This document shows, in pieces, positions 1-64,000 of a DNA stretch of 64,000 bases. The stretch lies in NCBI RefSeq assembly GCF_032854445.1, contig NC_088295.1, positions 91,131,805 through 91,195,804 on the forward strand. The letters are read 5' to 3'. Positions within the stretch are counted from its first letter, which is position 1. Each line of letters starts with the position of its first letter. A program made the translations under genes and the position numbers. The DNA is from Liolophura sinensis (taxonomy: Eukaryota > Mollusca > Polyplacophora > Chitonida > Chitonidae). The notes under the pieces are model-generated. The model saw only the letters and a program-made list of their open reading frames with translations. It ran no database searches and was not told the DNA's origin.

Positions 1-30
1 TTCGTCTTGTATAGGGCAAATGTTCTTTGG

Positions 31-237
31 TCAAGTTTTTGGATTGCTGTTCTCAGTATGTTGCCATCGGCACCAAGATAAGCAAAGTGGACAGGAGATT
101 CGTTTGTTTTCGTTCATTAGAGAACAACTGCATCTACGTGATAATCCTTGAGACATCTTTGTCTGCCTTACTGCTTTCAGGCAGTACGTGCACAATTTCT
201 TGTCCAAAAAGCGAATAGGCTGAGATCTGTTAAACAA
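31..237 (-). other. Small Cys-rich minus-strand ORF, duplicated; possible transposase end
   Basis: A 68-codon open frame with no ATG at its first codon. It carries closely spaced cysteines: C-x2-C, then 16 residues, C-x-C, 10 residues, C-x2-C-x3-C-x3-H, and stops 11 residues after the His. The same frame is open in the second copy (28785-28991) with a few substitutions. The spacing loosely recalls the cysteine-rich C-terminus of piggyBac-type transposases, but it does not match a canonical zinc finger and I see no catalytic domain. It may be a relic of a mobile element or chance. Confidence 0.25.
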
Positions 238-449
238 CGTTTTGGATGGAATGCTCTGGAATATTGGTGAAACCCTAAAAAATCTTCAAGTGATAGTTAG
301 AGGTTAATCACAAGCACCTTTGGATAAAACAGTCTTTGTTATGGGGAAAACGCTGCTGAGCTAGAAGTCATGTTGCACTTTTGAAATTTGCTTTTGAAAA
401 AAGCCCTGTTGTATGATGTCCACCGTTCGTTGTAGAATTTTCCTCGAAC

Positions 450-557
450 CTAATCTTCTTGCGATATCAAGGGTTCAGAGTCATCATCAAAACAATGAGA
501 GATGTCTAACTGCTCCATTTGGATTGTATTGCTTTCATCAACGAATGATATATCCAT
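450..557 (-). other. 35-residue acidic ORF conserved in both duplicates
   Basis: An ATG-initiated minus-strand frame of 35 codons ending in TAG. It is rich in Asp, Glu and Ser and contains a DDDSEP stretch. The same frame lies at 29204-29311 with only two residue changes and no indel. It is on the same strand as the Cys-rich ORF at 31-237 and upstream of it, so the two could be the ends of one decayed element. No function is assigned. Confidence 0.2.
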
Positions 558-1121
558 TAAGAAATAATTTGCTTTAGGGTCTATTCAGTTAATGCATTTG
601 TGGATGTATACAAGTATGCCCTTTGCATTTTAATGTAGTAGTTCAAAAGACTACATTTATGAAGTGGCAAAAAACTTATGTGATGACACTGTTCACAATA
701 TGGTCAGAAAGGCCACTCAAGTGTCCAGTGTTTTAAAAGCAATTTAGTAGGTTGTAAAAATTAGAAAAAAATTTATCTCGCTTAAAAAAGTATTTTGTCG
801 GACATACACTTTATAATGCTATTTTTTCTGTTTTGTTTAACTTTAAAGTAAACATTTACACTCTGCAAATAGTAATACGGGATAATTGAATCCCTAATCT
901 TAGTGTTTGGAGGAACTCTCAATTAAAGTTCTTGATGAAAGGTGAAGGAATCTTATCAAAGGTTTGCTCTCACATTGTAGTTTTCAGTCTTGTAGATTAC
1001 AGGTAAGGAAATGACACGAACGTTTACTTACCTGAGCAAATCAACCTTATCTCACCGTAATAATGGGTGTAAATAAAAGAAATACACAGCTAGACGTACA
1101 CTCTTTTGACAAACTGATATC

Positions 1122-1372
1122 AACCCAGCTGAAAAGTTTGTAATCCTTACATGTAAATGTACAACCCAGCTGAAAAGCTTGTAATCCTTACATGTAAATG
1201 TACAACCCATCTGAAAAATTTGTAATCCTTACATGTAAATGTACAACCCAGCTGAAAAGTCTGTAATCCTTACATGTAAATGTACAACCCAGCTGAAAAG
1301 TCTGTAATCCTTACATGTAAATGTACAACCCAGCTGAAAAGTTTGTAATCTTTACATGTAAATGTACAACTA
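1122..1372. repeat. 41-bp minisatellite, about 6 copies
   Basis: The unit contains ACCCAGCTGAAAAG and TACATGTAAATGTACA and recurs every 41 bp (for example 1161, 1202, 1243). In the second segmental copy the array has collapsed to about one unit that is split by a SINE (29861-30124). Confidence 0.9.
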
Positions 1373-1949
1373 CAGCTGAATATTCAGCTGGTTTCAGTGG
1401 TCTGTTTTCTGTCTCATACACGAGATTATCTACAGTTATGGTTGCAAGTTTTGCGTTATTCGGGTGTGATGAAATCCTGTGTTCCCAAAACAGCGATTAC
1501 AAATCATTTTGTCTTAACATAACGATTTTACCTTGTAAATGGAAATTGTTTGCAATAAACACAGTGATGCCTAGACAATGCAGACTTTCTGCACTAGATG
1601 TCAGCATGACTGATATAATGTGGACGAAAACAAAGAATGGACAAGGTAAAGCACTCAGTATTCCATCCCATAAGCGTCTGTATAACGTACGTATCCTAAA
1701 CTTAAAATATTGCAGCAAGAAAGAGTAAGACGAATGTCTGGGGGGAAAATTAATCGCAGGTTGCAGCAGATAAGTTCTCGTAACACGTCTCATTGTCAGA
1801 AATCGGTACAAAAGGAACTACGAATGATGCAAATATTCTTCGAAAATAGTGTGTTATAAACGCCATATCGTGCGTATTCCTTTTCCGAACACCCATTATC
1901 TTTTAGATCATTGAGAATCTCTCTAGAGAGAGAGAGGGAATTCCTGAGA

Positions 1950-1951
<2 letters not shown>

Positions 1952-2018
<67 letters not shown>
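1952..2018. repeat. (TA)n microsatellite
   Basis: About 67 bp of alternating A and T, about 160 bp upstream of the gene A TATA box. It is preceded by a short (GA)n run at 1925-1937. The corresponding part of gene B lacks it, so the distance from distal flank to promoter differs between the two genes. The Ile-Tyr ORFs here on both strands are artefacts of the repeat. Confidence 0.95.
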
Positions 2019-2020
<2 letters not shown>

Positions 2021-2174
2021 ACGCATTTATACCATATTTCTATATGTCATGATGCTCCAAGTTATTACATTTAATAATAGGTCTTATGAGATTGAGATCA
2101 AATTTTCAAATTTAGACTGTGTTATAAAAAGCTCAACGCATGCTTGTTTTCGTAATACGTAATCTCTGGGTCTG

Positions 2175-2182
2175 TATAAAAG
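2175..2182 (+). promoter_or_regulatory. TATA box of gene A
   Basis: TATAAAAG lies 97 bp upstream of the start codon. The surrounding block, from about 2118 through exon 1, is nearly identical upstream of gene B (TATA at 31223). A canonical TATA box at a conserved spacing upstream of two expressed-looking paralogues makes this the likely core promoter, with transcription expected to start about 30 bp downstream. Confidence 0.8.
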
Positions 2183-2278
2183 TAGAGAGATTAGCGCTGT
2201 TCAGTGGATTTTGTGACCATCGGCGCATAGACTACGATATAACCTGCTGGAGACAGTTTTCTCCACATCTCTGGCTTC

Positions 2279-2342
2279 ATGATGGTTGTTTTTCAGTTCC
2301 TGGCCCTAGCAAATCTTGTCGCTCTGTGTACGGCCGGCGCCG
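2279..2342 (+). CDS. Gene A exon 1: signal peptide
   Basis: 64 nt, ending one base into a codon before GTAAGT. It encodes two Met followed by a hydrophobic stretch, [15 protein letters not shown], then TAGA, a typical secretory signal with cleavage expected near the exon end. The protein sequence is identical to gene B exon 1; the DNA differs at three synonymous third positions. Confidence 0.92.
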
Positions 2343-5300
2343 GTAAGTGCTCAGTCCCTTCCTCATAAATCGTTCTTTGACATTCATTTATATATGTACA
2401 GGTAGCAATTCTGACGGTACTTCCTCACAAGACCATGTGTGCGGCGTTACTCTATATTTTGATTATGGTACGCATTGTAATGCTGGCTTTATTATGAATG
2501 GTGATGCTTATACGAGTGTTTCTTACTAAAATATATATGTATGTATGTACATGCATGTATGTATGTACTTATGTATACATGTTTGTATGTATTCTCGGGG
2601 TTTTACGTCCTACTTAAAAATGTTTCAATCATTAGGTTTGTCTGGCACCGTCATCAGTAAACAGTAGTATATGTGGTATATTTATCATTAAACAGCAGTA
2701 TATGTGGTATCGTCATTAGTAAACAGCAGTATACATGGTATCGTCATCAGTAAACAATAGTACATGTGGTATAGTTATCAGTAAACCGCAGTATAAAAGC
2801 AGTATATCTGTTACCGTCATTAGTAAACAGCAGTTAGCCTACATGTGGTATCGTCATCAGCAAAAGGTAGTATATGTGGTATCGTCATCAGTAAATAGCA
2901 GTATATGTGGTATCTTTATTAGTAAACAGCAGTATATCTGACAATTGTCATAAGTTAACAATAGTGCTATCTTTATCAGTATCAGTGCTTATCTTTATAA
3001 ATGCAGTATATCGATTACCGTCATTAGTAAACAGCAGTAAACCTACATGTGGTATCGTCATCAGCAAACGGTAGTATATGTGGTATCGTCATCAGTAAAT
3101 AGCAGTATATGTGATTTAGTCATCAGTAAACAGCAGTATGTGCGGCATCCTCATCAGTAAACAGCTCTTTATGTGGGGTTGTCATCATTAAACAGTAGTA
3201 TATGTGGTATCGTCAACAGTAAACAGCAGTTTATATGCTATCTTTATCAGTGAACAGTAGAACATGGGGTATAATCACTAGTAAACAGTAGTATATGTGG
3301 TATTGTCATCATTGAACAGTAGTATTTGTGGTATCGTCATCGGTGAACAGCAGTTTATGCTCTACCTTCACCAGTAAACAGCAGTATATCGGGTATAATC
3401 ATCAATGAACAGCAGGATATGTGGTATCGTTATTAGTAAACAGCAGGATATGTGGTATCGTCATCAGTAAACAGCAGTATATGTGGCATCGTCATCAGAA
3501 AACAGCAGTATATGTGGCATTGTCATCAGAAAACAGTAGTTTATGTGGTATCATCAGTAAGCAGGAATACATGTGGTATCTTAAACACTGTAGAAAGTCG
3601 TATTATGATTAATATTGTTTGAAATCTAGGTGAATTAAAAGCACAAGGTAAATTATTGTAGATTTTAAGGCCGTGTGAAATATAAAATAAATCTTAGCTT
3701 AAAGCAATGAGCTGAACATCTACGGGTGATAGAAAAAACAATAAATAAAACACATGGAGCGAAAAGCAAACTGCCGCGTACACAAAAACGTTCACGTGCG
3801 CTGATTAACATCACCACAACATTAAGAGCTTTTGCGAAAGTCAGAACATTATTTCAGCAGTTACATTAAATTCTTTTCATTTACTGCATTGATGGTTAAT
3901 AAATTATTATATTTTTTATTATTATTTTTTCTCCTCTACGCACTATTTTATTTAGCAAATTTGTTACTTTTTCACTCAGATAGTTTTACACCACAATAAT
4001 GAGGTAAAACTGCGAATGTATATGCGATGTACAATGCATTTAAGGCTCTGTATGTTTTTTTGTGTTTCTTGTATTATAAAATCTCTAATCTTAAACATCT
4101 CATTATTATTCATTTATTTGATTGGTATTTTGCGCCGTACTCAGGAATTTTACACTTATAAGACGGCGGCAACCATTATGGTGGGTGGGAATCGGGCAGA
4201 GCCCTCGGGAAACCCATGACCATCGGCAGGCTGCTTGCAGACCTTCCCTCGTACGGCCAGAGAGGAAGCCAGCATAAGCTAGACTTGAACTCACAGCGAC
4301 CGCATGGGTGAGAGGCTTCCGGTTCATTACGCTGCGCTGGGTCATTATTCAACTGAGCCACGGATCCCCCCCCCCCCTCGTTGTTATAGTAGGTGTATTC
4401 AAATTGGGGACATCTCATGAAGTTTGTGTGAAGGTTTTCGGCGTCACTTTAATTCATTATTGCTCTGATTCATGATTTGGTATGAAAAAAAAATGTTAGG
4501 GAGAAAAAACCGGAATTTTCAGTTGTACAGTTTGCCCATTTAGAGAAAAGTTTATCTGTACTTCTTTAAAAAGTTCTTCGGATCGCCTTTTCATGCTGTA
4601 CGTCTTTAATTACATTGTACTCCTGCACAAACCAGGATTCTGCGGGTGGAATAACCATCCCCGAGGCCTGGCCCCTTTGTACTGTTGTGATTGTATACTA
4701 ATGTGATTGTATGTTAAATGTGATGACAACCCAGCGTTTTGAATAATTCTAAACGAGTGACGTCTAATATATTGCAATTAACATCATTGCATAGTTTTAT
4801 ATACCTAATCCTGCTTAAGCCATGTTTCCGGGCAAGGAGAGGGGTTGTAATTTGCTACTTTTAAGTATTAAGATGAACAGTTAGAATAAAAGCCTAACCA
4901 TCATCAGTGTTCAGTGAATCAGGGAAAACTATTATAGGTATCTTAGTTGTACTTAGAATGCTCTGATCATATATGCCACCAAGAGTGTTATATTCATTGT
5001 AAATTTTGGTGAGAAGGCGTTTGATGTTTATACGCTATGTGTTACACCCCGGAGAATAAAAAAATTATCTTAACTCCGTAGCAAAAGACCGAGTTCAAAA
5101 GAACTCGGTATGCCGAACTCAAGAATATTTCACTTCTACAACGGCGGCCAGCCCTATGGTGGGAGGAAATCAGGCACAGCCCAGGGGAAATCCACGAAAA
5201 TCAGGTTGCTTGCAGACCTTCCCACGTACGTCCGAACGTTACGCTGCGCTACTTTAGTAAAGAATAACATGGTTCTAATCCACATGTTTAATACTTAGGA

Positions 5301-6920
5301 AGTACAAGTATATGGTTCTAATCCACATGTTTAATACTTAGGAAGTACAAGTATGTGGTTCTAATCCGCATGTTTAATACTTAGGAAGTACAAGTATATG
5401 GTTCTAATCCACATGTTTAATACTTAGGAAGTACAAGTATGTGGTTCTAATCCACATGTTTAATACTTAGAAAGTACAAGTATATGGTTCCACCCCATAT
5501 CACTCCAGTGACGACGTCATTGTTTTTTTACTACATGTAGTCAATGTGAGGTTATAATTTTGAATAGTTCGGTTCTTTTTATCTTCTTTTTCCAGGAAAC
5601 GGTTTTCGATGGTCTGAAGGTAAGCATCTTCCCTACTTAAAACATCTCCTTATTCATTATACACTTACTTACAACACCTCCTTAATCATTATACACTTAC
5701 TTACAACACCGCCTTGATCATTTTACACTTACCTACATCTCGTTAATACACCATACGGGAACTAGACTGATTACTGTTTACCAGTATTGAATATGCAGTA
5801 GTCCAATCAATGGTTTGTATGTATATATGCAATGGGACATTCATTTATGAGGGCAAAGGTAATCTAGTTAAGAAACGAAGGTAATTGATGGAAAAGTTCA
5901 ACTACTGAGTACAAAAAATCCACAAATGATGTATACAAGCTGTTCCAAACAATACCAAACTTAAAAACACAAATTTTTTTTCACCAAATATACACCAAAC
6001 AGCTTCGGATCCGAGCACATGGGCCGACGAGTTCAGGTTCTGTGGGGGCCTAAACCAGTCCCCTGTGGACATCTGTACAGACGATGTTGTGCCCAACCCC
6101 ACCCTGAATAACTTAGTCTACATCAACTTTGACAAAGAGACCAAGGAAGAGCTGACACTACTGAACACAGGCGAGCAAGGTACGTTCCCCGTTCAAGGAT
6201 GACGTGAAATTTTTCCCACTTTCCTTCAAAAGATTAGTTTTATAAAGACTGCAAACAAGGTGCCTGCCTATTTCGCTCAGCACTTGATGTTTTTTTTATG
6301 TGGAAAGTTCGAGCATGTACTGAGGCTTAGTAACACAATGAGGAAATTATTCTTGATCCGAAAAGTTGTCAAGTGACTTACAAGTACGCTAGGAGTAATG
6401 CTGCAATGTATAGTAAATACTTACATACAGCCTAACATAAAATGTTAATGCATTTTAACATTGCTAATTATTTAGTCAGACAAGTAATGTAAAGGTTGTG
6501 ATGCAAAACAACTGGCATCCAGTACATAAGATTCACACGCCAAAACTGTGTTACGTATTTCAGTTCAACTCAGAGGATTTAACAAGGCGCTGTCCATCAA
6601 AGAAGGCGGGTTACCAGCTAAACGTTATGTTCTAGAGCAACTCCACTTCCACGTAGGTGCCGAGGATGGTAGAGGCTCAGAACACGACGTCAACGGGGAA
6701 TTTTTTGAGGTTGAGGTAAAGTCTTACTTACAGTTTAATCAGGAGCATTGGGGATGGTTTTGTTAAATCCTACTCACACGCAGAGCGCACAGGAGGATTG
6801 GGTGAATTTCGTATGTATATTCAATACAGTGCTGGTGTAAATTCCAGGAAGTAACCTTTACAACCAGCTCTACACCACTTTCACTCAAAAAACATTTTCT
6901 GTCGGAACTGCTAAATGACC

Positions 6921-6971
<51 letters not shown>

Positions 6972-9115
6972 TCTCTCTCTCAGACCATACCGAACAAATT
7001 GATAAGCGTTATATCACAGTGCAAACACAAAGTCATCGGTGTATAGGCTGGATAACTCGAATATGTTAATACAGATAGATGGAATACAACATGATGTGCT
7101 CCAGCTAACGACGTCGACTATAACGTCTGGTTATCACGCATAAAACAACGTCTAAATGGAGGTCAGTTAAAGGTGCTTTTGGGAAAAAAATGACTTAGAA
7201 AGTCAGCAAGTGTTGTGATCTACGAACACTGGTATTAATTATGTTGTGAACCCACATCAGGCCTACGAAAATTCCAGATGCAGGTGCATACGGGTCCTTC
7301 AGTAATATAGGTAGTTTTCCGTGAGGTTACCCTTACGTATAGCGATTTACAGAATCAAAATTGTGCTGATTTCAGAGAAGTTTATGATTTTGTTACAGAT
7401 GCACCTGGTGTTTTATTCTACCGACTATGAGAGCTTTGATGCTGCCCAGAACAGGCCCCAAGGTTTAGCCGTTATTGCCGTCTTATTTGAGGTCAGTTTA
7501 CACGAAGTTCTGACGAATAAGATAAGTTTTGTCTGCACATTTATTAAGAACTTATTAGGAATATACCAAGTTCATATAACATTGTTTATCTTAATTCCAT
7601 CTTAAAGGAACGTTCACTGGACGAGACTGAGGTAGAAAATAAATGTATCTCGCATTCTTTAATATCAGAGATTGGAAATCAGTTTGATCAAAACCACTGG
7701 GCAGTTGGCCCATTCAGAGATGTTTAATTTTCTGAAATACTACTTAATCATTACCTTACCTTGCAGACATTTTAAATTGTCAGCATCTATATCTGTATCA
7801 TTCAATGTTTTGTGTAGGTCGGCGATGACGACAACGACGGTTTGGAGCCTATAATAAAGCAACTATGTAACATCCGAGAACCAGGTAATAATCAGACAAA
7901 ATGATGAATTCGATTGCTGAGAATATGTATTCTTAGTAGTCAGTTTATAGGCAATACGTTGACTTAATTGTTTTTGTTTCTGTGCATTTAATTAAATACT
8001 GAATAAGAACGTCGAGTCTGTTGATTTCCCTTAGTATAAGAAACACTTTTGGAAACATAATCGTACGTGTTTTAAATGCTCTGCGTTAGGTACCAATACT
8101 ACTATTGAACCGATCAAGGTCAGGAATCTACTGCCGGATGATATCAGCCGCTGGTACAGATATCGGGGCAGTCTAACCACCCCACCGTGTTTCCAGAGTG
8201 TCATATGGACCATCTACAAGGATCTGGCTAAGATATCAAAGGAACAGGTAAGCTGAAGTGTCATATGGACCATCTGCCAGTCCCTGGCTAAGATGTCAAA
8301 GAAACAAGTAAGGACCTGGCTAAGATATCAAACAACTAGGTTAGCTAGAGTGTCATCTGGACCATCTACATGGACCTGATCAAGTTATCAGAGGGACAGG
8401 TGCCATGGATATTATGCCAGGCGCGGGATGCGACTGGTTGGTAAGACGAGCCCCTGATGGCAAATACAGGCTGGGTACATGCCTGTTTAATTGTATTAGT
8501 TAGAACATGACACCAATGTGTCTGTACATTTATGTGAAGTTGTCTTGCTTGTCTCGTTTTCAGTTACGTACGTTTCGGAATAATGTGCTTTCGGAAGAAG
8601 GTGGACCTCTTGTTGATAATTTCCGGCCTACTCAGCCTTTGAACGGTCGCCTGATAGAAAAAAACACAAGAGACTGTTCCCCGGTACATTGTGAAGACAA
8701 CGGCTACGGGGATAACGGCAATGGGAAAAATGGTAATGGAAAGAACGGGAACAACGGGAACGGGAACAACGGGAACAACGGAAACGGAAGGGGATACGGA
8801 TATAACGGACGTGCTAGCTGTAAAGATCGGAAACGAAACGATGAAAACGAATGCTGGGATAACTCTGATTGTTATTGCGACCGAGACCGAAATGGCAATG
8901 GAAATGGTAATGGCAATGGCAATGGTAATGGCAACGGCAATGGAAACGGAAATGGCAACGGCAATGGTAATGACAACGGCAACGGCAATGGAAACGGAAA
9001 TGGCAACGGCAACGGCAACGGCAACGGAAATGGCAATGGAAATGGCAACGGTAATGGTAATGGCAACGGCAATGGAAATGGCAATGGCAATGGAAACGGA
9101 AATGGCCATAAATAA
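2279..9115 (+). CDS. Gene A: nacrein-like secreted alpha-carbonic anhydrase with C-terminal Asn-Gly repeat
   Basis: Eight exons (2279-2342, 5596-5619, 6003-6179, 6564-6715, 7399-7491, 7818-7884, 8090-8247, 8564-9115) join in frame to 428 residues; all introns are GT-AG. Alpha-carbonic anhydrases convert CO2 and water to bicarbonate and a proton using zinc. The zinc ligands are His116, His118 (LHFHVG) and His141 (MHLVFY). Glu128 in GSEH and Thr222 in SLTTPPC match Glu106 and Thr199 of the human CA II numbering. A Cys in FCGG and the PPC Cys are placed for the disulfide of secreted members. The signal peptide and the NG tail (residues 355-426) fit the shell-matrix nacrein family. The His64 position is Glu and the Trp after HFH is Val. 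Two adjacent ATGs start the frame; I chose the first. A paralogue, gene B, lies 22 kb downstream. Confidence 0.93.
2655..3590. repeat. 31-bp minisatellite in gene A intron 1
   Basis: About 30 imperfect units carrying CAGTAAACAGCAGTATATG and GGTATCGTCAT. Small ORFs here follow the repeat and are not genes. Gene B intron 1 has no such array. Confidence 0.88.
3600..4095. other. AT-rich intron sequence without recognised features
   Basis: Part of gene A intron 1. I see no exon, repeat or conserved motif. Confidence 0.6.
4100..4375 (-). mobile_element. SINE family 1, near full length, reverse orientation
   Basis: Read on the minus strand it begins with a tRNA-like head (GTGGCTCAG, then TGAGTTCAAGTCTAGC as B box). 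It continues through the shared body GGGAAGGTCTGC and CCACCATAATGG, and ends in ACCAATCAAATAAATGAATA. Other copies are at 29861, 50165 and 55705. It sits in gene A intron 1 next to a run of 12 or more C bases. Confidence 0.85.
4376..5118. other. Intron sequence without recognised features
   Basis: Gene A intron 1 between two SINE copies. No ORF, repeat or splice-like exon stands out. Confidence 0.55.
5119..5250 (-). mobile_element. SINE family 1 fragment, internally deleted
   Basis: The 3' half (GAATATTTCACTT to CTTCCCACGTACG in + orientation) joins directly to the head-proximal AACGTTACGCTGCGC, so the middle of the element is missing. Confidence 0.75.
5269..5489. repeat. 43-bp minisatellite, 5 copies
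   Basis: The unit contains GGTTCTAATCCACATGTTTA and GGAAGTACAAGTAT, at 5271, 5314 and every 43 bp after that. It starts at the broken edge of the SINE fragment. Confidence 0.92.
5596..5619 (+). CDS. Gene A exon 2: 24-nt micro-exon
   Basis: TTTTCCAG precedes it and GTAAGC follows. With the base carried from exon 1 it reads GNGFRWSE and keeps phase 1. Its length equals that of gene B exon 2, which reads GNSFDRSV, so the micro-exon is a shared structural feature. Confidence 0.85.
6003..6179 (+). CDS. Gene A exon 3: N-terminal carbonic anhydrase segment
   Basis: 177 nt between CCAAACAG and GTACGT. It encodes DPSTW, then [12 protein letters not shown], the family motif near the N-terminus of alpha-CAs including the disulfide Cys, and ends at NTGEQ. 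That last stretch aligns with NNGH of vertebrate enzymes, so the proton-shuttle His is replaced by Glu. Intron stops upstream hide this exon from simple ORF finding. Confidence 0.92.
6564..6715 (+). CDS. Gene A exon 4: first two zinc ligands
   Basis: 152 nt after ATTTCAG and before GTAAAG, ending at phase 0. It contains LEQLHFHVG with His116 and His118, and GSEHDVNG with the Glu that orients Thr222. Trp in the usual HFHWG is Val here, as in genes B and C. Confidence 0.93.
6923..6981. repeat. (TC)n microsatellite
   Basis: About 58 bp of CT dinucleotides with one interruption, in gene A intron 4. Confidence 0.95.
7399..7491 (+). CDS. Gene A exon 5: third zinc ligand
   Basis: 93 nt, phase 0 at both ends, encoding [13 protein letters not shown] through [13 protein letters not shown]. 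His141 is the third zinc ligand. The LAV segment corresponds to the hydrophobic CO2 pocket around Val143 of human CA II. Confidence 0.92.
7818..7884 (+). CDS. Gene A exon 6
   Basis: 67 nt after TGTGTAG. It encodes an acidic loop, VGDDDNDG, and the helix [11 protein letters not shown]. It ends one base into a Gly codon before GTAATA. Confidence 0.88.
8090..8247 (+). CDS. Gene A exon 7: Thr199-type active-site motif
   Basis: 158 nt after GCGTTAG and before GTAAGC. It contains [15 protein letters not shown], then [12 protein letters not shown] with the gate-keeper Thr222 and the second disulfide Cys226. This is the exon that is truncated in gene C. Confidence 0.92.
8564..9115 (+). CDS. Gene A exon 8: end of CA domain, linker and NG tail
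   Basis: After TTTTCAG the exon encodes LRTFRNN, then [11 protein letters not shown], the closing motif of alpha-CAs. A Cys- and Asp/Asn-rich linker follows (six Cys between about residues 287 and 353) and then 36 NG-type dipeptides ending HK-stop. The carbonic anhydrase domain is therefore complete before the repeat begins. Confidence 0.93.
8891..9106 (+). repeat. Coding NG minisatellite of gene A
   Basis: 216 bp encoding 36 Asn-Gly dipeptides, with one Gly replaced by Asp. Codons mix AAT/AAC with GGC/GGA/GGT in short phrases, so the tract evolves by duplication of multi-codon units rather than single codons. Minus-strand ORFs rich in Ala, Ile and Val here are antisense shadows. Confidence 0.95.
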
Positions 9116-9167
9116 ATCCAGTCCTTTTTGATTTCATGATATGTTTGCTGGATAACTGCTTTGCAAC

Positions 9168-9173
9168 AATAAA
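9168..9173 (+). promoter_or_regulatory. Polyadenylation signal of gene A
   Basis: AATAAA 53 bp after the stop codon. Another AATAAA overlaps the stop itself (9111-9116), but it would give almost no 3' UTR, so the later one is preferred. Confidence 0.6.
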
Positions 9174-9885
9174 CCTAACCGTCTTGCCTAACTGTTTCAC
9201 TATTGCTAGAATAATGAACGACTGGCACAAAGAACCAGCTGCTTGTACCTGAAAACAGCTTCCAATCGGATCTACTGTAATGTTGTGTTTCCACGGACAC
9301 GGGATTTCGTTTTCGATTACTCGTTAATTCTTCTAAGAAAGGGACACACACACACTACGCTGGAGTGCTTCCACGGAATCGGTGGGATTTTGTAACGCAC
9401 ACGTTAACGTAAAGGTAATAGAACTGGCGGCGTAGTAGAATCGCAGATACCAACGCATGGGGCGTGGAAAGCTGTAATTGAAGCGTAAAGTAATTGCATA
9501 AAGTAACACAATCCCAAACGCAGTCGCATGTCCGCGGAAACACAGTCTAAGATTTTTGGCACCAATTAAACAATTTTATGTATTTGAAAATAAAACATAA
9601 TTTCACACTGGTACTATCTTCTTCTTTGATCTATGTTACAGACTTGCACATTCAAGCTCAAGGAAAATAGGCATGCCATATGTACTCTTGGTAGTGCATG
9701 AATATACACCGTGTGTGCAGATTGCAAAAAGAAAAACAAAAGGAGAAAAGCACGCAACTGTAAGGTTACAAGGTTACACCTGACATTACTTGGGGACATA
9801 GAATCAATCCTGGGTCGTGTCACACCTAAGACCTTAAAAGAGGAACTGGTAACTTCTTCACTTGGCATTCGGCATGAAAGGGATA
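9174..9885. other. Intergenic sequence without recognised features
   Basis: Downstream of gene A. Short ORFs on both strands show no family motif. Confidence 0.5.
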
Positions 9886-10103
9886 GTGCAACGACTGGTA
9901 TATGGTATTAGTATAGTAGCTCGAGCGGGTTGGCTTACTTGCCTTCGGTAAGCCGTCTCAATGAAGCAGCACTAGATAAAAGAGCGGTAGAAATCCGTCC
10001 TGCAACAAGGAGGCACATTACATGCACTCTAAAAATTCCTTCGGTATCATATGACTGAAAAGTTGTTAAGTACGACGTTAAACCGAAGCACTCACTCACT
10101 CAC
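9886..10103 (+). mobile_element. SINE family 2, 3' part
   Basis: It ends in TTGTTAAGTACGACGTTAAA followed by a (CACT)n tail. The body (AAAGAGCGGTAGAAATCC, then CCTGCAACAAGGAGGCAC) differs from the neighbouring element, but the 3' end is shared with it, as expected for SINEs using one LINE partner. Confidence 0.6.
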
Positions 10104-10130
10104 TTACTTGGAAACTCTTCGGTGGCCTAA

Positions 10131-10482
10131 TGGTTTGAACGTTCGCCTCGAATTCGGGAGACTTGGGATGAAATCGGGCGTCGGGTCATACCAAAAACTT
10201 TAAAAAAGCACTTGTTGCTGTCTCCCTTAGCCTTCACCACTGAAACGTCCAAGGAAACAGAACTGGTTGATCCGGTATCAGCATAACGTCACTGGGTTGT
10301 GTGTCATTTCTGCTGTCTTCGACATGATACTTCAGTGGCGGCAAGACTTTGGGGACATGGACTCGTCCTACCACAAAGAGGCACAGTACATGTATATGTA
10401 CACACACCTTATGACTGCGTTTTCATATCAATGAAAATTTGTTAAGTGCGACATAAAACTTCAAGCATACATACATTATTTG
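10131..10482 (+). mobile_element. SINE family 2, full-length-like
   Basis: A tRNA-like head (GTGGCCTAATGGTTTGAACG) opens the element. The core contains GTATCAGCATAACGTCACTG and GACATGATACTTCAGTGGCG. The 3' end is TTGTTAAGTGCGACATAAAA. The reverse-oriented element at 31626-31826 shares this core. Confidence 0.7.
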
Positions 10483-11050
10483 GGTGAAGTTTAAACTGTA
10501 AAAACTCGTACTGTTTTACAGCATAAAGTGCTGGCAACATTGTGACCAGTAAATTTAACTGTATATTTCAGCGCCCCTTGTTCGCCTTGTCACTTTAGAT
10601 GTCAACTGCAAATTACCAGTAAAACCTAGTGAAAATGATCAGAGGTTCACAGCACATTTGAAAGCAAAAATATATTGGTTACAGATGAGGATTTGCAGTA
10701 TGCTTGTCTGCAATAATACAGTGCTTTATTATAAATGTATACTAAATATCATGCAAAGTTATATTAATTGCCACTGAAGAATTACGAGGTCTCTAGATGT
10801 AAAGTAAATCTATGCCTCGACATTTATAGATATTTATATTATAGTCGTCAACCAAGATGAACGTTGAAGGTGAATAAGCGTAAGGCCTATTCCCAAGGCA
10901 AGGTTTAAAACAAACTACCATAAGAACAAAGTATATAATGTACGAAAATAGGACGGAATTATGCAAACAGAAGCAGTTATCAGTTTTCATTGATGTTGGG
11001 AGAAGCAAGACATGTTCTAGTTGACTGAGTGAAATCAGTATTCAAATTAT
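10483..11050. other. Intergenic sequence without recognised features
   Basis: No gene or repeat seen; the minus-strand ORF at 10793-11008 has no recognisable motif. Confidence 0.5.
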
Positions 11051-11790
11051 CCCTCACCAATTATGGCAGGTTCCATACAGTACTAGTGTGCAGTAGTCCC
11101 TCACCAATTATGGCAGGTTCCATACAGCACTAGTGTGCAGAAGTCCCTCACCAATTATGGCAGGTTTCATACAGCACTAATGTGCAATAGTCATTCGCAA
11201 ATAATGGCAGGCTCCATACAGCACTAGTGTGCAGTAGTCCCTCACCAATTATGGCAGGTTCCATACAGCACTAGTGTGCAATAGTCCCTTACCAATTATG
11301 GCAGGCTCCATACAGCACTAGTGTGCCATAGTCCCTCACCAATTATGGCAGGTTCCATACAGCACTAGTGTGCAGTAATCCCTCACCAATTATGGCAGGT
11401 TCCACACAGCACTAGTGTGCAGTAGTCCCTCACCAAGTATAGCAGGTTCCATACAGCACTAGTGTGCAATAGTCCCACACCAATTATGGCTGGTTCCATA
11501 CAGCACTAGTGTGCAGTAATCCCTCACCAATCATGGCAGGTTCCATACAGCACTAGTTTGCAATAGTCCCTCACCAATTATGGCAGGTTCCATACAGTAC
11601 TAGTGTGCAGTAGTCCCTCACCAATTATGGCAGGTTACATACAGCATTAGTGTGCAGTATTCCCAAGCCAATTATGTCAAGTTACATACAGCATTAGTGT
11701 GCGATAGTCTCTCACCAATTATGGCAGGTTCCATACAGCACTAGTGTGCGATAGTCCCTCAGCAATTATTGCAGGTTTCAGTCTTTATGG
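11051..11790. repeat. 47-bp minisatellite, about 16 copies
   Basis: Units carry CCCTCACCAATTATGGCAGG and CATACAGCACTAGTGTGCAG at 47-bp spacing. Units abut without spacers, so this is not a CRISPR-like array. Confidence 0.95.
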
Positions 11791-12869
11791 CAGGCCAGCC
11801 TTACATTTATAGCCATTAATACTGTAATTTCAGCAGTAAGTATTCCATGAATAAAAGTTCATTGGAAGATCTGGAACGACTGTAAATCTACAACAAAACT
11901 GACGGCAATTTAGTGACCAGTACTTTCCACTGTGTACGCATATGTACAGCTGCCTAAACGCCTTATATTACTGGAGATTAACAGCATGGCAATTTGTATG
12001 TTTGTAAACAATACACACAAGTAGCAACTTCATGTGAAAAGTATCCGATATAACTAGAATGACTGATTGGTGTTCATGCCGTACCAGGATTACTTCATTC
12101 AAAAAATTAGACGGCAGTATTTGAAGGCGGAAAATGGACACAGTCCAGAGGAAATCCACGGACCTTGATAAACTGACAGATTTTCCATGACCTCGCATTG
12201 TAAAGCCGCGAACAGGCCATATTTAAACTTTTCACTTCTTTGGAAAGAGGCTAGAATTATCTTAAAGCTCATCAAGAAATTTAACGAGAAAGTCTTACAA
12301 CAGAAGATAAAGGTGATATATAACAAAAATTTTAATTATTGGTCACACAAATGCGTAAACACAGGTAAACGTTTTTGTAACAATCTGCGACAAGTGAACT
12401 TTTCAAACAAAATTATACAAAAAAAGAAATTAGGTAAAAGTGCACTGCATCTTTCATAGCAGTACCTGTAATTACAAGTTGTCAGAACAGAATAAACCAT
12501 GAATATGCACATAAGAATAAAGTTCAGACATGTATAAAGGATACCATTCAAAATGCTAAAAATATCTCTCAGCTGAACACCAGCCAGGACATTAAAAATA
12601 TACCCACACACATAGGTAAGCCAGTCCGCTCATGTTGAATGCATTGAAAATCTGAGTCCTTAATTAAAACAATTTAAAGACCGATTTTATATGGCATTGT
12701 TGCTGACATTGTGATGTTATCATATTATTTGTATATCTCACAATGTGTCTCGGCATCTGCGATGTACAGAAGCATGCGGTTGCTGCAAAGAGTAAGCTGA
12801 GATTTGTCTTGTGGTTGAATGCACAAATCCTTTTCGTGACACTGTGTGTCTCTCACAATATGTTGAAGT
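11791..12869. other. Intergenic sequence without recognised genes
   Basis: A faint SINE family 1 trace occurs near 12140-12165 (CAGTCCAGAGGAAATCCACG). The ORFs at 12187-12611 overlap on both strands and have no family signature. Confidence 0.5.
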
Positions 12870-13080
12870 GGGCTGTGGCGTGGTGTATAAAGGCGCTTCC
12901 CTTTAAAATTCTGGATCATGGGGTGCCGGTTCGAAACCCGTCTTGGACTATGAATTTGCAGATTCTAGTTTTGTACCACTCAGGTTTCCTCAACTTATGA
13001 TACTGAGAACCATCGGAAAAAATCTGCTGTCATTTTGTTAATGGGAAGGTAGGCCCACTGGTATTTATTTTACTGACATT
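12870..13080 (+). mobile_element. tRNA-headed SINE, family 3
   Basis: GTGGCGTGGTGTATAAAGGC resembles a tRNA A-box arm, and GGTTCGAAACC at 12928-12938 is a consensus B box. Acceptor-stem pairing and a clean anticodon loop are not evident, and a non-tRNA body follows, so this is a SINE head rather than a tRNA gene. Confidence 0.6.
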
Positions 13081-13362
13081 TTCGCGATTCTCTGGTTCGG
13101 GGATCACAAACTGTTCTCAGTTTACGCTTGCTACATGATGCTCACTCTGCTAGCCCTTTAAATTAGAATCTTAATACCAAAAAAAAAATCTTTCAATACA
13201 GGTGTAAAGACCTGTATATGATATAGTCACTGCGGGGCACTCGGTGTGCTGACCGTACAGAAATGAGAGTGAAGTATGACCAATGGCGTACATGTACATA
13301 GCTGGTAGTTGCCATTGCAAGTGATCTACATTGGATGCGGTTACTAACACGTACACAGATGG

Positions 13363-15060
13363 TAGTCAGTTTTATAAATGGCTCACTCTCGGTACGGTGA
13401 CGGTGCATGTACACAAATTGTAGTGGGTATTACAAATGAGTCGCTATCAGTACATTTACGATACATGCATGTAAATGATAGTCGGGATTACAAATGAGTC
13501 ACTATCGATACGGTTACGATACATGCAAACAAATGGTAGTCGGTATTACATATGGGTCACACTCCACACGGCCACGGTTCATGTACACAAATGGTTGTCG
13601 GTATTACAAATGGGTCACACTCGAAACGGTTACCGAACATGTTCAAAGATAGTAGTCTGTATTACAAATGGTTCACACTCGATACGGTTATCGAACATGT
13701 AAATAGATGATAGTGAGTATTGCACATGGGTCAATATCGATACGGTTACAATACATGTACAAATATGGCAGTTGGTATTACAAGTGGGTCACACTAGATA
13801 CGATTACTATTGATCAGCATGGCAGTCTGTGTTGCCTTTGACTCATACCGCTTTCTATCTTAACTTAACATTTTGAAGGTCTGAAAGCGAAGCGGGCAGA
13901 GCTCTATGATGGCATTTCTATGGTACTTAAAATTGTCCAATGGCAGTTGGTATTACAAATGGGTCACTCTCGATACGGTTATAATACATGTACATAGATT
14001 TAGTCGGTATTACAGTGGGTCACTCTCGATACGGTTACGATACGTGTACAAAAATGGTAGGCCGCATTGCAAATGGGTCACTCTCGATACGGTTACGATA
14101 CATGTAGACAAATGGTATTCGATGCATTTACACAAACGATGGTCGGTATTGCAAATGGGTCTTTCTCGGTACTGTTATTGTTCATGTACACAAATTGTGG
14201 TCCGTATTAGAAATGGGTCATTCTCGATACGGTTATCGTTCATATACACAAATTGTTGTATGTACTACAAAGGGGTCGCTCTCGATACGGTTACGATACA
14301 TGTACACAATTGGTAGTCGGTATTGCAAATGGGTCGCACTCGATTCGGTTACGATACATATACACAAAAGGTAGACAGTATTACAAATGGGTCACTCTCG
14401 ATACGGCTACCATACTTGTACATATATGGTAGTAGGTATTACAAATGGTTCACACTCCATACGGTTACCGAACATATACATCGATGGTAGTGGGTATTGC
14501 AAAATGGATCACTATCGAAACGGTTACCGAACATGTACAAATATGGCAGTGGATATTGCAAATGGGTCACTATCGATATGCTGACGATACATGTACATAG
14601 ATGGTAGTCAGTATTCCAAATGGTTCACACTGAATATGGTTACCGAACATGTACATAAATGGCAGTCGGTATTACAAATGGTTCACACTCGATACGGTGA
14701 CGATATAGGTAAAAATATGGTAGACGGTATTACAAATGGTTGACACTCGATACGGTGATGACACATTTACATAGATGGCAGTCGGTATTACAAATGGTTC
14801 ACACTCCACACGGTTACCGAACATGTACAAAGATTGTAGTCGGTATTACAAATGGTTCACACTCAACACGGTTACCGAACATGTAAATAGACGGTAGTGG
14901 GTATTGCACATGGGTCAATATCGATACGATTACAATATATGTACAAATATGGCAGTTGGTATTAAAAATGGGTCACACTAGATACGATTGCCATTGATCA
15001 ACATGGCAGTCTGTGTTGCCAATGACTCATACCGCTTACTCCCTTAACTCAACATTTCGA
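13363..15060. repeat. 58-bp minisatellite with nested 1.18 kb duplication
   Basis: Units contain GGTAGTCGGTATTACAAATG, then CTCGATACGGTTACGATACA, at 58-bp spacing. A non-repeat landmark, CTGAAAGCGAAGCGGGCAGA, occurs at 13881 and again at 15065 with flanking units, showing that a block of about 1.18 kb was copied. Confidence 0.9.
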
Positions 15061-15263
15061 GGGTCTGAAAGCGAAGCGGGCAGAGCTCTGTGATGGCATT
15101 TCTATGGTACTTAAAATTGTCTGAAGTAGTTCCAGCTTTAGAGTTATCTGCTTCTCTGCGTTTTTAGCATCTCCGCAGGGCATCGTTATTGTGAAGCACA
15201 ATACTTAGTTCATAAAATACAGCTCAAACAATGTTTTTTTTTACAATAAAATTTTAGTGTTGA

Positions 15264-15720
15264 CTGTTTCTCTGATCTGGAGACAACATAATGTTGCGCA
15301 CAATAATTAGTTACACTAGGCAACATAATATTACTCCGAGTAATGATTTCCACTATGCAGCGTAATGTTACGCCCAGTGCTGATTTACACCAGGCGACAT
15401 ATTGTTACGCCAAGTAATGATCTGCGCTTGGTGACAAATTGTTACCCTGAGTGATGATTTGAACTGGGCGACATAATGTTACGCCGAGTGATGATTTGCA
15501 CCAGGCGACACAATGTTACGCCGAGTGATACTTTGCACATAATGGTACGTCGAGTGATAATTTGCACTAAACAACATAATGTTACACTAAGTGATGATTT
15601 GCACTTGGCGACACAAAGTTACGCCGAGTTGAAGATTTACAATGGGCAAAATAATGTTGCGCCTAGTTATGATTTCCACTAGGCGACATAATGCTAGATT
15701 ACAGGGTTGTGAACAGTTAT
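15264..15720. repeat. 37-bp minisatellite, block 1
   Basis: Units carry ACATAATGTTACGCCGAGTG and ATGATTTGCAC. The same array recurs at 16780-17215 as part of a 1.52 kb tandem duplication. Confidence 0.85.
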
Positions 15721-15829
15721 AATGCGGAAAACAGTTGTAAATTGTTGCTCTATAATGTTGTAAATGTTTCCGTTCTGCATCGAAAATGTTATATCCAACA
15801 TTATGAAATCGTTTTGAGTACAGTTACCG

Positions 15830-16780
15830 TATATACATGGTGGTAGGTTAGCATTGTGAAGGACTTAAACATGACGCACTTAACATACACAAGGGGTAGT
15901 CCGTACACTCAGTACAGTCAGCGTACACAGATGGTAGTCCATATTACGAAAGAATTGCACTCAATACAGTCAGCGTAAACAGAGGATAGTCAGTATTACA
16001 AAAGACTTACACTCAATACAGTCAGCGTACAGGGATGGTAGTCTGTATTACAAAAGACTTACACTAAATACAGTTAGCGTACACAGATGGTGGTCAGTAT
16101 TACGAAAGATTTACACTCAATACAGTCAGCGTACACAGATGGTAGTCAGTATTACAAAGGAATCACACTCAATACAGTAAACATACACATCTGGTACTCC
16201 GTATTACGAAGGACTAACACTCAATACAGTTAGCGTACACAGACTGTAGTCAGTATTACGAAGGACTTACACTCAATACAGTCAGCCTACACAGATGGAA
16301 GTCAGTATTTCGAAGGATTTGCACTCGATACAGTCAGCGTACACATATTGGAAGTCAGTATTACGAAGGACTTACATTCAATACAGTCAGCGTACAGATG
16401 GTAGTCAGTATTACCAAGGACCTGCATTCAATACCGTCATCATACACAGAAGTTAGTCAGCATTGAGAAGCACTTACACTAAATACAGTAAAGATACGGA
16501 AATGGTCATCAGTATTACGTAAGACTTACACTCGGTACAATCAGCGTACACAGATGGTAGTCAGTATTACGTAAGACGTACACTCGATACAGTCAACATA
16601 CGCAAATGGTAGTCAGTATTACAAATGATTTACACTCAATATTGTCAACGTACACAGATGGTAGTCAGTATTACGAAAGACTTACACTCGATACCGTCAG
16701 CATACACAGACGGCGGTAAGCATTAGGAAGAGCTTACACTCGATACATTCAGCGTACACAGATGGTAGTCAGTATTACGA
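15830..16780. repeat. 52-bp minisatellite
   Basis: Units contain CAGATGGTAGTCAGTATTAC, then CTTACACTCAATACAGTCAG, at 52-bp spacing. The GGTAGTC-TATTAC core resembles that of the 58-bp family to the left, so the two arrays may share an ancestor. Confidence 0.88.
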
Positions 16781-17640
16781 AGGTTTTTCACCGGGCGACA
16801 CAATGTTACGCCGAGTGAAACTTTGCCCAAGGCAACATAATGTTACGCTGAGTAATGATTTGAGCTAGGCAACATAAGGTTACACCGACTGATGATTTGG
16901 ACTAGGCGACACAATGTTACGCCGAGTGATGATTTACAATGGGCAACATAATGTTGCGCCTAGTCATAATTTCTACTAGGCGACATAATGTTGTGTCTAG
17001 TGATGATTTACACCAGGCAACACATTGTTACGCTGAGTGATACTTTGCCATAGGCAACATAATGTTATGCCGAGTAATGTTTTGAACTAGACAACATAAT
17101 GTTACACCGAGTGATGATTTGCACTAGGCGAAACAATGTTACGCCGAGTGATGATTTACAATGGGCAACATAATGTTGCGCCTAGTCATGATTTCCACTA
17201 GGCGACATAAAGCTAGATTATAGGGTTGTAAACAGTTATAATACGGAAAACAGTTGTAACGTTTTACAAATTGTTGTTCTATAACGTAGTAAATGTTTCC
17301 GTTCGGCATCGAAAATGTTATATCCAACATCATGATATGTTTTCGACAGAGTACAGTAAAAGTATATACATGGTGGTAAAGTTAGTATTGTGATGGACTT
17401 ATACATTACACGGTTAACATACACAAGTGGTAGTCCGTACACTCAATACAGTCAGCGTACACAGATGGTTGTCCGTATTACGAAAGAATTGCACTCAATA
17501 CGGTCAGCGTAAACAGAGAATAGTCAGTATTACGGAGGACTTACACTCAATACAGTCAGCGTACACAGATGGAAGTCAGCATTACGAATCTCTGATTCGT
17601 TCTGGTGACTGGACGTACACGGTAGTCAATTTTACGAAGG
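16780..17640. repeat. Second copy of the 37-bp plus 52-bp arrays
   Basis: Repeats block 1 at an offset of 1519 bp: the landmark AGGGTTGT near AACAGTTATAAT is at 15703 and 17222. The 52-bp array restarts near 17400 and decays by 17640. Confidence 0.85.
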
Positions 17641-17644
17641 CCTA

Positions 17645-19540
17645 AAGCTTAGTAGAGTCGTCTTACACATTGGGCTACAAATATTAACAAGGACTCAACA
17701 GCCATCATTTTAGAAGTTGAGGTACTAATATTTTCAACGTCAGCGCCTCTTGCACTTCAACTGAAATGTATCTGATGGTCATCTGGAAAGCACTAATTCG
17801 CGGTGCAGCGCTATGGGAGGTTTTCATTTTCGTTTCTAATGTAATTACGCCACTTCAATAGAAAAATGCAAACACTAGCCATACTGTTTTCGGAGTCAAA
17901 AGGAGTGTCAAGAGGCACTTCTTTATCCACAGTAGGTGTAGAATGACAAGGAACAAAGCTCGCCAATAGCAATCCACGAAAGATCATATACTTAACCAAA
18001 TATATAAAAAATGTTCTTTTAAGTTCTTTTTTCAGATGTTGTCGCACTTTTGTTTGTTGATCTGTGCTCCTATGAGCACGGATATTGTCTGGAAGTGTGG
18101 TTCTCCACAAGTGTTACCGACAAGGCATAAGTTCAAGAGCGGACGAGTACAATTTATATTGTCAGCTTGCTCCTTCGACGTTATACATGTAGGTGGATTG
18201 TGGTTTTGTATTTCTACACAGTTAATCAAAACTGGTCTTGCACAACTTTGCCCACCGTCCTGACAACACATCGCTAGTTTTGTATTATTTAGATTATTAT
18301 CATTTCGTCAGCTGTTAGACCCTTTCTGCAATCTGCTTAGTAAGTTTAATTTAGTAAGTAACTATTCCACACACACACACGCTGCCTGTCGGTTATTGGT
18401 TGAATTGAACCGGACAGTCTCTGTGAAACATCATGTGTCCCAATCTGAGTAAACATTAGGACACAGGGCCGATAATCAAGCCTCATAACACCAGACAGAT
18501 GACCAAACCTCAGGATACAAGAGAGATGACCTAACCTCAAGACACCAGACAGATGATCAAACCTCAGGACACCAGGCCTTTGACCAAACCAATCCTGTGA
18601 GTAATGGATTCGAACGCTTGACCTCGTTTCGTACGGTGAATACTCAGACGAATGCGTGTCAGACAGAGGCTCTAACAGCATATCGACTGCTCACCATGAA
18701 GCTGCCTCCAGTTTCGCAAAAACGAAACTTGTTTCTCGCAGTTTTTGCTTGACAAGTGATTTCTACAAACGGCAATGGCTATCTGTCTTCATGAAAGCAC
18801 AGTCATGCATAAGGCGACCTGCTGCAGGTGTGTTCGATGTTCACAAGTAATATATGGAAGTCAAGTATGACACGCATGCGTACTCTAGGTAATGCAATTA
18901 CAACAACATGTTATCTGGTGTGAATGAATGTCAAAGATCACTCCCTATCAAAATGAACGTGTTTAGTGTGCTTATTGGTCCCTATTAAAACATGCACAGT
19001 GTTTGTTTGATGGATTACATTTCACTGAATAATGCATGAAACGTGCATCTCAGAGCACGCTCTGCTAAAACCCGTAGAGCATAATACAGTTATTCATTTA
19101 TATTATTATAATGTAATGGAATATATTTCTTTCCTGCTGGTCAACACACAATAGCCTGGTTGATGTAGGTTAGTGTATCTTTCAGAGTGAAAAAATTAGA
19201 AAGACAACTGATTTGCATTCCCATACAAAACTCGAGTGTTCTCAGTATCAGGACGCCTATAGACAATCATGATTATACTCTGAAGAGATAACACATGACA
19301 TTCTGTACATTCCAGCGTGTAACGACGACCCATTTATTTCACTTTAATGACCAGCGTGGATTGATTACTTAATACCTTATATCTTTTGTTTCAGAAGTAT
19401 CTATAAATCATATACTATATTTAGGGTAAACGAATAGAAATTTTGTTTTTAAAGGTGCCAGCTGATGTATGAGACACAGGAAGCATCATTTATACATGTC
19501 TGAGTGAACATGTAGAATCAGCCTTAGTATCAGTAGTGTC
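17645..19540. other. Intergenic sequence without recognised genes
   Basis: A short degenerate 27-bp repeat (CCTCAGGACACCAGACAGAT) lies at 18470-18590. The 99-, 111- and 75-residue ORFs here have no recognisable domain. Confidence 0.5.
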
Positions 19541-22500
19541 AGTATCTAATACCTACACTCGGTATCTGTCCAATCACAGCGTTGCGTCGGTGTCTGTCCG
19601 ACCTCACCGTTGTGTCAGTATTTATGTAACACCAGCGTTCTGTCAGTATTTGTCCGATCCCAGAGTTGTATGGGTATCTCTGTAACAGTAGCATGACTTA
19701 CAGCATTGTGTCAGTATTTGTCTAACACCAGCGTTGTGTCAGTATTTATCTAACACCAGCGTTGTGTCAGTATTCGTCCGATCCCAGAGTTGTATCGGTA
19801 TCTATGTAACACTAGCATGACTTACTACGTTGTGTCAGTATTTATCTAACACCAGCGTTGTGTCAGTATTTATCTAACACCAGCGTTGTGTCAGTATTTA
19901 TCTAACACCAGCTTTATATCAGTATTTGTCCGATCCCAGAGTTGTATCGGTATCTATGTAACACTAACATGACTTACAGCGTTGTGTTAGTATTTATCCA
20001 AGACCAGCAATGTGTCAGTTTTTATCTAACACCAGCGTAGTGTGATTATTTGTCCGATCCCAGAGTTGTATCGGTATCTATGTAACACTAGCATGACTTA
20101 CAGCGGTTTTTCAGTATTTGTCCGATCCCTGAGTTGTATCGGTATCTATGTTACACTAGCATAACGTTGAGTCAGTATTTATCTAACACCAGCGTTATGT
20201 CAGTATTTATCTAACACCAGCGTTGTGTCAGTATTCATCTAAAACCAGCGTTGTGTCAGTTTTTATCTAACACCAGCGTTATGTCAGTATTTGTTCGATC
20301 CCAGAGTTGTATCTGTATCTATGTAACACTAGCATGACTTACTGCGTTGTGTTAGTATTTATCTAACACCAGTGTTGTGTCAGTATTTATCTAACACCAG
20401 GGTTGTGTCAGTATTTGTCCGATCCCAGAGTTGTATCGGTATCTATGTAACACTAGCATGACTTACTACGTTGTGTCAGTATTTATCTAACACCAGCGTT
20501 GTGTCAGTATTTATCTAACACCAGCGTTGTGTCAGTATTTATCTAACACCAGCTTTATATCAGTATTTGTCCGATCCCAGAGTTGTATCGGTATCTATGT
20601 AACACTAACATGACTTACAGCGTTGTGTTAGTATTTATCCAAGACCAGCAATGTGTCAGTTTTTATCTAACACCAGCGTAGTGTGATTATTTGTCCGATC
20701 CCAGAGTTGTATCGGTATCTATGTAACACTAGCATGACTTACAGCGGTTTTTCAGTATTAATCCGATCCCTGAGTTGTATCGGTATCTATGTTACACTAG
20801 CATAACGTTGAGTCAGTATTTATCTAACACCAGCGTTATGTCAGTATTTATCTAACACCAGCGTTGTGTCAGTATTCATCTAAAACCAGCGTTGTGTCAG
20901 TTTTTATCTAACACCAGCGTTATGTCAGTATTTGTTCGATCCCAGAGTTGTATCTGTATCTATGTAACACTAGCATGACTTACTGCGTTGTGTTAGTATT
21001 TATCTAACACCAGTGTTGTGTCAGTATTTATCTAACACCAGGGTTGTGTCAGTATTTGTCCGATCCCAGAGTTGTATCGGTATCTATGTTACACTAGCAT
21101 GACTTACAGCGTTGTGTCAGTATTTATCTAACACCAGCGTTGTGTCAGTTTTTATCTAACACCAGCGTTGTGTCAGTATTTGTCCGATCCCAGAGTTGTA
21201 TCGGTATCTATGTAACACTAGCATAGCTTAATGCGTTGTGTCAGTATTTATCTAACACCAGCGTTGTGTCAGCATCTGTCCGATCTCAGAGTTTGATCGG
21301 TATCTATGTAACACTAGCAAGACTTACAGCGTTGTGTCAGTATTTATCTTACACCAGCGTTGTGTCAGTATCTCTCCGATCCCAGAGTTTGATCGGTATC
21401 TATGTAACACTAGCATGACTTACTGCGTTGTGTCAGTATTTATCTAACACCAGCGTTGTGTCAGTATCTGTCCAATCCCAGAGTTGTATGGGTATGTATG
21501 TAACACTAGCATGACTGACAGCGTTGTGTCAGTATTTATCTAACACCAGCGTTGTGTCAGTATCTGTCCGATCCCAGAGTTGTATGGGTATCTATGTAAC
21601 ACTGGCATGACTTACAGCGTTGTGTCAGTATTTATCTAACACCAGCGTTGTGTCAGTATCTCTTCGATCCCAGAGTTTTATCGGTATCTGTGTAACACTA
21701 GCATGACCTACAGCGTTGTGTCAGTATTTATCTAACACCAGCGTTGTGTCAGTATCTGTCCGATCCCAGAGTTGTATGGGTATCTATGTAACACTAGCAT
21801 GACTGACAGCGTTGTGTCAGTATTTATCTAACACCAGCGATGTGTCAGTTTTTATCTAACACCAGCGTTGTGTCATTATCTGTCCGATCCCAGAGTTTGA
21901 TCGGTATATATGTAACACTAGCATGACTTACAGCGTTGTTTCAGTATTTATCTAACACCAACGTTGTGTAAGTATTTATCTAAAACCAGCCTTATGTCAG
22001 TATTTGCCCGATCCCAGAGTTTGATTGGTATCTATGTTACACTAGCATTACTTACAACGTTGTGTCAGTATTTATCTAACACCAGCGTGGTGTCAGTATT
22101 TATCTAACACCAGCGTTGTGTCAGTATTTATCTAACACCAGCGTTGTGTCAGTATTTATCTAAAACCAGCGTTGTGTCAGTATTTATCTAACACCAGCGT
22201 TATGTCAGTATTTGTCCGATCCCAGAGTTGTATCGGTATCTATGTAAAACCAGCATGACTTACAGCGTTTTGTTAGTATTTATCCAACACCAGCAATGTG
22301 TCAGTTTTTATCTAACACCAGCGTAGTGAAATTATAAGTCCGAACCCAAAGTTATATCGGTATCTATTTAACACTAGCATGGCTTACAGCGGTTTCTCAG
22401 TATTTGTCCGATCCCTGAGTTGTATCGGTATCTATGTAACACTAGCATGACTTACAGCGTTGTGTCAGTATTTATCTAACACCAGCGTTGTGTCAGTATC

Positions 22501-25500
22501 TGTCCGATCCCAGAGTTGTATCGGTATCTATGTAACACTAGCATGACTTACAGCGCTATGTCAGCATTTATCTAACACCAGCGTTGTGTCAGTATCTGTC
22601 CGATTCCAGAGTTGTATCGGTATCTGTGTAACACTAGCATGACTTACAGCGTTGTGTCAGTATTTATTCAGCTCCAGCGTTGTGTCAGTATCTGTCCGAT
22701 CCCAGAGTTTTATCGGTATCTTTGTAACACTAGCATGATTTACAGCGTAATGTCAGTATTTATCTAGCAACAGCGTTGTGTCAGTATCTGTCCGATCCCA
22801 GAGTTGTATGGGTATCTATGTAACACTAGCATGACTTACAGCGCTATGTCAGTATTTATCTAGCAACAGCTTTGTGTCAGTATCTGTCCGATTCCAGAGT
22901 TGTATCGGTATCTATGTAACACTAGCATGACTTTCAGCGTAATGTCAGTATTTATCTAGCAACAGTGTTGTGTCAGTATCTGTCCGATCCCAGAGTTGTA
23001 TGGGTATCTCTGTAACAGTAGCATGACTTACAGCATTGTGTCAGTATTTGTCTAACACCAGCGTTGTGTCAGTATTTATCTAACACCAGCGTTGTGTCAG
23101 TATTCGTCCGATCCCAGAGTTGTATCGGTATCTATGTAACACTAGCATGACTTACTACGTTGTGTCAGTATTTATCTAACACCAGCGTTGTGTCAGTATT
23201 TATCTAACACCAGCGTTGTGTCAGTATTTATCTAACACCAGCTTTATATCAGTATTTGTCCGATCCCAGAGTTGTATCGGTATCTATGTAACACTAACAT
23301 GACTTACAGCGTTGTGTTAGTATTTACCCAAGACCAGCAATGTGTCAGTTTTTATCTAACACCAGCGTAGTGTGATTATTTGTCCGATCCCAGAGTTGTA
23401 TCGGTATCTATGTAACACTAGCATGACTTACAGCGGTTTTTCAGTATTTGTCCGATCCCTGAGTTGTATCGGTATCTATGTTACACTAGCATAACGTTGA
23501 GTCAGTATTTATCTAACACCAGCGTTATGTCAGTATTTATCTAACACCAGCGTTGTGTCAGTATTCATCTAAAACCAGCGTTGTGTCAGTTTTTATCTAA
23601 CACCAGCGTTATGTCAGTATTTGTTCGATCCCAGAGTTGTATCTGTATCTATGTAACACTAGCATGACTTACTGCGTTGTGTTAGTATTTATCTAACACC
23701 AGTGTTGTGTCAGTATTTATCTAACACCAGGGTTGTGTCAGTATTTGTCCGATCCCAGAGTTGTATCGGTATCTATGTTACACTAGCATGACTTACAGCG
23801 TTGTGTCAGTATTTATCTAACACCAGCGTTGTGTCAGTTTTTGTCTAACACCAGCGTTGTGTCAGTATTTGTCCGATCCCAGAGTTGTATCGGTATCTAT
23901 GTAACACTAGCATAGCTTAATGCGTTGTGTCAGTATTTATCTAACACCAGCGTTGTGTCAGCATCTGTCCGATCCCAGAGTTTGATCGGTATCTGTGTAA
24001 CACTAGCAAGACTTACAGCGTTGTGTCAGTATTTATCTTACACCAGCGTTGTGTCGGTATCTCTCCGATCCCAGAGTTTGATCGGTATCTATGTAACACT
24101 AGCATGACTTACTGCGTTGTGTCAGTATTTATCTAACACCAGCGTTGTGTCAGTATCTGTCCAATCCCAGAGTTGTATGGGTATGTATGTAACACTAGCA
24201 TGACTGACAGCGTTGTGTCAGTATTTATCTAACACCAGCGTTGTGTCAGTATCTGTCCGATCCCAGAGTTGTATGGGTATCTATGTAACACTGGCATGAC
24301 TTACAGCGTTGTGTCAGTATTTATCTAACACCAGCGTTGTGTCAGTATCTCTTCGATCCCAGAGTTTTATCGGTATCTGTGTAACACTAGCATGACCTAC
24401 AGCGTTGTGTCAGTATTTATCTAACACCAGCGTTGTGTCAGTATCTGTCCGATCCCAGAGTTGTATGGGTATCTATGTAACACTAGCATGACTGACAGCG
24501 TTGTGTCAGTATTTATCTAACACCAGCGATTTGTCAGTTTTTATCTAACACCAACGTTGTGTCATTATCTGTCCGATCCCAGAGTTTGATCGGTATATAT
24601 GTAACACTAGCATGACTTACAGCGTTGTTTCAGTATTTATCTAACACCAACGTTGTGTAAGTATTTATCTAAAACCAGCCTTATGTCAGTATTTGCCCGA
24701 TCCCAGAGTTTGATTGGTATCTATGTTACACTAGCATAACTTACAACGTTGTGTCAGTATTTATCTAACACCAGCGTGGTGTCAGTATTTATCTAACACC
24801 AGCGTTGTGTCAGTATTTATCTAACACCAGCGTTGTGTCAGTATTTATCTAAAACCAGCGTTGTGTCAGTATTTATCTAACACCAGCGTTATGTCAGTAT
24901 TTGTCCGATCCCAGAGTTGTATCGGTATCTATGTAACACCAGCATGACTTACAGCGTTTTGTTAGTATTTATCCAACACCAGCAATGTGTCAGTTTTTAT
25001 CTAACACCAGCGTAGTGAAATTATAAGTCCGAACCCAAAGTTATATCGGTATCTATTTAACACTAGCATGACTTACAGCGGTTTCTCAGTATTTGTCCGA
25101 TCCCTGAGTTGTATCGGTATCTATGTAACACTAGCATGACTTACAGCGTTGTGTCAGTATTTATCTAACACCAGCGTTGTGTCAGTATCTGTCCGATCCC
25201 AGAGTTGTATCGGTATCTATGTAACACTAGCATGACTTACAGCACTATGTCAGCATTTATCTAACACCAGCGTTGTGTCAGTATCTGTCCAATTGCGGAG
25301 TTGTATCGGTATCTATGTAACACTAGCATGACTTACAGCGTTGTGTCAGTATTTATTCAGCTCCAGCGTTGTGTCAGTATCTGTCCGATCCCAGAGTTTT
25401 ATCGGTATCTTTGTAACACTAGCATGATTTACAGCGTAATGTCAGTATTTGTCTAGCAACAGCGTTGTGTCAGTATCTGTCCGATCCCAGAGTTGTATGG

Positions 25501-26600
25501 GTATCTATGTAACACTAGCATGACTTACAGCATTGTGTCAGTATTTATCTAGCAACAGCGTTGTGTTAGTATCTGTCCGATTCCAGAGTTGTATCGGTAT
25601 CTATGTAACACTAGCATGACTTTCAGCGTAATGTCAGTATTTATCTAGCAACAGTGTTGTGTCAGTATCTGTCCGATCCCAGAGTTGTATGGGTATCTAT
25701 GTAACACTAGCATGATTTACATTGTTGTGTCAGTATTTATCTAACACCAGTGTTGTGTCAGTATTTGCCCGATCCCAGAGTTTTATCGGTATCTATGTAA
25801 CACTAGCATGACTTACAGGGCTATGTCAGCATTTATCTAACACCAGTGTTGTGTCAGTATTTGCCCGATCCCAGAGTTTTATCGGTATCTGTGTAACACT
25901 AGCATGACTTACAGCGTTGTGTCAGTATTTATCTAACACCAGCGTTGTGTCAGTATCTGTCCGATCCCAGAGTTGTATCGGTATCTATGTAACACTAGCA
26001 TGACTTACAGCGCTATGTCAGCATTTATCTAACACCAGCGTTGTGTCAGTATCTGTCCGATTGCGGAGTTGTATCGGTATCTATGTAACACTAGCATGAC
26101 TTACAGCATTGTGTCAGTATTTATTCAGCTCCAGCGTTGTGTCAGTATCTGTCCGATCCCAGAGTTTTATCGGTATCTTTGTAACACTAGCATGACTTAC
26201 AGCGTAATGTCAGTATTTATCTAGCAACAGCGTTGTGTCAGTATCTGTCCGATCCCAGAGTTGTATGGGTATGTATGTAACACTAGCATGACTAACAGCG
26301 CTATGTCAGTATTTATCTAGCAACAGCGTTGTGTCAGTATCTGTCCGATTCCAGAGTTGTATCGGTATCTATGTAACACTAGCATGACTTTCAGCGTAAT
26401 GTCAGTATTTATCTAGCAACAGTGTTGTGTCAGTATCTGTCCGATCCCAGAGTTGTATGGGTATCTATGTAACACTAGCATGACTTACATTGTTGTGTCA
26501 GTATTTATCTAACACCAGCGTTATGCCAGTATTTATCTAACACCAACGTTGTGTCAGTGTCTGTCAAATCCTGTTTGATCGGAATCTATGTAACACTAGC
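19540..26600. repeat. 7-kb complex satellite with higher-order copies
   Basis: Two related modules alternate: a 28-bp one (GTTGTGTCAGTATTTATC, then TAACACCAGC) and a 68-bp one that adds CCGATCCCAGAGTTGTATCG and CTATGTAACACTAGCATGAC. Order and private variants are copied over longer distances: about 640 bp (19.82 and 20.46 kb), 2689 bp (20.46-23.0 kb onto 23.15-25.7 kb) and about 770 bp near the right end. Identical 60-codon ORF shadows at 21236 and 23925 show the 2689-bp offset. Confidence 0.95.
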
Positions 26601-28754
26601 ATGACTTGCGCTCCTGGATTCTATACTTATCTGTCCAATATCTACAATCCAAGACTATATCTGTCACACAATGGGGCCCATTCTACCAAGCTGTCTCGAC
26701 GATGCCTCAAACGCACTTACCATGGCGACGTATCTTTTCACTGCATGCTGTCATGTTTACGGCTCAGTCCTAGAGCGGACCCCAGGTACCGTGTTTGTTT
26801 AACCGTGATGGGATCTAACGACATGATTACGGTATAGATCCAATGCCAACATGCTAAACGTACCATCAGACCGAATTCTAAGGGTTTTTCTGAGTTAGAA
26901 AGTTAACGTAACTAAGTGATTTTTCATCATTCCTCGGAAGGCATTAAACTGTTTTAGATAGGCATAGTCTTGATATGTGGTTGTAAGTCTGTAATGCGTC
27001 ATCAATCAAATGATCCATTACCGACACATTGTTTCAGAAAAAGAGTGAAAAGTGAAAAATTAGGGCTTACGTGTATGGATAAGAAATATGGAGATGGCAC
27101 TTACCATTGGATATATTCGTGTGTGTATGTTGCTATAGTCTAGTCCAGTTACAGAAATCAGGCTGTTGCCATGGTCGTCATGTTAACCATTTAATAAGTT
27201 ATGACGGCGCATGGATGCCGTCAGACAAAAGATGCATCTCCAAGTGCAAAGGCTTATACACAACATTTTGTCGTTTTTTAAAACAGATAAAAGTGCTGCA
27301 AATACTTTACAGAGAAAATTGCAGTAGGTCTACAGTTTTGTATTGCCATACAATAACTTGCAATTATTTCTTTACATCACGATAGTGTATAAGTTTGATT
27401 ACCGGCACTCTCTGCCTCTCTACAAAAACAGCCACAGTGACAAAGAACACAAGGATTTGCTGTTCTCTTCCAGCACAGTGTTTATGCAATCGCACTGAAA
27501 ATACAGACGGGTGGGAGACTAAAACTGCTAACTTACTAAAACTAAATTTTACTAAGTTGTGTATAGCGTTGATACAAAAACGCATATAAACGTATAAACG
27601 TCGTACCGTTGTGAGAATTCCCTTGTTCCTTTGCTCTCTCCGGTCGAAATTTGCAGTATTGTTGATGAAATAAAAACTTGGAAACTAGCAAGCATCGTTA
27701 CAGTAGAGCATCTGCAACATGATACTACTCTGTTGCAGTATCCTGTGTTTTTTCTTCTTTGCTTTATTTACTGCAGAATCACATTCACAGTTGATTTTTT
27801 AGTCCTTCTCAAAAATTTGACCTATAGAAATAATCCGCTGCGCATTATATACCTGTTATATTAGTCCATATTGGTGCCACTCAGGGTGACCAAATGTCCT
27901 TGCTATTTTTAAGTTCGTACATGTCTTTAGTGCATGTTTTGATAGGATAGCCCTAGCAGATTGGTAGCTTTTTCTGGTTTATGCCCCCTTTGATAAACAC
28001 AATTATTGTTCAATGTGCTAACTCATATATTTCCAACAGTCATACAATGACAGCGCTATTTGAAAGCCCAATCAACTCAGGACCAGAGTGTTAACCTTTA
28101 GGAATACTTACTTTACTAATTCAAGCTAATCTAATCTTTTCAAACATAATGGCAGATTTGCTGACGAAATGTGGCATCTTAGCCACACTGTTGGGGAGGG
28201 GTGGTGAGCTACATTGGCGAGAAGGATTGCGTCAGCAGTTTTCTATACCCCCCAAGCACCAATGAAAACAGCAAGACTTTTGACTATTTCTCACGGACTT
28301 TTACACTCTCAATTATCTGTCAGTGGTTGTCATGGATGTTTGATCAACATCTTGATCCTTAATTAAATGTCTTAATTGCATGGTGACTTGAATTACAGAA
28401 TCCTGGGTGTTCGCAATCATTGGTTTGTTGTCTGGTCGAGCTGTCTGCACACAGAAAATATCTATTCTCATCCGAAAAACGGGAAGGTGATTCATGCCAC
28501 TCACTCTGAAACATGATTGTATGTGAACGTTTTGACCTTGATGCTAAATCTGTTTGATTCACAAGGAGAACATTCCTCGTAAGAAGAAGTTTTCGTTGTA
28601 CGTTTTCATTAACTCCTACAGTGTATTTCTGTCCCCTCCACCCCTACTTCTGGAGGAATAAATGAATGATTATGGATTAACACAGCTATTTCTGTAGGAA
28701 GACTCCCGTTTGTATACAATCTAGAACTTCTAATGCAGGACTACAACAACGGGG
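26600..28754. other. Intergenic sequence without recognised genes
   Basis: Unique sequence between the satellite and the second segmental copy. A minus-strand open frame of about 90 codons around 28356-28630 is the longest; it is Ser- and Asn-rich, lacks an early ATG and matches no family I know. Confidence 0.45.
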
Positions 28755-28784
28755 TTCGCCTTGTATAGGGCAAATGTTCTTTGG

Positions 28785-28991
28785 TCAAGTTTTTGGATTG
28801 CTGTTCTCAGTAAGTTGCCATCTGCACCAAACTAAGCAAAGTGGACAAGAGATTCGTTTGTTTTTATTCATTAGAGAACAACTGCATCTACGTGATAATC
28901 CTTGAGACATCTTTGTCTGCCTTACTGCTTTTAGGTAGTATGCGCACAATTTCTTGTCCAAAAAGCGACTAGGCTGAGATCTATTAAACAA
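28785..28991 (-). other. Second copy of the Cys-rich minus-strand ORF
   Basis: 68 codons, uninterrupted, with the same cysteine spacing as 31-237 apart from one Cys-to-Tyr change in the C-x2-C pair and one lost later Ser. Retention of the frame may only reflect recent duplication. Confidence 0.25.
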
Positions 28992-29203
28992 CGTTTTGGA
29001 TGGAATGCTCTGGAATGTTGGTGAAACCCTAAAAAATCTTCAAGTGATAGTTAGAGGTTAATCTAAAGCACCTTTGGATAAAACAGTCTTTGTCATGGTG
29101 AAAATGCTACTGAGCTAGAAGTCATGTTGCATTTTTGAAATTTGCTTTTGAAAAAAGCCCTGTTGCCTGATGTCCACCGTTCGTTGTAGAATTTTCTTCG
29201 AAC

Positions 29204-29311
29204 CTAATCTTCTTGCGATATGAAGGGTTCAGAGTCATCATCAAAACAATGAATAATGTCTAACTGCTCCATTTGGATAGTATTGCTTTCATCAACGAAT
29301 GATATATCCAT
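29204..29311 (-). other. Second copy of the 35-residue acidic ORF
   Basis: Same start, length and stop as 450-557 with two substitutions (Ser to Ile, Leu to Phe). Confidence 0.2.
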
Positions 29312-29860
29312 TAAGAAATAATTTGCTTTAGGGTCTATTCAGTTAATGCATTTATGGATGTATACAAGTGTGTCTGTGTATTTTATTGTAGTAGTTTAAC
29401 AGACTACATTTATGAAGTGGCAAAAAAACTTATGTGATGACACTGTTCACAATATGGTCAGAAAGGCCACTCAAGTGTCCAGTGTTTTAAAAACAATTTA
29501 CAGGTTGTAAAAATTTGAAAAAAGTAATTTGTCGGACATTTGTCCAACTTTAAAGTAGACATTTACACTCTACAATAGTATTACTGAATAACTGAGTCCT
29601 TAATCTTAGTGCTACCATTTCTTGAGGGGAGGTGAACGAATCTTATCAAAGGTTTGCTCTCGCATTGTAGTTTTCAGACCTGTAGATAACAGGTAAGGAA
29701 ATGACACGAACGTTTACTTACCTGAGCGAATCAACCTGATCTCCCTATGGATATTATCCCTAATAATGGGTGTAAAGGAAGAAGTACACAGCTGGACATA
29801 TACTCTGTTGATAAACTGATATCAACCCAGCTGAAAAGCTTGTAATCCTTGCATTTAAAT

Positions 29861-30124
29861 GGGGGCCTCCATGGGTCAGTTAGATATCGCTAGCACAGCT
29901 AATGACCCAGAAGTCTCTCACCAATGCGGTAGCTGTGAGCTCAAGCCCAGCTCATGCTGGCTTCCTCTCCGGTCGTAAGTGGGAAGGTCTGCCAGCAACC
30001 TACGGATGGTCGTGGGTTTCCTCCGGGCTCTACCCGGTTTCCTCCCACCATAATGCTGGCCCCCGTCGTATAAATGAAATATTTCTGAGCACGGCGTAAA
30101 ACACCAATCAAATAAATAAATAAA
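29861..30124 (+). mobile_element. SINE family 1, full length
   Basis: It runs from GGGGGCCTCCATGGGTCAG to a (AAATA)n tail. It is inserted inside the remnant of the 41-bp minisatellite, whose sequence resumes at 30125 (AGTACATGTAAATGTACAAC). The allelic position in copy 1 is empty, so insertion followed the segmental duplication or occurred in one copy only. Confidence 0.9.
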
Positions 30125-31222
30125 AGTACATGTAAATGTACAACTACAGCTGAATATTCAGTTACTAGATGTACATGGAATATAGACAGAAATGTGGACT
30201 TAAATTTTCTTTGCTTCATAAACAATACAAACCACCCTTTGAAACTGGTCTTGTTATATTATCAACGGAGAGTCCACGATATCCAGACGTTGCTCCTGAT
30301 TTTTGTAATTTGAGTAGCGCCTCGTGCGTAAGGTGATTTTTCGTTTTATCAAAATGTGTGATAAAGCTACCATTGCAGAAAGGCTATCATGTCTTAATTT
30401 ACTTCACTGACTCTATAAACATGCTAGTACCATTTAGGTTTGGCCACCTAAGGTAGTACCAATCTCATATCTGGCTCATGGGCTATATGTGTTTACGCGG
30501 CTGGGTTACACGGGGATTTATTAATAATACGAGGCTTACATACGAAAACTGTTTTGTGTATCTGTTTGAATCTGAGGGCAGGTGTAATGCACGTGGTATG
30601 TTTGCTATTGAGAATGTGTCATGTTTTGGTGGTGTCAGCGGTCTGTTTTCTGTCTCATACACGAGATTATCTACAGTTATGATTGCAAGTTTGCGTTATT
30701 CTGGTGTGATGAAATACTGTGTTCCCAAAACAGCGATTACATATCGTTTCGTCTTAACATAACGATTTAATTCAGTGTATTGAAACTGTTTGCAATAAAC
30801 ACAGTGATGCCTAGACAATCTAGACAATGCCTAGACTTTCTGCACCAGATGTCAGCATGACTGATATAATAAGGACGAAAACAAAGAATGGACAAGGTAA
30901 AGCACTCAGTATTCCATCCCATAAACGTCTGTATGACGTATGTATCCTAAACTTAAAATATGGCAGCAAGAGAAAGTATAACGAATGCCTGAGGGAAAAT
31001 CAATCGCTGGTAACGGCAGATAAGATCTTGTAACAAGTCTCATTGTTCGAAATCAGTACAAAAGGAATAACGAGTGATGCAAATATTCTCCGAAAGTAGT
31101 GTTTGTTAAAAACGCCTTACCGTGCGTATTCCTATCACGTAAACCGTGATATCATAAATTTAGACTGTGTTATAAAAAGCTCAAAGCATGCTTGTTTTCG
31201 TAATACGAAATCTCTGGGTCTG

Positions 31223-31230
31223 TATAAAAG
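31223..31230 (+). promoter_or_regulatory. TATA box of gene B
   Basis: TATAAAAG 79 bp upstream of the next in-frame ATG pair. The block TCTCTGGGTCTGTATAAAAG is shared exactly with gene A, implying the same core promoter and probably similar expression. Confidence 0.8.
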
Positions 31231-31308
31231 TGGAGAGATTGGCGCTGTTCAATGGATATTGTGACCATCGGCGCGGAGACTCCCAGTGTTCTCCACATCT
31301 CTGACTTC

Positions 31309-31372
31309 ATGATGGTTGTTTTTCAGTTCCTGGCCCTGGCAAATCTTGTCGCTCTGTGTACGGCTGGAGCCG
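31309..31372 (+). CDS. Gene B exon 1: signal peptide
   Basis: 64 nt ending before GTAAGT in phase 1. It encodes the same 21 residues as gene A exon 1, with three silent differences. Confidence 0.92.
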
Positions 31373-34300
31373 GTAAGTGCAAAGCCCCTTCCTCATTAAT
31401 CGTTCCATGACATTCATACATACAGAGAGCAATTCTGACGGGAGGTACTTCCTCACAAGCCCATGTGTGCGACGTTTCTCTGTATTCATTCTGGAACGCA
31501 TTGTAATGCTGGCTTGAACATGAATGGTGATGTATGTACATATGTAGATATGTCTATGAATTCTCGAGGTTTTACGTCCTACTTAAAAATGTTTCAGTCA
31601 TTAGGTTTGTATTCCTTTACTGTGTCTTCTTGCGGCAGGGCGAGTCCATGCCACCACTGAAGTATCATGCAGAAGACACCAGATATGACAACCCATCTAG
31701 TCACATTATATTGACACCGGGCCAAACAGCCCTGTTTCCAAGCGAGGCAGAAACAAATGCCAATTTTAAAGTCTTTTATATGACTCTGCCCCGGTTTGAT
31801 CCCAGGCGAACGCTCTAACCACATACAGTACGGGAGGAATTTTATTGATTTACTATATCGGGCTTAAGGCTTAAGGCGGCCAGGCGTGTGAGTGGAGCTA
31901 ACATCGATTTAATTGTTACAATACCTCTTCATTTCTTATTGCCTCGATGGGTCATCAGGGAAGACTTATTTTGTATATAGATTACATATACAAGAACTTG
32001 TCTATCTTCTACAAGGCCTATATATCTTTTTATGGCTAGTGAAATTAAACATTTTGTTTTTTTCATTTTCAACAACTTGCGGATCCAGGCCTGAGCACAT
32101 ACGTGTTACCAATGGCCAATAACTACTGTACTAAAGGTTGATGCGCTCCGCAAAACGACATGTAACTAACTAATGGTATTTTATTGTCAATGTTTTGCAA
32201 ACACAATATGGAGAAAGATATTGAGCAATATGGCACCCAACAAGCTTAAACTTTCGTCCTTCAAAACCTCCACGCTCGCGACGCATCTTGTTAGGAGCGC
32301 AAAGTTCCCCACTTTAAGCTATGTATGTGCATGTGGCATACTTCAAGCTCTGCATTTGACCTGTCTGTCTGTTTATCATATTGTACAACATGGTCAGTAT
32401 ATGTTATTTGCTAATTACATCATTTTTTTCTTTCCAGGCAACTCATTTGACAGGAGCGTATGTAAGTCATATATTAAGACAGTGTACTTTCTGCTCTTAG
32501 TTACATGCAAGCTTTATATTTGTTCATACCAATGGAATATCGGTAATATTTTAACTGGTAAGGCCCACGCTATTGTTAATAACCATGAGGGAGAAGACAC
32601 ACAGGACGATTTTCAACAGTTACTTTAGAACATATATGAATTTACATTTTTCAACTGTACAAATACAATCCCAAATACCCCTGGCTAATTACCGGGGTCA
32701 AAAAACACTTCATGTTTTAGATAGAATTCGTTTTTCGTTCTTTGTGACATAGCGAGACATAGTCTACGTTAATCCGCAGCCACACGGTGTAATTTGTGGC
32801 AATGAACCCTTGAATTCGATATGGTTAACGAAAATAGAATGTATGTTCAAACGTTACAATTTGACAAGTGTCACGAATTATATGAACATTACGTTTCGCC
32901 TTGTTTTTCGACTATTCCATACCAAAAATCGCATACTGTGATAGAGGCTTCAATAACGTATTGTTCAGCTACATTTATTTATTTATTTGATTGGTGGAGA
33001 ATGAAGGAAAGAACAACCGGCTATTCAGCTTTGGTTTCAATCGCTTTAGACGTGCATGGTTTCTCTTGTGATACAAGTGTAGCCCGGAATAAACAACAAG
33101 CACCTTAACTTCGGCCCCAATCACTTTAGGCGGGCATGGCTTCTCTTGTGATACAAAAATAGGCAGGAATAAAAAAACAGGCACCTTAACTTTTGGCCCC
33201 AATCATTATAGGCTGGCATGGCTTCTCTCGTGATACAAGAGTAAGCCGGAATGAACAACAGACACCGCAACTTTGGCCCTGTCACTTTAGGCGGGCATAG
33301 CTTTTCTTGTAAATGAAGAGAAGGAAGAAAGAGAAACAATGCCCACCTAAAGTGACTCGTTCCAAAGCTGAGGAGCCTGTTGTTTGTTCCTACCTACTCT
33401 TGTTTTACACGAGAAGTCATGCCTGCCTAATTTGACAAGGGCCAAAACTAGGCGGGCATGGCTTATTTTGTGATACACGAGCAGGTAGGAAAAAACAACA
33501 GGCGCCTCAGCTTTGGCCCCAATCACGTTAGACTGGCATGGTTTCTCTTGTGATACAAGATTAGACAGGAGTGAACAACAGGCACCTCAGCTTTGGCCCC
33601 AGTTACTTTAGGAGAGCGTGGTTTCCCATGTCAACTCGAAGGTTCACAATCATGTATTCTTATGTACAGCACTGTATACCTTAGCAGTACAGGTGTGTAT
33701 GTGGACTCAACTCTCTTTAATTATACTCTAGTCGATGACCCATCAAAATGGCCACCCAGGTTCTGCGCAGGTCTAAACCAGTCCCCTGTGGACATCTGTA
33801 CTGACGATGTGATACCTAACCCCACCCTTGGTAACATCGTCTACACCAACATAAACAAGAAGTCTTGTACACCGCTGACCTTGATCAACTTCGAAGGAGA
33901 ACAAGGTAGGACTCCTGCTTGTCATCATAACACCCGTCCTTGTTGTTATACTTTACCGATTCCTTCGCTGAGATGAAGATGATCTGAAATCTTACTATAG
34001 CTTTATAATTTGCTAACTGAAGTATTCCGCATTCTATCATTACATACCTCAGAATATCTGATATTCTTTCAGGTGTTAATTTGGCACTGTGTGGTGTACT
34101 ATGTGATACTAGAACAATGTGTTTCTCCTCTCTTAAGAGCTACACTGGGCGCTTATAATTATGCCCAGTCACCAGTATGCCAGCCCATAAGAGCCAATCA
34201 CGGGACAAAACGGGCGAATAACGTCACTCGATTGGCTGGGTTAGGCTGGCGACACTCGGTGTTTCTTCATAACTATAAGCGCCCAGTATCGTCATCTTTT

Positions 34301-37300
34301 CACATTTACACAGAGTATGGCTTGAAAGATAATCTTCAGCAACTTTTTCTCTTGCCCGTCCTATGGGAGGAGGTTAGGGGTGTGATGGTGTGGTGAGGTG
34401 TGGGGCAGTGGCCGGGTGGTTTATGTGTTTGGGTTAGGAAATATGAGGGTATGTAAATTGAACTCAGAAGTAAGTGAAGTAAACAAAACGAATCCCCTTA
34501 AGATCACAAATACTATGGTATTATATTTGATGAAGAATATACGCCACATTTTAGTTCTGCGGCAATTATCTTTTGTTTTCTTTTTGTGGGAACCTTTACA
34601 TGTAGCACATAAAAAGATAGGAACTCATAGTCACACTGAAATGTGATTATTGTTTCGCTCTGTTTCAGCGAAAGTTGAAGGCTTTGACCACACGGTGACG
34701 ATCAGTGAAGGCGGACTGCCAGCAGATCAGTACCGTATTGAACAGCTCCATTTCCACGTGGGCTCAAAGAACAACAGGGGATCTGAGCACGACATCAACG
34801 GCAAATTCTTCCCGGCTGAGGTGAACAAAATAATGTTCCGGTATCCCTAATTTTATCACTGTATTAAAGGATACATTGTCTGAATAGCAGTACCTGTAAG
34901 AAAAATATGATTTGATGCTAAAAGATATTGCAGGATATCACTGTTGGTAAGAGTAAATAAGTCGAAGTATAAAGAGCATGCTACAAAATATCACAGTAAA
35001 ACTGAAGGTATGAGGTGAGGAGAATGGTACAGAACAGTATTCAGAACAAACTTCACAACAGAGTGTACAGAAACATGCAAAACAAACCTCACAACAGACT
35101 ATACAACAGTATTCAGAACAAACTTCACAACAGAGTGTACAGAAACATGCAAAACAAACCTCACAACAGAGTGTACAGAAACATGCAAAACAAACCTCAC
35201 AACAGACTGTGCAACAACATGCACAACAAACCTCACAACAGGTTGTGCAACAGTATGCAGAATAAACTGCACAACAGAGTGTACAGAAACATGCAAAACA
35301 AACCTCACAACAGACTGTGCAACAGCATGCACAACAAACCTCACAACAGATTGTGCAACAGTATGCAGAATAAACTGCACAACAGAGTGTACAGAAACAT
35401 GCAAAACAAACCTCAAAACAGACTGTGCAACAGCATGCACAACAAACCTCACAACAGACTGTGCAACAACATGCACAACAAACCTCACAACAGATTGTGC
35501 AACAGTATACAGAATAAACTGCACAACAGAGTGTACAGAAACATGCAAAACAAACCTCACAACAGACTGTGCAACAGTATGCAGAACAAACTTCACAACA
35601 GATTGTACAGAAACATGCACAACAAACCTCACAACAGACTGTGCAACAGTATGCAGAACAAACTTCACAACAGAGTGGACAGAAACATGCAAAACAAACC
35701 TCACAACAGACTGTGCAACAGTATTCAGAACAAACTTCACAACAGAGTGTACAGAAACATGCAAAACAAACCTCACAACAGACTGTATAACAACATGCAC
35801 AACAAACCTCACAACAGATTGTACAGAAACATGCAAAACAAACCTCACAACAGACTATACAACATTATTCAGAACAAACTTCACAACAGAGTGAACAGAA
35901 ACATGCAAAACAAACCTCACAACAGACTATACAACAGTATTCAGAACAAACTTCACAACAGAGTGTACAGAAACATGCAAAACAAACCTCACAACAGAGT
36001 GTACAGAAACATGCACAACAAACCTCACAACAGACTGTGCAACAACATGCACAACAAACCTCACAACAGATTGTGCAACAGTATGCAGAATAAACTGCAC
36101 AACAGAGTGTACAGAAACATGCAAAACAAACCTCACAACAGACTGTGCAACAGCATGCACAACAAACCTCACAACAGATTGTGCAACAGTATGCAGAATA
36201 AACTGCACAACAGAGTGTACAGAAACATGCAAAACAAACCTCACAACAGACTGTGCAACAGTATGCAGAACAAACTTCACAACAGATTGTACAGAAACAT
36301 GCACAACAAACCTCACAACAGACTGTGCAACAGTATGCAGAACAAACTTCACAACAGAGTGTACAGAAACATGCAAAACAAACCTCACAACAGACTGTGC
36401 AACAGTATGCAGAACAAACTTCACAACAGAGTGTACAGAAACATGCAAAACAAACCTCACAACAGACTGTGCAACAGTATGCAGAACAAACTTCACAACA
36501 GGCTGTACAGAAACATGCAAAACAAACCTTACAACACACAGTACAACAGAATTCACAACAAACCTCACAACAGACTGTATAACAGCATGCAGAATAAACT
36601 GCACAAAATACTGTACAATAGTATGCACAACAAACTTTACAAAATAATGTTCAACAGCATACACAACAAACTTCACAACAGACTGTACAACAGAATACAC
36701 GTGACCACTCTCGTTTCCTGCACCCACAAATTCAACAGCCACTGTATACAATATAAGAAAGAATATTTCTTCCACTGCTTGAACTGTTGATACAGTGGGC
36801 CTACTATATCATTTACAACAAACTCCAGCGATCCTGTTTAAATAGCCTAGCTGCAGATGCATGGCCGGGGTGCTCCTGGTTCAGGTCGTCGCCTCCTGAG
36901 GGATTGTGCTGTAGATTTTGACCCCTATTAAATGTTTACAAACGTACAATAGGATTGTTGTACAACTAGATTTATGCTCAATTCTGACACAAATAAATCT
37001 AAGCACCCCTGAGGCTGAGCTTGGCATTCGACTGTCGTTGAAGTTTATGTTTCAGTGTTGTAGCGGTAGCTTCTAAGATGAAAGCAACGCTGACCTAGTA
37101 TCGCAGATGTCAGAGAGAGCCCGTCGGCTTGAACACGGCGTGTCAATATTTTTACTATATTTTATTAAAGGAAAGAGAAAAAGAAACCTTTGTAAGCGAG
37201 AAAGACGAAGGAGCAAAATTTCAATTCTGCAGTTGTAATGAATTCAAAGAGTTGAATTAATTTTAAGCGTTGTCCTGTGAGATGCTGTCTTCCCGTTCCA

Positions 37301-40300
37301 ATAAACCCTCGGCATCCCTAATGGATTTTGCACTTACACTGATAATTGTTATTTAGAATCTACTGACTAAACGTTAAAAAGAACAACAAATAATGTATTT
37401 GGGGAGATGAATGCGGTTTGGGCCGAGACGGTGTTCCACTGCCTGACATAATTTGACATAGAGTCGTTGAATATTACACGGCTTGTAGGCCTAAATCAAC
37501 TGATTTTACGTCTGTGGTGATCTGTGGTCTGATACAGACCTGCCCAACGACACTTTGAGAAATGACCCTTCGGCTACACATGACTAAATCGTTGTAAATG
37601 ATCTCAAAATGACGTCTTATGCAGTAGTACTGTGTTATCATATGTCACTTCAGGAATTGAATGGGTAAAGGTTATGTGCCCCAGCTTAGGCCGCGCAATC
37701 TGATAGCAACTTGTTTGATTGGATAAAATTCTCAAGATGGCTGCCTTGACTCACACCAGCCATTTGTGCAGTATTGTCATTTTGCTCTACATGATATTCG
37801 GCGAAATCTCTTTAAAATAATAAAGTATAATACTTTGTAGAAATCTTGAGTATCCTGCTTTCGATTTAGTCAGGTGCTGTCCTTTAAGTGAATAAATGGC
37901 CTATTTGTTTGGTTTGTTTCAGATGCATGTGGTTTTCTATTCCTCGGACTACGACAACTATACACAGGCACTAAACAGGCCTCAGGGTGTGGCCGTTTTG
38001 ACTGTCTTATTTAAGGTTAGTCTTTTCTTGAAAATGATTCGGTCACTTCATAATACATGATGATGTTAAGTCTACGATTGATACAAGTTGACAAATATAA
38101 GCCATTTGAGAGTGTTTTGTATAAAATTTTATCCATGACGATTAACATCGTATGTTTAAATAATGTTACTAAGATGTGAAAAGTACCAGTTTTTGCATGC
38201 TACTGCCCTGTTTTATAAGGAGATGAACTACAATTCGCTACCTCGGCTCACACTGTGTATCTATTCTGAAAAAAGAAATATTATAATGATTATATTAATT
38301 TCACGTCTTACATTTGTATTGCTGCAGATCAGTAGAGACGATAACCACAACTATGAGCCAATAATAGATAAAATATGTGACATCCCACATCCTGGTAAGT
38401 CAAGGCAGAACACAAATCTTAACAATGAGGATTTCATTAATTTAATAGAATGTTGGTCAGAATTCCATTATATAATGAGTGCAGTCCATTAAAGCTGTAC
38501 GCGGTCTTTTTAATCCTGAATTAATTCTGACTTCATATCAGTTAGTTATGCGTGAATAATAAGGGCCCCAACGTCTCAGTTAACGCAGATGTTACTTGCT
38601 CATCCATGGCAGTCGATCTTCCCTAGGCGCCATATTGCAATCGAGTCGGCTGTACAGCAGGCAAAATAAAGTTTTGGGACGTGTGGATTAAAACAAAAAG
38701 ATGTACACCAGTTAAAGGATGAAGACAGCGCATTTGGGGGCATTGATTTTAAATATGCATTGAATTTAATTATGAGTAAAATCAATTATTATCAACTAAG
38801 GTTGAAATAGAAAATACCCTTAATTTAGGAAGAACAGGTGAAGTTAGCCAAGCACCGAATCATGTGATTTGAAATAGCGGCTGCTGACGTCAGCATGTTC
38901 TCTGAGTGGTACGCAGGTTAGGTTCGTGTTGGGTGAGGATTCACAGTTCATTATGATTCACAGAGAACAGGGTCAAAGGAAGTCAGTACTACTCCGAAAC
39001 TAAACCTGTTTGTGTGGCGCATAATGTGTAAACACGTTGAGCACGTCACAGCAAAAACCACCAAGTTCAAAAGGGTTAACGTGGAAGATGGGAACGTGGC
39101 TATTTTCATGAGAGACACAAGTTAGAAGACCACACGATACTCTCAGTCAGTTTGTAAGCTATGTATTCTTAACAGAAAGTCATTTTATGCATATTGGTAT
39201 CATAAAACAATCTAACTTGACCTTCTACGCGTGATGGGTAAATGTGACATACAACGTCTGATCTGATTTTAGGTGATACCGCAGAGGTGGAGCCCTTTGC
39301 CATTAGGGACCTTCTACCTGACGACATCAAACACTGGTACAGATATCGAGGAAGTCTCACAACCCCGCCGTGTTATCAAAGTGTTATCTGGACCATCTAC
39401 AAGGATCTGGTCAAGATATCAGAGAGACAGGTAAGCTGGAGTGTCATATAGGCCATCCACATAGAACTGACCAATCAGAGAGACCTCAGACCTTGTGCTA
39501 CACGATTCAAAGATAGCCATCTTAGGAAGACAGTTCTGACTCCAACTGACTTATCCATCAGCTCATTTGCTATATAGAGAGCAAAGTCAGCTTTATTAGA
39601 GGGTTTTACTTAACTTTTCAAAAGATGTGTCTACATCAAATAATCCCATCTCACTGACGATTACTTAGCCAGCATGAAGCAGTATGGAAATTGCATCATG
39701 GACATTTGGTTCCCTATAAGTTGTATGAAACATTCTTCTAAGATTTGATCGCAGGTGACGTTAGCACTTAAATATAAAGAACGAATTCGGGTTTTAGTTC
39801 TGCTAACTGTTTTAAAACAGCCATTAACACAAGGGGATATGGTAGATTTTATGTCATGTGTGTTTTCTTTGTATTATGCAAAGTTTGAATAATCGAGAAC
39901 TAATAATTATATTGGTGTTCACTTGGATACTAGGACGCTAGTATAGGGTACCGAATGATGTAAACCAAGAAAATTGTTTCCATAATGTCTTGATAGTTAT
40001 ACAAATGTTATTAAATGTTATAAAATGAATTAATGGTACTTGATGTTTTCATAAAGCACAAAGGCAATGGTAGTCAACGTCTCCATTCATATCGAATTAT
40101 TGTCCTTGTTTTATTGCAGTTGGACAAGTTTCGCAAGTGTTTGTTTACTGACGAGTCTCTATACACCGAAAATGGTGAGAGAGTAATAAACAATTTCCGG
40201 CCTCCTCAGCCACTAAATGGTCGTCTGATAGAGGAGAACAAAGACGCGTGCTCCCCAAAACACTGTGACGACAACGGAAATAACGGGGATGGAGACAACG

Positions 40301-40647
40301 GCAGACTAGCGCGATATCGCCACAGGAACAACAGACCTACCAGATGCGAAGGGAAATCACGTGAAAATGGAGATAATAATGGATGTGAGGACCGACTCAA
40401 GTGTTACGGGGACTGGGAACGGTATGAACGCAATGGAAAGGGAAACGGGAATGGCAACGGAAACGGGAATGGCAATGGAAACGGGAATGGCAATGGAAAC
40501 GGGAATGGCAGTGGAAACGGGAATGGCAGTGGAAACGGGAATGGCAATGGAAACGGCAATGGCAACGGAAACGGCAATGGCAATGGTAACGGAAACGGAA
40601 ACGGAAACGGCAATGGCAACGGCAACGGCAACGGAAATGGTCACTAG
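31309..40647 (+). CDS. Gene B: nacrein-like secreted alpha-carbonic anhydrase with C-terminal Asn-Gly repeat
   Basis: Eight exons (31309-31372, 32438-32461, 33732-33905, 34669-34820, 37923-38015, 38328-38394, 39273-39430, 40120-40647) join to 419 residues with exon lengths matching gene A. The predicted activity is zinc-dependent CO2 hydration outside the cell. Zinc ligands are His115, His117 and His140, and the gate-keeper is Thr221 in SLTTPPC. The signal peptide equals that of gene A, but exon 4 shares only 29 of 51 residues with A. The usual His64 is Glu (GEQ), and HFHWG reads HFHVG. The C-terminal NG tail covers residues 349-418. Intron 4 carries a 1.7-kb 36-bp array with a long spurious ORF. 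No frameshift or stop interrupts the model. Confidence 0.93.
31626..31826 (-). mobile_element. SINE family 2 copy, reverse orientation
   Basis: In + orientation it runs from CCACTGAAGTATCATGCAGA to GTTTGATCCCAGGCGAACGC, the complement of a tRNA-like head. The core matches the element at 10131-10482. It lies at the point in intron 1 where similarity between genes A and B ends. Confidence 0.75.
32438..32461 (+). CDS. Gene B exon 2: micro-exon
   Basis: 24 nt between TCTTTCCAG and GTAAGT, reading GNSFDRSV in the carried frame. It fits the 24-nt exon of gene A in length and phase. Confidence 0.8.
33110..33620. repeat. Minisatellite of about 80 bp with an inverted unit
   Basis: Units in gene B intron 2 contain TTTAGGCGGGCATGGCTTCT and GGAATAAACAACAGGCACCT. 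One unit at about 33335-33450 is reversed (CCACCTAAAGTGACTCG and AGCCTGTTGTTTGTTCC), so the transcript could fold into a long hairpin. Confidence 0.8.
33732..33905 (+). CDS. Gene B exon 3
   Basis: 174 nt, one codon shorter than in A. It encodes DDPSKW, then [17 protein letters not shown] and ends FEGEQ. The acceptor is ATACTCTAG and the donor GTAGGA. The open frame extends upstream into the intron to 33593, which is not coding by comparison with A. Confidence 0.9.
34141..34290. mobile_element. MITE-like element with terminal inverted repeats
   Basis: ACTGGGCGCTTATAATTATG at the left end pairs with CATAACTATAAGCGCCCAGT at the right end, with one mismatch. It spans about 150 bp, has no coding capacity and may be flanked by TA. 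It lies in gene B intron 3, where gene A has no counterpart. Confidence 0.65.
34669..34820 (+). CDS. Gene B exon 4: zinc ligands 1 and 2
   Basis: 152 nt after TGTTTCAG. Contains [14 protein letters not shown] and RGSEHDING. The downstream intron opens with GTGAAC, a weaker donor than in A. Confidence 0.92.
35030..36705. repeat. 36-bp minisatellite in gene B intron 4
   Basis: Units such as CAGAAACATGCAAAACAAAC, then CTCACAACAGACTGTG, alternate with a GTATGCAGAACAAACTTCAC version to give 72-bp dimers, about 46 monomers in all. Because 36 is divisible by 3 and units rarely contain stops, several frames stay open: 591 codons on + (35015-36790), and 249, 224 and 282 codons on the minus strand. 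It is intronic by the gene model. Confidence 0.93.
36706..37922. other. Intron sequence without recognised features
   Basis: End of gene B intron 4, up to the acceptor at 37921. No exon-like or repeat signal seen. Confidence 0.5.
37923..38015 (+). CDS. Gene B exon 5: zinc ligand 3
   Basis: 93 nt, phase 0 at both ends: [13 protein letters not shown] through [13 protein letters not shown]. Follows the 3.1-kb intron 4. Confidence 0.92.
38328..38394 (+). CDS. Gene B exon 6
   Basis: 67 nt after [28 protein letters not shown], ending in phase 1 before GTAAGT. Confidence 0.9.
39273..39430 (+). CDS. Gene B exon 7
   Basis: 158 nt after [23 protein letters not shown], then [18 protein letters not shown]. 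Carries Thr221 and the disulfide Cys. Confidence 0.92.
40120..40647 (+). CDS. Gene B exon 8: domain end, linker and NG tail
   Basis: After TTATTGCAG it reads LDKFRKC, then [11 protein letters not shown], a linker with [10 protein letters not shown] and an Arg-rich stretch, and 35 NG-type dipeptides ending GH-stop (TAG). Confidence 0.93.
40432..40641 (+). repeat. Coding NG minisatellite of gene B
   Basis: Much of the tract is a clear 18-bp repeat, GGGAATGGCAATGGAAAC, copied six or more times and encoding three NG pairs per unit. Two adjacent units share the same AAT-to-AGT change (Asn to Ser), which shows whole-unit duplication. One NG is KG near the start. Confidence 0.95.
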
Positions 40648-40823
40648 ATTAGTATTACCTTAAACAAGTAGAGTATGATTAACAGCCTGAATTAGTTACC
40701 AGCTGTCCCTGAGGAAATTTTGTTTTTTCCAGACCTAAGTGATTTTACTCTGGTTCTTGTATGTAATAAGCGATGCACGAAATACATTTTTTACCTAGCA
40801 ATTTTAAAGGCTTTGTGTTTCAA

Positions 40824-40829
40824 ATTAAA
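40824..40829 (+). promoter_or_regulatory. Candidate polyadenylation signal of gene B
   Basis: ATTAAA about 180 bp after the stop. I see no AATAAA closer, so this variant is the best candidate, with modest support. Confidence 0.3.
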
Positions 40830-41665
40830 TGCGTCAATGTATCATATACTTAGTATAAGAAGATGTCATGTAGTGCAGTTTAAAGCCTGAACTGATTCAC
40901 TTTGGAGTTGTGTCTGTATATTTAAACACCATCAGAATGGTTGTCATCAAATGGAATATATGAGTAGCTTTACTTCTGCTTCACGACATGTCCGGTATGG
41001 GTCTGATCCGGTGTAATGTCCAGTCCGACATATAAGGCATTGGCCTGGGGCGTCGGAGAGGAATGGGGTTCGTAATTTTTACCAAGTCTAGATGTTGTTA
41101 TGATATTTACATGCTATATGAAGACAACTACCTAAAGGTAGTCAACCTGCCAACCACTAGTTAATGCTATGCACGCTTAAGTCACCCAATTCACTGGGTG
41201 GACACCATGCTCGTCATCTCTGACACAATCTTGTGATGGCGGGAACACCCTATACATTTGGCAGTGATTAGACCAAAGTCATGTTCACGATGGCGTATAG
41301 CACCAAGTCACTAAACAAAAGACTTTCACGTCTCATGTTAGGGTCTCACTTGCCGAGTTGGAAAGTTGTTATGCGTAGACAAGGTGCTGTCTTTCAGCTA
41401 CCGTCTCTATTGTCGTTAACAACAAGGGGACGTAACTCTAAGAAGACAGTCGTATTCTCCACATTATATTGCATTATAGACAGCGTGTGTGCATGTTTGT
41501 ATAGCCACAGCCAGCACAGCGTTATATACTTTCTACTGTGTCATACTCTGTCTCAACACAGATATTCACATCGGTTCCTTCACAGTCATTGTCACAGATT
41601 ATCACAGATTACAACAGACCACAAAACCAGCAAAAATATGGTACACCAGAAGACACAAATGTCAC
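40830..41665. other. Intergenic sequence without recognised features
   Basis: The 138-codon ORF at 41281-41697 runs into the 24-bp array and has no recognisable domain. Confidence 0.5.
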
Positions 41666-41669
41666 ACAT

Positions 41670-43000
41670 GTCACGAACACGAATACTAACACAGTAATGA
41701 ACACGAATACTAACAAAGCCATGAACACGAAAACTAACACAGCCTCGAAAATGAATACCAACACAGTTATGAACACAAATACATATATCAACACAGCCAT
41801 GAACACTAAAACCAACACAGACAGTAACACAAATACCAACACAGCTGTGAACACAAATACCAAGACAGTTAAGAAGACGATTACTAACACAGACATTACC
41901 ACACATACAAAAACAGACATTAACACGAATACCAACACAGCCATGAACACGAATACCAACACAGACAATAACATGAATACCAACACAGCTATGAACACAA
42001 ATACAAACACAGCCATGAACACGAACATCAACAGACATTGACGGGAATACAAACACAGACATTAACATAAATACCAACACAGCTATAAATACGAATACCT
42101 ACACAGCCATAAACACAAACATCAACACAGACATTAACAGAAATACAAACACATACAATACATAAATATCAATACAGCTATGAACACAAATACAAACACA
42201 GAAAAACAGGAATACCGACACATCCATGAACACGAATACCAACTCACAATTAAGGCGAATATCAACACAGCTATTAACACGAATACCAACACAACAATGA
42301 ACACGAATACCAACGCAGATATGAACACGAATACAAACAGAGACATAAACATAAATACCAACACATCTATAAACAGGAATACCAACACTGGCATCACCAC
42401 GAATACAAACACAGACATAAACACATATATCAACACAGCCATGACCACGAATACCAAGACAGCCATAAACACGAATACCAACATAACAATAAACACAAAT
42501 ACCAACACAACCATAAACACAAATACCAACACAACCATGAACACGAATACCAACTCAGCCATAAACATGAATACTAACTTAGCCATAAATGCGAATACCA
42601 ACAAAACCATAAACACAAATACCAACACCACCATAAACACAAATACCAACAAATCCATGAACACAAATACCAACACAGCCATGAACACAAACACCAACAC
42701 AGACATGAACTCAAATATCAACACAGCCAAAACATGAATACCAACACCACAAACACGCATACCAACACAGCTATAAAAAGGAATACCAAGGTAGCCATAA
42801 ACACGAATACATATACCAAAAAAGCCATGAACACGAATACCAAAAGAGCCATGAATACGAATACCAACACAGACATTAACATGAAAACCGACACAGCCAT
42901 GAACACAAATACCAACACAGTCAGAAACAAGAATACATATACCAACACAGCCATAAACATGAATGCCAACACAGCCATGGACACGAATGCTAAGGTTTCT
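41670..43000. repeat. 24-bp minisatellite
   Basis: Units carry AACACGAATACCAACACAGC and CATG, about 50 copies. Thr/Asn-rich frames on + (167 and 185 codons) and Val/Phe-rich frames on the minus strand (up to 208 codons) are by-products of a 24-bp unit without stops. Confidence 0.93.
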
Positions 43001-43014
43001 TGATGACGTTGTGT

Positions 43015-46000
43015 GGTTGGTGTTATCACACTGTCACTGTCGCTATTACCAGTTAAGTGTGACCAGACGCCAGTTATCACAGCGTCACTGTCGCTATTAC
43101 CAGTTAAATGTGACCAAGGCTTACTTATAACCCGTCACCGACGCTATTACCAATTAAGTGTGACCAGACGCCAGTTATCACACCGTCAATGTCGCTATTA
43201 CCACTTAAGTGTGACCAAGGCTTAGTTATCACACTATCAATGTCGCCATTACCAGTTTTGTGTGACCAGGGCTTAGTTACCAGACTGCCAAAGTCGTTAT
43301 TACCAGCTAAATGTGACCAAGCTTCAGATATCATACCGTCACCGTCGCTAACACCAGTTAAGTGTAATAGCATCAGTTATCACACTGTCAAGGTCTCTAT
43401 TACCGGTTAAGGGTGACCAACCTTCGGTTATCACACCGTAACAGTTGCCATTACCAGTTAAGTGTGACCAGGCTTAGATATCAAACCGTCACCATTGCTA
43501 TAACCAGGCTGCAGTTATCACACTGTCAAGGCCGCTATTACCAGTTATGGGTGACCAGGACTCAGTCATTACACTGTCAAGGTCGCTATTACCAGCTAAG
43601 GGTGACCAAGCTTCAGTTATCACACCGTCACCGTTGTTATTACCAGTTAAGTGTTACCAGGCCTCAGATATCACACTGTTACCCTCGCTATTACCAGCTA
43701 AGTTCTACCTGGTCTCGGGAATCACAGTGTCAACGTCACTGTTACCAGCTAAGTTTGATCAGGCATCATTTACCACACTGACAATGTCGCTATTACTGGC
43801 TAAGTGTGACCTAGACTCAGTTATCATACTGTCACCGTCGCTTTTACGAGTTTCGTGTGACTAAGGCCTAGTTATTAAACTGCCACCGTCGCTGTTACAA
43901 CTTATGTGTGACCAGATCTCACCTGTCACACTGTCAAAGTCGATATTACCCTTTAAGTGTCACCAGGCCTCAGTTATCACAATGTCAAGGTCGCTGTTAC
44001 TAGCTAAGGGTCACCAAGCTTCAGTGATCACACCGTCACCGTTGCTATTACCAGTTAAGTTTGACCAAGGCTTAGCTATCAAACCGTCACCATTGCTATT
44101 AGAGGTTCAGTGCAACCAGGCCTCAGCTATCATACTGTAAAGGTCACTATTACCAGTAAAGTGTCAACAGGCCTCAGTTATCACACCGTTGCCGTCGCTA
44201 TTACAAGGTAAGTGTGACTTAGGCCTAGTTTTCACACAGTCACCGTCGCTATCGCCAGTTAGGTGTGACCAAGCCTTCGTTATCACACTGTCAAGGTCGC
44301 TATTACCAGTTAAGTGTGACTAGGCCTCAGTTATTACGCTGTTAAAGTCGATATTACCAGCTAAAGGTGACCAAGCTTCAGTTACTAAACCGTCACCGTT
44401 GCAATTACCAGTTAAGTGTAACACTGGCCTCAGTTATTACACTGTTATCCTCGCTATTACCAGCTAAAGGTGACAAGGCCTCAGCTATCACTGTCTCTAC
44501 TACGAGTTAAGCGTGACACAGGCTTAGTTTTCACTCTGCCGCCGTGGGTATTACTAGTTAAGTGTAACAAGTCCTTAATTATCATATTGTCAAGGTCGAT
44601 ATAACCAGTTAAGTGTGGCCAAGCCTCAGTTATTACACTGTTGAAGTCGTTATTACCAGCTAAGGGTGAGCAAGCTTCAGTTACCACACCGTCAACGCTG
44701 TAATTACCAGTTAAGTGTAACAAGAGCCTCAATTATCACACTGTTATCCTCGATATTACCAGCTAAGTGTGACAAGGCCTCAGTTATCACACTGTCACTG
44801 TTGCTATTATCAGTTAAGAGTGACCCAGGTTTAGTTTTCACACCGTCACAGTCGCTATTACCAGTTATGTGTGACTGAGGCTTAGTTATCACACTGTCAT
44901 CGTCGCTATTACCAGTTAAGTGTGACCAGGCCTCAGTTATCACATCTTCACCATTGCTATTATCAGTTAACTATGACCAAGGCTTAGTTATCACACCGTC
45001 AAGGTCGCAATAACCAGTTAAGTGTGACCAATGCTTAGTTAACACACTGTCACCGTAGCTGTTACCAGCTAAGTGTGACCAAGCCTCAGTTATCAAACTT
45101 TCAAGGTCGCTATTACCAGTTAAGTGTGACCAAGGCTTAGTTATCAAACCGTCACCGTCGCTATTACCAGTTTAGTGTGACCAGGCCTCAGTTATCACAT
45201 CTTCACCATTGCTATTATCAGTTAACTATGACCAAGGCTTAGTTATCACACCGTCAAGGTCGCAATAACCAGTTAAGTGTGACCAATGCTTAGTTAACAC
45301 ACTGTCACCGTAGCTGTTACCAGTTAATTGTGACCAGGTCTCAGTTATCACACTGTCAAAGTCGCTATTACCAGTTAAGTGTGACCAAGGCTTAGTTATC
45401 AAACCGTCACCGTCGCTATTACCAGTTTAGTGTGACCAGGCCTCAGTTATCACACTGTGAAGGTCGCTATTACCAATTAAAGGTGACTAGATCTCAGTCA
45501 TTACACTGTCAAGGTCTCTACTGCCAGCTAAGGGTGACCAAGCTTCAGTTATCAAACCGTCACCGTTGCTATTGCCAGCTAAGTGTGACCTGGCCTCAAT
45601 TATTATACTGTCAACGTCGCTGTTACCAACGAAATTTGATTTGGCCTCAGTTACCACATCGCCAATATCGCTATTACTAGCTAAGTGTGACTTGGGCTCA
45701 GTTATCAAACTGTCAACTTCGCTATCACCAGTTAAGTGTTACCAAGGCTTAGTGATCAAACTGCCACCTTCGCTATTACAACTTATGTGTGACCAGGCCT
45801 CACTTGTTACACTGCCAACTTCGCTTTTACCAGTTAAGTCTGATCAGGCCTCAGTTATCACACTGTCATGAACGCTTTTACCAGTTGAGTGTGACCAGGC
45901 CTCAATTGACACACGGCACCCTCGCTGTTGCCAGTTAAGTGTGACCAAGTCTTAGTTATCACACTGTGAAGGTCGCTATTACCAGTTAAGTGTGACCAGG

Positions 46001-46600
46001 CCTCAGTTATTACACTGTCAAGGTCTCTATCACCAGTCAAGGGTGACCAGGCTTCAGTTATCACACGATGACGGTTGCTATTACCAGCTAAGTGTGACGA
46101 GGCTTCAGTTATCATACTGTCAAGGTCGCTTTTACCAGGTAAGTGTGACCTGGCCTCGGTTATCAAACTGCCACCGTCGGTGTTACCAGTTAAGTGTGAC
46201 CAGGCCTCAGTTATCACATAGTCACCATAGCTTTTACCAGCTAAGGGTGACCAGGCTTCAGTTATCGCACCGTGACAGTTGCTATTACCAGCTAAGGGTG
46301 ACCAGGCTTCAGTTATCACACTGTCAAGGTCGCTGTTACCAGCTAAGTCTGACCAGTCCTCAGTTATCAAACTGCCACTGTCGCTGTTACCAGTTAAGTC
46401 TGATCAGGCCTTAGCTAGTACAAGGCAATGTCGCTCTTACCAGCTAAGTCTGACCAGGCCTCAGTTATAACACAGTAAATGTGGCTATTACCAGCTAAGT
46501 CCGACCAAGCCTCAGTTGTCACTCTGTTATCGTCGGTGTTACCATTTAAGTGTGTCCAGACCTCAGTTATCACACTATTAACGTCGTTTTATATAGTAGA
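43015..46600. repeat. 51-bp minisatellite, about 70 copies
   Basis: Units contain TCGCTATTACCAGTTAAGTG and GACCAGGCCTCAGTTATCAC. Blocks are copied: the variant CACATCTTCACCATTGCTAT occurs at 44941 and 45193, about 252 bp apart, with the same neighbours. Repeat-derived ORFs up to 170 codons occur on both strands. Confidence 0.95.
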
Positions 46601-47420
46601 CCTAACTCAGTCCGTCATCCGTGTTTATATATTTAAAGTCGTTTAATAATTTAGGAAAGTTTTAGGGGCATGTTAGGAGTGTAGTAATGACTTAGAAAAT
46701 AAGTCAGGCAGTAGTTTCGAGCGCTCACCTGTACACTTGCGCAGAACGAAGCATACGTGGGGTAAACAAAAGCATATGGCCATAATATACATGCCTGTTC
46801 CATTCAGTCCAGTTCATTTTTTTTATTTGTACGGTTTTTCGCTGTATTTGTTATTTTTTCAACGAAATGGGATGAATTGTGATTGACTGCTAAGGGTTAT
46901 GTTGAATTGTGTGTGACTACTAAGGGTTACGTTGAACTGTGAGTAACAGCTAAAGGTTTAAGGTTAGGTTATCCATCTGAGATTTTTTAACCTGTAGGGA
47001 AATCACGCTCATGTGCACTTGGCAGCAGTCGGTGGCTTTAAGTCAGGAGGTTTGTCAGGTACCTGGCGGCCGTCGTGTAAGTTAATTTTCTTCAGAACCG
47101 CGTTAATCACTAATCAAATCAAAAATTGGACTAAATGTAAATTGTAAGCTCTTGTTATTAACGCGCAAAAAACCTTCATCTTTATACATAATTGGAATAA
47201 ACCTGAAACGACATCGGATTCTGAGTACAGAATGCAGTTGTGATTTAACATGTGGACAATTTGCCTAGTGTTGTAGAGGTTGCTCTTTAGTACATCACTG
47301 AATATATTAGACAAATGTATATGTCAACTGGGGCAAATAATCAGAGTTGAACTTAAAGACTCTAATTTGAAGGTGGGTATGACTGACGGCATAACGGAGG
47401 GTGTATAACATTATATATCT
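46600..47420. other. Intergenic sequence without recognised genes
   Basis: A worn SINE family 1 tail may be present at 47065-47125 (GGCGGCCGTCGTGTAAG). Nothing else recognised. Confidence 0.45.
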
Positions 47421-47423
47421 GTG

Positions 47424-47465
47424 TTGTGCCAGTTTTTGGCCCTGGTCGTCTGCTCAGAGCTGTAG
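47424..47465 (+). pseudogene. Possible relic of gene C exon 1 (signal peptide)
   Basis: Reads CQFLALVVCSEL then TAG. It resembles [13 protein letters not shown] of genes A and B, lacks the start Met and a usable GT donor, and lies 3.1 kb upstream of gene C exon 3, similar to the gene A spacing of 3.7 kb. The match is short and could be chance. Confidence 0.35.
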
Positions 47466-47814
47466 GAAAACACGCGCATTATACCATGTACAGAATGCAT
47501 GGACAAAGGCTCACCGATACGATGAATGGTTTGAACCACATTTTTAACAGTATCCGATAAATTATTGTAGAGCAAAACCTTATAGATGGTTTACGTACGC
47601 CTGGCACATTGATTTGAAGATGTCCAGGTATTTTAGCTACCGTTTGTAAATGTAATGTATAACCAACGTCCTATTTATTTCCCCCAGTCAGAAGTCGCAC
47701 AAGTCATATATAGAAAACACATAAATCCTTTTGATTTAATTTGTCGAAATCCAGTTTTCAGGTTATCAGAAATACTGACCTGTTTCTTCAGTACTGGTCA
47801 GAACTAGATATAGA

Positions 47815-48890
47815 GCCCTGTTTGAACTTCATAAATGTACATGCCTGTATGAACCTCATAAATGTACAGCCCTGTATGGACCTCATAAATGTACAACCCT
47901 GTACGAAACTCATAAATGTACAACCTTGTATGAACCTCATAAATGTACAACCCTGTATGAGCCTCATAAATGTACAACGCTATATGAACCCCTCATAAAT
48001 GTACAACCCTGTATGAGCCTCATAAATGTACAACCCTGTATGAAACTCATAAATGTACAACCCTGTATGAGCCTCATAAATGTACAACCCTGTATGAGTC
48101 TCATAAATGTACTACGCTATATGAACCTCATAAATGTACAACCTTGTATGAGTCTCATAAATGTATAACCCTGTACGAGCCTCATAAATGTACAACCCTG
48201 TACGAAACTCTTAAATGTACAACCCTGAATGAGCCTCATAAATGTACAACGCTATATGAGCCTCATAAATGTACAACCCTGTATGAGCCTCATAAATGTA
48301 CAACGCTATATGAACCTCTCATAAATGTACAGCCCTGTATGAGCCTCATAAATGTACAACCCTGTACGAAACTCATAAATGCACAACCCTGTATGAGCCT
48401 CATAAATGTACAACCCTGTATGAGTCTCATAAATGTACTACGCTATATGAACCTCATAAATGTACAACCCTGTATGAGTCTCATAAATGTACAACCCTGT
48501 ACGAGCCTCATAAATGTACAACCCTGTACGAAACTCCTAAATGTACAACCCTGTATGAGCCTCATAAATGTACAACGCTATATGAGCCTCATAAATGTAC
48601 AACCCTGTATGAGCCTCATAAATGTACATGCCTGTATGAGCCTCATAAATGTACTACCCTGTATGAAACTCATAAATGTTATGCCCTGTATGAGCCTCAT
48701 AAATGTACAACGCTATATGAGTCTCATAAATGTACAACCCTGTATGAGCCTCATAAATGTACATGCCTGTATGAACCTCATAAATGTACTACCCTGTATG
48801 AAGCTCATAAATGTAATATCCTGTATGTGCCTCATAAATGTACAACCCTGTATGAGCCTCATAAATGTACAACCCTGTATGAACATTATA
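47815..48890. repeat. 27-bp minisatellite, about 40 copies
   Basis: Units read CTCATAAATGTACAACCCTG then TATGAGC. The 27-bp length keeps a nine-residue frame (SLINVQPCM) open for 263 codons at 48144-48935. No splice or promoter context supports translation. Confidence 0.95.
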
Positions 48891-48899
48891 AAAGTGACG

Positions 48900-50160
48900 C
48901 AACAGCTTATAGGTCCATCTACAGGAGAAATTTAATGCTCTCACTCGTAGATATATTCGCCAATAACTCTCGGCTGACAATCTTCCCACCTCTACTGGCC
49001 TGTACGTTTACTGTTATAGCATGGCTATAATACCGTAGACCCCATTGTATCGAGACCTGGTAATTTAGCCCTGCTTAGTGAGGTATCGAGCTTAAAAATG
49101 GGGAATGTTTTAAGCGAGAGCAGAAAATCTTACCAACAAACAATTTACGTATAGCCCCAGTCAGACCAGCTAGAGGTGAATTCGAAGACCCGATCTCATT
49201 GGCCATGGGTAATAGCACTTCTAAAGAGTCATTGGCATCCTCACCCCCCCCCCCCCCACCCGACCATCGAGGGCCAGTTCAATAACTGTGGATGACGATA
49301 TTATGACTGAATTATTTTTTGTGGGCTTTTGCAGAAAGCATGTCGTTGAATGACAAGGGCATTACCAAAAAATATCCAAATATTTAAAGTTTGACAGAAG
49401 AACTAAGGTATTTTTCCAGCATGCATCCATGGTATTTGCGATAGGTAAGATTGTTAGTCTGACAGATCGATGATACCGTAACTTAGATGTAGTCTAACTG
49501 TTGAAAGATTTGCTTTCTCTGCCTCACACCGGGATTTGAATTCGGATCTCCTAAAGAAATCCAGCACTTTTCCAACTGAACTGAATGGAAATTCCGAAAA
49601 TCGTAGATACGGTCAAATTAACAGCATAGAATAGAGATCATGTACTCGTTTGTAACAAATACAGACAAAGTCTCCAAATATTGCTGGAATCCATGGATTA
49701 TTTTAAAAAGGTCAGTTTTTACAATAAAAAACGCCTTCTTTGTACCTTATCAAATGCAATGTATTAACTGAGGGAACTTCCGTGTTTCATTACTCTATAG
49801 AAAGTCGCAATGAAAATTTTATTCATGCTCTTATATTTACCCATACACACAAGCCAAACTGTGACAGTGTGTCTTCAAAAACCAATTGAGCGCACGCGCA
49901 TGCATTAAAGCTGAGTGCTATCATACGATGACGTTCTCTTTAAGCTTTACTCTGTATATCTCTTGGAACAATGTAAACCTGATAAATATTGTCATAAAAC
50001 TGGGACGTAGCAATCATCGTTGACCAAAGCTTGAAAGCTGACACTGAGCTCGTTCTGCCCTATCCCCAAACGCCGCCGACGTCGTAACAGCTGCAGATAT
50101 TCTGCCTACTGTTACCCACCACTGACAGTTTTAAACATTTGTCCAAACCTTACATCTGGG
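48900..50160. other. Intergenic sequence, mostly unrecognised
   Basis: Contains a poly-C run near 49246 and the SINE head described at 49524. I looked for a gene C exon 2 here and found no convincing 24-nt candidate. Confidence 0.45.
49524..49588 (-). mobile_element. tRNA-like SINE head, reverse orientation
   Basis: On the minus strand TTCAGTTGGAAAAGTGCTGG and CCGAATTCAAATCCCGGTG resemble A-box and B-box arms of a tRNA. The D arm and acceptor stem are too degraded for a functional tRNA. Confidence 0.45.
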
Positions 50161-50164
50161 GCCC

Positions 50165-50325
50165 TGTTCGTGGGAAGGTCTGACAGCAGCCTGCAGATGG
50201 TCGTAGGTTTCCCCCGTACTCTGCCCGGTCTCCTCCCATGCACCACAATGCTGACAGTCGTCGTATAATTGAAATATTCAAGAGCACGGCGTAAAACACC
50301 AATCAAATAAATAAATATATCAATA
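50165..50325 (+). mobile_element. SINE family 1, 5'-truncated
   Basis: Starts inside the body at GTGGGAAGGTCTGACAGC and ends in ACACCAATCAAATAAATAAA. Located 260 bp upstream of the first gene C exon found. Confidence 0.8.
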
Positions 50326-50588
50326 AATAAATAAAGACGTCTGGTATTCTGAAGTTGCTGGGTTAACTCTTTATGTTTTCGAGTGTACATGTATGGTGGC
50401 ACGTGGTTTCCGCTAGATCTGCCACCTGTTATATATCTGATGTCATTTAGGTAGTAGTTTAAAGTAATGCCAGACTCTGAGACCTCTGCTTCAAAACTCA
50501 GAATGGTCTCTGTCTATATTCAGCACTAGAATCATAGCTATATAATAACGATAATAATGGTGTATATTTACATTTACATACAGTTTAG

Positions 50589-53383
50589 GACCCCAGCCTG
50601 TGGCCTTTCACTTATCCACTCTGTGTGGGTACGAGCCAATCTCCTCTAGCGTATCTTTGGAAGATCCTCCCCAGGTTAACATCGCATACGCTAACTTCAA
50701 CACAATGACAAGTCTGCCACTTAAGGTCTTGAATGCCGGCGAACAAGGTATGTGTGGTTATTACACAAGCAATGCAATGTAACTTTTCATTTTGAATTCT
50801 TACCTCAGCAAAGCTCAGTGGATTTGATGACTCCTTAAAGATCCAAGATGGCGGATTACCAACCATTTACATCCTTGAACAGCTCCATTTCCACGTGGGC
50901 TCCGTAGGTGACATAGGCTCGGAACACAGCAAAGACGGCGAATTTTACCCTGCTGAAGTAATGCTTTGCGAAGACTTACAAACATAGTGGCTTAAAACTG
51001 TTTAAAAAGGCTACAAAATATGGGTTGACATGTTTTTAGAAAACTTGAAACTACTTCAAATTCCAGCTTTAGGAAAACTTACAAGAGCATTATTGACCTT
51101 ATACTTATTAGAAAATTACGTACATTTGAGGGCAAGCATTGTTGTAGAATTTAGAGCCATACGTTTTGCCAGACGATATTACGAAACAATACAAACCTAC
51201 AAACGGAATAGGAAGTCACAAAGTTCAACAATTGATGGTCGATGTGTTTCCTCGATTTCTCCACTCCTCTGGCAGTTGTATAGATGCTGATCTGGTATTG
51301 GCCTATATGTAGTTTTACTACTTAATAACATTTTGTGCACAAATAAAGCAACATTGCAGAAATACTCTTTCATTAAATAGTTATTGTTCGATGTATTTAG
51401 GTCTGTATTAATTAAGTTGACTCAAACTTGAATAATATTGGTTTATCTTTATACGATTTCAGATACACTTCGTTTTCTATTCGTCGTTGTAAACTGATTT
51501 CAAAACGGCTCAAGACCATCCCGAAGGTCTTGCTGTTCTTGGGGCTTTGTTTGAGGTGAGTGAATCACCAACAATCTCGGCCAAACTACAGGTTTCTTTA
51601 ACTATATGCTGATGCTTCAGACAGGTGAACAGCATCACTCATCAGCATACATTTAGGATTTCCAAGCGTCCTGGCATTAACGTGTTGAAGTAGTTTTGTG
51701 AAGTGAATATGCCACACAAAAATTGTCTGTGTGCGTAACTGTACAGGAATTTGTTCATTTGTAAGCTGAAATCAGAGGCACAGTTGACAATAATTCCATT
51801 TGGTCTGGAAAACATCGTCTGTTTGTTGTCTTATGTACTGTATTAATAGATCAATGATGACGATAACGAAGCCTTCCAGCCCATTATAAACAAACTGTGT
51901 GACATTCCATACCCACGTAAGTGTTTTTTTTGTTTGTTTGTTTTTTTTACTTATGCGACGTTTGGAAATTTCTATTTTTTGTTTATTACACAACTTGTGT
52001 TATCAACTGATAAATGGAAGATAGAGCTATTGTCAAACCAAAACAAAGCTGCCAAATACTGAACCTACAGACATCATACTTGGTGCATCAATAATACATG
52101 ATTCCCGATTTTGACAACAGGGGGCGAGTCTGTGAATAGCAGTCAGAATAGCAGTCTGGCCCATATCTCCATTAATACTGCACCTACAGGGATCATATTT
52201 GGTAACATTTTTGTTTATATAAATTGATGAAGTAGGGGTTTGTCCCTTTTGAACTGGTTGAAAACCTGAAGCCAATAAACAAGGTTGTTAAAAAGTTCGT
52301 TTAACAATTTAGTGTAATTTTAAATGGCATCGTACGTTAAAACGTTTGACACCGTTTTTTGGGCCTGGAAAAGAGGTGTTTGTGTATGAAGCAGAAGACC
52401 TCTACGTTTATTGATCAAGATGATAACTCCAGTTAAGAGGTAAATTAATACTCGTGTAAGCAATTCAGAGCGATTTCACATTACATACTGATAAAGGCGT
52501 TGGAACCATTTAAAGCTCAGTAAATGGTTGGATTAAAACTCAGTTTGACGTCATTTAACGTCGGGGCAAAGGCCATTGATAGCGTTTTGCACGGCTTTTA
52601 AAGTGGACTGTAATCACCAAATAAAATCTATGTGTATCTGTAATATTATTTTCATAAGAAAATATTGTTTTTTTGTAGGAAATAAATGATTTGTAGGGTA
52701 TGTGAAGTCATGTTTGTGTATGAAGTCTGAGATCTGTATGTCCATTGTTTAAGGCGCCAATGCCGGTTTACAGATCAGTTAACAGCTGGGCTACTAGTAA
52801 CTGCTGATTTTGACACCGCCTGGTGTTGGATGTCAAGATTCTTGGCGCAAGTTTTTAACGTTGGGAAATAATGTATACCTGCACATAAAGGCAAATTTGG
52901 TAGCGAGTATGACTGATTTTACAGACAGCTGAATATAGGCGGTTATAGAAATAGATTACAGTATCAGTTATCATGTTCCAGATGACACAGCTGTAGTTGA
53001 TCCCCTGACAGTCAGGGAACTGCTCCCGGAGGTTCTGGCCTGATCAGGGCCTGGCGTGATGACAGGGAATAGTGTCATGTCTATATTTTTCTGAGACAGC
53101 AACACATGGTTGCAATCCACGTGGTTTTCACCACCGAGGATGGCGTTGGGAAATGATTTGATTCTCATTAAGTATTGTACATGTAATTATCAGCTTGTAA
53201 AATTCGTTAAGGCACCAGTTCCCAACCTTTCATGGTATTTCTCACCATAATACGCATGTCTTCAGACCAAACTCAGTGCTTGTCATCTCGTGTTGTCTCA
53301 TTTTAGCTGAACACTTTTCGCCCTTAGTCGACAACTTCCGGCCCACCCAGCCTTTGAATGGCCGCGTGATATATGAAAACTGA
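50589..53383 (+). pseudogene. Gene C: decayed nacrein-like carbonic anhydrase
   Basis: Exons homologous to A/B exons 3-8 are at 50589-50747, 50809-50957, 51463-51555, 51850-51916, 52982-53043 and 53307-53383, with usable splice sites except the last donor. Exon 4 keeps LEQLHFHVG and GSEHSKDG; exon 5 keeps the third zinc His (IHFVFY). Lesions: TAA at 51490-51492 in exon 5; exon 7 ends in TGA (53041) just after RELLPE, so the YRYRGS and TTPPC motifs are absent; exon 8 loses about ten codons and changes frame between TFR and LVDNFRP; the frame then stops after GRVIYEN, so there is no NG tail. QSPVDI is also lost in exon 3. No exon 1-2 is assured. It cannot encode a complete enzyme. Confidence 0.85.
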
Positions 53384-53682
53384 ACAATACACGAAAGATG
53401 ATGATTTTGTGATGCGACACAATCCTGGGATGTTCCTCACTGCTTGATAGAGGAAACTATCCTGGGAAGTTCATGACTACGACATGGAGGAAAATAGAAC
53501 TTCCCTGAAAATTTCCCGCCTCAGGTAATGACCACGTCCTATCTGACAACTCCATTTTTTGCACAATTATTTACTTGTCATATCACAAAATTCAAAAATA
53601 AAACACTTGACCTCAGTCCAAAAATGACTTCAGTGTTCTGCTTTACCTATTATTACGATCCTTTTAGAACGTCTTTGATTTG

Positions 53683-53960
53683 AGTGTGTGCTTGGGGTTT
53701 AACGTCCTACTTTTTGATCTAATATAAAGAGTACAGCATAACGGGTTCAACCAAATTAGTGATAGCGTCATGGAAGTTGGCTTATGATCATACGTAACCT
53801 GTGAAATACGACCTCTTGTTAGTTTACCTAAGTTAGGGTTTCATTCTAGCCGCTGATCTAAATGCCTAAACAGTAGCAATTTAAACGCCGACACCCCCTC
53901 CCCCCGACCCCTGGGCCGTCGTATAAGTGAAATATTCTTACGTAAAACACCAGTCAACTG
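53683..53960. mobile_element. SINE scraps
   Basis: TGCTTGGGGTTTAACGTCCT at about 53690 is the reversed 3' end of family 2. CCGTCGTATAAGTGAAATAT at about 53915 is the forward 3' end of family 1. The stretch between shows nothing else. Confidence 0.5.
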
Positions 53961-53999
53961 AAAAAAGTATAGTCTCCAGTCTCCGAGTGTCACACCTGT

Positions 54000-54990
54000 C
54001 TTCTCTAGTCTAGCATGTCATCTCCATTCTCAGTGTCTCACGGCTATCCCCTCTAGTCTAGCCTGTCCATTCCAGTCTCCGGGTGCCAGAGCTGCCTCCT
54101 AGAGTCTAGCCTGTCATCTACACTAAGTGTGCGCCACAGTTACATGTATTTGATCTAGTCTTGCCTGTGATCTCCAGTCCCCGTGTGACACAGCTGTCTT
54201 CCCTAGTCCAGCCTGTGACCTCCACTCCCCGTGTGCCACAGCTGTCTTCTCTAGTCCAGCCTGTGATCTCCAGTCCCCGTGTGCCCCAGCTGTTTTCTCT
54301 AGTCCAGCTTGTGATCTCCAGTCTCCGTGTGCCACAGCTGTCTTCTCTAGTCTAGCATGTGATCTCATGTCCCCGTGTGTCACAGCTGTCTTCTCTAGCC
54401 TAGCCTGTCGTTTCCAGTCTCCGGGTGCCACAGCTATCACCTATAGTCCAGCATGTCATCTACAGTCTGTGAATCACAGCAGTTCTCTCCAGTATAATCT
54501 GTCATCTTCAGTCCCCGTGTGCCACAGCTGTCTTCTCTAGCCTAGCCTGTCGTTTCCAGTCTCCCTGTGCCATAGCTGTCTTCTCAAGCCTAGCCTGTAA
54601 TCTCCAGTTCTCGTGTGCCACAGCTGTCATCTCTAGCCTAGCCTGTGATCTCCAGTCTCCGTGTGCCATAGCTGTCTTCTCTAGCCTAGCCTGTGATCTC
54701 CAGTCTCCGTGCACCACAGCTGTCTTCTCTAGGCTAGCCTGTAATCTCCAGCCTCCCTGTGCCACAGCAATCACCTCTAGTCTAGCCTGTCATGTACAGC
54801 CTCCGTGTGTCACGGCTATCTTCTCTAATCTAGTCTGTCACCTCCAGTCTCCGAGTGTCACTGCTACCTTTTCTAGTCCAGCATGTCATCTACAGTCTCT
54901 GTGAATCACAGCAGTCCTCTCCAGTATAACCTGTCACCTCCAGCCTCAGTGTGTCATAACTGTCTTCTCCAGTCTAGCCTGTCACCTCTA
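54000..54990. repeat. 48-bp minisatellite, about 20 copies
   Basis: Units contain CTGTGATCTCCAGTCTCCGT and GCCACAGCTGTCTTCTCTAG. Minus-strand Gly-Asp-Trp-Arg ORFs (105 and 88 codons) follow the unit and are not genes. Confidence 0.92.
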
Positions 54991-55704
54991 ATCTCCATAT
55001 GCCACAGAACCCTTCGCCACCCGAGCCTGTTAATATCAGTGCACGTACCATAGTCTGACATCTTCCCGGGCCGCTGGCACAAGGCATCGTAAGACGGAGT
55101 TGATTATGGATAGCTGAGATCTCGATCGTAGCCTTATTTGCAATCGACATCCTTTTGCGCGAAGGGACTATAAGGTAGTTGTAACTTACAATCAAAAATT
55201 ACAATCGGGTCGACCCTGTTGTAAATATTTACAATCGCCCCTAAATTAACGCTAAGCACAAATACTTGCCTTAGGTAAACTGTTAGTTAGTACTAATGTG
55301 ATGCGCAATGTACACGCCATTGTCTCAGAAAGATGTTACGAACATTTTTCCACAAGTTCTTGTTAGCGTCTGAATCATTATGATGTGAAACTCTTTTGAA
55401 AACGAAGGCAAGGAAAGCTGTCGACCAGTACACTGTCCATTTTATATGGCCACAGACCCCCATTAGTTTTCCATAAGCGACAATGTTAACGTTTAGCCCT
55501 GTAGCTCAGTCCCAAACATTCCGTGGCCAATAAGCTTTGGTGCACACCTGGCCCAGCCTATGAGAAAGAAGACATAAAAATCTTGACATAGGTTGACATA
55601 GGTCAAAATCTGGACCTTTCTATGCCGGCAGCTGGGAGGGGTGCTTAGCAAGACCAAGGGCGTCACTCGCAGCCTCATCAGTACCTCACACCTTGTATCG
55701 TCTC
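54991..55704. other. Intergenic sequence without recognised features
   Basis: No gene or repeat recognised. Confidence 0.5.
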
Positions 55705-55959
55705 GGGGCCTCCGTGGCTCAGTCGGTTAGCGCGTAGCACAGCGTAATGACCCAGGAGTCTCTCACCAATGCGGTCGCTGTGAGTTCAAGTCCAGCTCAT
55801 GCTGGCTTCCTCTCCGGCCGTACGTGGGAAGGTCTGCCAGCAGCCTGCAGATGGTCGTGGGTTTCCTCCGGGCTCTGCTCGATTTCCTCCCACCATAATG
55901 CTGGCTGCCGTCGTATAAGTGAAATATTCTTGAGTAAAACACCAATCAAATAAATAAAT
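55705..55959 (+). mobile_element. SINE family 1, best-preserved copy
   Basis: The A box TGGCTCAGTCGGTTAGCGCG (55715-55734) and B box GAGTTCAAGTCCAG (55782-55795) are intact. The body includes GGGAAGGTCTGCCAGCAGCC and the 3' end is ACACCAATCAAATAAATAAA. This 255-bp copy is the best reference for the family. Confidence 0.93.
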
Positions 55960-57860
55960 TGTATCCTCTCGCCCAGAATTTCAAATTTCCATCAATAAAC
56001 CTCATACATCCTAAAAGTTTAGACAATTTCCAGCATTTTAATATCAAGCATGCACCTGTACACTAAAAATGCCCCCCTGAGAGCAAAAAAAAAAAAAGAC
56101 TTTATACCCTAAAGTACACAGAATTACTCCCGAAAACGGAAGTTGTAATGGGGATCTTGTAATGGGCCACTTTTATGTCCGAGCCAAAATTGGCCTCCGA
56201 TTGCCATTGTAATTTCAAAAACTTACAATCGCCTTATAATTTCTTTGTGGAAGGGGAGCGACATATTTTTACAATCAATTGTAAACTCATTTTTAGGGCC
56301 TACAATTGGCTGTAGCTACTACATACATATATAAATATATATACAAGTAGGCCGTGTGTGGACCTCCCTTATCTCGACATACAAAAATATAGCAGGCATT
56401 TTGAACGTGGTCATTGTCAGAGTTGTCCCCATCTTTCCGAGCCTAGGCATGTTTTGATTTTATTTACAGAGACCATGCCTTTTCTACAGAAGTAAAAACG
56501 GATTTTGTAGCCTAACTCAAATATTTCCTGTAGCCAAATAATTCTTCTCTCCTGTTAATGCCGATTGCAAAATCACTTATTGAAAGACATGTATAATTAG
56601 TTTTATATAACAATGAGCGCTGTGGCTTCAAATCCTCATTAAACTCTGCCCGGTTTCATCCCACCATTATGGTGACCGCCGTCGTATTATTGAAATATTC
56701 TTGAGTGCGCAAATAAATCATTTAATTGCAATGATGACTTTATGTTTTATTAATTGGCGTTAACTGTGCAAAGTCTTTTAAGAAAACTTAAGACAGACAA
56801 GTCTACCCCGATAGACAAATCGCCAGGAGGGCAGGATAATGGTCTTTGATTCGAACAAGCCATCTACAGCCGGGTAAAGGTAGCGGGCTGCGGTATTGGT
56901 GCGAATAGATTTGTCCTTTTGTATTTGGACGGTTTAGGATTGTTCCCATTTGGAACATGAAGGCCTAACTCACCTCAATCAATAACACGTGTTTAAGTGT
57001 GCATGGGACAACACCTCATTTAATTAACACTGTGTTTATATTTGCTCGGAACAAAACAATTCTGTGTTAACGGAGATTATTGTGGTATCGTGAACAGAAA
57101 ACTGCCACTTAGCAAAAGGAGCAACATTTTCAATTATTCTTCTCACAAAATTCTGATCAGTAAAAGAGAAAATAGCAAATATGCTGAAGACAATATCATC
57201 CAGATATTACAGCTGAAAGATAAACTATGTGAAAGAAACACGAGGAGAATAATTTATGGATCAATAAAAATACTTGTGCTGCGAATTAGTTTCTATTTTT
57301 AGTAAAAGTCAACGCTTAATTACATATGTCAGCTGTTTTGATGGCAAAGAGATAAATCCTTAATCTGGCCAATCAACGTGTCTCCCCATATTCCTGATTG
57401 AATATAAAAAAAACACATGCAGTGAAAATGATTTCTAAAATGAATTTTTTTCTTTATGAACAAAGTAATCTTTGTTATAGTCACGACGATATATCCACGT
57501 AATAAGAATTGTCGTGCATACAACAAGAATAACGAGTATATGGTTATTTATAGAAATATTATGAGATCAGATCTGAGTTGATGCTTCTGGAAATCAATTA
57601 ATCTCACTTATTAAATGTCCAAAAGAAAGAAGAACAAGTGAAGTGAAAACAATACGCAGTTTGTGTGAAGAGACAATATCCTCTTTACAGCCATGATTTT
57701 TCTCCCAAATATATTGCTGAGACACTGTATAAAACAGAGAGAGGGCGGTAAGTACTCAGTAAATCTTTTCTTTCCCACGTTTCTATATATGAGTAACTTT
57801 TGATAGATTCGAGAAAGAGACGAGAGATAATAGCAATAAGATTCAATATATCTAAATATG
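55960..57860. other. Intergenic sequence, SINE fragment at 56640-56720
   Basis: The fragment carries the 3' third of SINE family 1 (CTGCCCGGTTTCATCCCACC to GAAATATTCTTGAG). The remainder is AT-rich and unrecognised, including the 86-codon ORF at 57042. Confidence 0.55.
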
Positions 57861-58158
57861 GTGCCACATTTTCAGTTATCATATTTGTGACATACAAAAC
57901 ATTCAAGGCAGTCAACGGATGTTCATTTCACGCTGTCAGGTTTATCCTCTGGTGTATATATGAGGATTTGCAACTGGGTATAATTATTCCTCTCTGTAAA
58001 CTGTTTGATCAAAACAAAACCCAGCCGGTGCATTTCCAACTATCCTCAAAGAGGCGAGCGTCATTCCCGTGGGTAAATCGGGTGTTTAACTTAATTTATC
58101 TAATTATAGACCATTATCATTGATTTCTATCATAGGGGGAAACTTGGAGCTAATATAA
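57860..58158 (+). pseudogene. Non-LTR retrotransposon reverse-transcriptase relic
   Basis: One frame reads GIIIPLCKLFDQN (ending about 58017). A second frame from 58033 reads FPTILKEASVIPVGKSGV, stop, LNLSNYRPLSLISIIGGNLE. These match the N-terminal RT region of LINE-type elements, where PLxxLFNxS, xxxLKxAxVIPxxKSGD and SNYRPISLIS occur in this order. A frameshift and a stop show decay. No endonuclease or YxDD segment was found nearby. Confidence 0.65.
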
Positions 58159-60240
58159 TTCCACGTTCGTATGTTAATATATCAGGTCATTGATAAATCT
58201 GTGAAATGACCACATGAATTTATGCTAAACCGTTGCTGTATTACTAACTAGACATGCTTTAACGATACTCTCTCTTGATACATCAGTTACAAAGGTATGT
58301 TTGATACATGCTATATATGGTGACTTAAGGTAAAAGTTTAACTCTGTCACTCACGTGCTCATTGAAATTAATGAAATATCATGGTGAACGTACATGTATA
58401 ACTTTAATGCCTCTTGCAAATATTGAAATTTTTTTATTCATAAAAACATGACTGCGTGAACCAATATGATACCTCGGAATAATTTACAATACTCTATCAA
58501 ATATACACAAATACTTTTTTCGTTCACGTATAATCATATTTTTATTATGATAGGAATTCCCCATTGAAAGGGTCTTAACCAGGCATACTGTTGACCTTAC
58601 TTTTGTCTACTGGTAAAAACGAAAAGTTTGAATCGCAACACTCCAATTTTTGTTCGGCATCCTGTATTATAGTGACTGAACATTAGTTTCAAGTAAAACT
58701 TTCCTGTTTTTGTTTTTTTCTGGAGGAAAAAAATTACACGTCTCTATTGCACCATCCCATCCAGTTACATCCTTTAGAGCACGCACCATGCTAGAATTCA
58801 TAGATTGGCCTTATTGGAATGAACATTACTCTTATTGAAATAATTATCAATATACTTTACCACAGTAGACTCACTGAGTCATTGTTTTAATAAGGGTAGA
58901 TCATTTCAATACGAGTTGCAACCGGCGTAACGGGTCCAGTGTTACACGTGGCCTCCCTCTTTGTGTAGCCAAGCTTCGTTATTAACTGTAGTTCAAGCTG
59001 CGTGCTATGTCCACAGATGAAGAGAAGGGACACAAGATGCAATGTATCAAAGATCCTCTTACTGTGAGGATTATTCCAAAGTAGAACGCTATAGTGAACT
59101 GTGGAGCAATCTCACAATATTGCTGTGGGCATAATTATCTACATAATATTGCTGTGGGCATCATTATCTACATAGCCTGATTTTGACACCACAATCTACC
59201 CATACTCTGTCAGACTAACAAGTTGCTGACAACTCTCTTAGCACCCTATCTTGATCAGTCTTGACGGCGCTAAATATACATATAATGTAGTACTGTATTT
59301 AAAATATAATTCTGAATCATCGTTTAAATCTCTTCAAACTGACTCTTTATCATTTTAATGTTACACTGTCGATAAGGTAGTAAAATCTATCAAAATGCTT
59401 GACTGTTTAAAAAGATTTTGTAAATATTTAAAGAACGTTGCTACGATGAAAACTGTTGACTTCGCAAACTTGTTCCCTGACCGAGTTGTACACAACTCCA
59501 GTCAAGTCGTGCCTAACTTTGAAATGATCAAATATTATCTGATATCATAGGCTGATGATATGTATTCTTGTATATATCTGTTTTCTTTGCTCAATATTAT
59601 TGATGTAAAGTGTTATATGCTTTTTCAGAAATAGGAGAAATCTCAGAAATCAGCTAAGTCACAAAGTGTTACCGGTGACAGTCAGCAGGTAGATCGTCAC
59701 CAGGAAAACAAGAATCCAGGGTATCCTGCATTGTTTCTTTTTTAAAATATATATGAGTCCCACATACAGAGCTAGAAAATTAACTATGGGTACAAATAAA
59801 CAATACTGTGTACATCATCTGAATGCCAACTACAAAACATGTAAGTTCCTATAAAAACAGGGACAAAAAATGATTTGGGACACAAATTGAAGATGCTGTT
59901 CATATGTTAAAAGTATGTGGGCCTATTACAAAATCTGAAGAAGTATTAAAAAGATTTGCACAATAACTTAAAGATATTGTCCACATCTTGAAAGTGTCTA
60001 CTACAAAATCTGTTAGTTTTAGATGTGTCCATTGTTTATAGTGTAGGAGGGCTTGGCTACACAAAAATGCACCCCCACAATTTGTGTTTATACGTGATAA
60101 TGTATTCAAATTTCTCAATGGTGTGAGCAATCACTAAGACACTTGTTTTTCGTGGTCTGTCATCTGTCCAAAATATTAAAATCAATGAATAAATTTTCTC
60201 AAACAAAAACCATATTCCATACAGAAGCGTGTAGTAAATT
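58159..60240. other. AT-rich intergenic sequence without recognised genes
   Basis: A 42-bp direct repeat around TTGCTGTGGGCAT and AATTATCTACATA lies at 59115-59175. A short reiterated phrase CGACTTGACTGATCG begins at 60247 and runs to about 60365. Confidence 0.5.
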
Positions 60241-60379
60241 ATCACCGGGTACGACTTGATTGGTCGGTGCGACTTGACTGATCGGTGCGACTTGACTGAT
60301 CGAATTTGAGTACGACTTGACTGATCACTTTGACTTGACTGTTCGAATTTTGGTACGACTTAACTGAATCTGTCTCCGA

Positions 60380-60450
60380 GCGAACGTGGGAAGGTCTGGC
60401 AGCAACCTGTGAATGGTCGTGGGTTTCCCGCGAGCACTGCTCGGAATGCG
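60380..60450 (+). mobile_element. SINE family 1 fragment
   Basis: Only the central body remains: CGTGGGAAGGTCTGGCAGCA to GGTCGTGGGTTTCCCG. Confidence 0.65.
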
Positions 60451-60459
60451 ACACCATTC

Positions 60460-62340
60460 AATCACTTTAATCCTGTTTAATATTTAACGTGCCGAGTGAA
60501 GCTTGTTAAATGAACAAACCAATCAGTAGTCTTTTCCCTAAACTCGGAGACACGCTACTATTTGGATCCGATTTCATAACATTTCCTGAACTCGGACTAT
60601 TATCCTGTATGACTTGTGCATGAGATTTGAAATTCCTGTACGAAATGAAAGTTCTCCAACAACAGATTTTCAGTGAATCACATTTATTATGACGAAGGAG
60701 GAGCCAGCAATTGACACAAGTACCACACAGTTGAGTGTCATATGGGACAGAGTCTTAGTTAAGCGTCACATGGGACAGAGTCCCAGTTGAGTATCATATG
60801 AGACAAAGTCTCACGAGACTCTTATCTCAAATGATGATGCCAAAGGTCAATTGATTTATTCTGGTATATAGTATCTGTGGTCCACTTTTGATATCTCAGA
60901 CAAGTTCCACTTATTTGAGCCTGGAGCTGGATTCTCAGGTATGGTGAGACTGATGAGTCCCAGAATTTTGGGACTGGGAAAATTCCCAGATTTTTGACAT
61001 TGTATTCCCGGCTTCATGGGATTGGTTCCCACAAAGTGTCAACTGCCTGAATTCTCAAACTGGATCACAAATCACTTTTCCCGATACTGGGAATTTTCCC
61101 ACTCTTAATAAAATAGCTACTTACTGAGAATGCTTACCAGCAATTTGGTGTCAACTCTCGGCAAATTCCAAGGCCATCTGCATACGCTGAAAAGTCAGCC
61201 TATTTATAGATTTCCACATGGTGTGGGAGGAGCAATGAACCAAATCAGGAGATTCTGATCGGTCAAAAGGGCAATTTTTGACAGTTTGTAAACACAGATG
61301 ACACGATGACGTCATCACGATCGCAACCAAGAACTCCAAAATAATGGCTTTGCTTTGAAGCCAAAATGTAAATGTCAGCGTGTGAAAAGTCCATATTTTT
61401 ATCCATATTACTCAAAAAGTATAACCAATTTGCACACAAGGGTATTAAATGATAAATTCCGTTTCAAACTGTTGTGGGGAAATCCTGGTCCGATTTCTAA
61501 AAGCCTGTAAGTGCGGGTTCTATAGACTCCCTAATTACCTTAAATGTACAAAAATGGCGGCAACACAAACTTTTGCTTTTGAGGTTGAACTGAGGACAAT
61601 GTTTTCTGTGTGAAACAAGAACGAAAATAGAAGGTAAAGGTTTTCCAGATAAGACAATGACGTAGAAATTCGTAATTTCTACATTATCGTCACTACACTG
61701 CTGAGAAATATTTATAATTATCCCAAATATGTAGGAACGCCGATACAACAACAACAACAACATCACCCGTGCATGAAACAGATAAACGTAAGTTTAAAAC
61801 TTCCTACGAGAATAAATAAACGCTATATTGGCTAATATAAATTAATTAGTGTGGCTTCATATAACGTTTTTAAAAAAAGTTCAAAAAATTCATTAAGAAA
61901 TGAATATATGAAACTTCCCTAGGTTAATTTTATTTCTTAAATCCTACTTCCTTAAATTCCGCTACAATATATTATAATCATTTACATCTGTTGTTATATA
62001 TTATCATCACTGCCAATGGATATACTGATGTGTTCAGTTATTTGTATTCTATGCATATGTCTGCAATAAAAGTATTATTGTACTATAATATTGAATTCAG
62101 GTCATATTCAATAAAATTTGTAAAGCCGTATTTTAACTAATTGTTTCTTCTTTTTTTCTTTATTTTCTATATGTAGGTATCCAAAACATGCCGACTAGGG
62201 AGAGGTAATTATACCGCCCATATAACAGCTAAATATGTTAAAAATACAAAGAAAAAACTTTTTTACATATAGACAATCTTTAAATTCAACGATGCCTTTC
62301 AAAAGATGTAGATATTTCCTCGAAAATTTATGAAACATTT
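60460..62340. other. Intergenic sequence without recognised genes
   Basis: Contains a YY1-type motif AAAAATGGCGGC near 61549. ORFs on the minus strand (62 and 89 codons) have no recognisable domain. Confidence 0.45.
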
Positions 62341-62355
62341 TGCACTCATTTACAG

Positions 62356-62528
62356 GTATACAGGCGGAGGACGATGGCTCTGTATATTGCACGAATTTGT
62401 CATAAGAAACAGTCCCACTACGTCTACATTCCGAAAGTATCTACCACAAGTCTGGGTTATAGCGTATTTATATCTAATATTCAATATTGCTAGGCACCCG
62501 TGCCGTCGTAGAGGGCCGAAATGTCACT
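62356..62528 (+). other. Possible decayed Ig-domain exon
   Basis: Between an acceptor-like CTCATTTACAG and a donor-like CACTGTAAGT, one frame reads QAEDDGSVYCTNLS, reminiscent of the DxGxYxC F-strand of Ig domains. Later in the same frame it reads GTRAVVEGRNVTV, like the start of another Ig domain. Three stops interrupt the stretch, so this is at best a relic. Confidence 0.25.
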
Positions 62529-63156
62529 GTAAGTATTTATCTATTACTAACATTTGTTGCTTGTCTGCCGTTATGTGGGTTCGGTGCAGAGAAGCAGATC
62601 AGAGACCCCTTTATTACGCAAATTTCGAGAAGACAGTAGTAACACTCATAATGACACCCTAAGGACAGCGTATATCTTTTTGTCCACTTAACAGATATAT
62701 TGGTATTAAACTGTACACTATCTACATGTACAGTGTAGATAATGAAAACTTTGTATAGTTCTTTAAGTATTAAGGGGACTGAAGCTGGCAGTTTTCCACT
62801 TAAGTGTTGTATCATGCCTGCCTTATGTATGTATATGGTTTCAGTATAATATGGAATATGGTATGCGTGCTGAAAACAAGTCGCTCAAAGCAGTGTATGC
62901 GATTTTGTATGATACGTTCTATAATATATCACGCACGGTGCAACACATCAAATACTACATCACTGTTTCTAAACAGTGATCTCCTAAATCACACCATTGT
63001 GTAGTCCCCAGGCGTATCAGCAGAGTCAGATGTTTCACAAAGCTTGGAACCGATTTGTTCAGGCCTAACATCTTTTGTTCAGGCCTAGACGTTTAATATT
63101 CATAACAACAAAACCCGTGTAAAAAATTGTACTGCTGCCATGTTTTTAGAATCTGG

Positions 63157-63290
63157 GTCAACGAGGCACGCATGCGCAGCAGCGGTTGATCTTTCTGAGA
63201 AATTTAGAATGGAACGAATGTTGGTCAACGAGGCACGCATGCGCAGGAGCTGTTGATCTTTCCGAGAAATTTAGAATGGAATTGTGGGAT
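63157..63290. repeat. 67-bp direct repeat, 2 copies, with GCATGCGC motif
   Basis: GTCAACGAGGCACGCATGCG begins at 63157 and again at 63224. Each copy contains GCATGCGCA, similar to an NRF-1 half-palindrome. Confidence 0.85.
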
Positions 63291-63770
63291 CCGTCATTCT
63301 GCTCCACAGCCTTCAGTCAAGAGCAAATTGCCGGCTCCGCAGTCACTTGGCTTTCTGTCTGTCTGAACTGGCAGCCGATCAAAATAATCTGTAAGACGTC
63401 GGGTTGGGGGTCACGTGACCAACCTTTCGTGTTTAAAACAAAATGGCCGCCAAATGTTAAAGTATTGGGGAAAGTGTCACTTTCTGCCACTTCGCTAGCG
63501 ACCAGTTAGGCCTAGTTATACAAAATAACGTCACGAAAGCTCTGCACAAATACTCCGACTATCTGGAAAGCTGAAAATTATACAAATCCAACGGATACAA
63601 GATCGCTAACAGCGATTGAAAAATAAGCATTTACCAATGCAATAGCCTTGGGAGGACCGTTTTCTTCCCCACGCCGTTTGTTACTAAGGAGATCACATGG
63701 TCTTTGACTTCCGATCCGTGTTACAAAATAGGGACGTCATGAGAGGTCAACCACGCATGCGCGGGGAGCA
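63157..63770. promoter_or_regulatory. Candidate TATA-less promoter region
   Basis: Within 600 bp lie three NRF-1-like GCATGCGC sites (two in the 67-bp repeat, one at about 63754), GGTCACGTGACC (palindromic E-box, about 63410) and AAAATGGCCGCC (YY1-like, about 63440). Such clusters mark housekeeping promoters in other animals. The gene it would drive is not visible in the window. Confidence 0.35.
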
Positions 63771-63774
63771 AAGT

Positions 63775-64000
63775 CAATTAGCTAGTCAATTAGTTATATA
63801 TGTATGTATGTATAACGTATAAGTCTGTGCTAGTTAATTAGCTTTGTATGTATAACGTATAACTCTGTACCAGTTAATTAGCTATATATGTATGTATAAC
63901 GTATAAGTCTGTACCAGTTAATTAGCTATGTATGTATAGCGTATAAGTCTGTACCAGCTAATTAGCTATAGATGTATGTATGTATAACGTATAAGTCAGT
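63775..64000. repeat. AT-rich minisatellite at the right edge
   Basis: Units contain CAGTTAATTAGCTATATATG and TATGTATAACGTATAAGTCT, about four copies, and run off the window. Confidence 0.88.

Follow-up and report, generated by a model that had tools for sequence, protein, structure and literature searches.

Genes A, B and C and their predicted products

The window, that is, the whole 64,000-nucleotide stretch of Liolophura sinensis DNA that was analyzed, contains two intact genes of eight exons each, designated as A and B, whose exon phases match, and a third gene copy, C, which is broken. Genes A and B both lie on the plus strand. The signal-peptide exon of gene A is found at 2279–2342, and exons 2–8, which encode the carbonic anhydrase domain and the NG tail, extend over 5596–9115 (5596–5619, 6003–6179, 6564–6715, 7399–7491, 7818–7884, 8090–8247 and 8564–9115, the last including the stop codon). 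The corresponding exons of gene B are located at 31309–31372 and within 32438–40647 (32438–32461, 33732–33905, 34669–34820, 37923–38015, 38328–38394, 39273–39430 and 40120–40647, again with the stop codon in the last). Both signal-peptide exons end in phase 1.

The predicted product of each gene has a signal peptide, followed by an alpha-carbonic anhydrase domain and then by an Asn-Gly tail. The profile PF00194 matched both products at full length (positions 2–253 of 254), with E values of 7.9e-81 for A and 4.1e-76 for B, and the top-scoring solved chain for A was carbonic anhydrase 14 (E 3.4e-53). Three histidines in the motifs QLHFHVG and MHLVFY / MHVVFY, which we take to be the zinc-binding residues, are present in A and B, and the motifs of A align with QLHLHWG and ELHIVHY of 4lu3. 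The proton-shuttle histidine, presumably corresponding to His64, is absent: both proteins have GEQ where the aligned chain, in an alignment made for A only, has GHT. This histidine is missing from some active alpha-carbonic anhydrases. In both products, a long NG run forms the C terminus after one complete carbonic anhydrase domain. Both appear to resemble shell-building carbonic anhydrases.

In exon 4, 29 of 50 aligned residues are identical between A and B, in line with the 29 of 51 counted in a first-pass annotation of this DNA. Gene C has 27 of 49 residues of this exon in common with A and 27 with B, and of the 32 residues of exon 5 it has 17 in common with A and 14 with B (A and B, 19). 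No 5' block was found for gene C in the window; lacking this block and being broken, gene C is of little use as an outgroup. Five of the six introns 2–7 of A and B gave no same-strand match at E 0.01, and intron 7 gave short matches, of 27 and 58 columns, at its beginning.

The shared 5' block and its right edge

The first-pass annotation had described the 5' ends of A and B as nearly identical. The two copies, at 1–2641 in A and 28755–31610 in B (both plus strand), are collinear in alignment, and the A copy comprises the upstream region, the presumed promoter, exon 1 and the first 299 bp of intron 1. The lower coordinate of the A copy is only the window start, and the block may reach further upstream. 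"Nearly identical" overstated the likeness, as divergence amounts to 5–15% depending on the stretch. When A 1161–1393 (a minisatellite, where B has a repeat insertion and extra sequence), A 1894–2107 (mostly present in A only) and A 2515–2589 (a simple repeat) were left out, 174 of the 1960 counted non-coding sites differed. Overall, the copies differ by 9%, plus a repeat insertion present only in B and an (AT)33 tract in A. The minisatellite, with a 41-bp unit (1121–1380, plus strand), is expanded in A and represented by about one unit in B. The B-only insertion is a dispersed repeat (29861–30123, plus strand), the best other copies of which lie at 55705–55959 (same strand, 88%) and 4106–4371 (other strand, 81%).

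Uniform dS along the two genes was rejected. The enzyme exons have a dS of 1.53 (bootstrap 1.03–3.24), with 36 of 63 fourfold sites changed, and the contrast with the non-coding sites of the block is steep (Fisher p about 9e-21). These counts rule out a single tandem duplication with even divergence, and judged by them the block is roughly ten times younger than the enzyme bodies. Beyond 2641 and 31610, intron 1 yielded no alignment between A and B (best E 0.15); thus, the sharp drop in intron 1, a check that the first-pass annotation had proposed in advance, was found as predicted.

Divergence is also uneven within the block, with a change point at A 738; among 2000 shuffles of single sites, 1 was as extreme, and the same proportion was obtained with 2000 shuffles of ten-column blocks. 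The distal stretch (A 1–738; 28755–29492 in B; plus strand) differs at 38 of 737 sites and the proximal part at 139 of 1287 (137 of 1224 in a second count), or about 11%, which suggests that the distal 738 bp are younger still than the rest of the block and record a second event. Coding constraint was considered as the cause of the slow distal stretch, where an 84-codon open frame lies on the minus strand at A 34–285. Per site, this frame has fewer replacement than silent differences (8/200 vs 6/52; p 0.045 for what was the best result among six frames), but the signal was too weak to use, and the A version of the frame had no Pfam match.

Exon 1 differs between A and B at exactly three positions in 64 bp, all of them silent, as had been claimed. 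No replacement change was found against about five expected at the local rate (chance 0.004), showing that the signal peptide is constrained. A TATAAAA box lies 104 bp upstream of the ATG in A (2175–2181) and 86 bp upstream in B (31223–31229), both on the plus strand, and the surrounding stretch is slow (A 2108–2200, 4 of 93 sites differ). The slowest long stretch of the block is the one farthest from this box.

In both genes, the right edge falls inside a dispersed repeat that we regard as old. In B intron 1, this repeat (31550–31804, minus strand relative to a reference copy at 10164–10476 on the plus strand between A and B) continues across 31610. A truncated copy, also in minus orientation, lies at 2584–2641 in A intron 1; alignment to the reference copy defined 2584–2632, and the match with B extended it to 2641. 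The missing right part left no trace in A intron 1 (forward score 16, reverse 18; 145 of 200 shuffles scored as well or better). As the repeat is uninterrupted in B and cut off in A, the join probably sits in A, and recombination between two whole copies of the repeat was thought unlikely, given that its right part was not found there. A 31-bp minisatellite (2649–3552, plus strand) starts 8 bp past the edge in A.

A simple scan for signal exons (ATG, hydrophobic stretch and phase-1 donor) recovered both known first exons as controls. It detected no second signal exon in B intron 1 past the block or in 26650–28754 upstream of the B block, and none in 46600–50560, before gene C. Two candidates, starting at 14112 and 14139, were obtained in 9200–19500. 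Four overlapping weak candidates occur in A intron 1 (4016–4124), where they run into a dispersed repeat at 4106 and the donor fits at only 5 of 7 positions.

Proposed late copying of the 5' end and alternative explanations

The explanation that we favor, to which we assign a probability of about 0.55, is that A and B, which encode secreted alpha-carbonic anhydrases ending in an Asn-Gly tail, are paralogues that arose in tandem long ago, and that the promoter and signal exon of one gene were copied late onto the other, probably from B to A, followed by local conversion. The bodies of A and B would have diverged first. Long afterwards, at least 2.6 kb comprising upstream DNA, the promoter, the signal exon and the first part of intron 1 would have been copied between the genes, with the join placed in intron 1 within the old dispersed repeat. 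The copied exon would have spliced in frame onto the resident enzyme body because intron 1 has the same phase in A and B, and one or more gene-conversion events would later have refreshed the distal part (A 1–738). The copying may have been a direct partial duplication; alternatively, the whole gene may have been duplicated and a deletion in intron 1 may then have fused the parts. We infer its direction and mechanism, and likewise the promoter function of the block and common expression of the two genes, from an observed basis that consists of the age step, the open gene models, the matching phases, the edge repeat in B compared with A and the step at A 738.

The right edge, lying inside a repeat that is whole in B and truncated in A, would favor a copying event, and the younger stretch 1–738 would favor at least one later conversion. 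The contrast in divergence between block and bodies, the matching exon phases and the failure of the scan to find another signal exon in B between the block and exon 2 or in 26650–28754 were also counted in favor, as was a published parallel in which a shared promoter and signal block stops at a repeat (PMC3434034). Several observations count against late copying. As the left edge lies beyond the window, a far larger duplication could have the block as its tail end; the repeat in A could have been truncated by a deletion as the 31-bp minisatellite formed; either a second event or local constraint is needed to account for the step at A 738; gene C lacks the block, so that direction and order are drawn from two block copies and one other repeat copy; and weak alternative signal-exon candidates are present in A intron 1 (4016–4124).

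The main rival is interlocus gene conversion that has recurred at the 5' ends ever since the genes were duplicated in tandem. It would have maintained the likeness of promoter and signal exon, with the bodies exempt from it; we consider it a real, if clearly less probable, explanation. In animals that lack PRDM9, promoters can act as recombination hotspots, and conversion would thus be placed at the 5' ends. The same position of the block in both genes, the failure of the scan to find a leftover signal exon in B and the two-step divergence, as expected from nested tracts, are all consistent with it. However, later conversion events need surviving homology, and past 2641/31610 intron 1 aligns no better than chance; by our reasoning, the non-coding DNA of the paralogues is saturated and therefore offers little homology to start late conversion. 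The edge inside a repeat truncated only in A also counts against it, and the roughly 11% proximal divergence, the large indels and the B-only insertion look unlike steady refreshing. A conversion tract would have older paralogous sequence on both sides; the sequence to the right of the young tract is older, and that to the left lies beyond the window. Of the first-pass proposal that the 5' block was either re-duplicated or homogenized by conversion, the younger block on older paralogues held, and neither mechanism is singled out.

It is improbable that a second 5' end was placed before a gene by an assembly error, whether through inclusion of the other haplotype or through sequences wrongly joined at the minisatellite. 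The right edge in A adjoins the 31-bp minisatellite, and the window is rich in tandem repeats (121 TRF arrays, with overlapping arrays counted separately), yet the 9% difference, the B-only insertion and the (AT)33 tract in A were judged too much for alleles, and both genes have open frames with exon 1 in phase. Still less credible is a block as old as the bodies, made to look young by purifying selection on a long regulatory region. The slow stretch around the TATA box and the constrained signal peptide are what such selection would produce; however, with 57% of the body fourfold sites changed, selection would by arithmetic have to freeze about 84% of the counted block, including stretches beside minisatellites and insertions, and the slowest long stretch lies farthest from the box.

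Beyond late copying, we consider, as a speculation that is probably wrong, that the 5' ends are a lasting exchange point, where paralogues repeatedly receive each other's promoter and signal exon and selection for common expression preserves the likeness, leaving the enzyme and tail free to diverge. If so, regulation and enzyme would run on separate clocks within one gene pair. Repeated exchange, if seen in relatives, would offer a simple route by which paralogous shell proteins could diverge and yet remain co-expressed. In this pair, which belongs to a protein type linked with shell building, the presumed regulatory and secretion part of a gene is clearly far younger than the enzyme under its control. 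The pair is also a warning that, in such families, promoters or signal peptides can give misleading trees or dates.

Comparison with known systems

Among the titles and abstract openings of the matches listed, we found no report of this pair or of 5' exchange in shell-matrix genes; most subscription journals lie outside the coverage. By description only, the products of A and B can be likened to Pinctada nacrein and N66 and to Turbo marmoratus nacrein, which are described as secreted alpha-carbonic anhydrases with a Gly-Asn type repeat (PMC3374290, PMC6599672, PMC3439604, PMC7747718, PMC6003135); the NG run of A and B is a Gly-Asn or Gly-X-Asn repeat of the nacrein type. The sources disagree on the position of the nacrein repeat: PMC3374290 puts it between two parts of the carbonic anhydrase, and PMC6599672 at the C-terminal end. 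The repeat of A and B follows a single full domain, unlike that described in PMC3374290. In P. fucata, nacrein-like genes are described as adjoining nacrein (PMC4759782), and a TATAAAA box is likewise reported upstream of nacrein (PMC3439604).

As for the 5' block, a similar case has been published in Schistosoma japonicum. According to PMC3434034, several genes of one family there have a core promoter and signal sequence block in common, the homology stops at the same point, at a Perere repeat on the 3' side, and DNA-level recombination was proposed. Both systems combine a shared promoter (here a presumed one) and signal block with an edge at a repeat. In S. japonicum, the block is scattered over 34 contigs in 18 scaffolds, in a family described as lacking known homologues; in the present case, two copies lie in tandem, attached to enzyme bodies that are old homologues of each other. 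In partial or chimeric gene duplication, as outlined in PMC3449122, a gene is copied incompletely and the copied piece becomes linked to different sequence, so that the resulting paralogues have a mixed origin; here, the recipient body would itself be an old paralogue of the donor, and the product keeps the gene plan. The Drosophila cuticle protein genes, as summarized in PMC2793513, are also arrays for secreted extracellular-matrix proteins with homogenization uneven along the gene. In those genes, consistent homogenization affects the portion of exon 2 that carries the chitin-binding consensus, whereas in A and B only the 5' end is young.

Gene models and additional copies

The window is eukaryotic, with intron-containing genes, a G+C content of 39.8% and numerous tandem repeats. 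Two neighbouring secreted alpha-carbonic anhydrase genes lie on the plus strand: gene A (exons 2279-2342, 5596-5619, 6003-6179, 6564-6715, 7399-7491, 7818-7884, 8090-8247 and 8564-9115) and gene B (31309-31372, 32438-32461, 33732-33905, 34669-34820, 37923-38015, 38328-38394, 39273-39430 and 40120-40647), exon 2 of B having been located by sequence reading. The genes share one plan: internal junctions are AG/GT, exon phases are equal one by one, and both reading frames are open up to the stop. The encoded proteins (428 and 419 residues, respectively) have their first 23 residues in common, ending in Asn; 22 of these are contributed by the signal exon together with its join, and the signal peptide is predicted from a hydrophobic stretch. 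Next is a full carbonic anhydrase domain (PF00194; A, E 7.9e-81; B, E 4.1e-76), joined by a charged linker that contains Cys to a long Asn-Gly (NG) run. Among solved chains, carbonic anhydrase 14 gave the top score with A. Both proteins retain what we take to be the zinc-ligand motifs and carry Glu at the presumed position of the usual proton-shuttle histidine. Their nacrein-like make-up suggests a mollusc as the source.

A third, broken copy (C, about 50589-53380) has exon 3 split over two frames, an in-frame stop in exon 5, a shortened exon 7 and a stop in exon 8 that precedes any NG tail; 46600-50560 yielded no candidate signal exon. In A, the end of exon 7 and its splice donor are tandemly repeated into intron 7 (8197-8400), and B has a trace of the same copy at 39431-39484. 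Read-through past the exon 7 donor meets an early stop in both genes, so that a variant lacking the NG tail is conceivable. Within intron 4 of B, at 35006-36790, a long tandem array with a 72-bp unit (35045-36692) leaves several frames open on both strands, one of them for 594 codons; the array is intronic and probably non-coding. About 7 kb of tandem repeat lies between A and B (19600-26600), and other large arrays occupy 11050-11777, 14183-14986, 15904-16781, 41675-42988, 43503-46586, 47829-48882 and 53973-55007.

Age step between the 5' block and the enzyme bodies

The 5' block, comprising upstream DNA, exon 1 and the start of intron 1, is collinear between A 1-2641 and B 28755-31610; its lower limit in A, as given in the first-pass annotation, is simply the window edge. 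TATAAAA stands 104 bp (A) and 86 bp (B) 5' of the start codon, a placement suggesting that the promoter lies within the block. With A 1161-1393, 1894-2107 and 2515-2589 omitted (minisatellite, insertion or simple repeat), 174 of 1960 non-coding sites in six stretches differ, and the earlier description "nearly identical" was thus too strong. In the bodies, however, 36 of 63 fourfold sites differ, dS is 1.53 (bootstrap 1.03-3.24), and 161 of the 264 codons compared (exon 2 up to where the tail begins) encode identical residues. The proposed contrast between a young block and diverged bodies is therefore upheld, and the step in age is genuine and large.

Exon 1 differs at three positions in 64 bp, all silent, as had been noted. 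At the local rate, seeing no replacement change would have a probability of 0.004, and the predicted signal peptide itself therefore seems to be under selection. By exon, dS is 0.21 for exon 1, whereas exons 2-7 span 0.59 to saturation, the exons being short and the ranges wide; at fourfold sites only, exon 1 (3/14) again differs from the body (p 0.02). Introns 2-6 gave no match between A and B at E 0.01, and intron 7 matched only in short runs of 27 and 58 columns at its beginning, where the old tandem copy of the exon 7 end lies. Intron 1 beyond the block indeed fails to align: nothing exceeded chance (best E 0.15), and past the edge repeat 143 of 200 shuffles scored equally well.

Structure and origin of the block

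At its right edge the block ends in 50-60 bp of a dispersed repeat, of which a third copy (10164-10476, other strand) has a longer form. In B this repeat continues across the block edge (31550-31804), whereas in A it is limited to 2584-2641, and a 31-bp minisatellite begins 8 bp later. A search of the remainder of A intron 1 did not recover the missing part: the scores were 16 forward and 18 reverse (shuffle mean 17.3; 145/200 shuffles equal or better), compared with 81.5 for the third copy. Because the repeat is unbroken in B and its remainder was not found in A, the arrangement appears undisturbed in B. Either A acquired the block through a join that falls within the repeat, or the remainder of the repeat disappeared from A as the minisatellite arose; the first is more likely, which would make B the donor and the direction of copying B to A. 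This direction, like the dating and any repeated exchange, is deduced from two block copies and the third repeat copy.

Divergence within the block is uneven. A search for a change point across 2024 aligned columns with 177 differences, exon 1 included, placed the best break at A 738, with 38/737 differing before and 139/1287 after; it was equalled by 1 of 2000 shuffles, and likewise by 1 of 2000 shuffles of ten-column blocks. Realigning the six stretches singly gave the same pattern (38/737 vs 137/1224, p 4e-6), with 2 gap openings on the A 1-738 side and 15 beyond (p 0.04), while rate differences among the other stretches were not significant (p 0.21). Of the long stretches, the slowest lies farthest from the presumed promoter; this speaks against constraint on the promoter and in favour of a second, later exchange, although some other kind of constraint might act there instead.

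Both blocks contain a minus-strand open frame of 84 codons (A 34-285), with a lower per-site rate of replacement (8/200) than of silent changes (6/52; p 0.045, best of six frames); its A version has no Pfam match. About 470 bp at 30161-30630 occur in the B block only, having been either inserted in B or deleted from A, and have no other match within the window at E 1e-5.

We favour, with a probability of roughly 0.55, a single late copying of the 5' block, by partial duplication or by whole-gene duplication with a deletion fusing two introns 1. Equal intron phase would have made the copied signal exon usable at once on the resident body. Such copying requires no history of 5' conversion and accounts for the sharpness of the edge as well as for the truncated repeat, but the younger distal stretch then calls for one later conversion between the block copies, about 29 kb apart. 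Gene conversion requires matching DNA. When the 5' event took place the bodies had already diverged widely, and the non-coding DNA was presumably past pairing unless conversion had kept the 5' ends similar throughout. Such continuous conversion is the main rival explanation, possible but less likely. An assembly fault is improbable, fitting poorly with 9% divergence and private insertions, and selection alone keeping an old block alike is hardly credible, as arithmetic requires about 84% of the counted block to stay frozen.

Comparison with known systems

Events of the kind favoured here are already known; this A/B example is unreported among the literature matches listed. A review covers partial and chimeric duplications (PMC3449122). 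According to the excerpted text of the papers cited here, uneven conversion occurs in secreted matrix genes of Drosophila (cuticle proteins), where it is a coding portion that stays alike (PMC2793513). Pinctada fucata has nacrein-like genes beside nacrein (PMC4759782), and Gly-Asn repeats occur in the nacrein of Turbo marmoratus (PMC6003135, PMC3439604); excerpted accounts of the repeat location in nacrein differ (PMC3374290 vs PMC6599672). As excerpted, a protein of Lottia comes near A and B in layout, with one domain and, after it, a region that bears G/N (PMC3374290). The nearest precedent found for the block, again in excerpt, is a family of S. japonicum genes that have a core promoter and signal sequence in common and whose homology stops at a repeat (PMC3434034).
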